Assembly (NCBI RefSeq): GCF_021202945.1 | Contig: NZ_JAJOYR010000001.1 | Coordinates: 62,001 to 126,000, forward strand | Origin: Stenotrophomonas sp. SY1 | GTDB lineage: Bacteria > Pseudomonadota > Gammaproteobacteria > Xanthomonadales > Xanthomonadaceae | Reading direction: 5' to 3' | Length of the DNA: 64,000 nt | In this document: one piece after another, positions 1-64,000 of the stretch | Numbering within the stretch: position 1 is the first letter of the stretch | Layout of the letters: every line of letters starts with the position of its first letter | Notes under the pieces: generated by a model | What the model saw: the letters and a program-made list of their open reading frames with translations, nothing else | Told to the model about the DNA's origin: nothing | Databases searched by the model: none | Program-made: the position numbers and the translations under genes

Positions 1-1893
<1,893 letters not shown>

Positions 1894-1912
1894 CACAATC
1901 CAGACGCAACAG

Positions 1913-1946
1913 CGGGCGCCAGCATCTCGCGGCGCCCGTTTTTTTT
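1913..1946 (+). terminator. Rho-independent terminator of gyrB
   Basis: The 8-bp perfect stem CGGGCGCC / GGCGCCCG has a 10-base loop and is followed directly by eight T residues. It is placed 20 bases after the gyrB stop. Confidence 0.93.
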
Positions 1947-1975
1947 GCCCGTCCGCTGCTCATCACAGGTCTGCG

Positions 1976-2812
1976 ATGTCCGTTCCCCCAACGCTTCCGA
2001 CTTCTCCCACGTCTGCCGCATCCCCCAACGCCGGCTCGCCGGTCGCCGGTTTCGGCCTGGATCTGCTGATCGGCGTGGCGACCCTGCTCGGCCTGAGCCT
2101 GTTCTGCAGCGTGGTCTGGGGGTTGTGGCGCGGCGTCGAAGTCGGGATGGAAGCTGCCCGCTCCGGCGCTGGCGCGCCGCAAGCCCAGGAAATGGTCGGC
2201 CTGCTCGGCCAACCCGGCGCGCTGGCACAGATGCTGATCGCCCTGTTCGCCACCGGCGGTGCAGCGCTGCTGCTGTATTTCTGGCGTCGTCGCGCCAGCC
2301 CGGCCGAACGCCAGCTCTCCCGCCAGGCCGCATTGCGGCCCTCGACCTGGGCATGGACGGTGATCGTTGCTGGTGCGGTGTTCGCCGGCAGCAGCCTGAT
2401 CGGCGTGGTGGCCAAGCAGTTCGGCATCGAACCGGTGCCCACCAACCTGCCGTTGATGGAACAGGCCTTGGCCAACTACCCGGTTTTCCTGGTGGTGTTT
2501 GCGGTGTTTCTGGCGCCGGCATACGAGGAAGTCCTGTTCCGTCGCGTGTTGTTCGGGCGCTTGTGGGCCGCCGGCCGGCCTTGGCTGGGCCTGGTGCTGA
2601 GCAGTGCCGCATTCGCGCTGGTGCATGAAATCCCGGGCACCAGCCCCAACGGCCTGCCGGAAATGATCCAGCTGTGGCTGGTGTACGGCGGCATGGGTGC
2701 GGCGTTTGCCTGGTTGTACCGCCGCACCGGCACGCTCTGGGCCGCGGTGGGTGCGCACGCAATCAACAACGCCATCGCGCTGGCTGCGCTGGTGTTGTTC
2801 GGCGCGCAATAA
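1976..2812 (+). CDS. CPBP family intramembrane metalloprotease
   Basis: A 278-residue polytopic membrane protein of the CPBP (CAAX prenyl protease 2/Rce1, Abi) family, which includes glutamate-dependent intramembrane proteases. The three family motifs are present in order: EEVLFRR (EExxxR) near residues 183-189, FALVHE near residue 214, and HAINN near residue 260. Hydrophobic segments lie at about 25-50, 80-100, 125-145, 160-180 and 195-275. The first ~20 residues are Pro/Thr/Ser-rich. It lies alone between the gyrB terminator and the M48 gene. The substrate is unknown. The catalytic Glu-Glu and His residues are all intact, unlike in the second CPBP homologue at 22.4 kb. Confidence 0.88.
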   Translation: MSVPPTLPTSPTSAASPNAGSPVAGFGLDLLIGVATLLGLSLFCSVVWGLWRGVEVGMEAARSGAGAPQAQEMVGLLGQPGALAQMLIALFATGGAALLLYFWRRRASPAERQLSRQAALRPSTWAWTVIVAGAVFAGSSLIGVVAKQFGIEPVPTNLPLMEQALANYPVFLVVFAVFLAPAYEEVLFRRVLFGRLWAAGRPWLGLVLSSAAFALVHEIPGTSPNGLPEMIQLWLVYGGMGAAFAWLYRRTGTLWAAVGAHAINNAIALAALVLFGAQ

Positions 2813-2882
2813 GCGACCGCGGTTGACGAAAAATTAAGCAAGTTGCTCGCACACTGCGAGTCATGAATGTGGGGGATCGATC

Positions 2883-3689
2883 ATGAAGGCTGCTGTCTTT
2901 GCCCTTGCCACGCTGCTCATGCTCAGTGCGTGTGCGACGACGACCTCGCCTACTGGCCGTCGCCAGGTAGTGGGCGGTGTTTCCCCGCAGCAGCTGGATC
3001 AGCTCGGTGCCCAGGCCTTCACCGAAACCAAGGCCAAGCAGACCCTCAATCGCGATGGCAGGCAGAACGGCTACGTGCAATGCGTGGTCAATGCGCTGGT
3101 TGCGCAGCTGCCGCCACAGTACCGGGGCGTACGTTGGGAAACGGCGGTTTTCGTCGACAAGGAACCCAATGCCTTTGCCCTGCCCGGCGGCAAGGTCGGC
3201 GTGAACACCGGCATCTTCACCGTGGCGCGCAACCAGGATCAGCTGGCGGCGGTCATCGGCCACGAAATCGGCCACGTCATCTCGCGCCACCACGAAGAGC
3301 GCATCACCCGCCAGATGGGCGCGCAGACCGGCTTGGGCATTCTTGGCGCGCTGGCAGGCGCGGCGTATGGCGACGGCGCGGCCAATACCGTCAGCCAGCT
3401 CGGCGGGATGGGCGCGCAGACCATGTTCCTGCTGCCCGGCTCACGGACCCAGGAAAGCGAGGCGGATGTGGTCGGCCAGCGGCTGATGGCACAGGCCGGG
3501 TTTGATCCGGCCCAGGCCGTGAACCTGTGGCAGAACATGATGGCCGCCAGTGGCGGGCGTTCCCCGCAGTGGCTGTCGACCCACCCGGATCCGGCCAACC
3601 GCATACGTGAATTGCAGCGGGATGCCCCCGCTCTGGAGCCGATCTACCGCCAAGCGCGGCAGTCGGGCATCGTCCCCAAATGCGGATGA
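2883..3689 (+). CDS. M48 family metallopeptidase, lipoprotein
   Basis: A 268-residue zinc metallopeptidase related to LoiP/YcaL-type periplasmic quality-control proteases. The N-terminus is a lipoprotein signal with a lipobox ending LSAC (Cys at about residue 18), so the mature protein should be tethered to a membrane. The HEIGH zinc motif is seen near residue 125 in the context VIGHEIGHVISRHHEE. The third zinc ligand is probably the Glu in the downstream ESEADVVG segment. The start is preceded by GGGGA at a good ribosome-binding distance. It is monocistronic on present evidence, with about 70 bases of upstream sequence and 130 downstream. Confidence 0.92.
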   Translation: MKAAVFALATLLMLSACATTTSPTGRRQVVGGVSPQQLDQLGAQAFTETKAKQTLNRDGRQNGYVQCVVNALVAQLPPQYRGVRWETAVFVDKEPNAFALPGGKVGVNTGIFTVARNQDQLAAVIGHEIGHVISRHHEERITRQMGAQTGLGILGALAGAAYGDGAANTVSQLGGMGAQTMFLLPGSRTQESEADVVGQRLMAQAGFDPAQAVNLWQNMMAASGGRSPQWLSTHPDPANRIRELQRDAPALEPIYRQARQSGIVPKCG

Positions 3690-3819
3690 CAGGGCATTTT
3701 GTTGCAGTACACCAACAGAAGTGATTTCTCCGTCAAATATTTTCTGATACGTTTGCCTGCTCGGTTCATTACCGATTGTCCGAATTTTTGCCGCCACGGC
3801 GGTTTCATCGAGGTGAAAC

Positions 3820-5013
3820 ATGATCTTCCGCAGCCATAAACAAGCCGTGCTTTCCGTCCTGATCGCAACCGCGCTTGGTGGTGTTGTGGTGGCTGATGCC
3901 GTGGCCCAGTCGCGTTCGTCTGACCGCAGCGAGCGCCGTGGCAACAAGGAAAGCGCCAAGGCGGAAGTACTGTTCCCGGAAGCCACCCGTCAGGAGCCCA
4001 GCGTCAAGGCATCCTCGAAGATGGGCGGCAAGCTGCAGAAGCTGTTCGCCGCATACAACAAGGACGAGTACGCGGAAACCCGCACGCTGGCTGATGAAAT
4101 CATCGCTGCCGAGGGGGCCAACGAATACGACAAGGCTGTTGCCAATCAGCTGGCTTCGCAGGCCGCGTACAACCTGGATGACATTCCGGCTGCCAAGAAC
4201 TACCTGCAGCAGGCCATCAACCTCAATGCACTGGACAACAACGGCCACTACCAGGCACTGCTGATGCTGGCCCAGCTGCAGCTGCAGGACGACCAGTACG
4301 CCGAAGGCCTGGCCAACCTGGACAAGTATTTCGCAGAGTCCAAGTCCAACAAGCCCGAGGAACTGGTGATCAAGGGCCAGGCCCTGTACCAGACCGAAAA
4401 GTACGCCGAAGCGATCCCGGTGCTGAAGGCCGCCATCGCCGCCTCGCCCGAGCCGAAGGACACGTGGAACCAGCTGTTGATGGCGTCCTACGCTGAAGCT
4501 GGCCAGACCGGCGAAGCGGTCAAGGAAGCCGAAGCACTGGCGGCCAAGAACCCGGCCGACAAGAAGGCCCAGCTCAACCTGGCCAGCATGTACATGCAGG
4601 CCGACCAGATGGACAAGGCTGCCGCAGTGATGGACAAGCTGCGCGCGGCTGGACAGCTCACCGAAGAGCGCGAGTACAAGCAGCTGTACTCGATCTATGC
4701 CAACACCGAGAACAAGGAACGGGACGTCATTGCGGTGATCAACGAGGGCCTTGAAAAGGGCATCCTCAAGCCGGACCACCAGGCTTATCTGGCACTGGCG
4801 CAGTCGTACTACTACACCGAGCAGGTGCCGCAGGCGATTGATGCGTGGCAGAAGGCTGCCCCGCTCTCCAAGGATGGTGAGACGTACCTGAATCTGGCAC
4901 GTGTCCTGCATGCCGAAGGTCGTATTCCCGAAGCCAAGCAGGCCGCGCGTGACGCGAAGGCCAAGGGCATCAGGAACCCGGCCGATGCTGACAAAATCAT
5001 CAACCTGAAGTAA
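3820..5013 (+). CDS. Secreted TPR-repeat protein upstream of tonB
   Basis: A 397-residue protein with an N-terminal signal peptide (basic start, hydrophobic stretch to about residue 30, likely cleaved after VADAVA). The remainder is almost entirely helical tetratricopeptide-like repeats, for example YNLDDIPAAKNYLQQAINL and AEGLANLDKYFAE. It should be periplasmic. It sits 146 bases before tonB on the same strand, so a structural or regulatory link with the TonB energy-transducing system is plausible but not shown. GAGGTG precedes the start at good spacing. The biochemical role is unknown beyond protein-protein interaction. Confidence 0.85.
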   Translation: MIFRSHKQAVLSVLIATALGGVVVADAVAQSRSSDRSERRGNKESAKAEVLFPEATRQEPSVKASSKMGGKLQKLFAAYNKDEYAETRTLADEIIAAEGANEYDKAVANQLASQAAYNLDDIPAAKNYLQQAINLNALDNNGHYQALLMLAQLQLQDDQYAEGLANLDKYFAESKSNKPEELVIKGQALYQTEKYAEAIPVLKAAIAASPEPKDTWNQLLMASYAEAGQTGEAVKEAEALAAKNPADKKAQLNLASMYMQADQMDKAAAVMDKLRAAGQLTEEREYKQLYSIYANTENKERDVIAVINEGLEKGILKPDHQAYLALAQSYYYTEQVPQAIDAWQKAAPLSKDGETYLNLARVLHAEGRIPEAKQAARDAKAKGIRNPADADKIINLK

Positions 5014-5159
5014 GCAGGAATAACGCCTGAACAGCTGTATTTGTGATGCGCAGCTGGTCAGGATTGGTATAAGCTTGGAGGTTCCTGCGGTGTCATGCAC
5101 CGCTGAATCAGGGGCGTCAAAACAACGCCGCCCCGGCCCCACTAACGAGTTCTTGGCGC

Positions 5160-5831
<672 letters not shown>

Positions 5832-5918
5832 TTCGCGTGGCGGCCGGTTCTGGCCGCCCACGGAGCTGCTCGACTTTAGCTACACCCTTTAACACCACAC
5901 ACAACAAAGGTAAGCGTC

Positions 5919-6662
5919 ATGCTGCAGGAAATTTTCATCGCCGCTGCTGCCGGGGGCAACGCAAACAACGCTCTCTCGCAGATGGGCTTCGAGCACCTGA
6001 TCCACGAAATGACCTCCAAGCCGGGTGACTTCGCCGTTTCCTGGGTCGTGCTGCTGACTCTGGTGGCGATGTCGGCCATGTCCTGGTACTGGACCGTCAT
6101 CAACATCTTCCGCTCCACCCGTCTGAAGGCCGCAGCTGATCGCGTGCCGGGTCAGTTCTGGGATGCCCCGAACGCCCAGGACGCCATCCGCGCCATGGAA
6201 GAGCAGCCGGCTTCGGAGCCGTTCTCCAAGATCGCACTGGACGCTGCCCAGGCTGCCGCCCACCACCAGCAGGCTGGTGCCGGCGAAACCCTGAGCCGTT
6301 CGGAGTTCGTTGACCGCGCTCTGCGTCAGGCCGTGACCCGCGAATCCAACAAGCTGCAGGGCGGCATGATCCTGCTGGCCACCGTCGGTGCAACCGCTCC
6401 GTTCGTGGGTCTGCTGGGTACCGTGTGGGGCATCTACGGCGCGCTGATCAAGATCGGTGCAACCGGTTCGGCCTCCATCGACGCCGTTGCCGGCCCGGTG
6501 GGTGAAGCACTGATCATGACCGCCATCGGTCTGTTCGTGGCTATCCCGGCCGTGTTCGCCTTCAACTTCTTCAGCAAGATCAACAGCGCCACGATCAGCA
6601 AGTTCGATACGTTCGCTCACGATCTGCACGACTTCTTCGCCACTGGCTCGCGCGTTCGCTGA
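5919..6662 (+). CDS. exbB: ExbB/MotA/TolQ family proton channel protein
   Basis: A 247-residue inner-membrane protein that forms the pentameric channel of the TonB motor. One N-terminal membrane segment lies at about residues 40-65. Two more lie in the conserved C-terminal region (about 145-170 and 190-220), which carries the family signature ATVGATAPFVGLLGTVWGI. AAAGGT precedes the start. It is the second gene of tonB-exbB-exbD1-exbD2, with 46 bases to exbD1. TolQ is a paralogue, but the position next to tonB favours ExbB. Confidence 0.95.
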   Translation: MLQEIFIAAAAGGNANNALSQMGFEHLIHEMTSKPGDFAVSWVVLLTLVAMSAMSWYWTVINIFRSTRLKAAADRVPGQFWDAPNAQDAIRAMEEQPASEPFSKIALDAAQAAAHHQQAGAGETLSRSEFVDRALRQAVTRESNKLQGGMILLATVGATAPFVGLLGTVWGIYGALIKIGATGSASIDAVAGPVGEALIMTAIGLFVAIPAVFAFNFFSKINSATISKFDTFAHDLHDFFATGSRVR

Positions 6663-6708
6663 GCCAGTAAGCCGAGCAGTCATCGCAACGATATAGACGG
6701 AGCCCGTT

Positions 6709-7134
6709 ATGGCTTTCAGTAGTGGCAACAGCAACGGCCCCATGGCCGACATCAACGTGACGCCCCTCGTGGACGTTATGTTGGTGTTGCTGATCATCTT
6801 CATCATCACGGCTCCCCTGATGTCCCACAAGGTCAAGGTGGAGCTGCCCGAGGCCAACTTGATCCAGGATCCGGAAGCTGCGCAGGATCGGAAGAACCCG
6901 ATCACGGTGGCAGTCAAGGAAGACGGCAAGCTCTACTGGAACGACGAGGAAGTCTCCAAGGAGACTTTGGAATCGCGTTTCGCCACTGCTGCCCAGCAGA
7001 CGCCGCAGCCGCCGCTGAATCTTCGTGGTGACAAGACCACGAAGATGAGCGTGATCAATGAAGTGACCAAGATCGCGCAGGGCCAGGGCATGCTGGATGT
7101 CGGTTTCGTTGCCACCAAAGAAAAGGGGCAATAA
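6709..7134 (+). CDS. exbD1: ExbD/TolR family transporter, copy 1
   Basis: A 141-residue single-pass membrane protein of the TonB motor stator. The N-terminus [20 protein letters not shown] leads into the transmembrane segment [16 protein letters not shown], whose Asp is the essential proton-carrying residue. The remainder is the periplasmic domain. It ends three bases before the next exbD start, so the pair is likely translationally coupled. Xanthomonads characteristically carry two exbD genes here. Confidence 0.94.
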   Translation: MAFSSGNSNGPMADINVTPLVDVMLVLLIIFIITAPLMSHKVKVELPEANLIQDPEAAQDRKNPITVAVKEDGKLYWNDEEVSKETLESRFATAAQQTPQPPLNLRGDKTTKMSVINEVTKIAQGQGMLDVGFVATKEKGQ

Positions 7135-7137
7135 GAC

Positions 7138-7548
7138 ATGGCTTTCAGTAGTGGTGGTAACAAGGGCCCAATGGCCGACATCAACGTCACGCCCCTCGTG
7201 GACGTGATGCTGGTGCTGCTGATCATCTTCATCGTGACCGCGCCGATCATGACGTATCCGATCGCCGTGGATCTGCCGCAGCGGGTTATCAATCCGCCGC
7301 CGCAGCTGCGTGAGCCGCCGCCGCCGATCGATCTGCGTGTGGATGCGAGCAACCAGGTTTACTGGAACAACAGTCCGGTGAATGTGGCTGACCTGCAGCA
7401 GAAGATGGAAGAAGAAGTACAGAAGGATCCGACCAACCAGCCGGAACTTCGCATCGAAGCCAGCCCGGATTCGGAGTACGACGTCATGGCCAAGATCCTG
7501 GCCCAGGCGAAGAATGCTCAGATGAAGAAGATCGGTTTCGTGCAGTGA
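7138..7548 (+). CDS. exbD2: ExbD/TolR family transporter, copy 2
   Basis: A 136-residue paralogue of the preceding exbD. Its first 35 residues are almost identical to copy 1, including the [23 protein letters not shown] membrane segment with the conserved Asp. The periplasmic domain has diverged (a [12 protein letters not shown] insertion). AGGGG sits at good spacing before the start. It is the last gene of the tonB cluster and is followed by a terminator. In Xanthomonas campestris ExbD2 has been reported to have functions beyond iron uptake; whether that applies here is inference. Confidence 0.94.
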
Positions 7549-7576
7549 CGTAATACCCAAGTCATGACGCGACTGG

Positions 7577-7607
7577 AAAACGCCCTCGGAAACGGGGGCG
7601 TTTTTTT
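7577..7607 (+). terminator. Terminator of the tonB-exbB-exbD operon
   Basis: The stem AAAACGCCC / GGGCGTTTT has a 10-base loop and is followed by a T tract. It lies about 28 bases after the exbD2 stop. Confidence 0.9.
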
Positions 7608-7789
7608 GTGTCTGGAATATGCGTTCGCCGATGCCTTGGTGGGGATTTTCCGGCTGCGAAGTTGACGTACGTGTTGGTGTCGAGTCGTCGTGATCCACAA
7701 CATCAGGCGATGTTGCGCTGTGGTTTCATCAGCGCGATGTCTTCAGCGTGGGATTACGGGTACCTGGGCGGATTCAAGTTGCTGATAGT

Positions 7790-8495
7790 CGCTGGAACTG
7801 TGCCGATTGAAGGGCGGCAGTCATCGATTGTGGCGCCAGGGCAATTGGCCGGATGTCGGCGGTAGTTGGTTGTGCCGGCTTTGCAGCTGAAGCCGCTCCC
7901 ACGGAGGCTGGGTGTTGCTGAGTTGTGGATAAGCCTGCAATTGCAGGAATGTCGGCGGCGTTGGGCTTGCCGGCTTCGCGGTGGAAGCGCTTCCTGCAGA
8001 GGGACGCCATTTTCAGTGAAATTGTGGATATGTCTGTAGTTGCAGGCATGTTCGCGGGCTTTGGCCCCTGCCGGTTTCGCGGCTGAAGCCGCTCCTACGA
8101 AGGCTGCTTGTTGTGGCGTTGTGGATATGTCTGCCATTGCGGGCATGCTGGGCCGGCATGGGACTCTCTGGCTTCGTAGCTGAAACCGTTCCTTCAGAAT
8201 GGCGACTTTTTTGCTGCCGGATCAAGAAAAAGCCCGCAATTGCGGACACGTTCGCTGACGTTCAAATTCTAGCTTCGAGGCTGAAGCCACCCCTAAAAAA
8301 GCGCCGATTGCAGTGGGGTGTGGATATGTCTGCAATTGCAGGCATGTTCCGCGGGCGTCGAGCTTGTGGGCTTCGCGGCTGAAGTCGCTCCTGCACGTGC
8401 GCTGCCTGTTGTGGCTTGTGGATATGTCCGCACCTGTTGGCCATGCCGGGGAGCGGCAGGTGCTGGTTTTGCGGTGATGCCGATCCTGTGACGGC
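7790..8495. repeat. Tandem array of about seven degenerate ~98-bp units
   Basis: The 1018-base gap between exbD2 and pdxJ holds no convincing gene. Most of it is a head-to-tail array. A landmark of the type TTGTGGATATGTCTGCAATT recurs near 7828, 7923, 8022, 8119, 8222, 8318 and 8416, a spacing of 95-103 bp. Each unit then has a GCATG-TTCGCGGGC-like middle and a palindromic block resembling GGCTTCGCGGCTGAAGCCGC. That block and the CTGCAATTGCAG core are also the parts of the inverted element at 36757-36870, so the array looks like a tandemly amplified REP-type element. The units at 7828 and 8222 are the most decayed. No spacer-repeat structure of CRISPR type is seen. Confidence 0.8.
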
Positions 8496-8566
8496 TGCCC
8501 TGCCCCAAGGCCCCGCAGGTGTCTACAGCAGGGCGATGCGCTTGTGGGATGGAGTCAGCGTCCGGC

Positions 8567-9334
8567 TCAGGTGGCTGGGCTGCTGCCCTGGGCGATCAGC
8601 TTGAGATAGTTGTCGATGGTGATTTCGAGCCCGTCGTAGAGGGCCTCGCCAATCAGCGCGTGGCCGATCGAGACTTCCAGTACGTCCGGTACGTGCGCGA
8701 GGAAGTGGTACAGGTTGGCCTGCGACAGATCGTGGCCGGCATTTACGCCCAGACCGGCGGCCTGGGCGCGGCGGGCGGCGACGACGAAAGGCCCCACGGC
8801 CTGCTCGGTATCGCCGTTGGCGAAGGCTTCTGCATAGGGGCCGGTGTACAACTCGATGCGATCCGCACCCAGCGCCGCTGCCTGTTCGATGTCCGGATTG
8901 CCGGCATCGACAAACAGGCTGACGCGGCAACCGTATTCCTTCAATGTCGCGATCAGCGGACGCAGGCGCTCGCCGTCGCGGCTGAAATCGAAGCCGTGGT
9001 CGGAGGTCAGCTGGCCATCACTGTCAGGGACCAGGGTGACCTGCGCCGGGCGGGTCTGCTCGCACAGCGGCAGCAGACCGGGATAGCCCTCGCGTGGCGG
9101 TGCGAACGGATTGCCTTCGATGTTGAATTCCACGCCGTGCTGGCGGGTGAGTTCAGACAGTGCAAACACGTCGTCGGCGCGGATATGCCGCTGGTCCGGC
9201 CGCGGATGCACGGTGATGCCGTGGGCACCGGCGCGCAGGCAGGTCATGGCGGCGCGAACCACATCCGGATCAGTGCCGCCACGGGAGTTACGCAGCACCG
9301 CAATCTTGTTGACGTTGACGCTCAGGCAGGTCAT
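8567..9334 (-). CDS. pdxJ: Pyridoxine 5'-phosphate synthase
   Basis: A 255-residue TIM-barrel enzyme of the DXP-dependent vitamin B6 pathway. It condenses 3-amino-2-oxopropyl phosphate with 1-deoxyxylulose 5-phosphate to give pyridoxine 5'-phosphate. Family motifs are clear: [16 protein letters not shown] at the start, [12 protein letters not shown] near residues 39-50, the [16 protein letters not shown] segment near residue 100, and [15 protein letters not shown] near residue 200. Length matches the family. Its start overlaps the stop of the upstream small membrane gene by 4 bases (ATGA), implying coupled translation. No clear terminator is seen before the repeat array. Confidence 0.96.
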
Positions 9335-9636
9335 GGCTGCGAGCTGTCGCGCGGTTGTGCGGGCACTTCGGTTTCAGACGCGGGCGCGGCGCTGGATGCT
9401 AGCGGGGCATTGGCCTGTCCACGCAGTTGTTCGCGCAGTGCCTGCAACTCGGCCGGGTGCAGCGCGCGCGGTGTGTCGGCAACCACCGAGCCCATGCGGG
9501 CGACGTAAAGACCTTTCACCCACAGCAGCGCAAACACCAATGAGGCCACCAGGGCGAGCACCAGCAACCACATCTGGGTGGTTGAAATGGCCAGGATGAA
9601 GGCACCAATCGCGAGTAGCAGGAACAGCCAATACAT
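9331..9636 (-). CDS. Small two-helix membrane protein upstream of pdxJ
   Basis: A 101-residue protein. The start is set by the ATG at 9634-9636 with GGGGAGAT just upstream. Two adjacent hydrophobic segments occupy residues ~2-20 and 22-42. They are followed by a cytoplasmic or periplasmic tail rich in Ala, Pro and Glu with a short helical [15 protein letters not shown] stretch. No recognised domain. The ATGA overlap with pdxJ makes them one operon, but no link to vitamin B6 synthesis is evident. Confidence 0.75.
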
Positions 9637-10080
9637 GACGATCTCCCCGTAGAGGCGTGCAGTGTAACGGTGGCAGGCGCCGCTGTTCCACGTGTTGTCC
9701 ACAGGTTTGCGACGGCCGGCAAAAGTGGCGTCGGCAGTGGTCGACGGCGACGTCGTCGGTGTTGTGAGAGCGCTCATGTGGAGCGCTTGACCGGGATCGA
9801 AGGCACTGAAGCATCGGCAACCGTCAGTGTGGTTTTGTCGGGTGCGGCAGCTCGCCGCGTGCCGGCGACATGCCGCCGCAAGGCCGGCGAGTTCGATGGC
9901 AGGCTGTGGTGGATGGCGTATGTCCGGTGCGTGCTGCACCACGTGATGCCGAGCTGCTGCCGGGCTTGGGGAACGAAACCAAACGCGAGGCGGCCGAGCC
10001 GCGTGGAGTTGCTGATGCGGCTTCCGTGTTCTCACCGGAACAGCCCCAGCGGAGCATGGCTCCGCTCTACACGGAGTACG
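9637..10080. other. Intergenic region with a SMAG-like half element
   Basis: This stretch separates cls from the pdxJ operon (all on the minus strand) and holds no convincing gene. Near the cls end, 10045-10070 is a palindromic half element (CAGCGGAGCATGGCTCCGCTCTAC). Read on the minus strand it begins GTAGAGCGGAGCCATGCTCC, the form expected of GTAG-terminated SMAG repeats. The promoter of the pdxJ operon must lie near 9650-9760 but cannot be fixed. Confidence 0.55.
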
Positions 10081-11541
10081 TCAGAGCAGCGGCGATGCCA
10101 GCCGTGCGAAGGCTTCGGGCAGGCGCTCGCGCCACAGCGAGCGCTGCCGGTCGGGCTGTACTTCGGTGGCGCTGTTGAATTCTTCCTGCAACAGCGCGGC
10201 CAGTTCGCCGGTCAGCGCGCGGTCGTTGTACATCATCGACAACTCGAAATTGAGCCGGAAACTGCGGTGATCGAAGTTGGCGGTGCCGACGATGCAGGTT
10301 TCGTCATCGGCGATGAAGGCCTTGCTGTGCAGCATGCGCGGCCCGTATTCGAAGATGCGTACGCCAGCTTCCAGCAGCTCGTCGTAGTAGGAACGCGCGG
10401 CGAGGGTGACGAACTTGGAATCGCTGAGCCTGGGCACCATCAGCCGCGTGTCCAGCCCGCCCAACGCGGCGGAGGTAAGTGCCATGCGCGCGGCTTCGCC
10501 GGGCACGAAGTACGGCGTGACCAGCCACACCCGACGCCTGGCTTCCTGGATGGCGGCCACGTGCAGGCGGTGGATCGGCTCCCAGGCCGAATCCGGACCA
10601 GATACCAGCACCTGTGCGCGGATGCTGCCCTGCGCGCGGGTCGGCACGTTGGCGGGGAACAGGTCGGCGCGCTGGAAGTGGTGCGCGCCCTGCCCCGTGG
10701 CGTAGATCCAGTCCTCCAGGAACACCAGCTGCAGGTTGTGGACGACATGGCCGCGAATACGCATGTGCAGATCGCGGTAGGCATTGGGATTGCGGCTGTC
10801 GTCTTCCTCGTCGGTGACGTTGATGCCACCGGTGAACGCGACCTCGCCATCGACCACCACCAGCTTGCGGTGGGTACGCAGGTTCAACCATGGCCGTTTG
10901 AATGGCTTGAGCAGCTGTCGTGGGTGGAACCACGCCACTTCGGCGCCAGCGTCGAGCAGTGGCTGCAGGAACCGGCGGCGGATGCGCGATGAGCCCACCG
11001 CGTCCAGCAGCAGGCGCACCTTCACGCCGTTGCGGGCGCGCTCGACCAGCGCATCGCGCATGGCGGTACCGGCGTGGTCGGGTTCGAAGATGTAGTACTC
11101 CAGGTTGACGTGGCGGCGCGCCTGGCCGATGGCCTGGATGATGGCCGCGTAGGTGGCGGCGCCATCCACCAGCCAATCCACGTCGGTGGCGCTGCTCAGT
11201 GCCAGCCCGGTGGTGGCCTGCCCTACCCGCGCCAGTTCCGAGCAGTCCTCATCCGGCCGGCATACCGCCTCGTAGGTGCTCATGCCCTGTCGTGATTGGC
11301 CACGGCGCAGGCGCTGGCGCACGATCTTCTGCGGTCCCAGCAGGTAGAACACGATCAGCCCCACGTAAGGCAACGCCGCCAGCGACAGGATCCAGCTCAG
11401 TGTCGCCACCGGTTCGCGCTTCTGCAGGACGATGTAACAGGCCAGCAGCAGCAGGTAGACCACATAGGTGATCGCCAGTATCTGGCCCAGATGGGGGATG
11501 TTGGTGGCAGTTGTCCACAGGACGTTCAGGGTTTCGCGCAT
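10081..11541 (-). CDS. cls: Cardiolipin synthase
   Basis: A 486-residue phospholipase D superfamily enzyme that makes cardiolipin from two phosphatidylglycerols. Two N-terminal membrane helices lie at about residues 18-60. The two catalytic HKD motifs are present: HRKLVVVDGEVAFTGG near residue 225 and HSKAFIADDETCIVG near residue 405. Length and domain order fit the ClsA type. It is on the minus strand, with the MarR regulator diverging from it across a 341-base gap that holds the MarR operator candidate and nothing else recognisable. Confidence 0.94.
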   Translation of the reverse strand: MRETLNVLWTTATNIPHLGQILAITYVVYLLLLACYIVLQKREPVATLSWILSLAALPYVGLIVFYLLGPQKIVRQRLRRGQSRQGMSTYEAVCRPDEDCSELARVGQATTGLALSSATDVDWLVDGAATYAAIIQAIGQARRHVNLEYYIFEPDHAGTAMRDALVERARNGVKVRLLLDAVGSSRIRRRFLQPLLDAGAEVAWFHPRQLLKPFKRPWLNLRTHRKLVVVDGEVAFTGGINVTDEEDDSRNPNAYRDLHMRIRGHVVHNLQLVFLEDWIYATGQGAHHFQRADLFPANVPTRAQGSIRAQVLVSGPDSAWEPIHRLHVAAIQEARRRVWLVTPYFVPGEAARMALTSAALGGLDTRLMVPRLSDSKFVTLAARSYYDELLEAGVRIFEYGPRMLHSKAFIADDETCIVGTANFDHRSFRLNFELSMMYNDRALTGELAALLQEEFNSATEVQPDRQRSLWRERLPEAFARLASPLL

Positions 11542-11839
11542 GCGCCGATTCTAGCCATGCGCGGTGACAACATGGGCTGGGGATAGGGTTGTGGGTAACT
11601 TTTCCGCACTGGCGCCAAGCCGTGTGGGTGCCGTGCTGCCTGGACTTCCGGCTGGATCGTCAGCGATGCCCTCCACAGTCAGCCCCGCAGCGCGCCGTTG
11701 CTGCACCACAGCGGTGCGCGCTGCCTGGCGAAACCGGCCGGGATCCTGTCCGGTTCTGCCCCACCGCAGTGCGCCTGAACGGAAATGAGGCGTTCATATG
11801 GCTGTGGATAACCCGGTTGATTCCGGCGGTCCTTCCACT

Positions 11840-11856
11840 TTGATGCATTGCATCAA
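11840..11856. promoter_or_regulatory. Candidate MarR operator
   Basis: A perfect 17-base palindrome, TTGATGCA-T-TGCATCAA, ends 26 bases before the marR start codon. Its size, symmetry and location are as expected for an autoregulatory MarR-family site that would also control the efflux genes behind it. Confidence 0.65.
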
Positions 11857-11882
11857 TTACTACATAAACGTAATATACCGGG

Positions 11883-12398
11883 ATGGATAAAAACCTCCCG
11901 GCCGCGAGTGGCTACGCCAGCATCGACCAGAAGCTGGCGATCAGCAGCCGGCGCCATCCCGGCTTCCCCCGCGACCAGGCCATGCTGGCGCGCCTGATCA
12001 AACTGGTGCACAAGCTGTTCTGCGACCACGGCAACCAGCTGCTGCGTGATTACGGCATCTCCCACCCCGAATACAACGTGCTGATGATGCTGGACGGTTC
12101 CGACCAGGGCCTCAGCCCGTCGGAAATCAGCGAAGCCGCCAGCGAGAAGTCGTCCAACGTGACGCGCCTGATCGACCAGTTGCTGGCCAAGGGGCTGGTC
12201 AGCCGCGAACCCAGTGATGAGGACCGGCGCAAGCTGGTGGTGCGCCTGAGCACCGAAGGCGAGCAGCTGATCGAACAGGTGATGCCGGCAGTGATCGTGC
12301 AGTTGCAGCGCTTCTTCAACGGCGTGGAACCGGAAGAACTGCGCCACACCGAGCAGGTGCTCACCCGCATCCTGGTGGGGCTGGAACAACAGCCATGA
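11883..12398 (+). CDS. MarR family transcriptional regulator
   Basis: A 171-residue winged-helix repressor. The DNA-binding region runs over residues ~60-130 with the typical LSPSEISEAASEKSSNVTRL helix-turn-helix and the wing DRRKLVVRLSTEG. It overlaps the efflux gene behind it by 4 bases (ATGA), so it is the first gene of the MarR-FUSC-DUF1656-HlyD operon and probably represses it through the upstream palindrome. Aromatic or phenolic acids are the usual ligands of regulators in this context; that is inference. The ribosome-binding site is weak. Confidence 0.92.
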   Translation: MDKNLPAASGYASIDQKLAISSRRHPGFPRDQAMLARLIKLVHKLFCDHGNQLLRDYGISHPEYNVLMMLDGSDQGLSPSEISEAASEKSSNVTRLIDQLLAKGLVSREPSDEDRRKLVVRLSTEGEQLIEQVMPAVIVQLQRFFNGVEPEELRHTEQVLTRILVGLEQQP

Positions 12399-14560
12399 GT
12401 GCAGCGCCGGCAGCACCCGCAGCGGGTGCCCCGCAGGTTTCCCGTGGGCTGTTGCAGAGCTTCCGCCAGGCAATGGCGGGGGAAGCCTCGACCTGGGCCT
12501 ACATCGGCAAGGTGCTGGTGGCGCTGTATCTGTCCGGCTGGATCGCGATGCGCCTGGGCATGAGCTCGCCGGGCACGGCGATGATCACGGTACTGGTGGT
12601 GATGAACCGCAATACCGGGCTGGTGCTGGCCAAGGCGTTCTACCGTGGCCTGGGCACGGTGGTGGGCTGCGCGATGGCGGTGCTGATCGTGTCGCTGTTC
12701 CCGCAGAGCCCGGTGCTGCTGGTGACGGCGATGGCGTTGTGGGCAGGCTTCTGCGCCGGCGGCTCGGTGTGGAGCCGTGGCATGGCCTCGTATGGCTTTG
12801 TGCTGTCCGGCTACACGGTGGCGATGATCGTGTTTCCGGTGATCAATCATCCACAGGACATCCTCAACAGCGCATTGGAGCGCACTGGCGAAGTGCTGCT
12901 GGGCATGGCGGTCACCAGCGTGGTGTTCGATGTGTTGTGGCCCAACCGCATGCGCGCGGGGCTGCGGGCCACCGACGACGGCAACCTCAAGGACTTCCTG
13001 GACTTTGTGGCCGGCGCGATCAGTGGCCGGTTGCAGGGTTTCGAGGTCATCGAACAGACGCAGACGCGCGTGGTGCAGGGGGCGATCAGCTTCGAGGACA
13101 TGCGCGCCACCGCCTACTTCGACGACCCCATCCTGCGCAGCCGCAATGGCCAGCTGAAGTTGATCAACCAGCATTTCATGGCCGCGGCATCGCGTTTCCA
13201 GGCGCTGCACCACCACATCGATCGCTTGCAAAAGCGCAACCAGCACGAAGTGGTGCAGGCCATCCGCGTGGTGCTCAAGCCGCTGTCCACTGTGCTGGAC
13301 GACATCACGTTGCGCGGCGACATGCCCGCACTGGCGGCGCAGCTGCGGCATTGGAACGCGCAGCTCGACAGCGCCTTCGCACAACAGCGCCGGCAACTGC
13401 CGCCGACAACACGGGAAGGTTTCGACGCCAGCGCGCTGATGGTGCGCCGCCTCGGTGAGGAACTGCATGCCTACGTGCAGGCCAAGGCGCGCATGGAAAC
13501 CGGCAAGGGCCAGTTGCGCGCGCGTGCACCGCGCCTGTCGCGGGTGCGCTTCACCCGTGCCAACGACTGGTATGCGATCGCGCTGGCGATGGTGCGCTGC
13601 TTCACGGTGATGCTGGCGCTGTCCCTGCTGTGGCTGTGCAGCAACTGGAACCAGGGTGGGCTGGCAGTGTTCGGCATGGCCGCGCTGGTGGCGATGTCCT
13701 CGGCCGCGCCGGACCCGCTTTGGGTGGTGAGGCGGGCGACCATCGGCCACACCATCGCACCGTTCTTCGCCCTGCCCGGCTTCATCGCGATGGCGCTGGC
13801 GGTGGACTTTCCCACCCTGGTGCTGGTGACGCTGCCGTCGATGATCGCCTCGTTGTACATCTCCACCCGCCCGCGTTTCGTGGTGACCGGCATGGCCTTG
13901 AACGTCGGCATCCTGGTGTCATGGAACGTCGGCCCGCAGTTCCATCCCAGCGCACAGGCCTACCTGGACAACTCGCTGACGTTGATGGTCGGGGCGTTCG
14001 TGGCGATGGGTGTGTTCATGCTGGTGCCGGGCCTGCCCGGGAGCCGCCAGCGGCAACGGCGCCTGCTCGAACGCCTGCGCGCGCAGGTGCAGTTGGCGGT
14101 AAGTGCGCCACTGCCGGGTCTGCTGCCGAAGTTTGAAAGCGTCAGCCGCGAGCTGTTCCAGCAGGTGGCAAGCCGCACCGCGCCGGGCAGTCGCGCATCG
14201 CGGCAGTTGTTCGAATGGGCGTTGCTGGTGCACGAGGCCGGCCACAGCGCCATCGACTTGCGCCACGACCTGGCCGAGCAATCCTTGCCGTCCGCGCTGC
14301 ACCGGCAGATCGAACAGGCGCTGCAACTGCTGGGCCAGCTGTACCGCACGCCGAGTGCGCAGACCCTGCGCGAGGCCAAGGACAGCGTGCGCCTGGCACT
14401 GGGTGAGCTGGCCGGGCCGCAACCGCAGGCACTGCGCCGCGTGCGTGAGCATCTGTTCCTGCTGCAGATGACCCTGGAAGACAGCGCCAGCGTGTTGGCC
14501 ACCTATGTACGCCGTTCGCGTCGTCATCAACGGCTGAAGGAGTTGCGCCATGCCCTATGA
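12395..14560 (+). CDS. FUSC family efflux protein (AaeB-like)
   Basis: A 721-residue inner-membrane protein of the fusaric-acid-resistance/aromatic carboxylic acid exporter family. Two hydrophobic blocks of about five to six helices each (residues ~35-190 and ~385-550) are separated by a large soluble, helical region, the standard FUSC architecture. It is flanked by MarR, DUF1656 and HlyD genes, which together match the aaeXAB arrangement. It would pump aromatic or amphipathic acids with the adaptor at 14773. The 3' end overlaps the DUF1656 gene by 11 bases. Confidence 0.92.
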   Translation: MSAAPAAPAAGAPQVSRGLLQSFRQAMAGEASTWAYIGKVLVALYLSGWIAMRLGMSSPGTAMITVLVVMNRNTGLVLAKAFYRGLGTVVGCAMAVLIVSLFPQSPVLLVTAMALWAGFCAGGSVWSRGMASYGFVLSGYTVAMIVFPVINHPQDILNSALERTGEVLLGMAVTSVVFDVLWPNRMRAGLRATDDGNLKDFLDFVAGAISGRLQGFEVIEQTQTRVVQGAISFEDMRATAYFDDPILRSRNGQLKLINQHFMAAASRFQALHHHIDRLQKRNQHEVVQAIRVVLKPLSTVLDDITLRGDMPALAAQLRHWNAQLDSAFAQQRRQLPPTTREGFDASALMVRRLGEELHAYVQAKARMETGKGQLRARAPRLSRVRFTRANDWYAIALAMVRCFTVMLALSLLWLCSNWNQGGLAVFGMAALVAMSSAAPDPLWVVRRATIGHTIAPFFALPGFIAMALAVDFPTLVLVTLPSMIASLYISTRPRFVVTGMALNVGILVSWNVGPQFHPSAQAYLDNSLTLMVGAFVAMGVFMLVPGLPGSRQRQRRLLERLRAQVQLAVSAPLPGLLPKFESVSRELFQQVASRTAPGSRASRQLFEWALLVHEAGHSAIDLRHDLAEQSLPSALHRQIEQALQLLGQLYRTPSAQTLREAKDSVRLALGELAGPQPQALRRVREHLFLLQMTLEDSASVLATYVRRSRRHQRLKELRHAL

Positions 14561-14759
14561 AATCTCCATCGGCGATATCTACTTTCCCGGCGCGCTGGTG
14601 TTGGTGGTGATGCTGCTGCCGCTGTTCGGCCTGCTCGATTTCGCGCTGGGCCGGGTTGGCCTGTACCGGCGCGCGCTGCATCCGTCGCTGCTGCGCGTGG
14701 CGCTGTTCGCCTGCATCTACTGCGCGGCGCTGTTGCTGTTCCTGCCCCATTTTCCGTAA
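14550..14759 (+). CDS. DUF1656 small membrane protein (AaeX-like)
   Basis: A 69-residue protein with two hydrophobic segments (about residues 12-34 and 48-66). The N-terminal PYEISIGDIYFPG signature is typical of DUF1656/AaeX. It always accompanies FUSC and HlyD partners; its exact role in the pump is unknown. It overlaps the FUSC gene and ends 13 bases before the adaptor. Confidence 0.9.
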   Translation: MPYEISIGDIYFPGALVLVVMLLPLFGLLDFALGRVGLYRRALHPSLLRVALFACIYCAALLLFLPHFP

Positions 14760-14772
14760 TCGAGGATTCCCC

Positions 14773-15789
14773 ATGAAAACCGCCAGCCTGATACGAGGCG
14801 GTGTCACCTGCGTGGTTGTGCTGCTGGCTGCAGTGATGGCCTACGTCGTCTGGCACCAGTACATGCTTTCGCCGTGGACGCGTGATGCGCGGCTGCGTGC
14901 CGAAGTGGTACGCATCGCGCCGGACGTGCCTGGCCTGGTCACCGAAGTCGCGGTGCAGGACAACCAAACGGTGCGGAAGGGCGAGCTGCTGTTCGTGGTT
15001 GACCCCGACCGCTACCAGCTGGCCGTTGCCCAGGCCGAAGCCGACCTCAGCGCGGCCGAGGCCGCCGCGCGTGCGGCCGGTGCCAGCGTCTCTGCCGCCT
15101 CGGCCGGTGCCAACGCGAGCCAGGCCGAGTACCTGATGCGGCAGGAGCAGGCCCAGCGTCGCGCCCAACTCAGCGGCGTGGTTTCGCGCGAGGCGCAGGC
15201 CGATGCCCGTGCCATGGCCCAGGCAGCGCAGGCCAACTGGAAGCAGGCCCAGGCCAGCACCCACGCCGCCAGTGCCAGCGGCCAGCAGGCCGGCGCCGCC
15301 CTGCAGCAGGCGCGGGTCGCATTGGAGCGAGCGCGGCTGGACCTGGCACGCACCCAGGTGCGCGCCAGCGCCGATGGCACCATCACCAACCTGGACGTGC
15401 GCGTGGGCGACTACGCCAGTGCCGGCACCCCGCGCATGGCGCTGGTCGCCCGTCAGGGAATGTGGGTCTACGGCTACTTCGAGGAAACCAAGCTGCCCAA
15501 GATCCGCCGCGGCGATCCTGTGGATATCCGCCTGATGGCCGGCGGCGTGCACCTGCGCGGCAAGGTTGAAGGCATCGCCACCGGCATTGCCGACGCGGCC
15601 GGGCCCACCGGCCAGAACCTGCTGGCCGAGGTCGAACCCACTTTCAACTGGGTGCGGTTGGCGCAACGTGTGCCGGTGCGGGTCAGCATCGACCCGGAAT
15701 CCATTCCGGACGGGGCCGTGCTCAGTGCCGGCATGAGTGCCACGCTGGTGATCAAGCACGGCGAGGATGACAAGCAAAAGGCCGGCTGA
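14773..15789 (+). CDS. HlyD family periplasmic adaptor (AaeA/EmrA-like)
   Basis: A 338-residue membrane-fusion protein. One N-terminal anchor (residues ~8-28) is followed by a biotinyl-lipoyl-like domain (VRIAPDVPGLVTEVAVQDNQ), a long coiled-coil hairpin rich in Ala and Gln (about residues 85-200), and the beta-barrel region with VRVGDYASAGTPRMALV. The start at 14773 has GAGGATT in front; an open frame extends further upstream but would remove the signal anchor from the N-terminus. Last gene of the MarR-led efflux operon. Confidence 0.92.
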   Translation: MKTASLIRGGVTCVVVLLAAVMAYVVWHQYMLSPWTRDARLRAEVVRIAPDVPGLVTEVAVQDNQTVRKGELLFVVDPDRYQLAVAQAEADLSAAEAAARAAGASVSAASAGANASQAEYLMRQEQAQRRAQLSGVVSREAQADARAMAQAAQANWKQAQASTHAASASGQQAGAALQQARVALERARLDLARTQVRASADGTITNLDVRVGDYASAGTPRMALVARQGMWVYGYFEETKLPKIRRGDPVDIRLMAGGVHLRGKVEGIATGIADAAGPTGQNLLAEVEPTFNWVRLAQRVPVRVSIDPESIPDGAVLSAGMSATLVIKHGEDDKQKAG

Positions 15790-15853
15790 AGCCCTGCATA
15801 GCTGAATATGCAGCGTCGCTGCATCTGAGACAGCCGCGCGCTAGCGTAGGCGC

Positions 15854-16090
15854 ATGCCTACCCCGATCAAGGGCCGCGGTGCCACCAGTCACCTTGCCGG
15901 CCGCTTTGAAACCCAGATTGCCGAAGCCGTCGATGACGGCTGGTACGCCGATGAGAGCGAGGAATTCGCCGCTCCACGGCTGCGCACCGACGTGCGCCCG
16001 GAAACCGCGCGCAGCATCATCAGCCGCAACAACTCGCCGGACGTGGGCTTCAGCCAATCGGTCAATCCGTACCGGGGCTGTGAGCATGGT
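15854..16090 (+). pseudogene. PA0069-family radical SAM gene, 5' fragment
   Basis: The first 79 codons of the host gene for a PA0069-family radical SAM protein. They run from MPTPIKGRGATSHLAGRFET to NPYRGCEHG and are then lost. The reading frame continues only four more codons (Thr-Asn-Leu-Pro) to a stop at 16103. The complete island copy has Cys83, Cys87 and Cys90 as its CxxxCxxC iron-sulphur motif, so this fragment retains only the first of the three cysteines. The matching 3' part is 19.6 kb away at 35683. Base composition is host-like (high GC) up to the break and drops sharply after it. Confidence 0.9.
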
Positions 16091-16097
16091 ACGAACC

Positions 16098-16117
16098 TAC
16101 CGTAATTGCTTACGGTA
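16098..16117. repeat. Perfect inverted repeat at the island's left end
   Basis: TACCGTAA-TTGC-TTACGGTA, with 8-bp perfect arms, begins 8 bases inside the left boundary. It may be part of the recombination or end-binding site of the element. A right-end partner could not be found, consistent with the inferred deletion there. Confidence 0.55.
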
Positions 16118-16282
16118 AAAACGTTTAAAAAACAATAGGATATGAAATTATTGTGAGCAAATAACGGCAGTGGTGCGGGCTTTAGGCTTATGCACCCTCC
16201 GCCCTGGGGGGCCCTCGACCTGCATGCAGAGGCATGGCATTTGTGATCCCTCTCCTGAACACAAGTCAGTTGCGTTGCCTGA

Positions 16283-16302
16283 AATTAGTAATAATACTAA
16301 TT
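16283..16302. promoter_or_regulatory. Palindrome upstream of the island radical SAM gene
   Basis: AATTAGTA-ATAA-TACTAATT, with 8-bp perfect arms in an AT-rich stretch, ends 25 bases before the start codon. It suits an operator or promoter element. The rest of the 16106-16327 gap shows no gene. Confidence 0.45.
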
Positions 16303-16327
16303 AAGTGAAAGCTACTCTGAGATCGGC

Positions 16328-17419
16328 ATGGACGAGGATGCATACAAGGCCCAGGCACCGATAAAGGGGCGCGGCGCTGCCAGTCATATAGCGGGTAGGT
16401 TCGAAAGCACGACCAAGATTGGGATCGATGACGGCTGGCAATCGGCTTACGAGGCTTTGAACGAACGACCACGCTTGCGCACCGAGGTGACTGAAGAGCG
16501 TGCCCGAAAGGTGATTAGCCGGAATGATTCGCCGGATGTGGGATTCAGTGCTTCGGTCAATCCGTATCGAGGCTGCGAACACGGATGCGTTTACTGTTTT
16601 GCGCGGCCTTCGCATGCGTATCTTAATCTCTCACCAGGCTTGGACTTCGAAACAAGGCTATTCGCCAAGATCAATGCTGCCGAACGGTTACGCCATGAAT
16701 TGAGCCGACCAAGTTACAAATGCACCCCAATCGCGCTGGGCATCAATACGGACAGCTATCAACCCATAGAGAGGAGTTATCACATTACGCGTCAATGCCT
16801 TGAACTTCTCGCAGAAGCCCAGCATCCAGTGAGTTTTGTGACAAAAGGTGCGCTCATTACTCGCGACATCGACCTTTTAGCTAGCATGGCTCAGAAGCGT
16901 TTGGTGTCGGTCTACTTCTCGGTCACTACATTGGACCCCAAGCTCTCTGCAAAACTTGAACCACGAGCAGCTGCACCGCATGCGCGATTAAGGGCGATGG
17001 AAGCCCTTCATAAGGCCGGTGTACCCGTTGGAGTGTTAGTGGCCCCGGTCATTCCATGCATCAACGACAATGAAATGGAAGCAATTCTTGAGACTGCCTA
17101 TGCTCGGGGGGCAAGAGCAGCAGGCTACGTGTTATTGAGGCTTCCTAATGAGGTCAAAGAGATATGGAGAGAATGGCTCGAACTGCATTATCCGGATAGG
17201 GTTGACCATGTGATGAGTCTAATGCGACAACTGCATGGAGGTCAGGAGTATGACTCGTCCTTCGGCGCGAGAATGCGTGGTAAGGGGGCATTGGCGGAGC
17301 TAATTGCTCAACGTTTCGCGAAGAAGCACCGACAACTCGGATACGGAAGGCTACCACCCCTGACGACCGCACTCTTTCAGCCTCCAACGGAGCGGTCTCC
17401 GCAAGGTCAGCTTTTCTAA
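16328..17419 (+). CDS. PA0069-family radical SAM protein, intact island copy
   Basis: A 363-residue radical SAM enzyme related to SplB-like/PA0069 proteins of unknown substrate. The cluster motif is Cys83-EHG-Cys87-VY-Cys90. Conserved segments include PIKGRGAASHIAGRF near the start, NPYRGCEHG, VSFVTKGALITRDIDLL and YVLLRLPNEV. It is clearly homologous over its whole length to the disrupted host gene but diverged in sequence and lower in GC. It therefore came with the island rather than by local duplication. It presumably supplies the function lost by the insertion. The start is the ATG at 16328. Confidence 0.9.
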   Translation: MDEDAYKAQAPIKGRGAASHIAGRFESTTKIGIDDGWQSAYEALNERPRLRTEVTEERARKVISRNDSPDVGFSASVNPYRGCEHGCVYCFARPSHAYLNLSPGLDFETRLFAKINAAERLRHELSRPSYKCTPIALGINTDSYQPIERSYHITRQCLELLAEAQHPVSFVTKGALITRDIDLLASMAQKRLVSVYFSVTTLDPKLSAKLEPRAAAPHARLRAMEALHKAGVPVGVLVAPVIPCINDNEMEAILETAYARGARAAGYVLLRLPNEVKEIWREWLELHYPDRVDHVMSLMRQLHGGQEYDSSFGARMRGKGALAELIAQRFAKKHRQLGYGRLPPLTTALFQPPTERSPQGQLF

Positions 17420-17539
17420 CGTTTTGCGCCCTGCCCACTATTTTGGTGCGACTGCTATGTTCTTGTAATGGCGCTACTTAGTAAATTGAATAGTGGGTGG
17501 AGCCTAAGTTGCTCATACCGGAAAAGAAGAAGGAGGGTC

Positions 17540-18370
17540 ATGATGGACGACATGGAAATCTTCCGTATCCGAAACTTGGTGCTTGATGATGTAGATCTTC
17601 AACTAACAAGAACAGATAACTATCAAGTCGCCAGATATAAAATGTTTTTGGGTATTAAGAACAACATCCCGAGTCCCATGATGGCGCCGTATCACAAATC
17701 CTTTGGATCGAGGGATAGTATTCCGGGAGTAGCGATGGCGTTTGATAACGCTCTTTCCAGGGCCCTGGTAGAAATACCAAACCAGATCAATGCTTTTGGG
17801 GGAGTGATACAAAAGCTTGAAGCTTGGAGTGTGACAATTCATGGTCTTGATGTTGAACAAGTCTTCATGCTTGCATCAGAGCACTTCGAGCCACTTGCCA
17901 ATCTCGCAATTTCAGCAACGCAGGCAATTCGTGGTCAGATTATTTACGCGACTGTCGAATGCGCTGCCCTCATAAGAGGCGCGAATGGTGAAAACCCCGG
18001 TTGGAATGGTTTCGACCATGTCAGCATGAAGGTCGCGAAGTCTCTAGCTGGCGCGTGGAGAGGTTGGCCAGACTTGGCAGAGAAATTGAGAGTTCTAGAG
18101 GTTGAGGGACTCAATGAAGCAAGTGGGAATTTTCGTAATAATTTCCAGCATGGCGCGCCTCGGCAACTCGTTGTTGGGCTAACAAAGCACACCGAGTGGG
18201 TGAAGAAGGATGACGGAACGTTTGCATGGGGAATTGGAACTAAGCAGCCGATTACGCTTAGGGAAATTATTCCTCATTTGAAGAGTGCACACGACAATCT
18301 ATTGCAGGCACTAGAATCATTTGTTCGGCTCGCTGGGGAGTGGGAGGCCTCATTTCCAAATCAGAAATGA
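17540..18370 (+). CDS. HEPN-like protein of unknown function
   Basis: A 276-residue protein, mostly helical and without signal peptide or membrane segment. The start at 17540 is supported by AGGAGGG eight to nine bases upstream. Residues 199-204 read RNNFQH, which fits the RNxxxH/Rx4-6H active-site signature of HEPN ribonucleases. The surrounding helix (NEASGNFRNNFQHGAP) resembles that of Cthe_2314-like HEPN proteins, which occur in toxin and phage-defence contexts. It is low in GC and lies 120 bases behind the island radical SAM gene on the same strand. No antitoxin-like partner is adjacent. Family assignment rests on one motif, so treat it as a candidate. The 258 bases after it hold only a small hairpin (18585-18602). 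Confidence 0.6.
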   Translation: MMDDMEIFRIRNLVLDDVDLQLTRTDNYQVARYKMFLGIKNNIPSPMMAPYHKSFGSRDSIPGVAMAFDNALSRALVEIPNQINAFGGVIQKLEAWSVTIHGLDVEQVFMLASEHFEPLANLAISATQAIRGQIIYATVECAALIRGANGENPGWNGFDHVSMKVAKSLAGAWRGWPDLAEKLRVLEVEGLNEASGNFRNNFQHGAPRQLVVGLTKHTEWVKKDDGTFAWGIGTKQPITLREIIPHLKSAHDNLLQALESFVRLAGEWEASFPNQK

Positions 18371-18628
18371 TGACTTACCAAGCGAGGATTTTGCCAGTTG
18401 GAGTCCTATGTCGCCTGTGCATGACGTTTGAATTGTATGAAGCAATGGCGTGCCTTCGGAAATGGCATTCCTAACATCTTGAGCGAGCCGGGTCAGTCGG
18501 CGAAGATTGTTTCAGTGGTCAGTATCCGGAGTGATGTAGTTGTTGGAAACGTTCATTTCGAATATAGACCTGGCTTCAAATCCTAATGGCTAAGTAGCCA
18601 TTTAAGATGCTTCATAGAATGCTTGGAA

Positions 18629-19099
18629 TTAATCCCAAAGACGTCCATCGGGAAAGCGCAGCTCAACATCGCGAACGGTCTGAATCGGGAGGTCACCTAG
18701 GGAAACTGCTTGGCCTTCCAGGGCCATCGTATGCAGGGCTCGGCTTTGCAACCAGGAAGATGCTAGCTGCATCCTCTTTTCATCGATAGTTTGTTCCAAT
18801 GACCTGCGTGGGACTAGTGCGACTATGAGCTCACAGTCAAGCGCTTCGGCTGCACGCTTTAGAGACTCCATAGTCAGTTTCCCTTCCGCCTCTCCACGTT
18901 CAAGCTGGATCACTCGCTTTTCACTAACCCCTATCCGGCTCCCGAGTGCCCGGCGCGGCATGCCCAGAGCTTCTCGGATCGCTCGTATCCAGCCGCCACG
19001 AGGCGGAACATGGGATATGAAGGGCAATGCTCTCAGCGTAGCGAAACGTTGATCAAGTTGTTTTCGTGCCAGTTGTCTCAGCGAACGTGTCATGGTCAT
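18629..19099 (-). CDS. mmyA: Mobile mystery protein A (MmyA), orphan
   Basis: A 156-residue helix-turn-helix protein. The PPRGGWIRAIREALGMPRRA segment (about residues 52-71), the following IGVSEKRVIQLERGEAEG and the ALDCELIVALVPR block (about 107-119) match the MmyA family. This is normally the antitoxin-like partner of MmyB, a Fic-domain protein, encoded just downstream. No Fic gene follows here: the 3' side runs into 258 bases of non-coding sequence and then the oppositely oriented HEPN gene. It may regulate something else or be a relic of a lost pair. Confidence 0.75.
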   Translation of the reverse strand: MTMTRSLRQLARKQLDQRFATLRALPFISHVPPRGGWIRAIREALGMPRRALGSRIGVSEKRVIQLERGEAEGKLTMESLKRAAEALDCELIVALVPRRSLEQTIDEKRMQLASSWLQSRALHTMALEGQAVSLGDLPIQTVRDVELRFPDGRLWD

Positions 19100-19232
19100 G
19101 AAATTTTCCCAGCGATGATCCGATCAATGCCTAGCAAAGAACCAGATTGGCGTGAATGCGTTTGAGCATGGGAATAAAAATATAGCAATTCAACGGACCC
19201 ATGTGCCATAAAAACATGGCATAGGATCAAGT

Positions 19233-20282
19233 CTAGGCCATCTGTTGGATGTGTTGCTGGATAACCGGAAGGATTGCGGAAGCGTCATTGCCGACCCCAC
19301 GAAGCGTTGCGGAAGCGAAGTTTCGTTGCAGCGGAATTCCTAGGTAGAAGAGACCAGCGACAGAAGAAGATGCGCCATGGTGTTGGTGAATATGTCCGTT
19401 GTCGTCGAGTGCCGGTGTACCCTCCAAAAATGGCGCGTTGAATCGATATCCTGTCGCATAGATGATGGAATCAACCCGTTGGCACTCGCCATCTGGCCAG
19501 ATGACACTGTCCTTCGAGATCTCTTTGAACATCTGTCGCCTTCGTAGTGCACCAGTGCGAATCGCTGCTCTGTAGCGCCCGTCATCAAGTACAGGTGTGC
19601 TTTGATCACTCAACCAGCTGGAGCGTTCAAGTCGCGACCACTTGAGCCAGTCATGAAAGTCCAAGCCGAGAATCCGTTGGGGAGCGAACCTGATTCGCTC
19701 GCGCGTCGCGAGAGTAACGTCGGCAACTGCGGATAGTTCATATGCGATCTGTACCGCTGAGTTGGCCGCCCCAACGACGACGACTCGCTTGCCATGGAAG
19801 GGTTCGGTGTTGCGGTAGCTCGCACTGTGCAGAATCTCACCGCAAAACTTGGCTGTACCCGCGACGTCAGGCACGTAGGGGGCGTTGAACCCGCCGGACG
19901 CGACGACGATCGCCCCTGCCGATATGGGCGGTCCATTGCGGAGACACACAAGATGCCTATCCGTACCGAACTCAATGCGCTCGACTTCTGAACGAACTTG
20001 AATTGGCAGTCCGAACTTTCGTGCGTAGTCCCGCAGATACTGAACAACGTCGTCCCTTCGAGGGTAGCGCTTGCCGCCACCAGGGAACGGATAGCCCGGG
20101 AGGGATGAGTGTCGGGCCGGCGAGAAAAGGGTGAGGCTGTCGTAGTACGAAGGCCAACTGCCTCCTGGCGCCTCCTGCTTTTCCACGACGATATGCGGGA
20201 TGCCGCTCCCCTTCAGGTGATAGGACATGGCCAGGCCGGCCTGCCCGGCTCCCACGACGACAACGTCAGTCTGAATTTGCAT
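19233..20282 (-). CDS. ArsO-type flavin-containing monooxygenase
   Basis: A 349-residue FAD/NAD(P)H-dependent monooxygenase. The FAD-binding motif VVVVGAGQAG is at residues ~8-17. The LTLFSPARHSSLPG and YPRRDDVVQYLRDY segments are those of the ArsO/CzcO-like group. A second Rossmann motif reads GAANSA near residue 170 instead of the usual GxGNSG. It lies 63 bases after an ArsR regulator on the same strand and probably forms a two-gene arsR-monooxygenase operon. The reaction is unknown; a role with organoarsenicals or arsenite is inferred from context. A second, more typical ArsO is at 31907. Confidence 0.75.
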   Translation of the reverse strand: MQIQTDVVVVGAGQAGLAMSYHLKGSGIPHIVVEKQEAPGGSWPSYYDSLTLFSPARHSSLPGYPFPGGGKRYPRRDDVVQYLRDYARKFGLPIQVRSEVERIEFGTDRHLVCLRNGPPISAGAIVVASGGFNAPYVPDVAGTAKFCGEILHSASYRNTEPFHGKRVVVVGAANSAVQIAYELSAVADVTLATRERIRFAPQRILGLDFHDWLKWSRLERSSWLSDQSTPVLDDGRYRAAIRTGALRRRQMFKEISKDSVIWPDGECQRVDSIIYATGYRFNAPFLEGTPALDDNGHIHQHHGASSSVAGLFYLGIPLQRNFASATLRGVGNDASAILPVIQQHIQQMA

Positions 20283-20295
20283 GCGTATGTGCGCC

Positions 20296-20307
20296 TATAT
20301 GCATATA
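20296..20307. promoter_or_regulatory. Palindrome before the monooxygenase start
   Basis: TATATGCATATA, perfect 12-base palindrome, 13 bases upstream of the monooxygenase start codon. It shares the ATATGC/GCATAT core with the palindrome before the adjacent arsR, so both may be bound by that ArsR. Confidence 0.45.
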
Positions 20308-20345
20308 TTCGAGCAACACCCAGTCGCTCCGCCAGTGGTTGGGTG

Positions 20346-20693
20346 TTAGGGGGTGTTAGTAGAACAGCAGTAGGGAGCGATGGCCTTTACCTGCTGCAGG
20401 ATTTGCTCCAAGCGAGTAACTACTGCTGGCCCGTCAACTTGGTAGAAGACTTGGCGGCTGACGCGCTCCGCTCGGAGGATTCCGGCATCGTGCAGGGCTT
20501 GGAGATGGCGAGAAACCACGGACCGCTCCTGGGGCAGAGCCGATGCAATTTCGGCGATGTCGGCCCTTCCGATCTGAAGCACCCGTTGGAGCACAGCCAA
20601 GCGCGATGGCTCTGACAGGGCCCGGAAGATTGGGTCTGCCAGCACCGTCATGGCGTTCTCGATCGCGGATGTTCTGCTCTCTCCAGCATTCAT
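20346..20693 (-). CDS. ArsR family metalloregulator
   Basis: A 115-residue winged-helix repressor using the start at 20693; an in-frame ATG at 20714 would add seven residues but overlaps the likely operator. The helix-turn-helix is near residues 41-65 (IAEIASALPQERSVVSRHL). There is no CxC motif in the recognition helix. A Cys-Cys pair near the C-terminus (YCCSTNTP) resembles the As(III) site of the Acidithiobacillus-type ArsR. It heads an operon with the flavin monooxygenase and diverges from the PhoU-like gene. Confidence 0.85.
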   Translation of the reverse strand: MNAGESRTSAIENAMTVLADPIFRALSEPSRLAVLQRVLQIGRADIAEIASALPQERSVVSRHLQALHDAGILRAERVSRQVFYQVDGPAVVTRLEQILQQVKAIAPYCCSTNTP

Positions 20694-20700
20694 GTCGAGA

Positions 20701-20710
20701 GCATATATGC
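20701..20710. promoter_or_regulatory. Candidate ArsR operator
   Basis: GCATATATGC, perfect palindrome, directly upstream of the arsR start and followed by a repeated TGCACATTCATGCACATTC stretch. It is located where a repressor would block arsR transcription and possibly the divergent PhoU-like gene. Confidence 0.5.
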
Positions 20711-20863
20711 ACATTCATGCACATTCAATATGGGGCTCTGGATCGACTGCCACGGCACCGCGGCTGCCCACGGACCACGAGGGTCTATCAGGGCCTTTCA
20801 CCCGCCCATTACAGCTCTCGGCTCACGATTTTTGCTGTCAGGCTCTTGAGTCCGGAGACGGCC

Positions 20864-21517
20864 ATGAACGAGCAGACCGATACCTCGTTGAACGCGGAAC
20901 TGAAGTCGGTTGAGCAACAGGTCGTCGCTCTTGGCCGATTGGTTGAGCAGCAGCTGGCGGATGTTCTCTGGATACTGAATCACCCAAATCGAGCATTGAA
21001 GCAGCAAATTTACGACCAGCTGGTTCGGCAGGAAAAGGCCGCCGAAGACTGTGAGTTGGAGCTGATCAGCATCGTCGCCCGTCATCCAGCGGACATCATG
21101 GATCTGCGCCACGTGCTTGCGGCATTTCGGATAGTTTCTGACCTGAAGCAGGCGGGAAGGCTGTCATCTTCTATCGCGCAGCATCTTCTCGAAATGTCTC
21201 CTGACCGGCAGGATGAAGATACTGCGGGATCACTTCATGAGATGGTTGATCTCGCTCAGATCCAGTTGCGCGACGCGTGTCGTGCCTTTGAAACTAGGGA
21301 CCTACAGCATGCACGACGGGCGCTAGCACACGGTGATGCAATCTCATCGCTGCAATCGATTTTGTTCAAGGAAATATTGCAAGGTATCGCCGAAGACCAC
21401 GATTCCCCAGTGGATCTCGTTAACTTGCTCTACGTGGTAAAGAACATAGAGAAGATCAGTGACCACGCGACTTCAATAGCGTCGAGCTTGATCTCGCTTT
21501 GCGATGCTGACGCCTGA
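20864..21517 (+). CDS. PhoU-like protein
   Basis: A 217-residue all-helical protein with two PhoU-type three-helix units. Each contains an E/DxxxD-type metal-binding helix (for example VARHPADIMDLRHVLAAFRI and VVKNIEKISDHATSIASS). PhoU normally modulates phosphate uptake and signalling. Here it stands alone, without pst or phoB genes, among arsenic genes. The likely link is that arsenate enters through phosphate transporters, but that is inference. GGAGAC precedes the start. Confidence 0.82.
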   Translation: MNEQTDTSLNAELKSVEQQVVALGRLVEQQLADVLWILNHPNRALKQQIYDQLVRQEKAAEDCELELISIVARHPADIMDLRHVLAAFRIVSDLKQAGRLSSSIAQHLLEMSPDRQDEDTAGSLHEMVDLAQIQLRDACRAFETRDLQHARRALAHGDAISSLQSILFKEILQGIAEDHDSPVDLVNLLYVVKNIEKISDHATSIASSLISLCDADA

Positions 21518-21533
21518 AGGTCAGGTGGTCCTC

Positions 21534-21992
21534 CTAACTTTGGAGTGTTGGATTCACCGTAAGACTCTTGTGCATTACTGCACATGTGCTCGGACACAAG
21601 TGAGCGAACTGTTGCGTGGCGCGGACGGCCGCCGGAACGTTGGCTCTATGGATGTGGGAGAAGCCGCTGCGCTCGAAGAGCCCAGCGGCCGTAGTTGTTA
21701 GGAGATAGAGATCTTCAATGCCAGCCTTGCGTGCGAACTCTTCTGCATGCCAGATGAGCGCTCGGCCGTAACCACCTCCGCAAAATTCCGGGCGTACCGC
21801 GAGTGAGCGCAGTAGCCCCGTACTGCCGTGATTCTCGATAGCAATCACGCCCAGGAGCCCTCGTTCATCGAGTGCCCCATAGAAGCGAACAGCCAGCGCA
21901 CCAGCAGTGAGATCTTGCGTGGGAAGGTCTGCTGCAGTCAGTAATGAAAGAACGTCAGAATCCAGCACTATTTCGCGAAACGAAGGGCTCAT
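21534..21992 (-). CDS. arsN2: ArsN2-type GNAT N-acetyltransferase
   Basis: A 152-residue GCN5-related acetyltransferase of the ArsN2 group found in ars clusters. The acetyl-CoA site is seen as LAVRPEFCGGGYGRALI near residues 67-83. The YLLTTTAAGLFERSGF segment near residue 100 is typical. Substrate is uncertain; some ArsN proteins acetylate arsinothricin or related compounds, but this was not shown for ArsN2 as far as I know. The ATG at 21992 is preferred over an in-frame TTG four codons upstream. Confidence 0.8.
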   Translation of the reverse strand: MSPSFREIVLDSDVLSLLTAADLPTQDLTAGALAVRFYGALDERGLLGVIAIENHGSTGLLRSLAVRPEFCGGGYGRALIWHAEEFARKAGIEDLYLLTTTAAGLFERSGFSHIHRANVPAAVRATQQFAHLCPSTCAVMHKSLTVNPTLQS

Positions 21993-22206
21993 AGCAGTTA
22001 CCAATCTGCCTATGTATTGAGGACTGGGTTAGCTTCGGCATCATGTTACATCCAGCTAGTGAGCTGGATACCGCCATCAAATGGGTCGGGCAGAAGCCGC
22101 AAGAAATTGGAACTTTTGTTAGTTCCAAGATCTTCAAACCGGTGGCCGCCTCCGGCAAGAAGCGGACATCAAGACGACTACGACTCTGTCGCTCTTAGTA
22201 CAAAAC

Positions 22207-22307
22207 GCCAATCAACTGGACGCCCTGCGCCAAATAAACTGGACACTAACGGCAAGCAATTCGGACAACAGCGCCATATAAACTGGCCATCGGCATCAGA
22301 CTGGACA
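22207..22307. repeat. Cluster of five ~16-bp repeats at 22-bp spacing, left arm
   Basis: Copies of a GCCAAATAAACTGGACA-like sequence start at 22207, 22229, 22251, 22273 and 22292, exactly 22 bp apart for the first four. The best match is at 22229. The 22251 and 22292 copies are degenerate. The same repeat occurs in inverted orientation at 24218, so the two clusters bracket the CPBP and DUF3011 genes. The 377-base gap 21993-22368 holds nothing else recognisable. Confidence 0.75.
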
Positions 22308-22368
22308 TCTGTCACGGTCGCCACTCTCTTCCCACATCCAAGTACTTCGGCTGCCAGCGACCCCTTAT

Positions 22369-23097
22369 TCAATGCAAACGCATATGGGCGAACACGGCAA
22401 GCGCCATGCCCATCAAATCATTGACGACATGCGTGATCGTGGAGGCCCAGATATTCCGAGTCAGGATATACACACCCGTCAGGACCAAGCGCGCCGCGCC
22501 GATCACTAGCAACGCCTGTCCGAAGTTCCAGCCATAGGTGGGCAGGTGCAAGGCGCCAAACGCGAGCGCGGTGGCTATCCACGATATGCCGAGCGCCAAC
22601 CGCAGCTTCACACCAGTACGATGCAGGATCGTCAGCAACACCAGAAACGGCAGGATGGTCACCAGTTCCTCGCCGAGCAGTTGCACAGACGACACAGCCA
22701 TCGCATTTGCCACCTGTGCTGGCGGCATCACACCGATGGCTTGGATGCTGGTGTTGGCTACAAGATTGGCTCCATCCATCAGGATGTAAGCGACCCCCCC
22801 TGGCACGATGACCATCAGCGGCACGCAGGCCAAGGCAATCCCTAGCTCACGTAGCCTGGGCCGCCGGAAGATGGCTTTCCATGCCGGCCCGACCGCCAGC
22901 GCAAGCCCGGCAAGTTGCAGCACGACGAACGAGATCGCCGCTACCCAGCCGCCGGCCACGCCGGGGACGAGGTGCGGCAATGTCAGCAGCGCCGCGAAAC
23001 CCGCGGCGCACGCGGCCAGGACCAACAGGCAGCCGGCTTTGCTCAACGGCGCCGGATGGCCCTGATAATAAGGAAAATCCTGCGTCTCGTTTCGCAT
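22369..23097 (-). CDS. CPBP-family membrane protein with altered active site
   Basis: A 242-residue, very hydrophobic protein with about eight membrane segments. CPBP motifs are recognisable: LLGEELVTILPF (about residue 142), FGALHLPTY (about 177) and HVVND (about 226). However, the first motif is EExxxI rather than EExxxR, so activity may differ from the typical protease. It follows the DUF3011 gene by 9 bases on the same strand, forming a two-gene operon inside the repeat-bracketed segment. Confidence 0.75.
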   Translation of the reverse strand: MRNETQDFPYYQGHPAPLSKAGCLLVLAACAAGFAALLTLPHLVPGVAGGWVAAISFVVLQLAGLALAVGPAWKAIFRRPRLRELGIALACVPLMVIVPGGVAYILMDGANLVANTSIQAIGVMPPAQVANAMAVSSVQLLGEELVTILPFLVLLTILHRTGVKLRLALGISWIATALAFGALHLPTYGWNFGQALLVIGAARLVLTGVYILTRNIWASTITHVVNDLMGMALAVFAHMRLH

Positions 23098-23106
23098 CGA
23101 TTGCGG

Positions 23107-23880
23107 TTACTTTCCGCGAATACGGGTCAGCGATTGCACCAGGCCGTCGTTGCGCACCATGCACAAGAAGCGGCCGTCCGGATAGTCGATGATCAACTCG
23201 GTAACCTGGTCGTTGACCGGAACACGGGTGACCAGCGCGCCATCCGCGTTTGCCCGCACATTGCAGGCCCCCAGCAGCTCGCCAGCCACGCCCATGCCGA
23301 CAGCAGCGGCCGGCCGGTACGACGAATGCCCCGAATGCCCCCTGTCGGCATTACTGAAGACCGCGCGGCAACCATCCTTGACCCAGACGGAGTGACGGGA
23401 AAGGCCCCAGTTTTCGTTCTGCACGCATTCGGTGTGGCTCAACTGGCGAACCAGCCGGACGTCGCCACGCGTGTCCATGTCGCATTCGGTTTGTCCATTG
23501 CCGACCGATTCACAAGTCACTTCGCGCGCATCGCCGCCGGCCGATGCTGTCCTGGCAGGACGTATTGCACCGACCGTGCAGACGCCGTTTGCGCCGTGCT
23601 TGTCGGCGTAGGACACCTGCGTTTCGTCATCGGGCGAGCGGGTAATCGACAGCGTTACACCGCTAATGGAATCGCTGGCTTCGTAGTAGTCATCGTTGAA
23701 GCGCTTGAGCCGGGTTTCCTGCCCGTTAACATAGACCAGACCGCCTTGGTCTGCGTGGATCTCGAGGTTGCCCGGGCACGTACCATTGAACATTGGGATG
23801 GCCGCGCTGGCTTGCGGCACCATGGACAGCCCCGCGAACAGCGCGACAGTGGTCGTAAAAAGGAACGGCATTTTTTCCAT
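23107..23880 (-). CDS. Secreted DUF3011-type protein
   Basis: A 257-residue protein with a Sec signal peptide (residues 1 to about 26, ending ASA). The central region, CESVGNGQTECDMDTRG (about residues 121-137) through CRAVF (about 171-175), has the cysteine-spaced pattern of DUF3011, a domain of unknown function in secreted proteins. It has additional Cys residues likely to form disulphides and a C-terminal VTELIIDYPDGRFLCMV segment. An alternative start lies three codons downstream. First gene of the pair with the CPBP protein. Upstream, 23881-24217 shows no gene. Confidence 0.75.
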   Translation of the reverse strand: MEKMPFLFTTTVALFAGLSMVPQASAAIPMFNGTCPGNLEIHADQGGLVYVNGQETRLKRFNDDYYEASDSISGVTLSITRSPDDETQVSYADKHGANGVCTVGAIRPARTASAGGDAREVTCESVGNGQTECDMDTRGDVRLVRQLSHTECVQNENWGLSRHSVWVKDGCRAVFSNADRGHSGHSSYRPAAAVGMGVAGELLGACNVRANADGALVTRVPVNDQVTELIIDYPDGRFLCMVRNDGLVQSLTRIRGK

Positions 23881-24217
23881 ATATAGCCCCCGGCAGTGTG
23901 TGAGGCGAAAATCCTAACATCAGACTGTTGGGCCTGGAGAATGCATTGCGAGTGTCTACTCTATGCCTGCATTTAACCCACCATCGAGCGCTCTGGTGTA
24001 AGTCTGCTTTCGGCCGTCTTCGGCCTGTGGCCGGCTACTGATCAAGATGCTTATTTGCAGATCATGATCCGTCGATGTTACTGATCAACCCCATCGATGT
24101 TCACACCAATTGTGCTCCATCAGCTTGTCCGTTCCATTGCGTCTCAATCCCTACCCGAATTGGCTAGTCTTGCAGCGAGACCGAAGTCCATCAGCGATGC
24201 GTCCAATCTGGCGCTGC

Positions 24218-24277
24218 TGTCCAGTTCATTTGGCTGCCGTGTCCAGTTCATTTGGTGGCGCTGTCCATATGCTTGGC
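24218..24277. repeat. Cluster of three 22-bp-spaced repeats, right arm
   Basis: TGTCCAGTTCATTTGGC-like copies start at 24218, 24240 and 24262, exactly 22 bp apart, with a further weak copy near 24200. They are the reverse complement of the left cluster at 22207. The array runs into the 3' end of the CDF transporter gene, whose stop codon (24248-24250) lies inside a repeat. This indicates that the bracketed segment inserted there. Confidence 0.75.
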
Positions 24278-24901
24278 TGTATGTACTCTTAGCTCCCGCA
24301 GCGATGCTCGGAGAACTCGCGCAGACGAGCGCAGGAACATCAACAGCAGCGCGGCCGCGATCAGTAGGTCGGGCCAGCCGGCGCCGAACAGCCACACCAA
24401 CGCTGCGGCAAGCAGCACGGCGCCACCTTCGAAGATGTCGTTGCGCGAGCATTCCCAAGCCGAAGCCATGTTCACGTCGCCAGTGCGATGGGGTGTCAAG
24501 AGCCAAAGGCACAGGCCGTTAGCGAGCAGGTTCAACGCTGCGGCAATGCCCATGGCTTCGAACACCGGCACCGCTGGGTTTACCAAACGCCAGCTGATCT
24601 GCACGCCCACCGTCACCGCTGCGCCCAGGATCAACAGGCCCTTAAAGAAGGCGACCTTCGCCTTCTTACGCGTCGACGCGCCGACTACGGCTAAGCTGAT
24701 GGCGTAGGTCAATGCGTCCCCAAGGTTGTCGAGGCTGCCCGACAGCAAAGACGACGAATGCGAACGCCACGCCGCGAACATCATCATCACGAACGTTACG
24801 AGGTTGATACACAGTACGACGCGTAGCACGCGCCGCTGATCAGCCTGCATTGCCGCTACGTCCATGGTCTTCCCGCAACCGCAGCACTCGCTCATCGTCA
24901 T
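24248..24901 (-). CDS. Cation diffusion facilitator family transporter
   Basis: A 217-residue membrane protein with about six helices, of the CDF/CzcD-like group. The start carries a cysteine cluster (SECCGCGKTMD). Characteristic residues include SGSLDNLGDALTYAISL near residue 55 in helix 2 and SRNDIFEGGAVLLAAALVW near residue 150 in helix 5, each with the metal-site Asp. The C-terminal cytoplasmic domain common in larger CDF proteins is absent. The last residues (MDSATK) are encoded by the adjoining 22-bp repeat, so the tail may have been changed by that insertion. It diverges from a MerR regulator with a MerR-type operator in the 127-base gap. Confidence 0.85.
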   Translation of the reverse strand: MTMSECCGCGKTMDVAAMQADQRRVLRVVLCINLVTFVMMMFAAWRSHSSSLLSGSLDNLGDALTYAISLAVVGASTRKKAKVAFFKGLLILGAAVTVGVQISWRLVNPAVPVFEAMGIAAALNLLANGLCLWLLTPHRTGDVNMASAWECSRNDIFEGGAVLLAAALVWLFGAGWPDLLIAAALLLMFLRSSARVLRASLRELRVHTAKHMDSATK

Positions 24902-25000
24902 TCACCGTTTAGAGGGGCAGCAGCGCGCTTTGCGCTGCCATAGGCCGCTGCTCCACGTCGTCAGAGTCGCGGGTTGATTTCAAGCCAAGAAGGCGTTATC

Positions 25001-25025
25001 AACCCTCTAGCCACTACAAGGTCAA
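25001..25025 (-). promoter_or_regulatory. MerR-type operator/promoter for the CDF gene
   Basis: On the minus strand this reads TTGACC followed by TTGTAGTGGCTAGAGGGTT. It is the long-spacer promoter with an ACCTTGTAG...CTAGAGGGT dyad typical of ZntR/CadR/PbrR sites. It ends 3 bases before the merR start and points to the CDF transporter. Confidence 0.75.
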
Positions 25026-25028
25026 GCA

Positions 25029-25445
25029 ATGTCCGCCACCACCTTCACCATCGGCGAGCTTGCCCGTCAGACCGGGACCAAGGCAGAGACGATCCGCTAC
25101 TACGAGAAGATCGGGCTGCTAACGCCTCCCTTGCGCTCTGCCGGCAACTACCGGTCCTACTCCGAGGCGGATGCCCAGCGCCTGCGCTTCGTCCGCCGTA
25201 GCCGGCAACTGGGGTTCGCCATCGATCAGATCCGTGAACTTATGGCATTCTCCAGCCATGGTGAAGCCGACTGCTCGACGGTAGATCAGGTGGTCAGGTC
25301 CCACGTTGAGGACATAGAGGGAAAGATCCGCGACCTGCAGGCTCTGAGCGGCGAGCTCTCAAGGATGATCAGTCGATGCCCCGGCGGCAACATCGCTGGA
25401 TGCCGCATCCTAGAAGCCTTGGACGCCCCTGCGAGCGCGCCCTGA
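25029..25445 (+). CDS. MerR family heavy-metal regulator
   Basis: A 138-residue MerR protein with the N-terminal winged helix (FTIGELARQTGTKAETIRYYEKIGLL) and a dimerisation helix. Metal-site candidates Cys82, Cys117 and Cys125 are spaced like the Cys79/Cys114/Cys124 set of ZntR-type Zn(II)/Cd(II)/Pb(II) sensors. The end RCPGGNIAGCRILEAL is typical of that subgroup. Which metal it senses cannot be read directly. It should act on both MerR-type sites found here, upstream of the CDF gene and of the TonB receptor. Confidence 0.92.
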   Translation: MSATTFTIGELARQTGTKAETIRYYEKIGLLTPPLRSAGNYRSYSEADAQRLRFVRRSRQLGFAIDQIRELMAFSSHGEADCSTVDQVVRSHVEDIEGKIRDLQALSGELSRMISRCPGGNIAGCRILEALDAPASAP

Positions 25446-25469
25446 GGTTCTCCCGTTGGCACATCCAGG

Positions 25470-25501
25470 TTGACCTTGTAGTCGCTCCAACGTTTACAAG
25501 G
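25470..25501 (+). promoter_or_regulatory. MerR-type operator/promoter for the TonB receptor
   Basis: TTGACCTTGTAGTCGCTCC begins at 25470 and shares 16 of its first 17 bases with the site before the CDF gene. It also forms a CCTTGTA / TACAAGG dyad (25474-25480 and 25495-25501). It lies 24 bases after merR and 45 before the receptor start. Confidence 0.65.
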
Positions 25502-25546
25502 GAGCTCCTATTCGGCCGATATCGGCGAAGCTACTGAGAGCCCTTG

Positions 25547-27544
25547 ATGTCAGCACGTTTCCTGCTGCTCCGCCGCCCCCTCACGTTCGCGGCCACCCTG
25601 CTGCTGGTGACCGCCGCCCAGTCCACGTTGGCCGATGAGGCCCACTCAGACCAGCATGACGATCACGATGGGGATGCGGTCGAACTGGATGCTGTCATCG
25701 TCGAGTCGACGCGCTCCGGCCGCAGGGTGTCCGAGGAGCCGATCCGCGTCGATGTGATCAGCCGCGAGGAGATCGAAGAAAAGTTGTTGATGTCGCCCGG
25801 CAACATCTCGATGCTCGTCGCCGAGACGGCTGGTGTTCGTGTTCAGAGCACGTCGCCCGCCCTGGGAGCATCCAACATTCGCATCCAAGGCCTGCGCGGT
25901 CGGTATACACAACTTCTGTCCGACGGCCTGCCGCTGTATGGCGGGCAATCATCATCCATCGGCCTATTGCAGATCCCTCCCACGGATCTGGGGCGCGTCG
26001 AAATCATCAAGGGCAGCGCGTCGGCACTCTACGGACCGGCGGCACTGGGCGGGGTAATCAACCTCATCACGCGCCGTCCTCGCGATGAGCAGGAGGCGGA
26101 GGTCTTACTCAACGTGACAAGTCGTGGCGGTTACGACGCGACTGCCTACACGGCTGCGGCGCTTTCCGAGGCGTGGAGTTACTCGCTGGTGGGGGGATAT
26201 CACGAGCAGGATCGCCAAGATCTCGACGATGACGGTTGGATTGACATGCCCGAGTACCAGCGGTGGACGGTGCGGCCGCGCCTGTTCTGGAGTTCCGACG
26301 GCGGCGCCAAGGCGCTGGTGACCTTTGGCGCAACGAAGGAGGACCGCGCTGGCGGCACGCTGCCGGGCGCGTTGATGCCGGACGGCAAACCCTTCCCATT
26401 GACGCAGGACACCACTAGGTACGACGCCGGCACCGTGATCGAGATCCCGGTGCGCGAGACGGATCGCCTGCACCTGCGTGCATCGGCCATGACGACAGAT
26501 CACCTGCACCGATTCGGTGACGTGCTGGAGGATGATCGCCATCAGACCGGTTTCACCGAAGCCTCCTATGCTTCCGGGTTCGGGGGAACAACGTGGCTCG
26601 CAGGTGTGGCCGTGCAATCGGATCGGTTCACGTCGCGCGCGTTTCCCGGCTTTGACTACCGCTACACCGTACCGGGTGTGTTTGCGCAGGCCGAACTCAC
26701 GTTGCGCGAGAGCCTGGTGCTTGCTGGCAGCGCACGTTGGGACAACCACAGTGAGTACGGTACGCATGTAAGTCCGCGCCTCTCCTTGCTGTATCGCCCC
26801 GGCAAGTGGACGCTACGCACTTCGCTGGGTCGCGGCTTTTATGCGCCTACGCCTTTCGTAGAGGAAATCGAGGCCGCCGGCCTGTCACGTCTTGAACCCT
26901 TGGTGGGCCTTGAAGCAGAGACCGCCAAGACGGCCTCCTTTGACATCGGATATGCAGACGACGCATGGGAGACCAACGTCGCTCTGTTCGCATCCGACAT
27001 CGATCATGCCGTCAGGTTGGCTTCAGCGCCCCCGGCATCGGATGGAACCGAGCGCGTCCAGCTGGTGAACGTTGACGGCGTGACACGCACGCGAGGGGCG
27101 GAGTTCCTGCTGCGCTATCGGTGGCAGGACTTCATTGTGACCGGTAGCTATGTATTCACTGATGCGAAGGAGCCGGAGGCGGATGGTCCGGGGCGTCGCA
27201 ACGTGCCGCTGACACCGCGCCATACTGCAGGCCTAGTCGCCATGTGGGAACAGCACGGCCGCGGACGTGTCGGGATTGAGGCTTACTACACGGGGACGCA
27301 GTCACTGGAAGACAACCCGTATCGACGTACTGGACGGCCCTACGTGGAACTGGGCGCGATGGGTGAGATCACGGTGGGCAAGATGAGCTTTTTCCTTAAC
27401 TTGGAGAATATCCTCAACATCCGGCAGACCGGTTATCACCCAATGACGCTACCGGGGCGCGCGGCGGACGGACAGTGGACCGTGGATGCTTGGGCTCCGA
27501 CAGATGGCTTCGTCGTCAATGGCGGCGTGCGCTTCAAGATCTAG
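25547..27544 (+). CDS. TonB-dependent receptor, probable metal receptor
   Basis: A 665-residue outer-membrane receptor with a signal peptide (to about residue 29). The mature start is His/Asp-rich (EAHSDQHDDHDGD), as in zinc-binding receptors. Then come a TonB box-like stretch, a plug domain (to about residue 180, with VEIIKGSASALYGPAALGGV) and a 22-strand-type barrel ending in a terminal aromatic-rich segment (GGVRFKI). The ATG at 25547 is preferred over the TTG one codon upstream. Position behind a MerR operator and next to a CDF pump suggests a divalent-metal ligand, but a receptor that imports and a pump that exports under one sensor is an unusual combination. Confidence 0.88.
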   Translation: MSARFLLLRRPLTFAATLLLVTAAQSTLADEAHSDQHDDHDGDAVELDAVIVESTRSGRRVSEEPIRVDVISREEIEEKLLMSPGNISMLVAETAGVRVQSTSPALGASNIRIQGLRGRYTQLLSDGLPLYGGQSSSIGLLQIPPTDLGRVEIIKGSASALYGPAALGGVINLITRRPRDEQEAEVLLNVTSRGGYDATAYTAAALSEAWSYSLVGGYHEQDRQDLDDDGWIDMPEYQRWTVRPRLFWSSDGGAKALVTFGATKEDRAGGTLPGALMPDGKPFPLTQDTTRYDAGTVIEIPVRETDRLHLRASAMTTDHLHRFGDVLEDDRHQTGFTEASYASGFGGTTWLAGVAVQSDRFTSRAFPGFDYRYTVPGVFAQAELTLRESLVLAGSARWDNHSEYGTHVSPRLSLLYRPGKWTLRTSLGRGFYAPTPFVEEIEAAGLSRLEPLVGLEAETAKTASFDIGYADDAWETNVALFASDIDHAVRLASAPPASDGTERVQLVNVDGVTRTRGAEFLLRYRWQDFIVTGSYVFTDAKEPEADGPGRRNVPLTPRHTAGLVAMWEQHGRGRVGIEAYYTGTQSLEDNPYRRTGRPYVELGAMGEITVGKMSFFLNLENILNIRQTGYHPMTLPGRAADGQWTVDAWAPTDGFVVNGGVRFKI

Positions 27545-27782
27545 AATCCGCGCGGGTGAAGAATGGCATGTTCGCTTCGGGTCGCATGGCACCCTACGAT
27601 CTCATGTAGGTATGGTGACAGAACCATTTGGTTCTACTGCCCAGAATGCTTGGCGGTGGTGTCCGGCTTGTCTGGCGATCAGCGCCAAGTGGTTGGCGTT
27701 CTACATCATGTGATCGAATGCGGGAATTCCTCACTATGGATGGAGCCCGCATCCGATGATGCCGTGCGTTGTTTGATGCTGC

Positions 27783-28202
27783 TTAGATCACGCGCTTGCC
27801 GTTCTGGTCAATCACTGCTTCCCCATCTTCCTTGCTGAAGGGAGCATTGATCGACGGCAGGATGTCCAAGACAACCTCCGAGGGCCGACAAAGTCGAGTA
27901 CCCAGATCAGTCTGCACTAACGGACGATTGATCAGTATGGGATGGCTCATCATGGCATCCAGGAGCTGATCATCCGTGAGTTCGGCACTCTCAAGGCCGA
28001 GCTCAGCGTATGGGGTCCCTTTCTGACGGATAGCTTCTCGCACGCTCAGGCCTGCAGCGCCGATCAGTTCAATCAGTCGGCTGCGGCTAGGCGGTGTTTC
28101 GAGGTAGAGGATCACTTCCGGTTCTATGCCAGCAAGACGAATCATCGCCAGCGTGTTGCGCGATGTTCCGCAATCGGGATTGTGATAGATGACGGCCTTC
28201 AT
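27783..28202 (-). CDS. arsC: Arsenate reductase, glutaredoxin-dependent
   Basis: A 139-residue ArsC/ArsC-like reductase that converts As(V) to As(III) with glutathione and glutaredoxin. The catalytic Cys is in [12 protein letters not shown] (Cys11), and the substrate-binding Arg is in LINRPLV near residue 92. Length fits the plasmid R773-type family. The start overlaps the arsH stop by 4 bases, so arsH-arsC are co-translated. The 238 bases between the TonB receptor and this gene show no feature. Confidence 0.95.
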
Positions 28203-28936
28203 GCACTTTCCTCTTCATTCAATGCCTCAACCGCGCCGGCAGCGGCGGCCAGTGCCGCGGCTTCCACCGCACCCTTGCGTTCGCTGTAGCGATCAACAAG
28301 GTAGTCGCTTCGTCCGCGAACGAGCAGCGTGAACTTGATCAGCTCTTCCATGACATCCACAACTCGATCGTAGTAAGGAGAGGGCTTCATGCGGCCGTTC
28401 TCATCGAACTCTTGCCATGCCTTGGGAACCGATGACTGGTTCGGAATGGCCACCATGCGCATCCAGCGGCCCAAGACGCGCAGGCTATTGACCACGTTGA
28501 ATGACTGAGAGCCGCCGCACACCTGCATTACCGCCAAGGTTCTTCCTTGTGTCGGCCGCACGCTCCCCTCTTCCAGCGGCAGCCAGTCAATCTGATTCTT
28601 GAACACGGCGGTCAACGTACCGTGGCGCTCGGGGCTGACCCATACCTGGCCCTCGGACCACAACGATGCCTCACGGAGCTCCTGAACCTTCGGATGACTC
28701 GATGGCACGGAATCAAGCATCGGCAGCTCGTGGGGATCAAATAGGCGTGTTTCCGCGCCTAGGTGCTCCAGAAGGCGCTGGGCTTCCAGCGCCAACTTGC
28801 GGCTGAACGACTGCGGTCGGAGCGAGCCATACAAGATGAGGATTCGGGGGCGATGGCTAGCTACGCTTGAGTCGTTAAGGGATGCGGCGGTAGGGGCGGT
28901 CAATGCCCCCGGAGTCACATTGGGAAGATTGCTCAT
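28199..28936 (-). CDS. arsH: ArsH NADPH-dependent FMN reductase
   Basis: A 245-residue flavoprotein that oxidises trivalent organoarsenicals in characterised members. The flavodoxin-like phosphate loop [19 protein letters not shown] (about residues 34-52) and the conserved [19 protein letters not shown] are present. It diverges from arsR across 39 bases that hold one operator, so it is likely de-repressed together with the arsR operon. Confidence 0.95.
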
Positions 28937-28957
28937 GGGGTTGTCCTGCGATGTTTA

Positions 28958-28981
28958 TTCCATTATTCTAGAAGCATGGAA
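28958..28981. promoter_or_regulatory. ArsR operator between arsH and arsR
   Basis: TTCCAT-N12-ATGGAA, with an inner TTCTAGAA palindrome at 28966-28973. It fills most of the 39-base divergent gap and overlaps the arsR start codon. Confidence 0.6.
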
Positions 28982-29290
28982 CATAAAAACGCAACCCAGG
29001 CCTTGGCCGCACTTGGCCACTCGACCCGCCTATCCATCTTCCGTTTGCTGGTGCAAGCGGGCGGAGGGGGGAAGCTCGCTGGCGACATCGCGCAGGCGCT
29101 TTCATTGCCAGGCGCCACTCTTTCCTTCCATCTGAAGGAGTTGATGGCAGCTGGGCTGATCAACTCAGAACAACGGGGTAGGAGCGTTTGTTACCGAGCT
29201 GAGTTTCAGGCGATGAATTCTCTGATTGGCTATCTCACAGAAAACTGTTGCGCCGGCGAGCAATCGTGTGAGCGTCCCGACGGCTGCTAA
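28976..29290 (+). CDS. arsR: ArsR arsenite-responsive repressor
   Basis: A 104-residue winged-helix repressor. The recognition region is near residues 36-62 (ALSLPGATLSFHLKELMAAG). The sensor is a C-terminal Cys91-Cys92-x5-Cys98 arrangement, the same spacing as the As(III) site Cys95/Cys96/Cys102 of Acidithiobacillus ferrooxidans ArsR. It is the first gene of arsR-arsC-acr3-trxB-arsO. The start codon overlaps the operator, which suggests a very short or absent leader. Confidence 0.93.
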   Translation: MEHKNATQALAALGHSTRLSIFRLLVQAGGGGKLAGDIAQALSLPGATLSFHLKELMAAGLINSEQRGRSVCYRAEFQAMNSLIGYLTENCCAGEQSCERPDGC

Positions 29291-29315
29291 CTTCTCAATC
29301 GCATAGGTCGAACAT

Positions 29316-29807
29316 ATGACTCGTCGTGTCTTGTTTTTGTGCACTGGCAACTCCGCGCGTAGCGTGCTTGCCGAATCGACTTTGAGAAAGTGGGGCGAAG
29401 GTCGCTACGAATCCTTCAGTGCTGGGAGCCAGCCCGCAGGGCGAGTGAATCCCTTCGCGATTGCCCAACTGGAGCGCGAGGGATTCCCCACTGATGGTCT
29501 TCGAAGCAAGTCATGGGATGAGTTCGCACAGGACGACTCTTCGCTCATGGATCTCATTGTGACCGTGTGTGATAGCGCGGCTGCGGAATCGTGTCCTGTG
29601 GTCTTTGGGGATTTCGTGCGCGTGCATTGGGGGCTGTTCGACCCGGCAGGTGTTGAGGGTTCGGATGAGCAGAAGGCCGAGGCGTTCGATCGTGCGCATC
29701 AAATCATCAAGGCACGCTTGAAGGCTTTTCTTGAGATTCCCGACAGTGCTTGGGGCGATCGTCAATCGCTTAAAGCCGAGCTCGAACCGATCGCGCAGAT
29801 CGATTGA
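29316..29807 (+). CDS. arsC: Arsenate reductase, low-molecular-weight phosphatase type
   Basis: A 163-residue ArsC of the thioredoxin/LMW-phosphatase fold. The P-loop FLCTGNSARS (catalytic Cys10) is near the N-terminus. The later LIVTVCDSAAAESCP (about residues 84-98) contains the second and third cysteines used in the disulphide relay. Being thioredoxin-linked, it fits the trxB gene two positions downstream. It lies 25 bases after arsR and 21 before acr3. Confidence 0.93.
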   Translation: MTRRVLFLCTGNSARSVLAESTLRKWGEGRYESFSAGSQPAGRVNPFAIAQLEREGFPTDGLRSKSWDEFAQDDSSLMDLIVTVCDSAAAESCPVVFGDFVRVHWGLFDPAGVEGSDEQKAEAFDRAHQIIKARLKAFLEIPDSAWGDRQSLKAELEPIAQID

Positions 29808-29828
29808 CTGAAATTTCGGAAGATATAG

Positions 29829-30887
29829 ATGACCACTGAAAATTCTCGCCTGTCCTTTCTAGACAGGTATCTGACGCTGTGGATCTTCGCGGCGATGGCT
29901 CTCGGAGTTGGTATGGGCGCCATGTTCGATGGACTGCCAACAGCGCTCAACAGTCTGTCGATTGGATCAACGAACGTTCCGATCGCGATCGGCCTGATCC
30001 TCATGATGTATCCGCCACTGGCCAAGGTGAAGTATGAAGAGCTGCCGAAGGTCTTCTCGGATAAGCGTGTACTTCTCCTTTCGTTGCTACAGAACTGGGT
30101 TGTCGGACCATTCCTGATGTTTGGTCTGGCGGTGTTGTTCCTGCGCGACTACCCCGAGTACATGACCGGTCTGATACTGATTGGCTTGGCGCGTTGCATT
30201 GCGATGGTGCTCGTTTGGAATCAGTTGGCGCGCGGTGACGGCCAATACGTGGCGGGACTGGTGGCCTTCAACTCGATCTTCCAGATTGCATTGTTCAGCG
30301 TCTACGCCTGGTTCTTCCTCTCATGGCTGCCGCAGCTGTTTGGCCTACAGGGCAGCGTTATCGATGTCAGCTTCTGGACCATTGCCGAGGCGGTACTTAT
30401 CTACCTGGGCATTCCATTCCTGGCTGGCTTTCTCACGAGTCGCTGGCTAAAGGCGCGAAAGGGTGTTCGCTGGTACGAAGAGAAGTTCTTGCCGGCAATC
30501 AGCCCGATCACGTTGGCTGCCCTGCTGTTCACCATCGTTGCCATGTTCAGCCTCAAGGGCGGCGACGTATTGCGAATCCCGATGGATGCACTGCGCATTG
30601 CGGTGCCTTTGACCCTCTATTTCATCATCCAGTTTGTCCTTAGCTTCTTCATGGGACGGTTGATTGCCAAGGATTACCCCCGCACCACGGCTATCGCATT
30701 CACTGCTGCAGGCAACAACTTCGAGCTGGCAATCGCCGTGGCTATTGCAGCGTTCGGCCTGGCGTCGCCAGTTGCGTTCGCGGCGGTGATCGGTCCGCTG
30801 GTCGAGGTGCCGGTTCTTGTACTCCTTGTCCATGTTGCGTTGCGCCTTGGGAAGCGTTACTTCCCCGCCGATTTCCGGAGTGCCTAA
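29829..30887 (+). CDS. acr3: ACR3 family arsenite efflux transporter
   Basis: A 352-residue inner-membrane protein with about ten helices that exports As(III) using the membrane potential. The conserved helix-4 motif [13 protein letters not shown] (about residues 119-131) with its essential Cys is present, as is [18 protein letters not shown] near residue 290. Length and motifs are of the ACR3 rather than the ArsB family. Three bases separate it from trxB. Confidence 0.95.
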
Positions 30888-31877
<990 letters not shown>

Positions 31878-31906
31878 CGCTGCGTCAAGGTTCTAGGAGG
31901 CACAGC

Positions 31907-32980
31907 ATGCAGGATGTTGATGTGGTGGTAATCGGAGGGGGGCAGGCGGGACTATCCGCCGGATACTTCCTTCGCCGATCTGGAATGTCCTTCGAAATTC
32001 TGGATGCTGAGGCAGAGTCCGGAGGCGCCTGGCAGCATGCCTGGGAGTCGCTGCACCTGTTCTCGCCCGCAAGCTGGAGCTCCATTCCGGGCTGGCCGAT
32101 GCCCGCGAGCAAGCAAACCTACCCGATGCGCTCAGAAGTGCTGAACTATCTGCGAGAGTATGAGCGCAGATATGAACTTCCTGTTGTCCGGCCAGTTCGT
32201 GTGACTCGTATAGCCCGATCAGGCGAGAAGCTCGCCGTTGAAGCGAGTGACGGACGTGTTTGGCTAGCCAAGGCTGTTATCAATGCAACCGGGACTTGGA
32301 GTCAGCCGTATCTCCCCTTCTATGAAGGAGTCGACAAGTTTGATGGGCTTCAGGTCCACTCAGCGAACTACGTCAACGCACAGCCATACGTTGGGAAGCG
32401 AGTCGCGATAGTAGGCGGCGGAAACTCCGGCGCACAGATTCTGGCCGAAGTTTCCACGGTTGCAGACACAACCTGGATTACGCAGCGAGAACCAGAGTTC
32501 TTGCCGGACGAAGTGGATGGTCGCGTTCTCTTTGAAAGAGCCACGGAAAAATGGCGGGCCCAGCAGGAAGGGCGGGAGCCAAATGTGCCGGAAGGCGGCT
32601 TCGGAGATATTGTCATGATCCCTTCGGTGAGAGATGCGAGAACACGCGGTGTACTGGGTTCGATACGGCCCCCGACACGCTTCACCGAAGCGGGCATGCA
32701 ATGGGACGACGGTACCGTCCGCGAATTCGACGCTGTGATCTGGTGCACGGGGTTTCGAGCAGCTCTTGCTCATCTGAGCGAACTAGGAGTGGTCGACGAT
32801 CAGGGACTCATTGATGTTGACGAGTCCAGAGTTAGATCACGCCTTGTTCCTTCTATCTGGCTGCTCGGCTATGGCGACTGGAACGGGGCTGCATCCGCAA
32901 CCCTCGTAGGGGTGACACGGTATGCGCGAGAGGTAGTGAGCCAAGTTAGCTCGTACGTCGCTGAGGCCTCCCCCGCATAG
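31907..32980 (+). CDS. arsO: ArsO flavin-containing monooxygenase
   Basis: A 357-residue FAD/NAD(P)H monooxygenase of the ArsO family. FAD motif VVVIGGGQAGLSAGY (residues ~6-20), the HLFSPASWSSIPGWPMP segment, NADPH motif VAIVGGGNSGAQIL (about residue 165) and the WCTGFR block are all intact. It is the last gene of the arsR operon, 29 bases after trxB. The chemical role is not established; context implies oxidation of an arsenic species or relief of associated stress. A GCCTCCC/GGGAGGC hairpin (32966-32988) follows or spans the stop. Confidence 0.9.
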   Translation: MQDVDVVVIGGGQAGLSAGYFLRRSGMSFEILDAEAESGGAWQHAWESLHLFSPASWSSIPGWPMPASKQTYPMRSEVLNYLREYERRYELPVVRPVRVTRIARSGEKLAVEASDGRVWLAKAVINATGTWSQPYLPFYEGVDKFDGLQVHSANYVNAQPYVGKRVAIVGGGNSGAQILAEVSTVADTTWITQREPEFLPDEVDGRVLFERATEKWRAQQEGREPNVPEGGFGDIVMIPSVRDARTRGVLGSIRPPTRFTEAGMQWDDGTVREFDAVIWCTGFRAALAHLSELGVVDDQGLIDVDESRVRSRLVPSIWLLGYGDWNGAASATLVGVTRYAREVVSQVSSYVAEASPA

Positions 32981-33015
32981 AGGGAGGCTCACCAGCGTCG
33001 GTTTCAACGCCGCGG

Positions 33016-33507
33016 CTATACGGGATTGGCGAGCCTACGTGCCGCAGCGTGTAAGGCCATGCGATCGAGTGCCTCTGGCTTCAATGCCAACAGAAGCGCG
33101 ATACGGTGCTGTAGTTCGCGCAGGGCATTCTGAAACGCCCGATGCATTTGCTCGTCATTGCCTTGGACCAGAGCAGGATCCTCCACTCCCCAATGTGCCG
33201 TGGCCGGATGACCAGGCCATGCCGGACATGCTTCGCCTGCTGCTCGATCACAGACCGTGACGATGAGGTCCATATGAGGCGCAGTTGGTGCTGAAAACGC
33301 TTCCCAAGGCTTGCTATTGGCCCCAGAGGCGTCGATTCCGACTTCGGAAAGCACCCGCAGGGCCATCGGATGCACCTCGCCTTTGGGATGGCTCCCAGCG
33401 CTGTAGCCGGACAGCCTCCTTCCACCCAGGTGGTTCACCAGCGCCTCGGCGAGGATGCTGCGAGCAGAGTTACCAGTGCAGAGGAACAGGACGTTCAACT
33501 GGGACAT
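33016..33507 (-). CDS. arsC: Arsenate reductase, LMW phosphatase type, second copy
   Basis: A 163-residue paralogue of the ArsC at 29316. P-loop FLCTGNSARS and LIVTVCDRAAGEACP are conserved, but the rest diverges, with an extra C-terminal KPEALDRMALHAAARRLANPV tail. It is convergent with arsO and monocistronic on present evidence. It makes three arsenate reductases in the island, of two unrelated folds. Confidence 0.92.
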   Translation of the reverse strand: MSQLNVLFLCTGNSARSILAEALVNHLGGRRLSGYSAGSHPKGEVHPMALRVLSEVGIDASGANSKPWEAFSAPTAPHMDLIVTVCDRAAGEACPAWPGHPATAHWGVEDPALVQGNDEQMHRAFQNALRELQHRIALLLALKPEALDRMALHAAARRLANPV

Positions 33508-34863
33508 ATGAATTAACTACGTTTCCGGAATAGTGGAAGTATTGTCCGGGGGTGTTGCAGTTTGATGACGGTAGAAGTGCAGGCTGTTGAGTAGAACTAG
33601 ACATCTGCGCTCCCAATTGCTCTTCCGTTCGACAACGCGCTCGGATGCTTTGCCCTTTCCGCGAACCAATGCGGTGATTTCCCGATTATTGGTCTTCTGT
33701 GCCTGTCGTACTTTGCTCGGAGCAGCACGGGATGAGACCGTCCCTGAATGACGGCGCAGATCGCTGAAGACCTCCGACGACCAATCTGCGCCCGTGCCAC
33801 GTGGCACTGAATCGGGAAGTGCCATGCAGAATTGGAGTGAGAGGTGCCCAGTCCTGCGGGTGCCCTCTACGCAGCTGCTTCATTCCAGTGCCACGTGGCA
33901 CTGAGTTCCAAGAGCGCTTCTGACACTCGCGCGATTATCCGAGGGCCTGTCGGGGGGCAAGGCCAAGGGCAAGGCCAAGGCCCAGGCCTTGGACTCCAGT
34001 GCCACGTGGCACTGGAGTCCAAGAGCGTCCGACACCTGCACGATCATCCGAGGGTCTGTCCGGTCAGTAGGGCGCGGGCCTTGGACTTCAGTGCCACGTG
34101 GCACTGGGCCTGAGCGGCTCGTCAGCGGCTCGTCTCTTTCTGGCATGACCGCCGTCAAACAACCACCAGCAACCCATACCGGCCTGCGCCACTCGGAACA
34201 GGATCAATGTGACGAGTTCCAATCAGAAAGTTCGATAGCCATAGGGCGCCATGAACTAAATAGCTCTCAAGCCAAGTAACTATGCGCGGATCGCCCATCA
34301 ATACGTAGCCACACTCGCGCGAAGCATCTTGTCTAGAACAACGGCAGATGAAGAATCCTGCGATAGATCGAGTCGCTTGAGTACAAGGTCGCGGCGGCAT
34401 GAGAAAAGCGCACACGCCGGAGCCTCGAGTACTAGGCTTGAAAATAGTGCCGGCGTCAGTCTTGGGTAGCTAGTCAGAAACAACTCGCAACATGCATAAC
34501 CCATGACTTGGCGCAGGCATATCTTCCAAACATAAGACTTCGAAATCTTGTTGAAGGGCAAGGCGTTCGTCCGTGCCAATGAGCTTCCGTATCGGAATTT
34601 CTGGAAGGTTCTCGGAGTATCAACGTCTTGATTGCTGTTGTCCTAGGGAGAACGGCCCTGACCTTTCAGCGTTGGTACTGGTCGATTCGGTGGTCGCAGT
34701 CCACCGCTGTTCATTCAGTGCGATCTTCTCTGCTTATCATCTCCAGCTAAACGGACGTCGAAGCGGAGACACATTCTTGGGCGAGCGAGCTCTGGATGTT
34801 GACGCCGTCGAGGACGCGCTTTCGCTGCTGCTTTAGCGCGGCCAGCGTTGACTGATCTGATGG
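33508..34863. other. Long non-coding or decayed segment of the island
   Basis: About 1.36 kb without a gene I can identify. 33517-33825 (minus) encodes a basic 102-residue open frame, 34298-34579 (minus) a 93-residue one and 34573-34836 (plus) an 87-residue one. None matches a family I recognise, and at least the first begins within a repeat. The most definite content is the palindrome cluster at 33794-34106. The segment may be remnants of genes lost when the island's right end decayed. Confidence 0.5.
33794..34106. repeat. Four GTGCCACGTGGCAC palindromes in about 300 bp
   Basis: Palindrome centres lie at about 33800, 33894, 34005 and 34097. The third is a 36-bp perfect palindrome (33988-34023). 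The two central copies are followed by related sequence (CCAAGAGCG...GATTATCCGAGGGCCTGTC and the like), so about 100 bp is duplicated, not just the core. A short AAGGCC/AAGGGC tandem repeat lies at 33960-33985. Confidence 0.8.
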
Positions 34864-35664
34864 CTATGTGCCGCTTCGAGTCCACGCATGCAGATGTGGT
34901 TGCAGATCCAGAGGAAGCGAAGCGGCGAACTCGTCGTCAATCGGAAAGTGGGGCATATACCGATCTACTAGCGAGAGTACCGACATGCCCAGCTCGCGAT
35001 CCCATTCCCTCTTGTGCGCATCATGTTTGGGGTCATGGGAAAGCCAGAGCCTATGCATGGCGAACCAGCGAGGATCTGGTGCGACGATGCGTGCGGGGAG
35101 GCCATCCAGCCCGCAGGCGATGCGACTGATCCAGTTCCCCGGCAATAGCCAGCCGTGTTCCGGAAGAGGCAATGGCCTCAGCCTCTCCCGGGCAGTGATC
35201 GGTACTAGGGATTCGGCCACTAGCAGCTCAACTTGGTTGCCTACGGAGTTGGCCGCCTGGAAGTTCTTCTTCGAGTTGATGGCGAAAGTGCTGTCGATTT
35301 GTTTGAGAACCCCAAGCACTGACGAGGCTTCCAATGGAAGAGGATCGGTGGTGGCATCGCGAACCCAGCCCAGAACAACGCTCTTCTTCGCTGTCAGCCG
35401 GCTGTCCATCAAATGGCCGGCCTCCAGCGCGTAGGCACACAAGGCGTAACTGTCGACAACGATGACCGTGCTCCCCAGCAGTTGGGAGACATCCAGCTCG
35501 CGCAGTATTGCTGCGCCGTAGGAGGCTATACAAGGCAAGCGCAGAGCGCGGTAGACCCTCCCATCCTTCTTGAGCGTCCGCCAAGTACGTTCCACGGTGG
35601 AGCGGGCAATCTGATATTCCTCCATCAAGGTCTCAGTTGCTTCACTTCGGGGGCCGAGTGAGAT
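34864..35664 (-). pseudogene. GSU2403-type nucleotidyltransferase-fold gene, 5' end lost
   Basis: About 267 codons on the minus strand, from ISLGPRSEATETLMEEYQ to the stop. Features of the GSU2403 family are the LGP near the start, LLGSTVIVVDSYALCAYALEAG, PLEASSVLGVLKQIDSTFA, VGNQVELLVAE and IVAPDPRWFAMHRLWLS. Full-length members have about 50 more N-terminal residues, which are missing because sequence at 35665-35683 switches to the host radical SAM gene. An internal ATG at 35625 might still allow expression of about 253 residues. The family's function is not established. Confidence 0.65.
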
Positions 35665-35682
35665 GCCGCTCGTGTTGCGTCC

Positions 35683-36000
35683 CACTACGTGCTGCTGCGC
35701 CTGCCTTACGAAGTGGCACCGCTGTTCCGCGACTGGTTGCAGGCACATTATCCACAGCGCGCCGAGCACGTGATGAGCACCATCAACCAGCTGCGCGGCG
35801 GCAAGGATTACGACAGCCAGTTCGGCAAGCGCATGCGTGGCGAAGGTGCGTACGCGGACCTGCTGTCCAACCGTTTCAGGCTGGCCAGCAAGCGCTTGGA
35901 GTTCAACGCATCTCGCCAGCAATGGCCCTGGTTGGATTGCAGCAAGTTCGTCGCGCCATTGCCGCCAAAGAAACCTTCAGCGCAGGGTGAGTTGTTCTAG
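35683..36000 (+). pseudogene. PA0069-family radical SAM gene, 3' fragment
   Basis: The last 105 or so codons of the host gene, from HYVLLRLPYEV to PSAQGELF and the stop, in the host's high-GC codon use. They align with residues ~266-363 of the intact island copy (YVLLRLPNEV...SPQGQLF). The 5' fragment ends at the equivalent of residue 86, so about 180 codons are absent from both fragments. No ribosome-binding site or plausible start precedes it. Confidence 0.9.
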
Positions 36001-36091
36001 GGCTCAACCACACCGGAATGGATAACAGCCGAGTCACAACCGCACATGGCAACATTCCCCTTCATTGTCGCTACGCAAACCGAGAGAAGTC

Positions 36092-36298
36092 ATGCTGCCC
36101 CGGTATCGCAAGCCCAGCCTGAAAACCCTGCTTGGGCTGACGGCTGCAAAGAAGCGGATCAAGGGTGACCTTGGCATCTACAAGGTCACCAGAATCTTCA
36201 ACGCACCAAAGAATGCGAAGCGTCGTGCCAAGCGGGCGGTGGGCTGGGAGTCGGAAGGAGCCAGGTTGTTGCGCTTCATTCGTCGCCTGTTCAAATAG
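36092..36298 (+). CDS. Small basic protein, uncharacterised
   Basis: A 68-residue Lys/Arg-rich protein (MLPRYRKPSLKTLLGLTAAK...FIRRLFK). The start at 36092 has GAGAGAAG in front; an in-frame codon at 36065 lacks one. No signal peptide or membrane segment. It lies 14 bases before the NTF2-like gene, so they may be co-transcribed. Function unknown; it looks like a conserved phage/plasmid-type or nucleic-acid-binding small protein, but that is a guess. Confidence 0.65.
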   Translation: MLPRYRKPSLKTLLGLTAAKKRIKGDLGIYKVTRIFNAPKNAKRRAKRAVGWESEGARLLRFIRRLFK

Positions 36299-36312
36299 CG
36301 CGGAGAAGAAAG

Positions 36313-36732
36313 ATGACGGCGGTTGAAGATTTTTTCGCACGCTACGAAGAAGGTGCCAACACCTTCGATCCGGACCTGATGTGCTCGCTCTACACCGACG
36401 CGTTCATGGCCGGTGATCCGAACGGTGTTTCATGCGGGCGCAACGACCAGGCGCTGCGGGAGGCCTTCGTGCAGCGCAAGGCATTCTTCGCGCAACTCGG
36501 ATTCAGGCAGGCCAAGGTGCTGGGCATCGATGCGACGACGCTGGATGCCCACTACACGATGGCCAAGGTGCATTGGCTGATGGTGTTCGAGAAGCAGGCC
36601 GGCCATCGGCAGGAGTTCCGGTTCTTCATCACCTACGTGCTGTATGACGACGGCAGCGGGCCGAAGGCCGCGTTCTGGATATCGCACGAGGACGAACAGC
36701 GGGTGATGCGCGAGGCCGGGTTGATTCCGTAG
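36313..36732 (+). CDS. SnoaL/NTF2-like fold protein
   Basis: A 139-residue cytoplasmic protein with the cone-shaped alpha+beta fold of the NTF2/SnoaL group. Indicators are an N-terminal helix (VEDFFARYEEGANTFD) with YTDAFMAGDPNGVS, and C-terminal strands HWLMVFEKQ and EFRFFITYVLYDD. GGAGAAGAAAG precedes the start. Substrate unknown. Followed by a REP-type inverted element. Confidence 0.75.
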   Translation: MTAVEDFFARYEEGANTFDPDLMCSLYTDAFMAGDPNGVSCGRNDQALREAFVQRKAFFAQLGFRQAKVLGIDATTLDAHYTMAKVHWLMVFEKQAGHRQEFRFFITYVLYDDGSGPKAAFWISHEDEQRVMREAGLIP

Positions 36733-36756
36733 GTTGGGATGTTGCGCGCGGTGCAT

Positions 36757-36870
36757 GTAGGAGCGGCTTCAGCCGCGAAGCTGACAAGGGCTCCGTTCGC
36801 ACAAGATCTGCAATTGCAGATGCGCCCTTGGCGGTTGCATCCGTGGCTTCGCGGCTGACGCCGCTCCTAC
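36757..36870. repeat. Inverted REP pair
   Basis: GTAGGAGCGGCTTCAGCCGC at 36757 and its near-exact inverted copy ending at 36870 flank about 60 bp that contain CTGCAATTGCAG. These are the same building blocks as the tandem array at 7.8-8.5 kb, here as a classic two-REP inverted element between convergent genes. Confidence 0.85.
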
Positions 36871-36917
36871 GTGATTGCGCGGGCGCGATGATCTTCCGGC
36901 CGGGATTTCACCCCGGC

Positions 36918-37619
36918 CTACGTTTGCCCATACAAGCGCTGCGCCGACTGGAACAGAACCCAGCTTGTGGCAATGAACTTGTCTCCAGCCTGCGGGCGAT
37001 TGCCGCGATGGGTGTGGGTGAACGCAGTCGGTGCGATCAGCAGGCTGCCGGTGCGTGGCGCCACCTTGCGCTGCTGGAACAGGAATTCGGTTTCGCCTTC
37101 GTCGAAGTCGTCGTTGAGGTACAGCGTCCACAGCAGATGGCGGTGCAGGGTTTCGCCACCGGGATCACGCGGGAACAGTTCGCAGTGCCAGTAGGGATAA
37201 CCGCCCTCGCCTGCTGCATACCACTGCAGGTTGATCGCACCCGGGCGTAGGCAGGTACGCGCCAGTTCGACCAATGCGGCGTCGTCCATCGCGGGGAAAT
37301 CGTCTGCGGCCAGTCGGCGCGGTTGGCCGTCGCTGCCTTCCACCTGCAGCATCAGCGGCGAAATCAGAACCTGTGGATAACGCCGTAGATAACGCAGCAG
37401 TCCGGAGAAAACCGCCTGTTGCAGACGTTGTTCGACCTCAAGCCATTGCGCATTGCCGCTGATGCGCAGATCGCGGCTGCGCTTGAGTTCCGGATGTATG
37501 CCGCCGCCGACCTGCCCTGGTTGCAGCTGGGTGCTCTGCTGCATGCGCTGCACGATGGCCGCGCAGTCTTCGCTGGACAGTGCCGCGTCGTAGACCTCGA
37601 TGAAATCCACTGCACTCAT
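36918..37619 (-). CDS. 2-oxoglutarate/Fe(II) oxygenase-like protein
   Basis: A 233-residue protein of the prolyl-4-hydroxylase-type oxygenase superfamily. The iron site appears as YWHCELFPRD near residue 152 (HxE in place of HxD) and the distal FTHTHRGNRP near residue 207, whose Arg could bind 2-oxoglutarate. The start is taken at 37619, where ATGA overlaps the upstream gene's stop; a longer frame would begin inside that gene. Substrate unknown. Confidence 0.78.
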   Translation of the reverse strand: MSAVDFIEVYDAALSSEDCAAIVQRMQQSTQLQPGQVGGGIHPELKRSRDLRISGNAQWLEVEQRLQQAVFSGLLRYLRRYPQVLISPLMLQVEGSDGQPRRLAADDFPAMDDAALVELARTCLRPGAINLQWYAAGEGGYPYWHCELFPRDPGGETLHRHLLWTLYLNDDFDEGETEFLFQQRKVAPRTGSLLIAPTAFTHTHRGNRPQAGDKFIATSWVLFQSAQRLYGQT

Positions 37620-38038
37620 TGGGCGACACGCGAGGAGTGCGAGGCCACCATCTGCCAGTGTCCGTCGCGTTGTACCCACACGCGGGTGAAGCGGAAGCGG
37701 CCTTCCCAGGGTTTGCCGTCGCTGACCGCCGCCTGCACGCTGGTGCCGGTGATCACTGCGGTGTCGCCATAACGGCGGATCTGTACGTCTTCGTTGTCGA
37801 TGCGGGTGTTGCGGCGCTGGCGCGTGGCCAGCTCCTGCAGGTAGTCGGCCTTGTGTTGGATGCGGCCGTCGGAATGGGTGAGCAGCCAGTCGTCGGCGAG
37901 CAACGGTGCCAGTGCGCGGGCATCGCCGTGCAGGCGCAGGCGGTTCCAGTCGGTGTCGGCCTGTTCCAGCGCGGTCGGCGTTTGGGCGCAGGCCAGCAGG
38001 GGTGCAAGCAGGAGCAGCAGCGTTGTCAGGGCGCGCAT
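37616..38038 (-). CDS. Secreted DUF4440/SnoaL-like protein
   Basis: A 140-residue NTF2-fold protein with a signal peptide (MRALTTLLLLLAPLLACAQ). The LAC-A sequence could also be a lipobox. The typical DUF4440 features DWLLTHSDGRIQHKADYLQ and the VWVQRDGHWQMVASHSS strand are present. It overlaps the oxygenase gene by 4 bases and heads that two-gene operon. Function unknown. Confidence 0.8.
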   Translation of the reverse strand: MRALTTLLLLLAPLLACAQTPTALEQADTDWNRLRLHGDARALAPLLADDWLLTHSDGRIQHKADYLQELATRQRRNTRIDNEDVQIRRYGDTAVITGTSVQAAVSDGKPWEGRFRFTRVWVQRDGHWQMVASHSSRVAQ

Positions 38039-38092
38039 CGGCGGGTTCTCCGGGGACCTGCCGCCGATGGTGGCGTGAACCGATGGGCTTGT

Positions 38093-38158
38093 GTAGTGCC
38101 GAGCGGTGCTCGGCGGGCGTTACCGGGAAAGCCTCAGCGCAGCGTGGCTGCGCTCTAC
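38093..38158. repeat. SMAG-type palindromic dimer, copy 1
   Basis: It begins GTAGTGCCGAGCGGTGCTCGG and ends with CAGCGCAGCGTGGCTGCGCTCTAC, whose reverse complement also begins GTAG. Two hairpins joined by a short linker, as described for Stenotrophomonas GTAG (SMAG) elements. Confidence 0.85.
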
Positions 38159-38181
38159 CCGGTCAGGGGAAGTAGATTCCG

Positions 38182-38250
38182 GTAGTGCCGAGCCATGCTC
38201 GGCAGGGGGTGCTATCGGGAAAGCTCCAGCGCAGCATCGCTGCGCTCTAC
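38182..38250. repeat. SMAG-type palindromic dimer, copy 2
   Basis: It begins GTAGTGCCGAGCCATGCTCGG and ends CAGCGCAGCATCGCTGCGCTCTAC. Nearly the same as copy 1, 23 bases away, so the two dimers form a short tandem next to fbp. Confidence 0.85.
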
Positions 38251-38278
38251 CGGGTCATCAGAAACCGCGTTCCGTGGA

Positions 38279-39292
38279 TCAGGCCTTCGCGTCGAAGTCG
38301 GTGTGGTAACGGGTGGCTTCGGCCACTTCGTTCTTCGAACCGAGGAACACCGGCACGCGCTGATGCAGCTGGTCCGGTGCGATGTCGAGGATGCGTGTGC
38401 GGCCGTTGGTGGCCGCGCCGCCCGCCTGCTCGACCAGCATCGACATCGGGTTGGCTTCGTACATCAGGCGCAGCTTGCCGGCCTTGGACGGATCCTTCTT
38501 GTCCCACGGATAGATGAAGATGCCGCCGCGGGTCAGGATGCGATGCACGTCGGCCACCATCGAGGCGATCCAGCGCATGTTGAAATTCTTGCCACGCACG
38601 CCTTCCTTGCCAGCCAGCAGGTCGGTCACATAGCCCTGCATCGGCGCTTCCCAATGGCGCTGGTTGGACATGTTGATGGCGAACTCCTGGGTGTCGGCCG
38701 GCACCTGCATGCCGCGCTGGGTCAGCACGAACTCGCCGGTTTCACGGTCCAGGGTGAAGGCGTGGGTGCCGTGGCCCACGGTCAGCACCAGCATCGTGCT
38801 GGGCCCGTAGATGCAGTAACCGGCCGCAACCTGCTGGGTGCCTGCCTGCAGGAAGTGTTCGTCCCCAGGCTTATCCACACCCTTGGGTGCACGCAGCACC
38901 GAGAAGATGGTGCCCACCGAGACGTTGACGTCGATGTTGGAGCTGCCGTCCAGCGGATCGAACAGCAGCAGGAAATCACCCTGTGGATATTCCGACGGCA
39001 CCAGCTGGCTGTGGTCCATTTCCTCCGAGGCGCAGGCGGCCAGGTGGCCACCCCAGGCGTTGGCTTCGAGCAGGATCTCGTTGGAGATCACGTCCAGCTT
39101 CTTCTGTGCCTCGCCCTGCACGTTGCCGGTGCCGGCATCGCCCAGTACGCCGCCCAGGGCGCCCTTGCTCACTGCGATCGAAATGCTGGTGCAGGCGCGT
39201 GCCACCACCGCCACCAACTGGCGCAGGTCGGCGTTGATGCGCTTGGCGTGCTGTTCTTCGATCAGGAACCGGGTCAGCGACGTACGGGACAT
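38279..39292 (-). CDS. fbp: Class 1 fructose-1,6-bisphosphatase
   Basis: A 337-residue gluconeogenic enzyme that hydrolyses fructose 1,6-bisphosphate. The metal/phosphate signature [20 protein letters not shown] lies near residues 112-131, with ASEEMD upstream and [27 protein letters not shown] downstream as expected for class I. The ATG at 39292 is preferred over a TTG two codons upstream; AAGGTAG precedes it. Monocistronic, minus strand. Confidence 0.96.
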
Positions 39293-39470
39293 GGACAAGG
39301 ACTACCTTCAGACAAAAGGGCCGCTATTGTCGCGGGTTGGATGGGGATTTACGAGTTGGTGGTCATTTCCTGTCCTGTTGCGGACAGCGCGTGGCGTGTC
39401 CGGCCCATCGCCAACGGCATCTGATCCGGTCAGACTTGCCGGCCGATCGTGTTGGTCAAGGATGCTGGGA

Positions 39471-40094
39471 ATGAAGGGAATTCTGTTGGGGTGCAAGGCG
39501 CGTCTGGCCGGTGCGCTGGCGGCGACGCTGCTGGGGTTGTGCCCGGCCGTGGCAATGGCCGCACCGTCCTTGTTCGAGGGGCTGGAATGGGGGGCCGATG
39601 AAGCGCGGATCCGCCAGGTACTGGGCGAGCGGGTCGGGAACCTGCCCTGCACCGACGAGCAGCGCCAGGCACAGGCCGCCAGTGGCAAGGGCCGGGCCTG
39701 CGACAGTCCCTACCTTGAGGACTACACCATCGACGGCATCACCTTCCTGGCGGTCTTCAACATGGGCGGCGATGCAGGCACGTTGAACGGCATCTACCTG
39801 GACCGCGCCGCCACCGTCACCAATGCGCAGATCCGCAAGGGCGAAGGTGCCGAGTTCCGCTACAACCGGGTCAAGCGCGTGCTCACCGACCGCCATGGCC
39901 CGCCGGCCGATCTGAACGAGACCACGCGCCGGCCCAAGGACACGCCGGTGGTGCTGCACGCGAAGTGGATCGTCCAGGACACCGTGGTCAGCATGACCAA
40001 CACCATCATTCCCGATCCGCGCGGGCAGATGTACTACCTGGGCCTGGTCTACAAGCCGCTGGCCGAAGCGATGAAGCCTGTGGATATGCCATAA
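39471..40094 (+). CDS. Secreted protein of unknown function
   Basis: A 207-residue protein with a clear Sec signal peptide (about residues 1-31, ending AMA-APS). The start at 39471 has AAGGA at 8-base spacing; an ATG at 39462 overlaps that site. The mature part begins LFEGLEWGADEARIRQVLG, contains two cysteines (PCTDEQ and ACDSP) likely to pair, and alternates short strands. It has no motif I can name. It diverges from fbp. Confidence 0.75.
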   Translation: MKGILLGCKARLAGALAATLLGLCPAVAMAAPSLFEGLEWGADEARIRQVLGERVGNLPCTDEQRQAQAASGKGRACDSPYLEDYTIDGITFLAVFNMGGDAGTLNGIYLDRAATVTNAQIRKGEGAEFRYNRVKRVLTDRHGPPADLNETTRRPKDTPVVLHAKWIVQDTVVSMTNTIIPDPRGQMYYLGLVYKPLAEAMKPVDMP

Positions 40095-40118
40095 GCGAGG
40101 GTGGACACCCGTCTGGTT

Positions 40119-40405
40119 TTATCCACAGGCGGTTGTGGGTAAGTTCCGGTGTGCGTTTACGTGTGGATAAGTCCGCAGGCTGAAAGCGCTACCCCTCCCC
40201 AACCCTCCCCTTGGCTGCGCCAAAGGGAGGTGGCGGTTTGTACAGACCGGCAGGTTGGGCAGCGTTCGGCTTTTTTGTTCTTCCCGCTCTTTCGCATGGC
40301 AATGGGGCGAGCCGGGAGGGGCTTTTCGAGTGATCCAGGCGTTATCCACAGGACGGACATCGAAACCCGTTGATTCCCTGTGGATAACCTGTGCTCTGTG
40401 GATAA
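40119..40405. promoter_or_regulatory. Cluster of five perfect DnaA boxes
   Basis: TTATCCACA or its complement occurs at 40119-40127 (+), 40162-40170 (-), 40342-40350 (+), 40379-40387 (-) and 40397-40405 (-). A one-mismatch copy (TTACCCACA) lies at 40134-40142 (-). They fill the 389-base gap between two convergent genes, which also holds a CCCTCCCC-type repeat arm at 40191-40236 and a decayed partner near 40286-40322. This could be a DnaA-titrating or re-activating locus. It lacks the AT-rich unwinding region and gene context of an origin. Confidence 0.6.
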
Positions 40406-40435
40406 CCGGATCGAACCTCCTCCCCGGCCAGCCAC

Positions 40436-40463
40436 AAAAAAGCCCGGGTTTCCCCGGGCTTTT
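40436..40463. terminator. Bidirectional terminator between the 39.5-kb gene and the aminotransferase
   Basis: AAAAGCCCGGG-TTTC-CCCGGGCTTTT: an 11-bp perfect stem with a T run on one side and an A run on the other, 20 bases past the end of the aminotransferase gene. Confidence 0.9.
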
Positions 40464-40483
40464 CCGTTCAAGGCGTCAAACGA

Positions 40484-41686
40484 TCAGCCGCGGCTGACGT
40501 CGTAGACGGCCTTTGCCACGTAGTCCAGGTTCTTCTGGCTCAGCGCGGCCACGCAGATGCGGCCGGTGCCGACGGCGTAGATGCCGTAGTCGTCACGCAG
40601 CTTGTCCACCTGTGCCTTGCTCAGGCCCGAGTACGAGAACATGCCGGCCTGCTGCTGGATGAAGCCGAATTCCGGCGCGCCCAGGGCGGCCAGCTTCTGC
40701 ACCATGCCAGCGCGCAGGGCGTGGATGCGCTCGCGCATCTCGGTCAGTTCGGCGTCCCACATGCCACGCAGCTCGGCGCTGCCCAGCACACCGGCCACCA
40801 GCGCGGCACCGTGGGTGGACGGGCTGGAGTAGATGGTGCGGATGATGCGCTTGACCTGCGACTGCACGGCCTTGGTAGAGGCCGCATCCGGGCCCACCAC
40901 CGACAACGCACCGACGCGCTCGCCGTACAGCGAGAACGACTTGGAGTACGAATTGGCGACGATGAAGCTGTCGATGCCGGCCTCGGCGATGATGCGCACG
41001 GCCTGGCCGTCCGGCTCGATGCCCTTGTCGAAGCCCTGGTAGGCCATGTCGATGAAGGGGAACAGCTGGCGGTCCTTCAGCAGCGCGGCAACCTGCTTCC
41101 ACTGCTCGGTGCTCAGATCGGCGCCGGTCGGGTTGTGGCAGCAGGCGTGCAGCAGCACCACGGTGCCCGGCTGCAGCTTCTGCAGGTCGGCGACCATGCC
41201 GGCGAAATCCAGGCCGTGGGTGGTGTTGTCGAAATAGGTGTAATCGACCACGTCAAAACCGGCGGCACCGAACACGGCGCGGTGGTTTTCCCAGCTCGGG
41301 TTGCTGATGGCCACGGTGGCGTGCGGCAGCAGCGTACGCAGCAGGTCCGCGCCGACGCGCAGCGCACCGCTGCCGCCGATGGTCTGCGAGGTGGCCACGC
41401 GGCCAGCGGCAAGCAGATCCGAGCCTTCGCCGAACACCAGCTTCTGCGTGGCCAGGTTGTAGGCCGGCAGGCCGTCGATGGGCAGGTAACCACGCGGTTT
41501 GCCTTCGGCGACCAGCTGCTGTTCGTACTGTTTGACGGCACGGAGCAGCGGAATGCGGCCGTTTTCGTCGTAGTAGATGCCGACGCCAAGGTTGACCTTG
41601 GTCGGGCGGCTGTCAGCGTTGTATGCCTCGGTCAGACCCAGAATCGGGTCGCCAGGAACCTGTTCCACGTTTGCAAAGAAGGACAC
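40484..41686 (-). CDS. tyrB: Aromatic/aspartate amino acid aminotransferase
   Basis: A 400-residue class I PLP aminotransferase that moves the amino group between aromatic or acidic amino acids and 2-oxo acids. Conserved features are NLGVGIYYDENG near residue 31, the NPTG-containing HACCHNPTGADL near residue 190, and NSYSKSFSLYGERVG near residue 252 with the PLP-binding Lys. The start is the GTG at 41684-41686 giving MSFFANVEQVPGDPILG, as usual for the family; the open frame extends upstream without coding character. tyrB versus aspC cannot be decided from sequence alone. Confidence 0.9.
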   Translation of the reverse strand: MSFFANVEQVPGDPILGLTEAYNADSRPTKVNLGVGIYYDENGRIPLLRAVKQYEQQLVAEGKPRGYLPIDGLPAYNLATQKLVFGEGSDLLAAGRVATSQTIGGSGALRVGADLLRTLLPHATVAISNPSWENHRAVFGAAGFDVVDYTYFDNTTHGLDFAGMVADLQKLQPGTVVLLHACCHNPTGADLSTEQWKQVAALLKDRQLFPFIDMAYQGFDKGIEPDGQAVRIIAEAGIDSFIVANSYSKSFSLYGERVGALSVVGPDAASTKAVQSQVKRIIRTIYSSPSTHGAALVAGVLGSAELRGMWDAELTEMRERIHALRAGMVQKLAALGAPEFGFIQQQAGMFSYSGLSKAQVDKLRDDYGIYAVGTGRICVAALSQKNLDYVAKAVYDVSRG

Positions 41687-41859
41687 GGCGGTACTCGTAT
41701 CAGGTGGCGGGAGTGGGGGATGTCCGGCGTGGCCGCAAAGCGGCGGCCAGAACCGCGTCATCCTAACAGGGCTGGGCCTGCATGGCCGCAGGGGTTTCAG
41801 CTGGAACTTCGCTGTGTGAACGGATGCGGCGATCACCTTGCATCGGTGAAAATGCAGCG

Positions 41860-43980
41860 ATGACCGCATGCAACCGATTACTGCCCGTCTGCGGGCTGCT
41901 GCTGGCACTGCCGGCCCTGGCACGCGATGAACTGCCGGCCACCCTGGATACCGTGCAGGTACAGGCCGTCAAGGTGCACGCAGTGGACGATTTCGACCTG
42001 CCTGCCTCGGTCACCACGGTCGGGACCGAGGGAAATGGCCGGGGCGCCCTGGTTTCCGAGGCACTGGGCGGGGTTCCGGGGCTGCTGGCGCGGGAGCGGC
42101 AGAATTTCGCGCAGGACACGCAGCTGTCGATACGCGGGTTTGGCGCGCGTTCCACCTTCGGCGTGCGTGGCGTGCGCCTGCTGGTGGACGGGGTTCCGGC
42201 GACGATGCCTGATGGGCAGGGCCAGCTGTCGCATTTCAACCTGCTCGGTGCCGAGCGCATCGAGGTGCTGCGCGGGCCATTCTCGGCGCTGCACGGCAAT
42301 TCCTCCGGCGGTGTGCTGCAACTGTGGAGCGCCGATGGCCAGCCCGGCGATCCGTGGCGCCTGCGCAGCAGCTACGGCAGCAACGCCACCAGCAGCACCG
42401 GCGTGCAGCTCAAGGGCCAGGCCGCGGCGATGCACTACAACGTGGCCGCCAACCATTTCCGCACCGATGGCTGGCGCGAACACAGCGCGGCACGGCGTGA
42501 ATCGCTCAATGCACGCCTGGGCTTCGAGCTGGCACCGGGACAACGCTTGGAACTGCTGCTCAATGCCTTCGACGCACCGCATGCGCAGGACCCGCTGGGC
42601 CTGAACCGCGCGCAGGTACGTGAAGACCCACGCCAGGCCACCGCCGTGGCGACCCAGTACAACACCCGCAAATCGGTGCGCCAGAACCAGGCTGGCATGG
42701 TCTACACGCACGAGCGCGAACAGCAGACCTGGCGTTTGATGGGTTACGCCGGGCAGCGCAGCGTGGAGCAGTTCCTGGCGATCCCACCGGGCCCGCAGAA
42801 CAGTCCGCTGCATTCCGGTGGCGTGATCGACCTGGACAGCAACTACGGCGGCCTGGACGCGCGCTGGGCATGGCATGGCCGCCTGGCCGGCCAGCCGCTG
42901 GAACTGGTGATCGGCGCCAACGCCGACCGCCAGCGGCAGCACCGCACCGGCTACGAGAACTTCATCGGCGACACGCTTGGCATCAAGGGGCGGCTGCGGC
43001 GTGACCAGCGCGACCAGGTGCAGAACGTGGACCAGTTCGCGCAGGCATGGTGGCAGTTCAGCACGCGCTGGTCGGCGCTGGTGGGTGCGCGGCACAGTGA
43101 GGTGCGGTTCCGTTCGGAAGATCACTACGTGACGGCCGGCAACCCCGATGACAGTGGTCGTCGCGCGTACGCCGACACCACGCCGGTCGGCGGGCTGGTG
43201 TTCCGCGCCAACGACAACCTGCGCCTGTACGTCTCGGCCGGGCGCGGTTTTGAAACACCTACCTTCAACGAGCTGGGCTACCGCGCCGACGGCGGTGCCG
43301 GTCTGGCGCTGGACCTGGCACCGGCCATCAGCCGCAACTACGAACTGGGTGGCAAATGGCGCGCGCAGAATGGCGCGCGGCTGGAACTGGCGCTGTTCCG
43401 TGCCGACACCGACGACGAGCTGGCGGTGGCCACCAACAGCGGCGGCCGCAGCAGTTACCGCAACATTGGCGCCACCCGCCGCCAGGGCGTGGAACTGGGT
43501 TGGTGGCAGCCCATCGGGCAGAGCCAGCAGTTGCAGCTGGCCTGGACCTGGTTGCAGGCGACGGTGCGTGAGGGCTATCTGACTTGCACCGGCCTGCCCT
43601 CGCCCTGCACGCAGCCGCGCAATCCGGTGGCCGCTGGCACCGATCTGCCTGGCGTACCCCGCCAGCAGCTGTTCGCGCGCTGGCAGTGGCAGCCTGGCCC
43701 GTGGCAATGGGCCGCGGAAGTGGTGGCCGCCAGCGATATCGGCGTGAACGACCTGGGCAATGCGCGGGCGCCCGGCTACGGCCTGCTGAATCTGGAGGCG
43801 GCGCGCGAGTGGCCAACCGCACACGGACCGCTGCGGCTGTTCGCGCGGGTGGACAACGTGCTGGACCAGCGCTACATCGGCTCGGTGATCGTCAACGACG
43901 GCAACCAGCGCTACTACGAGCCGGGGCCGGACCGGGGCTACACGGTGGGCGTGCAGTGGCTTTGGGATCGGGGTGGGTGA
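41860..43980 (+). CDS. TonB-dependent receptor, substrate unknown
   Basis: A 706-residue outer-membrane receptor. Signal peptide MTACNRLLPVCGLLLALPALA, then a TonB-box-like DTVQVQAVKVHAV, plug domain with IRGFGARSTFGVRGVRLLVDG and RIEVLRGPFSALHGNSSGGV, and a beta-barrel ending in an aromatic-rich strand (YTVGVQWLW). In-frame sequence upstream of 41860 lacks coding character. No regulator or transport partner is adjacent, so the ligand (siderophore, metal or other) cannot be named. Confidence 0.88.
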   Translation: MTACNRLLPVCGLLLALPALARDELPATLDTVQVQAVKVHAVDDFDLPASVTTVGTEGNGRGALVSEALGGVPGLLARERQNFAQDTQLSIRGFGARSTFGVRGVRLLVDGVPATMPDGQGQLSHFNLLGAERIEVLRGPFSALHGNSSGGVLQLWSADGQPGDPWRLRSSYGSNATSSTGVQLKGQAAAMHYNVAANHFRTDGWREHSAARRESLNARLGFELAPGQRLELLLNAFDAPHAQDPLGLNRAQVREDPRQATAVATQYNTRKSVRQNQAGMVYTHEREQQTWRLMGYAGQRSVEQFLAIPPGPQNSPLHSGGVIDLDSNYGGLDARWAWHGRLAGQPLELVIGANADRQRQHRTGYENFIGDTLGIKGRLRRDQRDQVQNVDQFAQAWWQFSTRWSALVGARHSEVRFRSEDHYVTAGNPDDSGRRAYADTTPVGGLVFRANDNLRLYVSAGRGFETPTFNELGYRADGGAGLALDLAPAISRNYELGGKWRAQNGARLELALFRADTDDELAVATNSGGRSSYRNIGATRRQGVELGWWQPIGQSQQLQLAWTWLQATVREGYLTCTGLPSPCTQPRNPVAAGTDLPGVPRQQLFARWQWQPGPWQWAAEVVAASDIGVNDLGNARAPGYGLLNLEAAREWPTAHGPLRLFARVDNVLDQRYIGSVIVNDGNQRYYEPGPDRGYTVGVQWLWDRGG

Positions 43981-44016
43981 TCTGGGATTGCGGCGGCTAG
44001 CGACCCTGAGAAGCGA

Positions 44017-44144
44017 CCCCTCCCCAACCCTCCCCTTGGCTTCGCCAAAGGGAGGGGGCAGAAGCGGCTTTCGCAGCGCTCTGACAGTCCACGCAGAACC
44101 GCCCCCTCCCTTTCGCATGGCGAAGGGGAGGGTTGGGGAGGGGT
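44017..44144. repeat. ~130-bp CCCTCCCC inverted element, copy 1
   Basis: The left arm CCCCTCCCCAACCCTCCCCT and its inverted copy ending at 44144 flank a unique core of about 40 bp (GAAGCGGCTTTCGCAGC...). The core is shared in reverse orientation with the copy at 44730. Most of the 313-base gap between the TonB receptor and the next gene is this element. Confidence 0.85.
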
Positions 44145-44293
44145 GCTTTCAGCGATGCAGCGCCAGCGCAATCAGCACCCACCGCCCTTCCCTTCTTCCT
44201 CACGCCGGCTCACTCACTTTTGTCTAACGGCCGTATCACAGGCCGCTGACAGAACCAGGCGTATCTGTGGCAACCCCGCAGGAGGGTCGCGCC

Positions 44294-44683
44294 ATGTACC
44301 GCCCGGACCGTATCGAACACCGCCCCGCGCCGACGTTGTTCAGCGTCGATCCCAAGGTGATACGGCGTGGCCGGCTCGAACGCAGCCGGCATGCCGCCGA
44401 TGAGGTGGCGCAGGATTTCGTGCAGTACAGCCTGGACGATTACGCCCGACGACGGCGCGGTACCCTGCGCTGGCGCGACCTGCAACCGGCCTATGCCTTC
44501 GCCCTGGCCAGCCATGCCGCCGACTGGCCACGCGGCAATGCCGATACCGAAGCCGAACTGGCCGAGCATTGGGAACAGACACGCGGCGAATCGCGGTTGC
44601 GTTGGGAACAGGTGCGCGGGGTGATCGAGGATGCGTGGCTGGCACTGGATCGCATGCCGGCGGCGGCAGTACATGTGCGGTAG
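44294..44683 (+). CDS. Uncharacterised 129-residue protein
   Basis: A soluble, Arg-rich, helical protein without signal peptide (MYRPDRIEHRPAPTLFSVDP...). The start at 44294 has a strong AGGAGG at 8-base spacing. The middle (SRHAADEVAQDFVQYSLDDYARRRR) looks like a helical pair, and an acidic stretch follows (DTEAELAEHWEQTRGE). It resembles small stress-associated proteins annotated only as hypothetical in xanthomonads. It stands alone between two copies of the CCCTCCCC element. Confidence 0.7.
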   Translation: MYRPDRIEHRPAPTLFSVDPKVIRRGRLERSRHAADEVAQDFVQYSLDDYARRRRGTLRWRDLQPAYAFALASHAADWPRGNADTEAELAEHWEQTRGESRLRWEQVRGVIEDAWLALDRMPAAAVHVR

Positions 44684-44729
44684 CGCGCGGTGTGCTTGGG
44701 GGAAGTGAGGCGGGAAGACAGCAACTGCA

Positions 44730-44857
44730 CCCCTCCCCAACCCTCCCCTTCGCGATGCGAAAGGGAGGGGGCGGTTCTGCGTGGACTGTCAGGTTGCTGC
44801 GAAAGCTGCTTCCGCTCCCTCTCTCTGCCATAGGCAAGGGGAGGGTTGGGGAGGGAT
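44730..44857. repeat. ~130-bp CCCTCCCC inverted element, copy 2
   Basis: Same arms as the element at 44017, with the core in the opposite orientation (GGCGGTTCTGCGTGGACTGT is the reverse complement of the corresponding part of copy 1). The two copies flank the 129-residue gene as an inverted pair about 0.6 kb apart. Confidence 0.85.
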
Positions 44858-44901
44858 AAGCAGTCCAGCCATTCGCCCGCACCAACAGGCCACACCTCAC
44901 A

Positions 44902-45930
44902 TCAGGCGTTGAAGTCCAACACCACGCGTCCTTCGATCGCACCAGCATGCATGCGCTTGAACACGTCGTTGATGTTCTCCAGCTTGTCGGTGCTGACCGT
45001 TGCGGCCACCTTGCCTTCGGCGGCGAACTGCAGCGATTCCTGCAGATCCAGGCGGGTGCCGACGATGGAGCCACGCACGGTGATGCCGTTGAGCACCATG
45101 CCGAAGATATCCAGCGGGAACTCACCCGGCGGCAGACCATTGAGCGACACCGTGCCGCCACGACGCACCATGCCCAGCGCCTGCTCGAAGGCCTTGGGCG
45201 AAACCGCCGTCACCAGCGCGCCATGCGCGCCGCCGATTTCCTTCTTCAGGAACGCCGCCGGGTCGGTGTTGCGGGCATTGACGGTGACGGTGGCACCCAG
45301 GCGCTCGGCCAGCTTCAGCTTGCTGTCGTCGATATCCACCGCCGCCACGTTCAGGCCCATCGCCTTGGCGTACTGCACGGCCATGTGGCCCAGGCCGCCG
45401 ATGCCGGAAATCACCACCCAGTCACCCGGCTTGGTGTCGGTGACCTTCAGGCCCTTGTACACGGTGACGCCGGCGCACAGGATCGGCGCGATTTCGATAA
45501 AGCCCACTTCCTTGGGCAGAAGACCGACGTAGTTGGCATTGGCCAGCGCGTATTCGGCGAAACCACCGTTGACCGAATAACCGCTGTTCTGCTGCGCCTC
45601 GCACAGCGTTTCCCAGCCGCCCAGACAGTGTTCGCAGTAGCCGCAGGCCGAATACAGCCACGGAATGCCGACCCGGTCGCCTTCCTTGATGTGGGTGACA
45701 CCCGCGCCTACCGCCACCACGTGGCCCACGCCTTCGTGGCCGGGAATGAACGGTGGGTTGGGTTTGACCGGCCAATCGCCGTCCACGGCGTGCAGGTCGG
45801 TGTGGCACACGCCACAGGCTTCGATCTTGACCAGGATGTCGCCGGCCAGCGGGCGCGGGACTTCCACTTCCTCGATCCGCAACGGTTTGCCGAACTCGCG
45901 AACGACTGCGGCCTTCATGGTTTTATTCAT
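44902..45930 (-). CDS. adhP: Zinc-dependent alcohol dehydrogenase
   Basis: A 342-residue medium-chain NAD-dependent dehydrogenase that interconverts primary alcohols and aldehydes. The catalytic zinc ligand Cys is in [16 protein letters not shown] (about residue 37), [12 protein letters not shown] follows, and the structural zinc site is [15 protein letters not shown] (about residues 92-106). The coenzyme motif [17 protein letters not shown] is near residue 172. The start at 45930 has GGAAGC upstream. It lies 98 bases after the aldehyde dehydrogenase on the same strand and is probably co-transcribed from the sigma-54 promoter. Confidence 0.93.
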
Positions 45931-46028
45931 GCTTCCATCTCCATCGGTGATGCCTGACAGCACGGTGGCACCGGCACTTCGCCGGCGCCTTGATCGTCAT
46001 CAATCCACTGCCCGTGGCGGGCAGCGGT

Positions 46029-47558
<1,530 letters not shown>

Positions 47559-47624
47559 GAGGCATCTCCGGAAGCGTGGGTGGACCGCACGTGACGTGGC
47601 TACGCCGGGCGGTGGTCAGCACAT

Positions 47625-47643
47625 GGCGCAAGGGCGATGCCAA
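47625..47643 (-). promoter_or_regulatory. Sigma-54 promoter of the aldehyde dehydrogenase operon
   Basis: On the minus strand TTGGCATCGCCCTTGCGCC matches the -24/-12 consensus TGGCACx-N4-TTGC with one change and exact GG-N10-GC spacing. The -12 GC is 70 bases from the start codon, giving a leader of about 58 bases. Confidence 0.78.
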
Positions 47644-47782
47644 GTTCGCGCTGCTGCGCTGCGCCATGCTGGAACGCCAGCGATGACGCGGTTGTTACCC
47701 ACAACCTGCTGCAATGCGTCAGCCGGTCGCATTGCAGACACCGGACGGGTGTGCTGTTAATCGGGACAGTGGTTTGAACACT

Positions 47783-47799
47783 TGTCGCAATTTGCGACA
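47783..47799. promoter_or_regulatory. Upstream activator palindrome
   Basis: TGTCGCAA-T-TTGCGACA is a perfect 17-base palindrome, 14 bases before the activator's start codon and about 140 bp upstream of the sigma-54 promoter, a normal enhancer distance. A degenerate second copy (GGTCGCATTGCAGACA) lies at about 47727-47742. It probably binds the adjacent regulator. Confidence 0.7.
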
Positions 47800-47812
47800 C
47801 AGGAGTTTTGTG

Positions 47813-49669
47813 ATGACGCAGGCCTTGCAACATCGCGTGGGCAACGCCCGTCGTTCGTTCTTCGAGCGCGGCACCTCGTCCGTGGGCGGCGTGCCCGAAA
47901 CCATCCTTCAGTCGTGGCGGCGCTGTCAGCGCAGCGGCCTGGCCGTGGACGCACAGCCCCAGCTCGAACCGCTGCCCGGGCAGAACCTGCGTGAGCTGCG
48001 TGAAAGCCATGAACGGCTGTGGCGGTTGGCCCGCGCCGAGACCGATGCACTGGCCGCGCATGCGGCCAGCACCGGCTCGATCGTGCTGCTCACCGACGAG
48101 GCCGGCTGGATCCTCAATGCCGAAGGCAGCACCGGCTTCCTCGACAAGGCCGGGCGCGTGGCGTTGATACCGGGCGTGTGCTGGAGCGAAGCGGCGGTTG
48201 GCACCAATGCCATCGGCACTGCCATCGTCGAAGGCCGGGCGATGGAAGTACGTGGCGGCGAACATTTCTTCGCCCCGCACGGCATCCTCAGCTGCTCGGC
48301 CACGCCCATCCACGATCCCTACGGGCTGGTGGCGGGCGTGCTCGACATCACCGGCCCGGCCAGCGTGCAGCAGATGCATGCGTTGGGGTTGGCACGCCTG
48401 GCCGCCAATCGCATCGAGCATCGCTTCTTCGAAGACGGCCTGCCCGAGTGCGAACTGTTGCGGCTGCACCACGACCCTGCCCTGCTCCACACCCCGGGCG
48501 AAGGCCTGCTCGGCTTCCGCAAGGGCCGGCTGGTCGCGGCCAACGGCGTCGGCCTGCGTCTGTTCGGGCTGGAGCACGGCGACATCGGCCGCGCCTCGTA
48601 CGAAGCGCTGTTCGATGTGCCGCTGTCGCGGATGCGCGATGAAGGCATGTTGCAGGATCGCAGTGGACGCATCCTGCATGGACAGGTGGATGCGCCGCGC
48701 GCGCAGGCGCGTCTGCATCCGGTTGCCGTGCAGCTGTCCACGGCACCGGCTCGGGCAGCGCCGTTGCCTGCCACGGCCAGCGTGTTCGACGCGCACCAGC
48801 GCGAACAACTGGTGCGCGCCGGGCGCGTGCTTGAAGCAGGATTGCCGGTGCTGCTGCAGGGCGAGACCGGCACCGGCAAAGAGGTGGCCGCACGCGCGCT
48901 GCATGCACAAGGCAGCCGTGCGTCCCGGCCGTTCGTCGCGGTGAACTGCGCGGCGTTGCCGGAAGGGCTGATCGAAGCGGAGCTGTTCGGTTACGAAGAA
49001 GGCGCCTTCACCGGTGCCCGTCGCCAAGGCAGCCAGGGGCTGCTGCGCCAGGCACAGGGCGGCGTGCTGTTCCTGGATGAGATCGGCGACATGCCGCTGG
49101 CATTGCAGCCACGTCTGCTGCGCGTATTGCAGGACCGGGAGTTGTCACCGCTGGGCGGTGGCAAACCGGTGAAGCTGGATTTCAGCCTGATCTGCGCCAC
49201 GCATTGCGACCTGCAACAGGCCATGGCCGAAGGCCGCTTCCGTTCCGACCTGTACTACCGCATCGCCGATCATGTGCTGCGGCTTGCACCGTTGCGCGAA
49301 GCGGCCGATCGCGGTGAATGGATAGCGGCGCTGTGGCAGCCGCTGGCACAGCAGCGCGTGCTTGCACCAGAGACGATGCAACTGCTGGCGAACTACGACT
49401 GGCCCGGGAACCTGCGCCAGCTCGCCGCCTGCCTGCGCACGCTGGTGGCGTTGACCGGGCCGGGTGAACAGATCGGCGTGGAGTTGTTGCCGGAGTACCT
49501 GCGCCAGCCGCAGAACCGGTCCCCTGCCCCTTCCGTCGATGGCAGCCTGGATGCGTTGACGCTGGAAGCGATGCGACATGCGCTGGCTGCGTGCGAAGGC
49601 AATGTCAGCAAGGCGGCCAAGCAGCTCGGGGTGAATCGCAGCACCTTGTATCGGCGTTTGAAGCTCTAG
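47813..49669 (+). CDS. Sigma-54-dependent activator, AcoR-like
   Basis: A 618-residue enhancer-binding protein. The N-terminal half (residues ~60-200) is GAF-like ([33 protein letters not shown]), followed by a second sensory region. The AAA+ domain has Walker A GETGTGKE (about residue 349), the sigma-54 contact loop [10 protein letters not shown] and Walker [13 protein letters not shown] Fis-type helix-turn-helix ([25 protein letters not shown]) ends the protein. It diverges from the aldehyde dehydrogenase and likely activates it in response to alcohols, aldehydes or acetoin-like inducers; the ligand is inferred from family. AGGAG precedes the start. Confidence 0.92.
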
Positions 49670-49749
49670 CAGCACCCCCTCCCCGGCCCGTCCGGCCCTG
49701 CGGCACAGCCTCGGGCGTTCATCGGGTCGCACGCCCGAGGCGTACAAAC

Positions 49750-49874
49750 GCCCCTCTTCACCCCCTTGGCTGCGCCAAAGGGAGGGAGCGGTCATGCGAG
49801 GTCTTCCAGATAGCGGCGATTGCCGCTTCTGTTCCCTCCCTTTGGCGCAGCCAAGGGGAGGGTTGGGGAGGGGT
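49750..49874. repeat. ~130-bp CCCTCCCC inverted element, copy 3
   Basis: Arms CCCCCTTGGCTGCGCCAAAG and the inverted CCCTTTGGCGCAGCCAAGGGGAG...GGTTGGGGAGGGG flank a core that differs from the copies at 44 kb. Located between the convergent activator and eda genes. Confidence 0.8.
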
Positions 49875-49897
49875 AAACGCCCTGCCCCGTCTTCCAA

Positions 49898-50536
49898 TCA
49901 ACCCGGCAATACCGACGCCTGACGGGCCAACTGCTCGATCCCCGCCCAGTCGCGCGCCTGCAACAGCTCGCGCGTGGTCAACCAGGAACCGCCCACGCAC
50001 AGCACGTTGGGCAGGTGCAGGAATTGCGATGCGTTCTGCGCGCTGATGCCGCCGGTCGGACAGAAGCGCACGTCGCCGAACGGCCCATTCCATGCCGACA
50101 GCATCGCCGCGCCGCCGGCCTGTACCGCCGGGAAGAACTTGAACGTATCCAGCCCGTGTTCCAGCCCGCGCATCAGCTCCGATGAGGTCGCAACGCCCGG
50201 CAGGAATGGCAGGTCCACATCGCGCGCGGCGGCGTAAAGCCGATCGGTGGCGCCAGGCGAAACGGCAAAGCGTCCACCCGCTGCCTTGAGCTGCTCCAGC
50301 TGCCTGGCGTCGAGCACGGTGCCGGCGCCCACCACGGCATCGGGCACCGCTTCGACCATTGCCTTGATCGCCTCCATCGCACGCGGCGTACGCAGCGTTA
50401 CCTCGATCACCGGCAGGCCGCCGCGCAGCAGCGCATGGGCCACCTGCACCGCGTCATCGATGTCGTCGGGCGTGAACACCGGGATCACCGGGGCCAGTTT
50501 GAGAATTGCGCGTACGCGCGGATCAGCGCCGAACAT
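49898..50536 (-). CDS. eda: KDPG aldolase
   Basis: A 212-residue class I aldolase that cleaves 2-keto-3-deoxy-6-phosphogluconate to pyruvate and glyceraldehyde 3-phosphate. The catalytic Glu is in GLPVIEVTLRTP, the GAGTVLDA segment follows, and the Schiff-base Lys is in DTFKFFPA near residue 140. The start is taken as MFGADPRVR at 50536, which overlaps the kdgK stop by 14 bases, so kdgK-eda are one operon. It completes the KDG to central metabolism step. Confidence 0.94.
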   Translation of the reverse strand: MFGADPRVRAILKLAPVIPVFTPDDIDDAVQVAHALLRGGLPVIEVTLRTPRAMEAIKAMVEAVPDAVVGAGTVLDARQLEQLKAAGGRFAVSPGATDRLYAAARDVDLPFLPGVATSSELMRGLEHGLDTFKFFPAVQAGGAAMLSAWNGPFGDVRFCPTGGISAQNASQFLHLPNVLCVGGSWLTTRELLQARDWAGIEQLARQASVLPG

Positions 50537-51545
50537 CGAACTTTCCTTCGCCCACCAGGGCCATGACGTCGGCCACGCCGACCGGGTTGAAATCACCGGG
50601 AATGGAATGCTTCAGGCAGCCAGCGGCCAGGCCGAAGCGGATCGTGGCGTCGGCATCGAAGCCTTCGATCAGGCCATGCAGCACACCGGCGGCAAACGCA
50701 TCGCCGCCGCCGATGCGGTCAACGATGTCGGTCAACTCTTCCTGCGGCGCAAGCGCACGGATGCCGTCGCGACCGAGCAGCATGGCACCGAGAGAATGAT
50801 GGCCGACGCTGTGCGCGGCGCGCTGCGTGCAGGCCATGTACTGCAGGCGCGGGAACGCGGCGAACGCCATCGCTGCGGCGGCATCCACACGCGCCTGCGG
50901 CTCGGCCTGGCTGAACTCGCCGCCCAGCACCACGCCGATGTCGCGGTAGTCGGCGAACACGATGTGCGCGCAATCAAACAGGTCGCGCAGGATCGCCTTG
51001 GCATCCCCGCCCCAGCGCTCCCACAGCTTGGGTCGGAAGTTGCCATCGAAGGACACCTTGATGCCCAGCGCGCACGCGGCACGTGCGGCATCCAGCGTGG
51101 CCTGTGCCGCGTCCGGCCCGAGTGCCGGGCTCACCCCGGACAGGTGCAGCCACTGCGCACCGTGCAGCAGCACCGGCCAGTCATGGCTGTCGGCGCGGGC
51201 ACTGGCAAAGGCCGAGTCGGCGCGGTCGTAGACCACTTCACTGGGGCGGTGGCCGGCACCGGTGGTCAGGAAGTACAGGCCCATGCGGCCGTCGCTGCGA
51301 CGCACGCCGGCGGTGTCCACGCCGTGCCGGCGCAGTTCACCGGTGACCGCGGCACCGAGCGGGTTGTCGGCAACCACGCTGACCATGGCCACGTCGTGGC
51401 CGAAATGGGCCAGCGACACGCCGACATTGGCCTCGGCGCCACCGCAGTGCACCTCAAGGGAAGGGCTCTGCAGCAGCAGCTGGTTGCCGGGGGCACCCAG
51501 GCGCAGCAGCAGCTCGCCAAAGCAGACAACACGGGTGGAACGCAT
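50523..51545 (-). CDS. kdgK: 2-keto-3-deoxygluconate kinase
   Basis: A 340-residue PfkB-family sugar kinase. The N-terminal FGELLLRL, the substrate loop HCGGAEANVGVSLAHFG near residue 43, and the catalytic RIGGGDAFAAGVLHG near residue 276 (GxGD with the base Asp) are present. It phosphorylates KDG to KDPG for the adjoining Eda. The start at 51545 has AGGAG upstream. It diverges from a TonB receptor and a large secreted protein, suggesting shared use of a uronate polymer. Confidence 0.93.
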   Translation of the reverse strand: MRSTRVVCFGELLLRLGAPGNQLLLQSPSLEVHCGGAEANVGVSLAHFGHDVAMVSVVADNPLGAAVTGELRRHGVDTAGVRRSDGRMGLYFLTTGAGHRPSEVVYDRADSAFASARADSHDWPVLLHGAQWLHLSGVSPALGPDAAQATLDAARAACALGIKVSFDGNFRPKLWERWGGDAKAILRDLFDCAHIVFADYRDIGVVLGGEFSQAEPQARVDAAAAMAFAAFPRLQYMACTQRAAHSVGHHSLGAMLLGRDGIRALAPQEELTDIVDRIGGGDAFAAGVLHGLIEGFDADATIRFGLAAGCLKHSIPGDFNPVGVADVMALVGEGKFDVRR

Positions 51546-51820
51546 CAGGACTCCTGCTCGCCGTCGAATCGGTGGGAATGATGGCATGAGCCGATGACTA
51601 TCGGTGTCATAACGTCGATTCTGTCTCCCTGTCTCCTGTTCATCGGTCCCCGGAATGTCCTTGGGACAACGGTTTCCAGCGGTTTGGCGGCCTGTTGCAC
51701 TGCAAGATGCTCCATTTTTACGCAGCTGCTACTTTCCGTTTTGACTAGCGGTGTCATCCGCAATCAGCAGCGCATACGCATCAAACGAATCGCATGTAAA
51801 CCTTTGGAGAGGGGAAGCAC

Positions 51821-54577
51821 ATGGATCCACGTAACGCACAGAAAAAGACACCGGTTACCTTGCTCGCGCTGGCCATCGGCCTGGCCCTGCAGGCCGGCGT
51901 CGCCAGCGCCCAGAACGCCGCCACCGCACAGGATGCGGCCGTCGACCTGGACGCGGTCACCGTCACCGGCTACCGCGCCAGCGTCGAGAAGGCCCTGGAC
52001 ATCAAGCGCGGCGAAACCGGCATGGTCGACGCCATCGTCGCCGAGGACATCGGCAAGTTCCCGGACAGCAACCTGGCCGAGTCGCTGCAGCGCATTCCTG
52101 GCGTGGTGATCACCCGTGATGGCGGCGAGGGCCGCAACATCTCGGTGCGTGGCCTGGGCCCGGACTTCACCCGCGTGCGCATCAACGGCCTGGAAGCGCT
52201 GAGCACCGTTGGCAGCAGCGACGGCCAGGGCGGCACCAACCGTGGCCGTGGCTTCGACTTCAATGTGTTCGCCTCGGACCTGTTCTCGCAGCTGATCGCA
52301 CGCAAGACCGCCTCGGCCGACGTGGAAGAGGGCTCGCTGGGCGCCACCGTCGACCTGCGCACCGCGCGCCCGTTCGACTATGACGGCCTGACCATCGTCG
52401 GCAACGCGCAGGCCGGTTACAACGACGCCTCGCAGTCGGCGATGCCGCGCTTTGCCGGCCTGATCGCCAACAGCTGGGCTGACGGCAAGTTCGGTGCGCT
52501 GCTGTCGGTGGCATATTCCGAGCGTGAGACGGTGGAAGAGGGTACCGGTACGGTGCGTTGGGCCGGCGGCACCACCAATGGTGGCTACAACCCCAACTCC
52601 GCATACAAGGATGCGCTGCGCGCGGACGTGTATTCGCCGCGTTTCCCGCGCTACACGCTGATGGAGCATGACCAGAAGCGCCTGGGCGTGACCGGTGCAC
52701 TGCAGTTCAAGCCCAGCGACCGCACCATCTTCAGCCTGGACGCGCTGTACTCCAAGATCGACGCCAAGCGCGACGAGAAGTACATCGAGGCCAACGGCCT
52801 GAGCAAGTCCAGCAATGACGGCAAGAAGGAAATCCTGGTCAACAACGGCGAAGTGCGCAACGGCGCATTGGTCTACGCGCAGATGGACAACGTCGACATC
52901 CGCGCCGAGAACCGCCATGACGAATGGACCACGGATTTCTACCAGATCAGCCTGGACGGCGAACACAAGCTGACCGACAACTTCTCCATCACCGGCAAGG
53001 TGGGTACCTCGCGCTCCAAGCACGAGAACCCGATCCAGGCCACGGTGATGATGGATAAGCTCAACGTGGACGGCTACAGCTACGACTACCGTGGCAACGC
53101 CAACAAGCCGGTGTTCAACTACGGCGTCAATCCGACCGACCCCAATGGCTGGACGCTGTCCACCATCCGCCTGCGCCAGAACTACGTCACCAACGATTTC
53201 GACAACGGCCAGGTGGAGTTCTCCTGGGCGATCGTGCCTTCGTTCACGCTGGAAGGCGGCATCCAGGCCAAGAACTTCAACTTCGATTCGATCGAACGCC
53301 GCCGTGCCGCCACCGAGACCAACGTGCCCAGCTTCAACGGCAGCAAGATCGTGCCGGTGGACATGACCGAGCTGGCCAGCCTGCAGGGCATGTCCGGCGC
53401 GCCGGGCAAGTGGGTGGTGCCCAACTTCGACGGCATCGCCAACACCTTCGGCATCCTCAGCGGCACTGGCGACTATGCGTTGATTGATTACGCACCCAGC
53501 ATGCGCAGTGTCACCGAGCAGGATCGCTCCGGCTGGTTGATGGGCAAGTTCGGTTTCGATATCGGCTCGGTGCCGGTGTCGGGCAATATCGGCGCGCGCT
53601 ACGTCAAGACCAAGCAGAGTTCCACCGGCACCGCCACCGCTACCGGCAAGCCGGTGGTGGCCACGGTAAGCCGCGAGTACAACGACTTCCTGCCGTCGTT
53701 GAACCTGGTGGCCGAGATCACCCCGGACTTCCTGATCCGCTTTGGCGCGGCCAAGGTGATGTCGCGTCCGGGCCTGGGCAGCCTGACCCCGGGCGTCACC
53801 GTCAGCGTCAGCGGCAGCGCCCGCACCGTCAGCGGTGGCAACCCGCTGCTCGACCCGATCCGCGCCAAGACCGCCGACCTGGGCTTCGAGTGGTACTTCG
53901 ATGCCGGCGCAATGCTGGGCGTGGCGGTGTTTTACAAGGACATCGAGAGCTTCATCCAGAACACCCGCGAAAGCCGCATCTATTCGCAGAGCGGCCTGCC
54001 GGCCAGCCTGCTCGATGGCACTACCGCCACGGTCAACGACGAGTTCGTGTTCAGCGTGCCGATCAACACCCCCGGCGGCGACCTGACCGGCGTGGAGTTC
54101 AACTACATCCAGCCGTTCACCTTCCTGCCAGGCAAGTGGTCCAACCTCGGCGTGCAGCTGAACTACACCTACGTCGAGTCCAAGATCCAGTACCTGACCA
54201 GCACCGGCGCACCGGCGCAGAAGACCGACCTGACCGGCCTGTCCGAGAACGCCTGGAACGCCACGCTGTTCTATGAAGGCGAGCGCTGGTCCGGCCGCGT
54301 GTCGGCGACCAACCGCGACGACTACCTGATCCAGGTGCCGGGCACCGAAGCCGGCTTCAACAGCGCGGCCGATGGCGTCCATGGCCAGAGCGGCACCACC
54401 TTCCTGGATGCGTCGATCCGCTACCGCATCAGTGACCAGCTGGAAGTCAGCCTGGAAGGCGCCAACCTGACCAACGAAGCGCAGGAGTCGTGGGTGGCCA
54501 ACCCGACCGTGTCGCTGCCGCTGGAGTACAGCGAAACCGGCCGTCAGTACACGCTGGGCCTGCGTTACAAGTTCTGA
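51821..54577 (+). CDS. TonB-dependent receptor, carbohydrate type
   Basis: A 918-residue receptor of the large xanthomonad carbohydrate-utilisation group. Signal peptide to about residue 31 (GVASAQ), then VDLDAVTVTGYRASVEKALDIKR, typical of this group, plug domain with DSNLAESLQRIPGVVITRDGGEG and GLGPDFTRVRINGLEAL, and a long beta-barrel ending TLGLRYKF. GGAGAGGGG precedes the start. It is followed after a hairpin by the 1265-residue secreted protein. A tgggacaacggtttcca sequence at 51662-51678 in the 275-base divergent gap looks LacI-operator-like but is imperfect. Confidence 0.92.
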   Translation: MDPRNAQKKTPVTLLALAIGLALQAGVASAQNAATAQDAAVDLDAVTVTGYRASVEKALDIKRGETGMVDAIVAEDIGKFPDSNLAESLQRIPGVVITRDGGEGRNISVRGLGPDFTRVRINGLEALSTVGSSDGQGGTNRGRGFDFNVFASDLFSQLIARKTASADVEEGSLGATVDLRTARPFDYDGLTIVGNAQAGYNDASQSAMPRFAGLIANSWADGKFGALLSVAYSERETVEEGTGTVRWAGGTTNGGYNPNSAYKDALRADVYSPRFPRYTLMEHDQKRLGVTGALQFKPSDRTIFSLDALYSKIDAKRDEKYIEANGLSKSSNDGKKEILVNNGEVRNGALVYAQMDNVDIRAENRHDEWTTDFYQISLDGEHKLTDNFSITGKVGTSRSKHENPIQATVMMDKLNVDGYSYDYRGNANKPVFNYGVNPTDPNGWTLSTIRLRQNYVTNDFDNGQVEFSWAIVPSFTLEGGIQAKNFNFDSIERRRAATETNVPSFNGSKIVPVDMTELASLQGMSGAPGKWVVPNFDGIANTFGILSGTGDYALIDYAPSMRSVTEQDRSGWLMGKFGFDIGSVPVSGNIGARYVKTKQSSTGTATATGKPVVATVSREYNDFLPSLNLVAEITPDFLIRFGAAKVMSRPGLGSLTPGVTVSVSGSARTVSGGNPLLDPIRAKTADLGFEWYFDAGAMLGVAVFYKDIESFIQNTRESRIYSQSGLPASLLDGTTATVNDEFVFSVPINTPGGDLTGVEFNYIQPFTFLPGKWSNLGVQLNYTYVESKIQYLTSTGAPAQKTDLTGLSENAWNATLFYEGERWSGRVSATNRDDYLIQVPGTEAGFNSAADGVHGQSGTTFLDASIRYRISDQLEVSLEGANLTNEAQESWVANPTVSLPLEYSETGRQYTLGLRYKF

Positions 54578-54586
54578 TGAAAGACG

Positions 54587-54613
54587 CCTGCCCCGGCGCA
54601 ATGCCGGGGCAGG
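54587..54613 (+). terminator. Hairpin after the TonB receptor
   Basis: CCTGCCCCGGC-GCAAT-GCCGGGGCAGG, 11-bp perfect stem, no T run. It may attenuate rather than end transcription into the next gene, 104 bases on. Confidence 0.6.
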
Positions 54614-54716
54614 GCAGGGATGGTGCGACGCAGAATGTGTTGACGCGTTGGCGTCGCTAACTTGGCCCACCGCGTGCGGAACCACCGACTCACCGCACGC
54701 CTCCAAGAGATGCACG

Positions 54717-57700
54717 ATGTCACCACGTTCCGCAGGTTCCATGCTCCGCCCGCTGCTGTTGACCGCTGCACTGCTCGCAGCGCTTCCCGCAGCCGCGCAA
54801 GGCACCACCTCCCCGCAACTGCTGTTCCGTGTGTCCGCCGACAAGGGCTTCGTCGCCGATCACGCCCTGGGCGATCCGGTACCCAACTTCCAGGACAAGG
54901 TGAGCCTGGTCGACGACGGTGCGCATGGCCGCGCCATCCAGTGGCAGGACGACGGCGTGCTGTCGTGGAATGCGCCGGGCAACATCCAGGCCGCGCGTGG
55001 CACCTTGTCCTTCTTCTGGCGCTCGCGCTATGCGGTGGGTGAAGCGCCGTTCGTGATCTTCCGCGTCGGCTATGCCGACCACAGCAGCTGGGACATGGCC
55101 TGGCTGCGCATCGACTGGAACGGGCAGGGCTTTGATGCCTTCGTCACCGATGCCAACCTCGCGCGCACCCGCGTGTCGTTCAAGCTGGACAAGAACCCGA
55201 CACCGGCGCAATGGCAGCACATCGCCTTTGCCTGGGATGAAGAAAAGGGCGTGAAGCTGTTTGTCGATGGCCGCGAAGTGGCACGCGCGGAAACCACGGG
55301 CGACTACGATGCCGCACTCGACCAGCTTGGCCTGGCCGGGCGGGTGATGGCGCCGTATCAGGTGCAGAGCCGCTACAACTTCCTGCGCGGCAGCGATTTC
55401 GACGAGATCCGTGCCTACGACCACATGCTGGATGCAGCGGCGGTGGCTGCCTTGGCGCGCAACGCCGAGCCACATAGCGACCAGAATGCGGGTACCTCGC
55501 AGCGTGCATGGTGGCACCGTCATGGCTGGGACGGCGCCGCACCGCCGGCGCTGTCCACGCCGGCGACAACGATTCGCAAGATCGAGTTTGCCGACGTCAA
55601 GGACAACAAGCAGTGGATGTGGAAAGGCACCGATGGCATTGCCGAAACCACCTGGCCGGGCGTCTACAACCGTTCGCGCCTGGCCGGGCGCGATGACTAT
55701 TTCCAGCTGCCGGACTGGAACACCTACGTCGAAGGTGGCCAACACCTGGACCTTACCGTTCCGGACGGCGAGGGCATCAACCGCATCGAGATCCGTGGCG
55801 CTGCATTTGGCACGCTAGACGGCAGCAACGGCACGTTGTTCACCCGGCCCAAGGGCATCGTGCGCAGCGTGGACAGCTTTGCCGAACAGCAGGGCGGCAC
55901 GTTGCGCTTTTCCAACATCGAGCAGGAAACGCCGATCCAGGAAATCTGGGGCTACCGCGTCAGCGATGCCGCCGAGCCGGAGGGCACGGTCAAGCAGCGC
56001 TACCTGATCGACAGCAGCGTGCAGCCGGACTACATCAATGTTGCCTCCTTGCGCGAGTACATCGATGGCCGCTTCGCGGCGGATGAACGCAGCACGGTGA
56101 TGGCCCTGCCCAAGGGGGCAGGATCACGCAAGCGCAGCGCCGGTTCGCTGCCGAGCACACCGCTGCCGATCGTGCATGTGCTGATTCCTTCGGGCGTGGG
56201 CGACGCACCGGCCGCGCAGCCGCTGATCCGCAGCTGGGCGCACAGCTGGGAGAACATGCACGACGGCCTGGATGGCGTGGCCATCGATATCCCCGCGTTG
56301 GCGCTGCCGGCCACGCACGCTGGGCTGATTCCGCTGAACATCCGCATCAAGGACCCGATCTGGCCGGCACGCGACATGATCGATGTGTCGGTCTCGGTGA
56401 AGCCGGGCGAAGCGCGCACGCTGTGGCTGGACCTGCGCGACCGCATCCTCACCGCCGACAGCCTGTGGCTGTCGATCGCCTCGGCCGCGCCGGGCTTCAA
56501 CGCCGCATCGCTGGATGGTGCGGAAGTGCGACTGGTGTTCAAGGACCGCAAGGAAGCGATCAAGGAACACGTTGCCGACCGCTTCAACCAGGTGCGCGAC
56601 AACTGGGGATTTCTGGTCGAAGAACACACCACGTCGAAGCGGCAACGCTTGTATGCGCGCGTCTACGCCGACCTGAGCGATCTGCTGCGGGTTGATCCGG
56701 AGCACCCGCTCGGCCGCCTGTACTGGAACTACATCAGCTACAACAGCCAGGGCAGGCCACCGTTCACCGCACCGCAAGCGCCGAAGGGCGTGCCGGCGTG
56801 GGCGTTCAACCAGCTCGAGGACCTCAAGCACGTGCGTCGTTTCGTCGACTGGTGGATCGACGAACGGCAGGTGGCATACGGCGATTTCGGGGGCGGCATC
56901 TCCGATGATTCCGACCTGACCCAGCAGTGGCCGGGGCTGGCCCTGATGGGCGTGCAGCCGGACAAGCTCAACGCCTCGCTGACCGCGTTGTCCGACGCGG
57001 TGTACCGCAACGGCATGTTCTCCCATGGCCTGAGCACGATCGAGACCGACGAGCTGCATGCCTACGAGGAGGGCATCAACACCAACAGCGCGATGCTGTA
57101 CCTCAACTGGGGCGACCCGCTGACCGTCGAGCGCCTTATGGAAACGGTCAAGGCGTTCGATGAGCGCATCGTCCTGCCCAACCCGCAGGGCCATCTGCTG
57201 TTCTCCAGCAACTGGTACGGTGGCAACAAGGTCTACCGCGAGCCGAACTGGCAATGGCAGAAGCCGTATTCGTTCCCGGCGCTGCATCCGGCGTTCCTGG
57301 TGGGCGAATACAACGCCGATCCGACCGGCCGCAAGTTGGTCACCGGCCTGGCCGACGGCTATCTGGCCCACGCCTATACCGACGACAAGGGCCGCTGGGC
57401 ACTGCCCAACGAGATCAACTGGGCGACCGGCAAGACGCGCGGCGGCGAGTTGAACCAGGGTTCGGGCAGTGGCGATGTCATGCACCTGTTCTGGGCGGCA
57501 TGGCGCTGGAGCGGTGATGACAAGTACCTCAAGGCGCTGGACTACCGCGTGGTGCGTGGCGGGCCGGGCGTGCTGTCCAACCTGGGCGAGAACTACATCG
57601 ACGTGCTCGGCCGGCAGCAGGACTGGGGCAAGCAACTGGTTGCCGATGCCGACAAGGGCGGCGCCGGTTTCGCCAACATCGCCGCCTGGCAGCTGACCGG

Positions 57701-58514
57701 TGACATGAAGTACCTGCAGCAGCTGCATGCAGACGGCATCCAGGCCAAGGCACAACGCGAATACATGAACACCGAAGGGCATTGGTGGAGTGATCGCGTC
57801 GAAGCGCCGAGCGAGTTCCTGCAGCGCGTGCGCCTGGGTGGCATCGCGCTCAAGCGCAACCAGAGCTGGCCGGGCCACACCGTGAGCTGGACATTCGCAC
57901 AAGCGGAGGGCGCCGAGCAGGTGGCGCTGGCGGTGCATGCGCCTTCGCGTGAGCGTTTCAAGGTCATTGCCTACAACGTGAGTGGCAAGCCGCAGGATGC
58001 GACGCTGACCGGGTGGAACATCGCGCCCGGTACATGGCGAATCAGCAGCGGCATTGATCGCGACGGGGACGGTGTGATCGACGGAAAGCCGCAGCTGCGT
58101 GAGGTGCTGCTGGAGAAGAGCGTCGGCACCGAGTTGCGGTTCATGCCAAGGCAGACGCAGGTGTTCGAATTCGAGTTGATCACGGCGGGCGTGCCGGTGG
58201 AGACACGTGCGGATCTGGGTATTGGTCGTGGGGATCTGCGGGTCGAAGGTGAGCGCGTGGTGCTGACCGTGCACAGCCTCGGCCATGTGGCCACGACGGC
58301 AGGGCATGCGGTGCTGGAGGATGCGCGCGGCCGCGAGGTTTCGCGTGTGGCGATTCCCGAGCTGGAGGCGCCGTTGGATCTGAAGCCGCGCACGGTGCAG
58401 GTGGAGCTCGCATTGCCTGCAGGCTTCAATCGCAGCGGCGCGCACGTACGGGTGATGCAGGAAGGGCAGGGCGGGGAAGTGACTCTTCGCAACAACCGTC
58501 TGCCGTTGGAGTAA
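54717..58514 (+). CDS. Large secreted LamG-domain protein, candidate polysaccharide-active enzyme
   Basis: A 1265-residue protein with a signal peptide (to about residue 28, AAAQ). Residues ~35-245 form a LamG-like jellyroll (HIAFAWDEEKGVKLFVDGRE; FDEIRAYDHMLDAAAV). A middle beta-rich part follows. From ~660 to ~1045 there is a helical block rich in Trp, Tyr and His (LYWNYISYNSQGRPPF, ELHAYEEGINTNSAMLYLNW, YMNTEGHWWSDRVE), as in alpha/alpha-toroid glycosidases and lyases. A calcium-loop-like DRDGDGVIDG is near residue 1114, and a beta-sandwich ends the protein. I know no named catalytic family that fits the whole. Its place beside a TonB receptor and kdgK-eda suggests attack on a uronic-acid polymer. 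AAGAGA precedes the start. Confidence 0.7.
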   Translation: MSPRSAGSMLRPLLLTAALLAALPAAAQGTTSPQLLFRVSADKGFVADHALGDPVPNFQDKVSLVDDGAHGRAIQWQDDGVLSWNAPGNIQAARGTLSFFWRSRYAVGEAPFVIFRVGYADHSSWDMAWLRIDWNGQGFDAFVTDANLARTRVSFKLDKNPTPAQWQHIAFAWDEEKGVKLFVDGREVARAETTGDYDAALDQLGLAGRVMAPYQVQSRYNFLRGSDFDEIRAYDHMLDAAAVAALARNAEPHSDQNAGTSQRAWWHRHGWDGAAPPALSTPATTIRKIEFADVKDNKQWMWKGTDGIAETTWPGVYNRSRLAGRDDYFQLPDWNTYVEGGQHLDLTVPDGEGINRIEIRGAAFGTLDGSNGTLFTRPKGIVRSVDSFAEQQGGTLRFSNIEQETPIQEIWGYRVSDAAEPEGTVKQRYLIDSSVQPDYINVASLREYIDGRFAADERSTVMALPKGAGSRKRSAGSLPSTPLPIVHVLIPSGVGDAPAAQPLIRSWAHSWENMHDGLDGVAIDIPALALPATHAGLIPLNIRIKDPIWPARDMIDVSVSVKPGEARTLWLDLRDRILTADSLWLSIASAAPGFNAASLDGAEVRLVFKDRKEAIKEHVADRFNQVRDNWGFLVEEHTTSKRQRLYARVYADLSDLLRVDPEHPLGRLYWNYISYNSQGRPPFTAPQAPKGVPAWAFNQLEDLKHVRRFVDWWIDERQVAYGDFGGGISDDSDLTQQWPGLALMGVQPDKLNASLTALSDAVYRNGMFSHGLSTIETDELHAYEEGINTNSAMLYLNWGDPLTVERLMETVKAFDERIVLPNPQGHLLFSSNWYGGNKVYREPNWQWQKPYSFPALHPAFLVGEYNADPTGRKLVTGLADGYLAHAYTDDKGRWALPNEINWATGKTRGGELNQGSGSGDVMHLFWAAWRWSGDDKYLKALDYRVVRGGPGVLSNLGENYIDVLGRQQDWGKQLVADADKGGAGFANIAAWQLTGDMKYLQQLHADGIQAKAQREYMNTEGHWWSDRVEAPSEFLQRVRLGGIALKRNQSWPGHTVSWTFAQAEGAEQVALAVHAPSRERFKVIAYNVSGKPQDATLTGWNIAPGTWRISSGIDRDGDGVIDGKPQLREVLLEKSVGTELRFMPRQTQVFEFELITAGVPVETRADLGIGRGDLRVEGERVVLTVHSLGHVATTAGHAVLEDARGREVSRVAIPELEAPLDLKPRTVQVELALPAGFNRSGAHVRVMQEGQGGEVTLRNNRLPLE

Positions 58515-58564
58515 GCAGAGCCGCCGTTCTCGTTGGAAAGAGCTGTCCGCAGATCGCGAACGGC

Positions 58565-58692
58565 ACCCCTCCCCAGCCCTCCCCTTTGCTTCGCAAAAGG
58601 GAGGGGGCAGAAGCGGATTTCGCAGCAGACCCACAGATCATGCAGGCCTGCCCCTCCCTTTGCCGCAGGCAAGGGGAGGGTTGGGGAGGGGT
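58565..58692. repeat. ~130-bp CCCTCCCC inverted element, copy 4
   Basis: Arms ACCCCTCCCCAGCCCTCCCC at 58565 and the inverted AAGGGGAGGGTTGGGGAGGG ending at 58692. The core begins GAAGCGGATTTCGCAGC, like copy 1. Between the convergent LamG and methylglyoxal-synthase-like genes. A short TCAGCCC triple repeat follows at 58738-58760. Confidence 0.85.
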
Positions 58693-58757
58693 AGCTCTGG
58701 CGCCTTATCGCAACCGCATCTACGATCGCGCAGCCCTCAGCCCTCAGCCCTCAGCCC

Positions 58758-59633
58758 TCAGCGCCGCTGCCGCCGCAACACCACAGCCTGTGCCCAGCGT
58801 TCAGCGATGTTCGGCGCGGTAATGCACACCGCTTCATCCGTCACCGTGGTGACCGCGCGCTCCAGCAGCTGGATGTCGGCTTCGTGCTGGCGTGCCACAT
58901 GCGGGTCCTCGAAGAAGATCGCGCGCTGGCAACGATGCTCCAGCACACGGTCGGCGATCTGTGCGTCGCCGCCCAGCGGGCCGCTCTGGAAGCGCTGCAC
59001 CCATTCCTGCTCGCGGGGCCAGCCACGGCTCCAGGCCATCTCGTTCAGATGCTGGCCGGTGGTGCCGGTGCCGATGCGCTCGGCAAACAGCGACAGCACA
59101 TCGAAGTGCTCGGCAGCGAAGTCCAGCATCTGCGGCTTGCGTGCGTCGTGGGCGATCAGCGCCAAGGTCTGGTTGCCGAAATCATTGAGATCATCGGCCC
59201 CCGGGTCCGGCGCAAGACCCGCGCGGATGCGCTCCATCTCGATCCAGTCACGCGCGGTGGCAACCGTCGAGATGAAGGGCTTGCCGTGGATCACGCATTG
59301 ACGCTTGAGCGCGATGGCTTCGGGGAAGATGGAAGACGGATCGACCGGGTCGATGAAGTAGATCGCACCATCGAGCGTGCGCTCCGGCGTGCCCATGCCG
59401 ACCACTTCGGCCACCAGCTTCATCAGCCCGCCTTCGCGGCCGTTGGGATAGCGCTTGAGCGCCGGGTAGCCGCTGAGTGGGCCGGCGCCGGCAATGGCAT
59501 CGTAGGTGCGTCCAACCGCATGCAGCTCCACGTCCAGTTCGCGGATGCCGTGCTCGCAGGCACGCAGCCAGCGGAACAGCGCCGCGTCGGCGCTCTCATG
59601 GTGCAGGCGGTTGGCGGCCAGGCCGATGCGCAT
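58758..59633 (-). CDS. mgsA: Methylglyoxal synthase-like protein, tandem domains
   Basis: A 291-residue protein about twice the length of E. coli MgsA (152). The N-terminal half starts MRIGLAANRLHHES and has GAGPLSGYPALKRYPNGREGG and GAIYFIDPVDPSSIFPEAIAL. The C-terminal half repeats the pattern with MLDFAAEHFDVLSLF, GTGTTG and FFEDPHVARQHEADIQLLERA. Each resembles a methylglyoxal-synthase-like domain (conversion of dihydroxyacetone phosphate to methylglyoxal). Start at 59633 with AAGGGGA upstream. Whether both domains are active is not clear. The 297-base gap to the next gene holds no definite feature. Confidence 0.8.
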   Translation of the reverse strand: MRIGLAANRLHHESADAALFRWLRACEHGIRELDVELHAVGRTYDAIAGAGPLSGYPALKRYPNGREGGLMKLVAEVVGMGTPERTLDGAIYFIDPVDPSSIFPEAIALKRQCVIHGKPFISTVATARDWIEMERIRAGLAPDPGADDLNDFGNQTLALIAHDARKPQMLDFAAEHFDVLSLFAERIGTGTTGQHLNEMAWSRGWPREQEWVQRFQSGPLGGDAQIADRVLEHRCQRAIFFEDPHVARQHEADIQLLERAVTTVTDEAVCITAPNIAERWAQAVVLRRQRR

Positions 59634-59930
59634 CGGGGTTCCCCTTGGTTCGTTGGCTGATGAGTTTAGGTCACGCCTTCCCAGCCTGCCCATGATTGAT
59701 TACAGGCGAAAGCCAAAGCCTCCTCATCCGCCCTTCGGGTTCTTTCCCCGTCAACGGGGGAGGGGAGAGATCAGGCACTGCTGTTGCTGCCCATCCCGCA
59801 TGCGAGGCGATACGGGCTTGTCTGCGGACCATGGGTTCGCAGCCCCGCTGAGCGCCCTATGCGCTGGCGCAAGGGCCGGGGCGCGGAGCGGGGCTGGGGC
59901 GCGGGCAGCTCCTGAGCTTCCGCGGAAGCC

Positions 59931-60659
59931 TCAGCGCATCATCGCCCGGTAGTCCCTCGGGGTGATGCCCACCGTGGCCTTGAACTGCCGGGAGAACGCG
60001 CTCTGGTCCGAGAACCCGCAGGCCTGGCCGATCTCGGCGATGTTCATCTCGGTCAGCAACAGGCGCATCGCTTCCTCGATGCGCAGCTTGGTCAACAGCT
60101 GCTGCGGGCTGAGCTGGAAGACCCGCTTGAACAGGCGCTCCAGCTGCGCTACCGAAACCCCGGCGATGTCCGCCAACGCCTGCACGCGCAGCGGCAGGCC
60201 GTAGTTGGCCTGCATGTGCGCCAGTGCGCGCTGCAAGCGGGTGAACGAGGAGTCGCGGTTGTCCGGCCGGCCGAGGTCGCGCGAGATGCCAATCAGCCCG
60301 CCGATCTGCTTGCCGGCGTTCAGTGGCCGCTTGATGGTCAGGCACCAGCCGGCGCTGCGGTTGGCATACAGGTGCAGCTCCAGCTGGTTCTCGATGACCT
60401 CGCCTTCCAGCACCCGCTTGTCCTGGGCAAGGTAGGAGCTGCCCAGCCGCTCGGGAAACACCTGCAGCGCGGTTTTGCCGACCAGGTCGTCGCGGCTCTT
60501 CATCCCAAGCCGCTTCACCAGCGTGTTGTTGACGTGGGTGTAGCGGCAGTGGCGGTCCTTGATGAAGAACACCACGTCCGGCAGGGCATCAAAGATCTCC
60601 TGCAACTCATCCAGAGAAAGTTGCACATCCATCTGGGCAGTTTTCTTGTTGTGCTGCAT
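59931..60659 (-). CDS. AraC family regulator with PAS domain
   Basis: A 242-residue regulator. A PAS domain covers residues ~12-130 (ELQEIFDALPDVVFFIKDRHCRYTHVN; LGMKSRDDLVGKTALQVFP). A C-terminal AraC double helix-turn-helix covers ~145-242 (LADIAGVSVAQLERLFKRVF and IGQACGFSDQSAFSRQFKATVGITPRDYR). It diverges from the hydroxyproline operon across about 150 bases and is its probable regulator; the PAS domain may sense the substrate or redox state. Start at 60659 is preferred over an internal ATG at 60632. Confidence 0.88.
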   Translation of the reverse strand: MQHNKKTAQMDVQLSLDELQEIFDALPDVVFFIKDRHCRYTHVNNTLVKRLGMKSRDDLVGKTALQVFPERLGSSYLAQDKRVLEGEVIENQLELHLYANRSAGWCLTIKRPLNAGKQIGGLIGISRDLGRPDNRDSSFTRLQRALAHMQANYGLPLRVQALADIAGVSVAQLERLFKRVFQLSPQQLLTKLRIEEAMRLLLTEMNIAEIGQACGFSDQSAFSRQFKATVGITPRDYRAMMR

Positions 60660-60810
60660 TGCGTCGTAGGCCTTCACGTAAGAAACGGTGGCTGACGCAG
60701 TAATACAGCATTCCACGACGCGATGCGCGGTTTTGATTGTGCGGATTTCCGCATCCGCGTTGGGGAGTCTGTCCTAGCGTGGATTTACCCGGCGGGAAGA
60801 AGATGTCGCC

Positions 60811-61755
60811 ATGCAGACCATCCACGTCATCGACTCCCACACCGCCGGCGAACCCACCCGCGTCGTCATGTCCGGTTTCCCGGACCTGGGCAATGGCAGC
60901 CTGGCCCAGCGCCGCGAAGCCTTCCGCGCTACGTATGACCATTGGCGCAGCGCCATCGCCTGCGAGCCGCGTGGCTCGGACACGATGGTGGGTGCGCTGT
61001 TGCAGCCGCCGACCGATCCGCGCTGCTGCGCGGCGGTGATCTTCTTCAACAATGTCGGCTACCTGGGCATGTGTGGCCACGGCACCATCGGCCTGACCCG
61101 CACCCTGGCCCACGTCGGCAGCATCCAGCCGGGTGAGCACCTGATCGAAACGCCGGTGGGCGTGGTCGGTGTCACCCTGCATGACGATGGCCGGGTGTCC
61201 ATCGACAACGTCGAGAGCTACCGCTACCGCGCCGATGCCGAAGTGGAGGTGCCCGGTTACGGCACCATCACCGGTGACATCGCTTGGGGCGGCAACTGGT
61301 TTTTCATCACGCCGCAGACGCCGCGCGCGCTGGACATCGGCCACCGCAATGAACTGAGCAGCTACACCATCGCCATCCAGCAGGCGCTGGAGGCCGCCGG
61401 CATCCGGGGCGAGGATGGCGGGGTCATCGACCATGTCGAAATCAGCGGCGATGCACCGGATGGCTCGGGCGCACGCAACTTCGTGATGTGCCCGGGCGGC
61501 GCCTACGACCGCTCCCCCTGCGGTACCGGCACCAGCGCCAAGATCGCCTGCCTGGCCGCCGATGCCGAACTGGCCGAAGGCGAGCGCTGGGTGCAGCAGG
61601 GCATTCTTGGCAGTGCATTCGAGGGCAGCTACCGCAACGGCGGGCGCGGGGTCATGCCGACCATCACCGGCCAGGCCTGGATCACCGGCACCTCGCAGAT
61701 CCTGATCGAGGACAGCGATCCGCTGGCCTGGGGCATCGGCGGGACGCGTCCCTGA
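60811..61755 (+). CDS. 4-hydroxyproline 2-epimerase
   Basis: A 314-residue proline-racemase-family enzyme. The two catalytic cysteines are both present, Cys88 in MCGHGTIG and Cys237 in SPCGTGTSA. The Cys/Cys pair marks an epimerase rather than a dehydratase (Thr/Cys). It converts trans-4-hydroxy-L-proline to cis-4-hydroxy-D-proline, the first step of the pathway whose dehydrogenase follows one base after its stop. The start has GGGAAGAAG about 10 bases upstream. Confidence 0.93.
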   Translation: MQTIHVIDSHTAGEPTRVVMSGFPDLGNGSLAQRREAFRATYDHWRSAIACEPRGSDTMVGALLQPPTDPRCCAAVIFFNNVGYLGMCGHGTIGLTRTLAHVGSIQPGEHLIETPVGVVGVTLHDDGRVSIDNVESYRYRADAEVEVPGYGTITGDIAWGGNWFFITPQTPRALDIGHRNELSSYTIAIQQALEAAGIRGEDGGVIDHVEISGDAPDGSGARNFVMCPGGAYDRSPCGTGTSAKIACLAADAELAEGERWVQQGILGSAFEGSYRNGGRGVMPTITGQAWITGTSQILIEDSDPLAWGIGGTRP

Positions 61756-61756
61756 C

Positions 61757-62863
61757 ATGCGCCACTTCGACCTCATCGTTGTCGGTGCCGGCATCGTCGG
61801 TGCGCACTGTGCGTACCTGGCGAGCCAGCGCGGCCGCAAGGTTGCCATCATCGAGCCGGAGGTGATCGGCGGTGGTGTCACGGCCGCATCGATGGGGCAT
61901 CTGGTGCGGATGGACGACGACCCGGCCGAACTGGCCCTGGCGCGTTATTCACTGCAGTTGTGGGAGCAGTACCGCGACATCGCCGAGGCCGAATTCAGCC
62001 GTTGCGGCACCTTGTGGGTGGCGGCCACCGAACGCGAGTGGCAGGCGGTGCCGGGCAAGATGCAGCGCCTGGCCGCTGCCGGCATCGCCAGCGAGGCCAT
62101 CGACGCGCACGCGCTGCGGCAACTGGAGCCGGGGCTGGCGCACGACCTGCTCGGCGGCATGCTGGTGCCCGATGAATCAGTGGTCTACCCGCCGCGCATC
62201 TGCGACTGGCTGGTGCGCCAGGCGGTCGCCGCCGGAGCCTGTCTGTTGCAGGGCCGGCGCGTGGTCGAGGTGGGAGCCGAGCAGGTCGACCTGGACGATG
62301 GTAGCCGGCTCGGTGGCCCGGTGCTGGTTGCCGCAGGCACCGCCAGCCCTCGTTTGCTGCCGGAACTGCCGATGCACCTGCGTCGCGGCCACCTGGCCAT
62401 CACCGACCGCTATCCCGGCACCCTGCGTCACCAGGTGCTGGAGCTGGGCTATGCCGACAGCGCGCATGGCCATGACGATGTCAGCGTCGCCTTCAATGTG
62501 CAGCCGCGCCCGACCGGGCAGCTGCTGCTGGGCTCCTCGCGCGAACATGGCCAGCACGATGCCGGCATCAATCCGGATGTGCTGCGCAGGATGATCGAGC
62601 GCGCGCTGCGCTACCTGCCCGCTCTGGGCGCATTGAAGGTCATCCGCGTGTGGACCGGGCAGCGTCCCTGCACCAGCGATGGCCGCCCCTACATCGGCGC
62701 GGTGCCCGGGCGTCGCAACGTCTGGGTTGCCAGTGGCCATGAAGGCCTCGGCGTTGCCACGTCCACCGGCACCGCCCAACTGCTGCTGGACCTGATCGAC
62801 GGCAACACCCCGGCCATCGACCCCACCCCGTACGACCCGGCAAGGGTGGCGGCATGGGCATGA
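61757..62863 (+). CDS. D-hydroxyproline dehydrogenase, FAD subunit (DAAO-type)
   Basis: A 368-residue flavoprotein of the glycine/D-amino-acid oxidase family. The dinucleotide fold VVGAGIVGAHCAYLASQRG is at residues ~7-25. The C-terminal RVWTGQRPCTSDGRPYIG and NVWVASGHEGLGVATSTGTAQL are typical. With the 2Fe-2S protein and second flavoprotein after it, it forms the multi-subunit dehydrogenase that oxidises cis-4-hydroxy-D-proline. It starts one base after the epimerase stop and overlaps the next gene by 10 bases. Confidence 0.9.
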   Translation: MRHFDLIVVGAGIVGAHCAYLASQRGRKVAIIEPEVIGGGVTAASMGHLVRMDDDPAELALARYSLQLWEQYRDIAEAEFSRCGTLWVAATEREWQAVPGKMQRLAAAGIASEAIDAHALRQLEPGLAHDLLGGMLVPDESVVYPPRICDWLVRQAVAAGACLLQGRRVVEVGAEQVDLDDGSRLGGPVLVAAGTASPRLLPELPMHLRRGHLAITDRYPGTLRHQVLELGYADSAHGHDDVSVAFNVQPRPTGQLLLGSSREHGQHDAGINPDVLRRMIERALRYLPALGALKVIRVWTGQRPCTSDGRPYIGAVPGRRNVWVASGHEGLGVATSTGTAQLLLDLIDGNTPAIDPTPYDPARVAAWA

Positions 62864-63108
62864 CCGGCGCCATGGTGAAGTTGCGCATCGATGGGCAGCA
62901 GGTCGCGGTGCTGGCCGGCAGCAGCGTGGCGGCGGCCATCGCCCATGTCGGTGGCACCACTCGCACCTCCTGCACCGGCATGCGCCGCGCACCGTTGTGC
63001 GGCATGGGTGTGTGCTTTGAATGCCGCGCCACCGTCAACGGCATCGCGCAGGAGCGCACCTGCCTGTTGCCGGTGGCCGAGGCCATGGAGATAAGCACCC
63101 ATGGCTGA
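62854..63108 (+). CDS. 2Fe-2S subunit of D-hydroxyproline dehydrogenase
   Basis: An 84-residue ferredoxin-like protein (2Fe-2S, HcnA/SoxD-like). The cysteine motif is CTGMRRAPLCGMGVCFEC with a fourth ligand in ERTC. It carries electrons between the two flavoprotein subunits. It overlaps both neighbours (10 and 8 bases), so the subunits are translated in step. Alternative ATG starts lie 2 and 6 codons in. Confidence 0.9.
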   Translation: MGMTGAMVKLRIDGQQVAVLAGSSVAAAIAHVGGTTRTSCTGMRRAPLCGMGVCFECRATVNGIAQERTCLLPVAEAMEISTHG

Positions 63109-64000
63109 GCATCTGCGCTGTGATGTTGCGGTCATCGGCGCCGGCCCGGCCGGTCTTTCCGCTGCGGTTGCCGCCGCAGGGCAGGGCGCGCGCGTGGTCA
63201 TCGTCGATGCATCGCCGCAGGCCGGTGGCCAGATCTGGCGCAATGACGTGCGCTTCGGCGCGCCTGCCGCTGCGCGGGCCTTGCGCGAGCAGGTGATGGT
63301 CAGCGGTGCCATGGTGCTGTCTCGGCATGAAGTGGTGGCCGCCAGCGGCGGGCAGTTGCTGCTCAACGGCGATGCCGGCGCAGCCACGCTTGAATACGGC
63401 AACCTGGTGCTGGCCACCGGCGCGCGCGAACTGCTGCTGCCGTTCCCCGGCTGGACCCTGCCCGGCGTGACCGGTGCCGGTGGCGCCCAGGCGCTGGCCA
63501 AGCAGGGCGCACCGATGCAGGGCCGGCGTGTGGTGCTGGCCGGCTCCGGGCCGCTGCTGCTGGCCAGTGCGTACACCTTGAAGCGCCACGGTGCCGAGGT
63601 GGTCGGCATCCATGAGCAGGCCACGCGCCAGCAACTGCATGCTTTTGCCGCCGCGCTGTGGCGCTGGCCGGCAAAGGTGATGCAGGCCGTACAGCTGCGT
63701 ACCGCGCTGGCCGGTGTTCCGTATCACTGCGACAGCCACGTGCTGCGCGCGCTGGGCGATGCGCGGGTGGAGGCGGTGGAGCTGCAACGCGGCAACCGCA
63801 CGCAAACCATCGCCTGCGATCAACTGGCCTGCGGCTTCGGCCTGGTGCCGAACATCGAGCTGGCGCAGTTGCTGTCCTGTGACCTGCATGCGCAAGGCCG
63901 GCATGCCGCCGTGCGCGTGGACGAGTTCCAGCGCACCAGCGTTGCCGGCATCTTCGCCGCCGGCGAAGCCTGCGGTATCGGTGGCGTGGACTGTGCGACG
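63101..64000 (+). CDS. NAD(P)/FAD-binding subunit of D-hydroxyproline dehydrogenase, 5' part
   Basis: Three hundred codons run open to the window edge, starting MAEHLRCDVAVIGAGPAGLS; the stop lies outside. The FAD motif VIGAGPAGLSAAVAAAGQG is near residue 10 and the second Rossmann motif VVLAGSGPLLLASAYTL near residue 145. The FAAGEACGIGGV segment at the end is typical of the HcnB-like/OoxA family. It belongs to the same operon as the epimerase and the other two dehydrogenase genes and overlaps the 2Fe-2S gene by 8 bases. A C-terminal Cys-rich 2Fe-2S-binding region would be expected beyond the edge. Confidence 0.9.
   Translation, partial: MAEHLRCDVAVIGAGPAGLSAAVAAAGQGARVVIVDASPQAGGQIWRNDVRFGAPAAARALREQVMVSGAMVLSRHEVVAASGGQLLLNGDAGAATLEYGNLVLATGARELLLPFPGWTLPGVTGAGGAQALAKQGAPMQGRRVVLAGSGPLLLASAYTLKRHGAEVVGIHEQATRQQLHAFAAALWRWPAKVMQAVQLRTALAGVPYHCDSHVLRALGDARVEAVELQRGNRTQTIACDQLACGFGLVPNIELAQLLSCDLHAQGRHAAVRVDEFQRTSVAGIFAAGEACGIGGVDCAT

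Follow-up and report, generated by a model that had tools for sequence, protein, structure and literature searches.

A GInt-like, site-specific element family in Xanthomonas-like bacteria that may rescue the radical SAM gene it interrupts

A PA0069-family radical SAM gene of Stenotrophomonas sp. SY1 is broken by an island that carries a complete, divergent gene for the same protein. The best reading of the 64,000-nucleotide stretch analysed (the window) and of its relatives is a GInt-like family of site-specific elements which, judging from sequence comparison, would move into this gene and rescue what their insertion breaks. The island in the window is itself best read as an immobilised remnant, its recombinase and right end gone, and the spare copy is the only intact PA0069-family gene remaining in the SY1 genome.

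The host gene starts at 15854 and its 5′ fragment ends at 16089 (forward strand), within the Gly codon of RGCEHG. Codon 79 is split GG/T, bearing out the original prediction that the gene stops there. The fragment ends in the host-type six-nucleotide attL core GCATGG (16084–16089, forward), and the element's left end follows (16090–16115, forward), at the same position as in 19 other elements. In many of these, TGTTCA or a closely similar sequence lies some 17 nt in from the end; the window has TGCTTA. GC content is 49–54% in the 16–20 kb interval of the window, against 58–70% in the left flank. The 3′ end of the host gene does reappear downstream, as predicted, resuming at 35685, where blastn matches to intact hosts start, and ending at 36000 (forward), but the pieces are not contiguous: about 174 host codons are gone together with attR, the original right junction. 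In the numbering of the replacement protein the 5′ piece stops near residue 87 and the 3′ piece starts near residue 261 (tblastn, residues 261–363).

The replacement gene (16328–17419, forward; full-length, 363 aa) lies just inside the left end in lower-GC DNA, where an intact divergent second gene had been predicted. Its product scores 505 bits against NF033668 (cut-off 360), matches Pfam PF04055 and has an intact cluster motif, GCEHGCVYC (CxxxCxxC); score and motif place it in the PA0069 family of radical SAM proteins, and our trees place it in clade R1. It is 62% identical to the 5′ host fragment over its residues 9–87, and 52% identical to the 3′ piece. Directly upstream is a conserved promoter-like block with the dyad TTAGT...ACTAA (16270–16300, forward), recognisable in all 10 R1 loci compared (12 R1 copies exist) although the R1 proteins of the other loci are only 75–81% identical to the window's. 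The block may well act as a promoter.

The next cargo ORF (17540–18370, forward) has no Pfam match. Between 19233 and 33507, Pfam matches indicate metal- and arsenic-type cargo: FMO-like flavoproteins, ArsR-type regulators, GNAT, PF02517 and DUF3011 proteins, Cation_efflux and MerR, followed by a TonB receptor, ArsC, FMN reductase, LMW phosphatases, an SBF-fold transporter and a pyridine-nucleotide reductase. These families suggest a role in resistance. Repeats at 33794–34104 have no further exact match anywhere in the genome. An NTP_transf_8 nucleotidyltransferase gene (34864–35684, reverse; PF12281, E 7e-22) abuts the right junction and occurs in 1 of 91 genus genomes, the window's own. No recombination module is present in the window.

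The search proposed in the original prediction, for PA0069 genes broken at the CxxxCxxC codons and accompanied by a second copy, revealed a recurrent arrangement, with 21 carriers, 19 of which have an intact copy in one of three layouts. A broken gene with an adjoining full foreign copy is found in 11 of the 91 Stenotrophomonas-type genomes; no second full copy occurs in the 80 element-free ones. The 10 other genus carriers all have a 5′ host fragment, which in nine stops at the window's breakpoint base, and nine also share a right breakpoint. The exception at both ends is G033, whose host piece ends earlier and for which a search for the 3′ piece found none. The second partial gene in G050 is a local duplicate of host type. 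Ten further carriers belong to Xanthomonas, Pseudoxanthomonas, Rhodanobacter, Frateuria, one unnamed genus and one MAG. They came partly from a contig scan and partly from the other-genus family genomes with at least two matches, 32 among the matches listed. Of these 32, all but G392 were followed up, 31 in all, and G385 was taken in as well; genomes with one partial match, G130 for example, were left out. A profile of the largest recombination protein (690 aa) gave weak matches in 2 of 369 genomes class-wide, one being the window's own. Together with the 13 loci of the contig scan, this makes the PA0069-type element look confined, within the genomes searched, to Xanthomonas-like bacteria and their neighbours.

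Aligning the element ends defined a terminus at a single base, within the Gly codon that lies between the cysteines of the cluster motif, in 20 of 20 readable left junctions and 19 of 19 right junctions, with a 6-nt core. The attR core is DTRYTG in all 19. The attL core is GCAYGG in 18 of 20, ACATGG in G351 and the element-type GTGTTG in G007 only, the last being consistent with repair of a heteroduplex across a 6-nt stagger. The window's irregular right end, and host pieces that fail to meet, might suggest an error of assembly or annotation, or one old rearrangement specific to this strain. The identical left base in 20 genomes, including the single-contig assemblies G005 and G088, makes this hardly credible, and the relatives already refute it.

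The breakpoint base is common to other genera although their recombinase proteins are only 26–44% identical to those of the Stenotrophomonas element; an aim at the cluster-motif codons would explain one target for such divergent modules. The prediction of a site-specific element with this gene as its target could have foundered on elements with the same left end at unrelated sites, or on island-free relatives that also lack an intact host gene. Instead, all 13 loci of the contig scan, which used strict peptide patterns, and seven of eight strong family-level hits lie in PA0069, and all 80 element-free genomes retain a single host-type gene of full or almost full length, so that the prediction is supported on both counts. 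The eighth strong hit (G385) lies in recJ. Of three weak family-level hits, the two examined, G000 C18 and G024, adjoin a comM-type gene; the third is in G261. These recJ and comM-side hits show that the wider recombinase group has other targets.

The recombinase that was to be sought in intact relatives proved to be part of a four-gene tyrosine-recombinase module (for example L037, 4933–10725), which encodes a 433-aa tyrosine recombinase, a 613-aa relative, a large 690-aa recombinase-like protein and a small 161-aa protein. The first has tyrosine-recombinase motifs and Pfam and XerC/D matches. Only this protein has a Pfam match; the fold of the second and third is assigned from motifs. The second has Asn in place of the first catalytic Arg, which the third has. 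The module lies at one element end in the seven other-genus family carriers analysed whole. About 2.9 kb separates it from attL in Rhodanobacter; in Stenotrophomonas the space between is occupied by the replacement gene together with small genes. Decay is seen elsewhere: G000 and G017 keep an intact copy with no hits for module proteins, and G054 and G088 keep one with a partial first module gene only. The second and third proteins match the G024 comM-side operon with probabilities of 98.7% and 98.3%. In hhalign comparisons with the four-gene set on pAQU1, which we take to be SE-Pda04Ya311, corresponding pairs gave marginal probabilities of 13.1% (E 0.002) and 23.8% (E 0.0008) and swapped pairs were null, one SE being compared.

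The original prediction knew of no described family with this target. The machinery, however, resembles that of GInts and SEs. GInts are described (Bardaji et al. 2017, PMC5385486, of which part was available) as having, in their first 5.8 kb, a module of four genes, three of them for tyrosine recombinases or relatives and the fourth for a small protein. Their cargo varies, each family has its own specific insertion site, and the 6-nt stagger shows a few mismatches; very different modules share the target ssb, and the authors suggest that outward promoters limit damage. The PA0069 elements share with this description, as far as it was available, the module (in intact relatives, though not in the window), the 6-nt core with imperfect attL/attR repeats, the single target, the varied cargo and the use of one target by divergent modules. 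Among the differences, many members have a convergent small gene, and in Stenotrophomonas the module comes after the replacement gene. The protein that lacks the first catalytic Arg is the second one here and GinC in the published account, and the two may not correspond. The available part of that text contains no occurrence of 'radical SAM', no such target and no replacement copy.

SEs (2023, PMC10214605, likewise available in part) share the order of recombinase, fold protein lacking the catalytic motif, large recombinase and small protein, as well as imperfect inverted terminal repeats and a 6-nt core. Under their footprint rule, the left flank of the donor supplies the attR core; host-type attR cores number 0 of 19 here, a comparison that assumes donors also in PA0069. 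Given the weak Tfp/IntB relationship and this missing footprint, we do not class the elements as SEs. Nor are they Tn554-related as defined in the available part of PMC10214605 (tnpABC without a Tfp counterpart), having four genes including the Arg-less protein. A Tn7-like transposon was rejected because the relatives have a tyrosine-recombinase module instead, the literature on Tn7-like islands yielding only an unrelated island; a tRNA-targeted island was rejected because the window has no tRNA. What stands of the claim of novelty is that the exact target and the replacement-carrying habit are absent from the literature searched, except for Tn552-II of the Tn554 family (PMC12486829, available in part). 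This site-specific element, too, interrupts a gene and brings a 'target-gene-like' one, which 'may provide a rescue mechanism', according to its authors, but it is staphylococcal, with tnpABC, a 7-bp att and a yolD-like target, and the available text gives no evidence of repeated acquisition or selection.

The second gene could be ordinary cargo caught by chance, its identity with the target coincidental. Two carriers (G307 and G312) have a split gene and no copy found, so the copy is not obligatory, and the rest of the cargo is varied. With 71 of 395 family genomes having no PA0069 match among the matches listed, these two also show that some lineages can do without the gene. Moreover, where related modules adjoin a truncated comM-type gene (G000 and G024), there is no second copy of the 223-aa part tested. 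The copy is nevertheless present in 19 of 21 carriers against none of the 80 element-free genus genomes, in three layouts, and it was acquired more than once. Host 3′ fragments from carriers in Stenotrophomonas, Xanthomonas, Pseudoxanthomonas and g29 cluster with the intact hosts of the respective genus; R1 and R2 copies do not. The AU test, run on 18 of the 19 copies (G004 was dropped, being identical to G005), rejected a single origin (p 0.003), implying at least two separate acquisitions. Joint origins of R1 and R2 (p 0.217) and of R1 and R3 (p 0.437) were not rejected, so four acquisitions are not proven; except for all copies together, these groups were chosen after the tree was seen. R4 copies (Rhodanobacter and Frateuria) cluster with the host pieces from the two genomes that carry them (98/84). 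Their branch is long and the tree contains no intact host from either genus, which leaves their foreign origin unsure. The trees behind this grouping and the AU tests lack 13 of the 19 Stenotrophomonas hosts and the two G004 rows; like the dN/dS estimates, all trees used residues 87–363 only. A plasmid source was rejected, all 68 plasmid records being less than 60% identical, as was a phage source, none of four phage records covering 80%. Separately, the sole PA0069 genes of G289, G410, G441 and G347 are of foreign type and adjoin the usual 2-oxoglutarate-oxygenase neighbour, though oriented differently from G400.

By their dN/dS of 0.026–0.105 in 9 of 11 copy pairs (two were saturated), the replacement copies are under strong purifying selection, and they would probably be expressed and functional. 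Split 3′ host fragments also have dN/dS of at most 0.14 in 15 of 19 rows, suggesting that many insertions may be recent. The same pattern is seen at a second target in one genome: in G385 a related module lies in a truncated recJ, at a conserved motif region, and a full divergent RecJ adjoins (a search from 332000 to 420013, where the contig ends, did not find the 3′ half of the host recJ). Against recurrence, selection and a second target, chance capture seems unlikely. The copy might alternatively benefit the element and not the host, as a decoy or second att site or as a homology arm for recombinational spread. All 18 copies examined keep an RCAYGG core and several lie near an element end. 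But all 19 copies found are uninterrupted, their reading frame is conserved with low dN/dS beyond the site alone, and the window copy's 62% and 52% identity to the host pieces is poor for homologous recombination; we consider such a benefit quite improbable.

It is very probable, in our judgement, that the island is the remnant of a GInt/SE-kind element that rescued its PA0069 target, later losses having displaced the native gene for good. The module would join the element-end junction to a single attB inside the PA0069 gene, GGNTGYGA/GCAYGG/NTGY, the codons between the [4Fe-4S] cysteines. Integration would leave the target core GCAYGG at attL and the element core DTRYTG at attR, so that precise excision would restore the gene. 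Insertion truncates the host enzyme, for which most members may compensate with a full-length foreign copy, provided in the Stenotrophomonas/X. pisi group with its own conserved upstream block. In SY1 the element would later have lost its recombinases and attR, along with a stretch of the native gene, and the element-borne gene would thereby have displaced the native one for good.

Insertion into a vital part of a gene is expected to be costly. Many gene-targeting elements go in at the end of a gene or leave its reading frame restored, and bring no divergent full copy. Islands such as those with dusA integrases (PMC4482086) reportedly also have a protein-coding target gene, as the PA0069 elements do. 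Bringing a replacement would be another solution than gene-end targeting. We give about an even chance to a broader proposal, that GInt-like modules hit codons for invariant residues in conserved genes and repeatedly recruit divergent, full-length orthologues of the broken gene, the copy hiding the cost of insertion, penalising loss of the island and displacing the native gene. The recruitment is seen at two targets, the PA0069 cluster motif, at least twice and perhaps four times, and a recJ motif region in one genome. Empty sites, carriers with and without a copy and decayed remnants form a comparative set that makes the idea testable. It would offer a definite way for a foreign orthologue to take the place of a core gene with no need of homologous recombination.

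Each of the 91 genus genomes searched has one PA0069 gene that is full-length or nearly so, and in 11 of them (G000, the window's own genome, and G004, G005, G007, G009, G017, G033, G046, G054, G076 and G088) a full copy was accompanied by damaged pieces of the host gene. These copies share 75–81% identity with that of the window, the G000 copy being the window's own (100%). None of the remaining 80 genomes has a second full copy; what G050 holds is a partial local duplicate, and the match in G048 is weak and unrelated. A family search of 395 genomes, in which 32 were looked at more closely (G385 and 31 of the 32 other-genus genomes that had at least two matches), added seven split genes (G307, G312, G350, G351, G359, G399 and G447). 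Scanning contigs with an alignment of the 690-aa module protein gave 13 loci, ten in genomes already found; the three new carriers, Rhodanobacter sp. Soil772, Frateuria sp. Soil773 and one MAG, each have a split PA0069 gene and an intact copy. The total is thus 21 carriers, including Xanthomonas pisi, X. nasturtii, Pseudoxanthomonas japonensis, P. suwonensis and S. bentonitica. The copy is present in 19; whole-genome searches of G307 and G312, which have the split gene, did not find it.

In four further genomes (G289, G410, G441 and G347; loci L136, L137, L138 and L140) a foreign-type gene is the sole full PA0069 gene. It adjoins the usual 2-oxoglutarate-oxygenase neighbour, in a differing orientation.

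The left junction, attL, could be read in 20 of the 21 carriers (all except G033). Its core is GCAYGG in 18, ACATGG in G351 and GTGTTG in G007, and each core is followed by an element end starting with T. The right junction, attR, was readable in 19 (all except G000 and G033), 14 found by script and five (G351, G359, G399, G447 and G820) read from the sequence; its core, [G/A/T]T[G/A][C/T]TG, is followed by the host's next codons. Most element ends have TGTTCA or a close variant just inside, making them imperfect inverted repeats. The G007 attL core is of the element's own type, which would follow from mismatch repair of a 6-nt stagger in the opposite direction. For GInts, Bardaji et al. (PMC5385486) describe staggered cuts of 6 nt and heteroduplexes of 3 nt. 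A host-type core was seen at none of the 19 attR sites, which differs from the rule for SEs and Tn554 set out in PMC10214605.

The intact relative in G005 (locus L037) shows the full layout. From attL, a minus-strand helix-turn-helix reading frame (identified by eye) is followed by a 111-aa protein, the replacement gene, a 308-aa protein, a NIF-like phosphatase and then the module: a 433-aa tyrosine recombinase, proteins of 613 and 690 aa, and a convergent 161-aa gene. In the seven other-genus family carriers the module lies directly after attL. The first module protein (433 aa in G005) matches the Pfam Phage_integrase and XerC/D models and conserves the full recombinase signature. The second has Asn-Glu-Gln-Pro at the expected place of the first Arg, and the third has TG-R-HEL, WR-TFA and H/Y motifs. 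Both larger proteins have Cys-rich C-termini and neither matched Pfam. Their profiles gave weak matches to XerD (E 0.05) and XerA (E 0.63), a marginal match to SE proteins, and a match at 98% probability to their counterparts in an operon beside comM in G024. Four-gene recombinase operons of the same layout also occur on the Methylomonas plasmid pUP202 (L101), between traU and traN and without cargo, and on the Sphingobium plasmid pSES189 (L102).

The position of the copy varies. It lies between attL and the module, or the module's place, in the ten Stenotrophomonas-type carriers with a readable attL, after the module in X. pisi, X. nasturtii and three Pseudoxanthomonas, and inverted on the attR side in the MAG, Rhodanobacter and Frateuria. 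In trees built on residues 87–363, the host 3' pieces fall beside the intact hosts of their genus whenever the tree contained any. The copies fall in four places: R1 (Stenotrophomonas and X. pisi), R2 (Pseudoxanthomonas and X. nasturtii), R3 (the MAG) and R4 (Rhodanobacter and Frateuria); four is also the fewest changes on the best tree. The R4 copies sit on a long branch together with the Rhodanobacter and Frateuria host pieces, leaving the source of these copies unsure. AU tests reject a common clade of all 18 copies tested (p 0.003) and one of R1 with R4 (p 0.0009), but not one of R1 with R2 (p 0.217) or R1 with R3 (p 0.437). These sequence comparisons therefore support at least two separate acquisitions and suggest four. 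Among copies, dN/dS was 0.026–0.105 in nine pairs, with two further pairs saturated. The ten R1 copies compared share a promoter-like block that contains a dyad.

A related module (429/634/722/173 aa) lies in a recJ-type gene (DHH domain) in G385 (L069, G385:C61:332000-351000), where PA0069 is intact; the break probably falls in a conserved motif region of recJ. The host gene is cut off after about 290 residues, and its 3' half was not found in the part of the genome searched. Directly after the small gene lies a full-length divergent RecJ with DHH, DHHA1 and OB domains, which shares 34% identity with the G100 RecJ and 41% with the host piece. This arrangement comes from one genome only.

Related operons also lie beside a truncated comM-type Mg-chelatase gene in G000 (L103, G000:C18:231000-243000) and G024 (L105, G024:C1:4645000-4656000), with open frames of 218 and 257 aa against 534 in G020 and 540 in G008. 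No second copy of the tested part of the gene was found, and these modules are a counter-example to the copy-carrying pattern. Read by eye, a NIF-like phosphatase lies near both loci and a relative of the 111-aa protein near L105; as both also occur in the Stenotrophomonas PA0069 elements, they may be standard accessory genes.

Comparison between carriers shows the site, core, module, copies and selection at the level of sequence. The element is predicted to excise precisely and pass through a circular intermediate, and the copy to be expressed and rescue the host. The machinery is of a known kind. It was not assigned to the GInts, some of whose defining features gave no clear match, nor to the SEs, for which two features failed. 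For Tn552-II, a target-gene-like gene has already been published along with a proposed role in rescue (PMC12486829); searches of the open-access literature turned up no paper describing an element that targets PA0069 or the recurrent carriage of rescue copies.

The window (G000:C1:62001-126000) appears Stenotrophomonas-like, judged by its relatives. The host 5' piece (15854-16089) ends within the RGCEHG motif, in its Gly codon, and gives way there to DNA of lower GC. The complete replacement gene (16328-17419) is followed by metal- and arsenic-type cargo, an NTP_transf_8 nucleotidyltransferase gene (34864-35684) not found in the other 90 genus genomes searched, and the host 3' end (35685-36000). 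A palindrome, GTGCCACGTGGCAC, occurs at 33794-34104 in four perfect copies about 100 bp apart, and has no further exact match elsewhere in the genome (4.38 Mb). For the 16328-17419 protein, the NCBIfam model built on intein-containing Rv2578c relatives picks up again at residue 90, and these model coordinates suggest an intein in relatives at almost the same codon (residue ~89) as the island. Residues ~87–260 are missing between the two host pieces, so the original right junction and about 174 codons are deleted. No recombinase was found in the island when a relative's four module proteins were used as tblastn queries (E up to 1e-4). On the best reading, the window shows an end state: the element has lost the ability to leave, and the PA0069 gene that it carries is the only full one.
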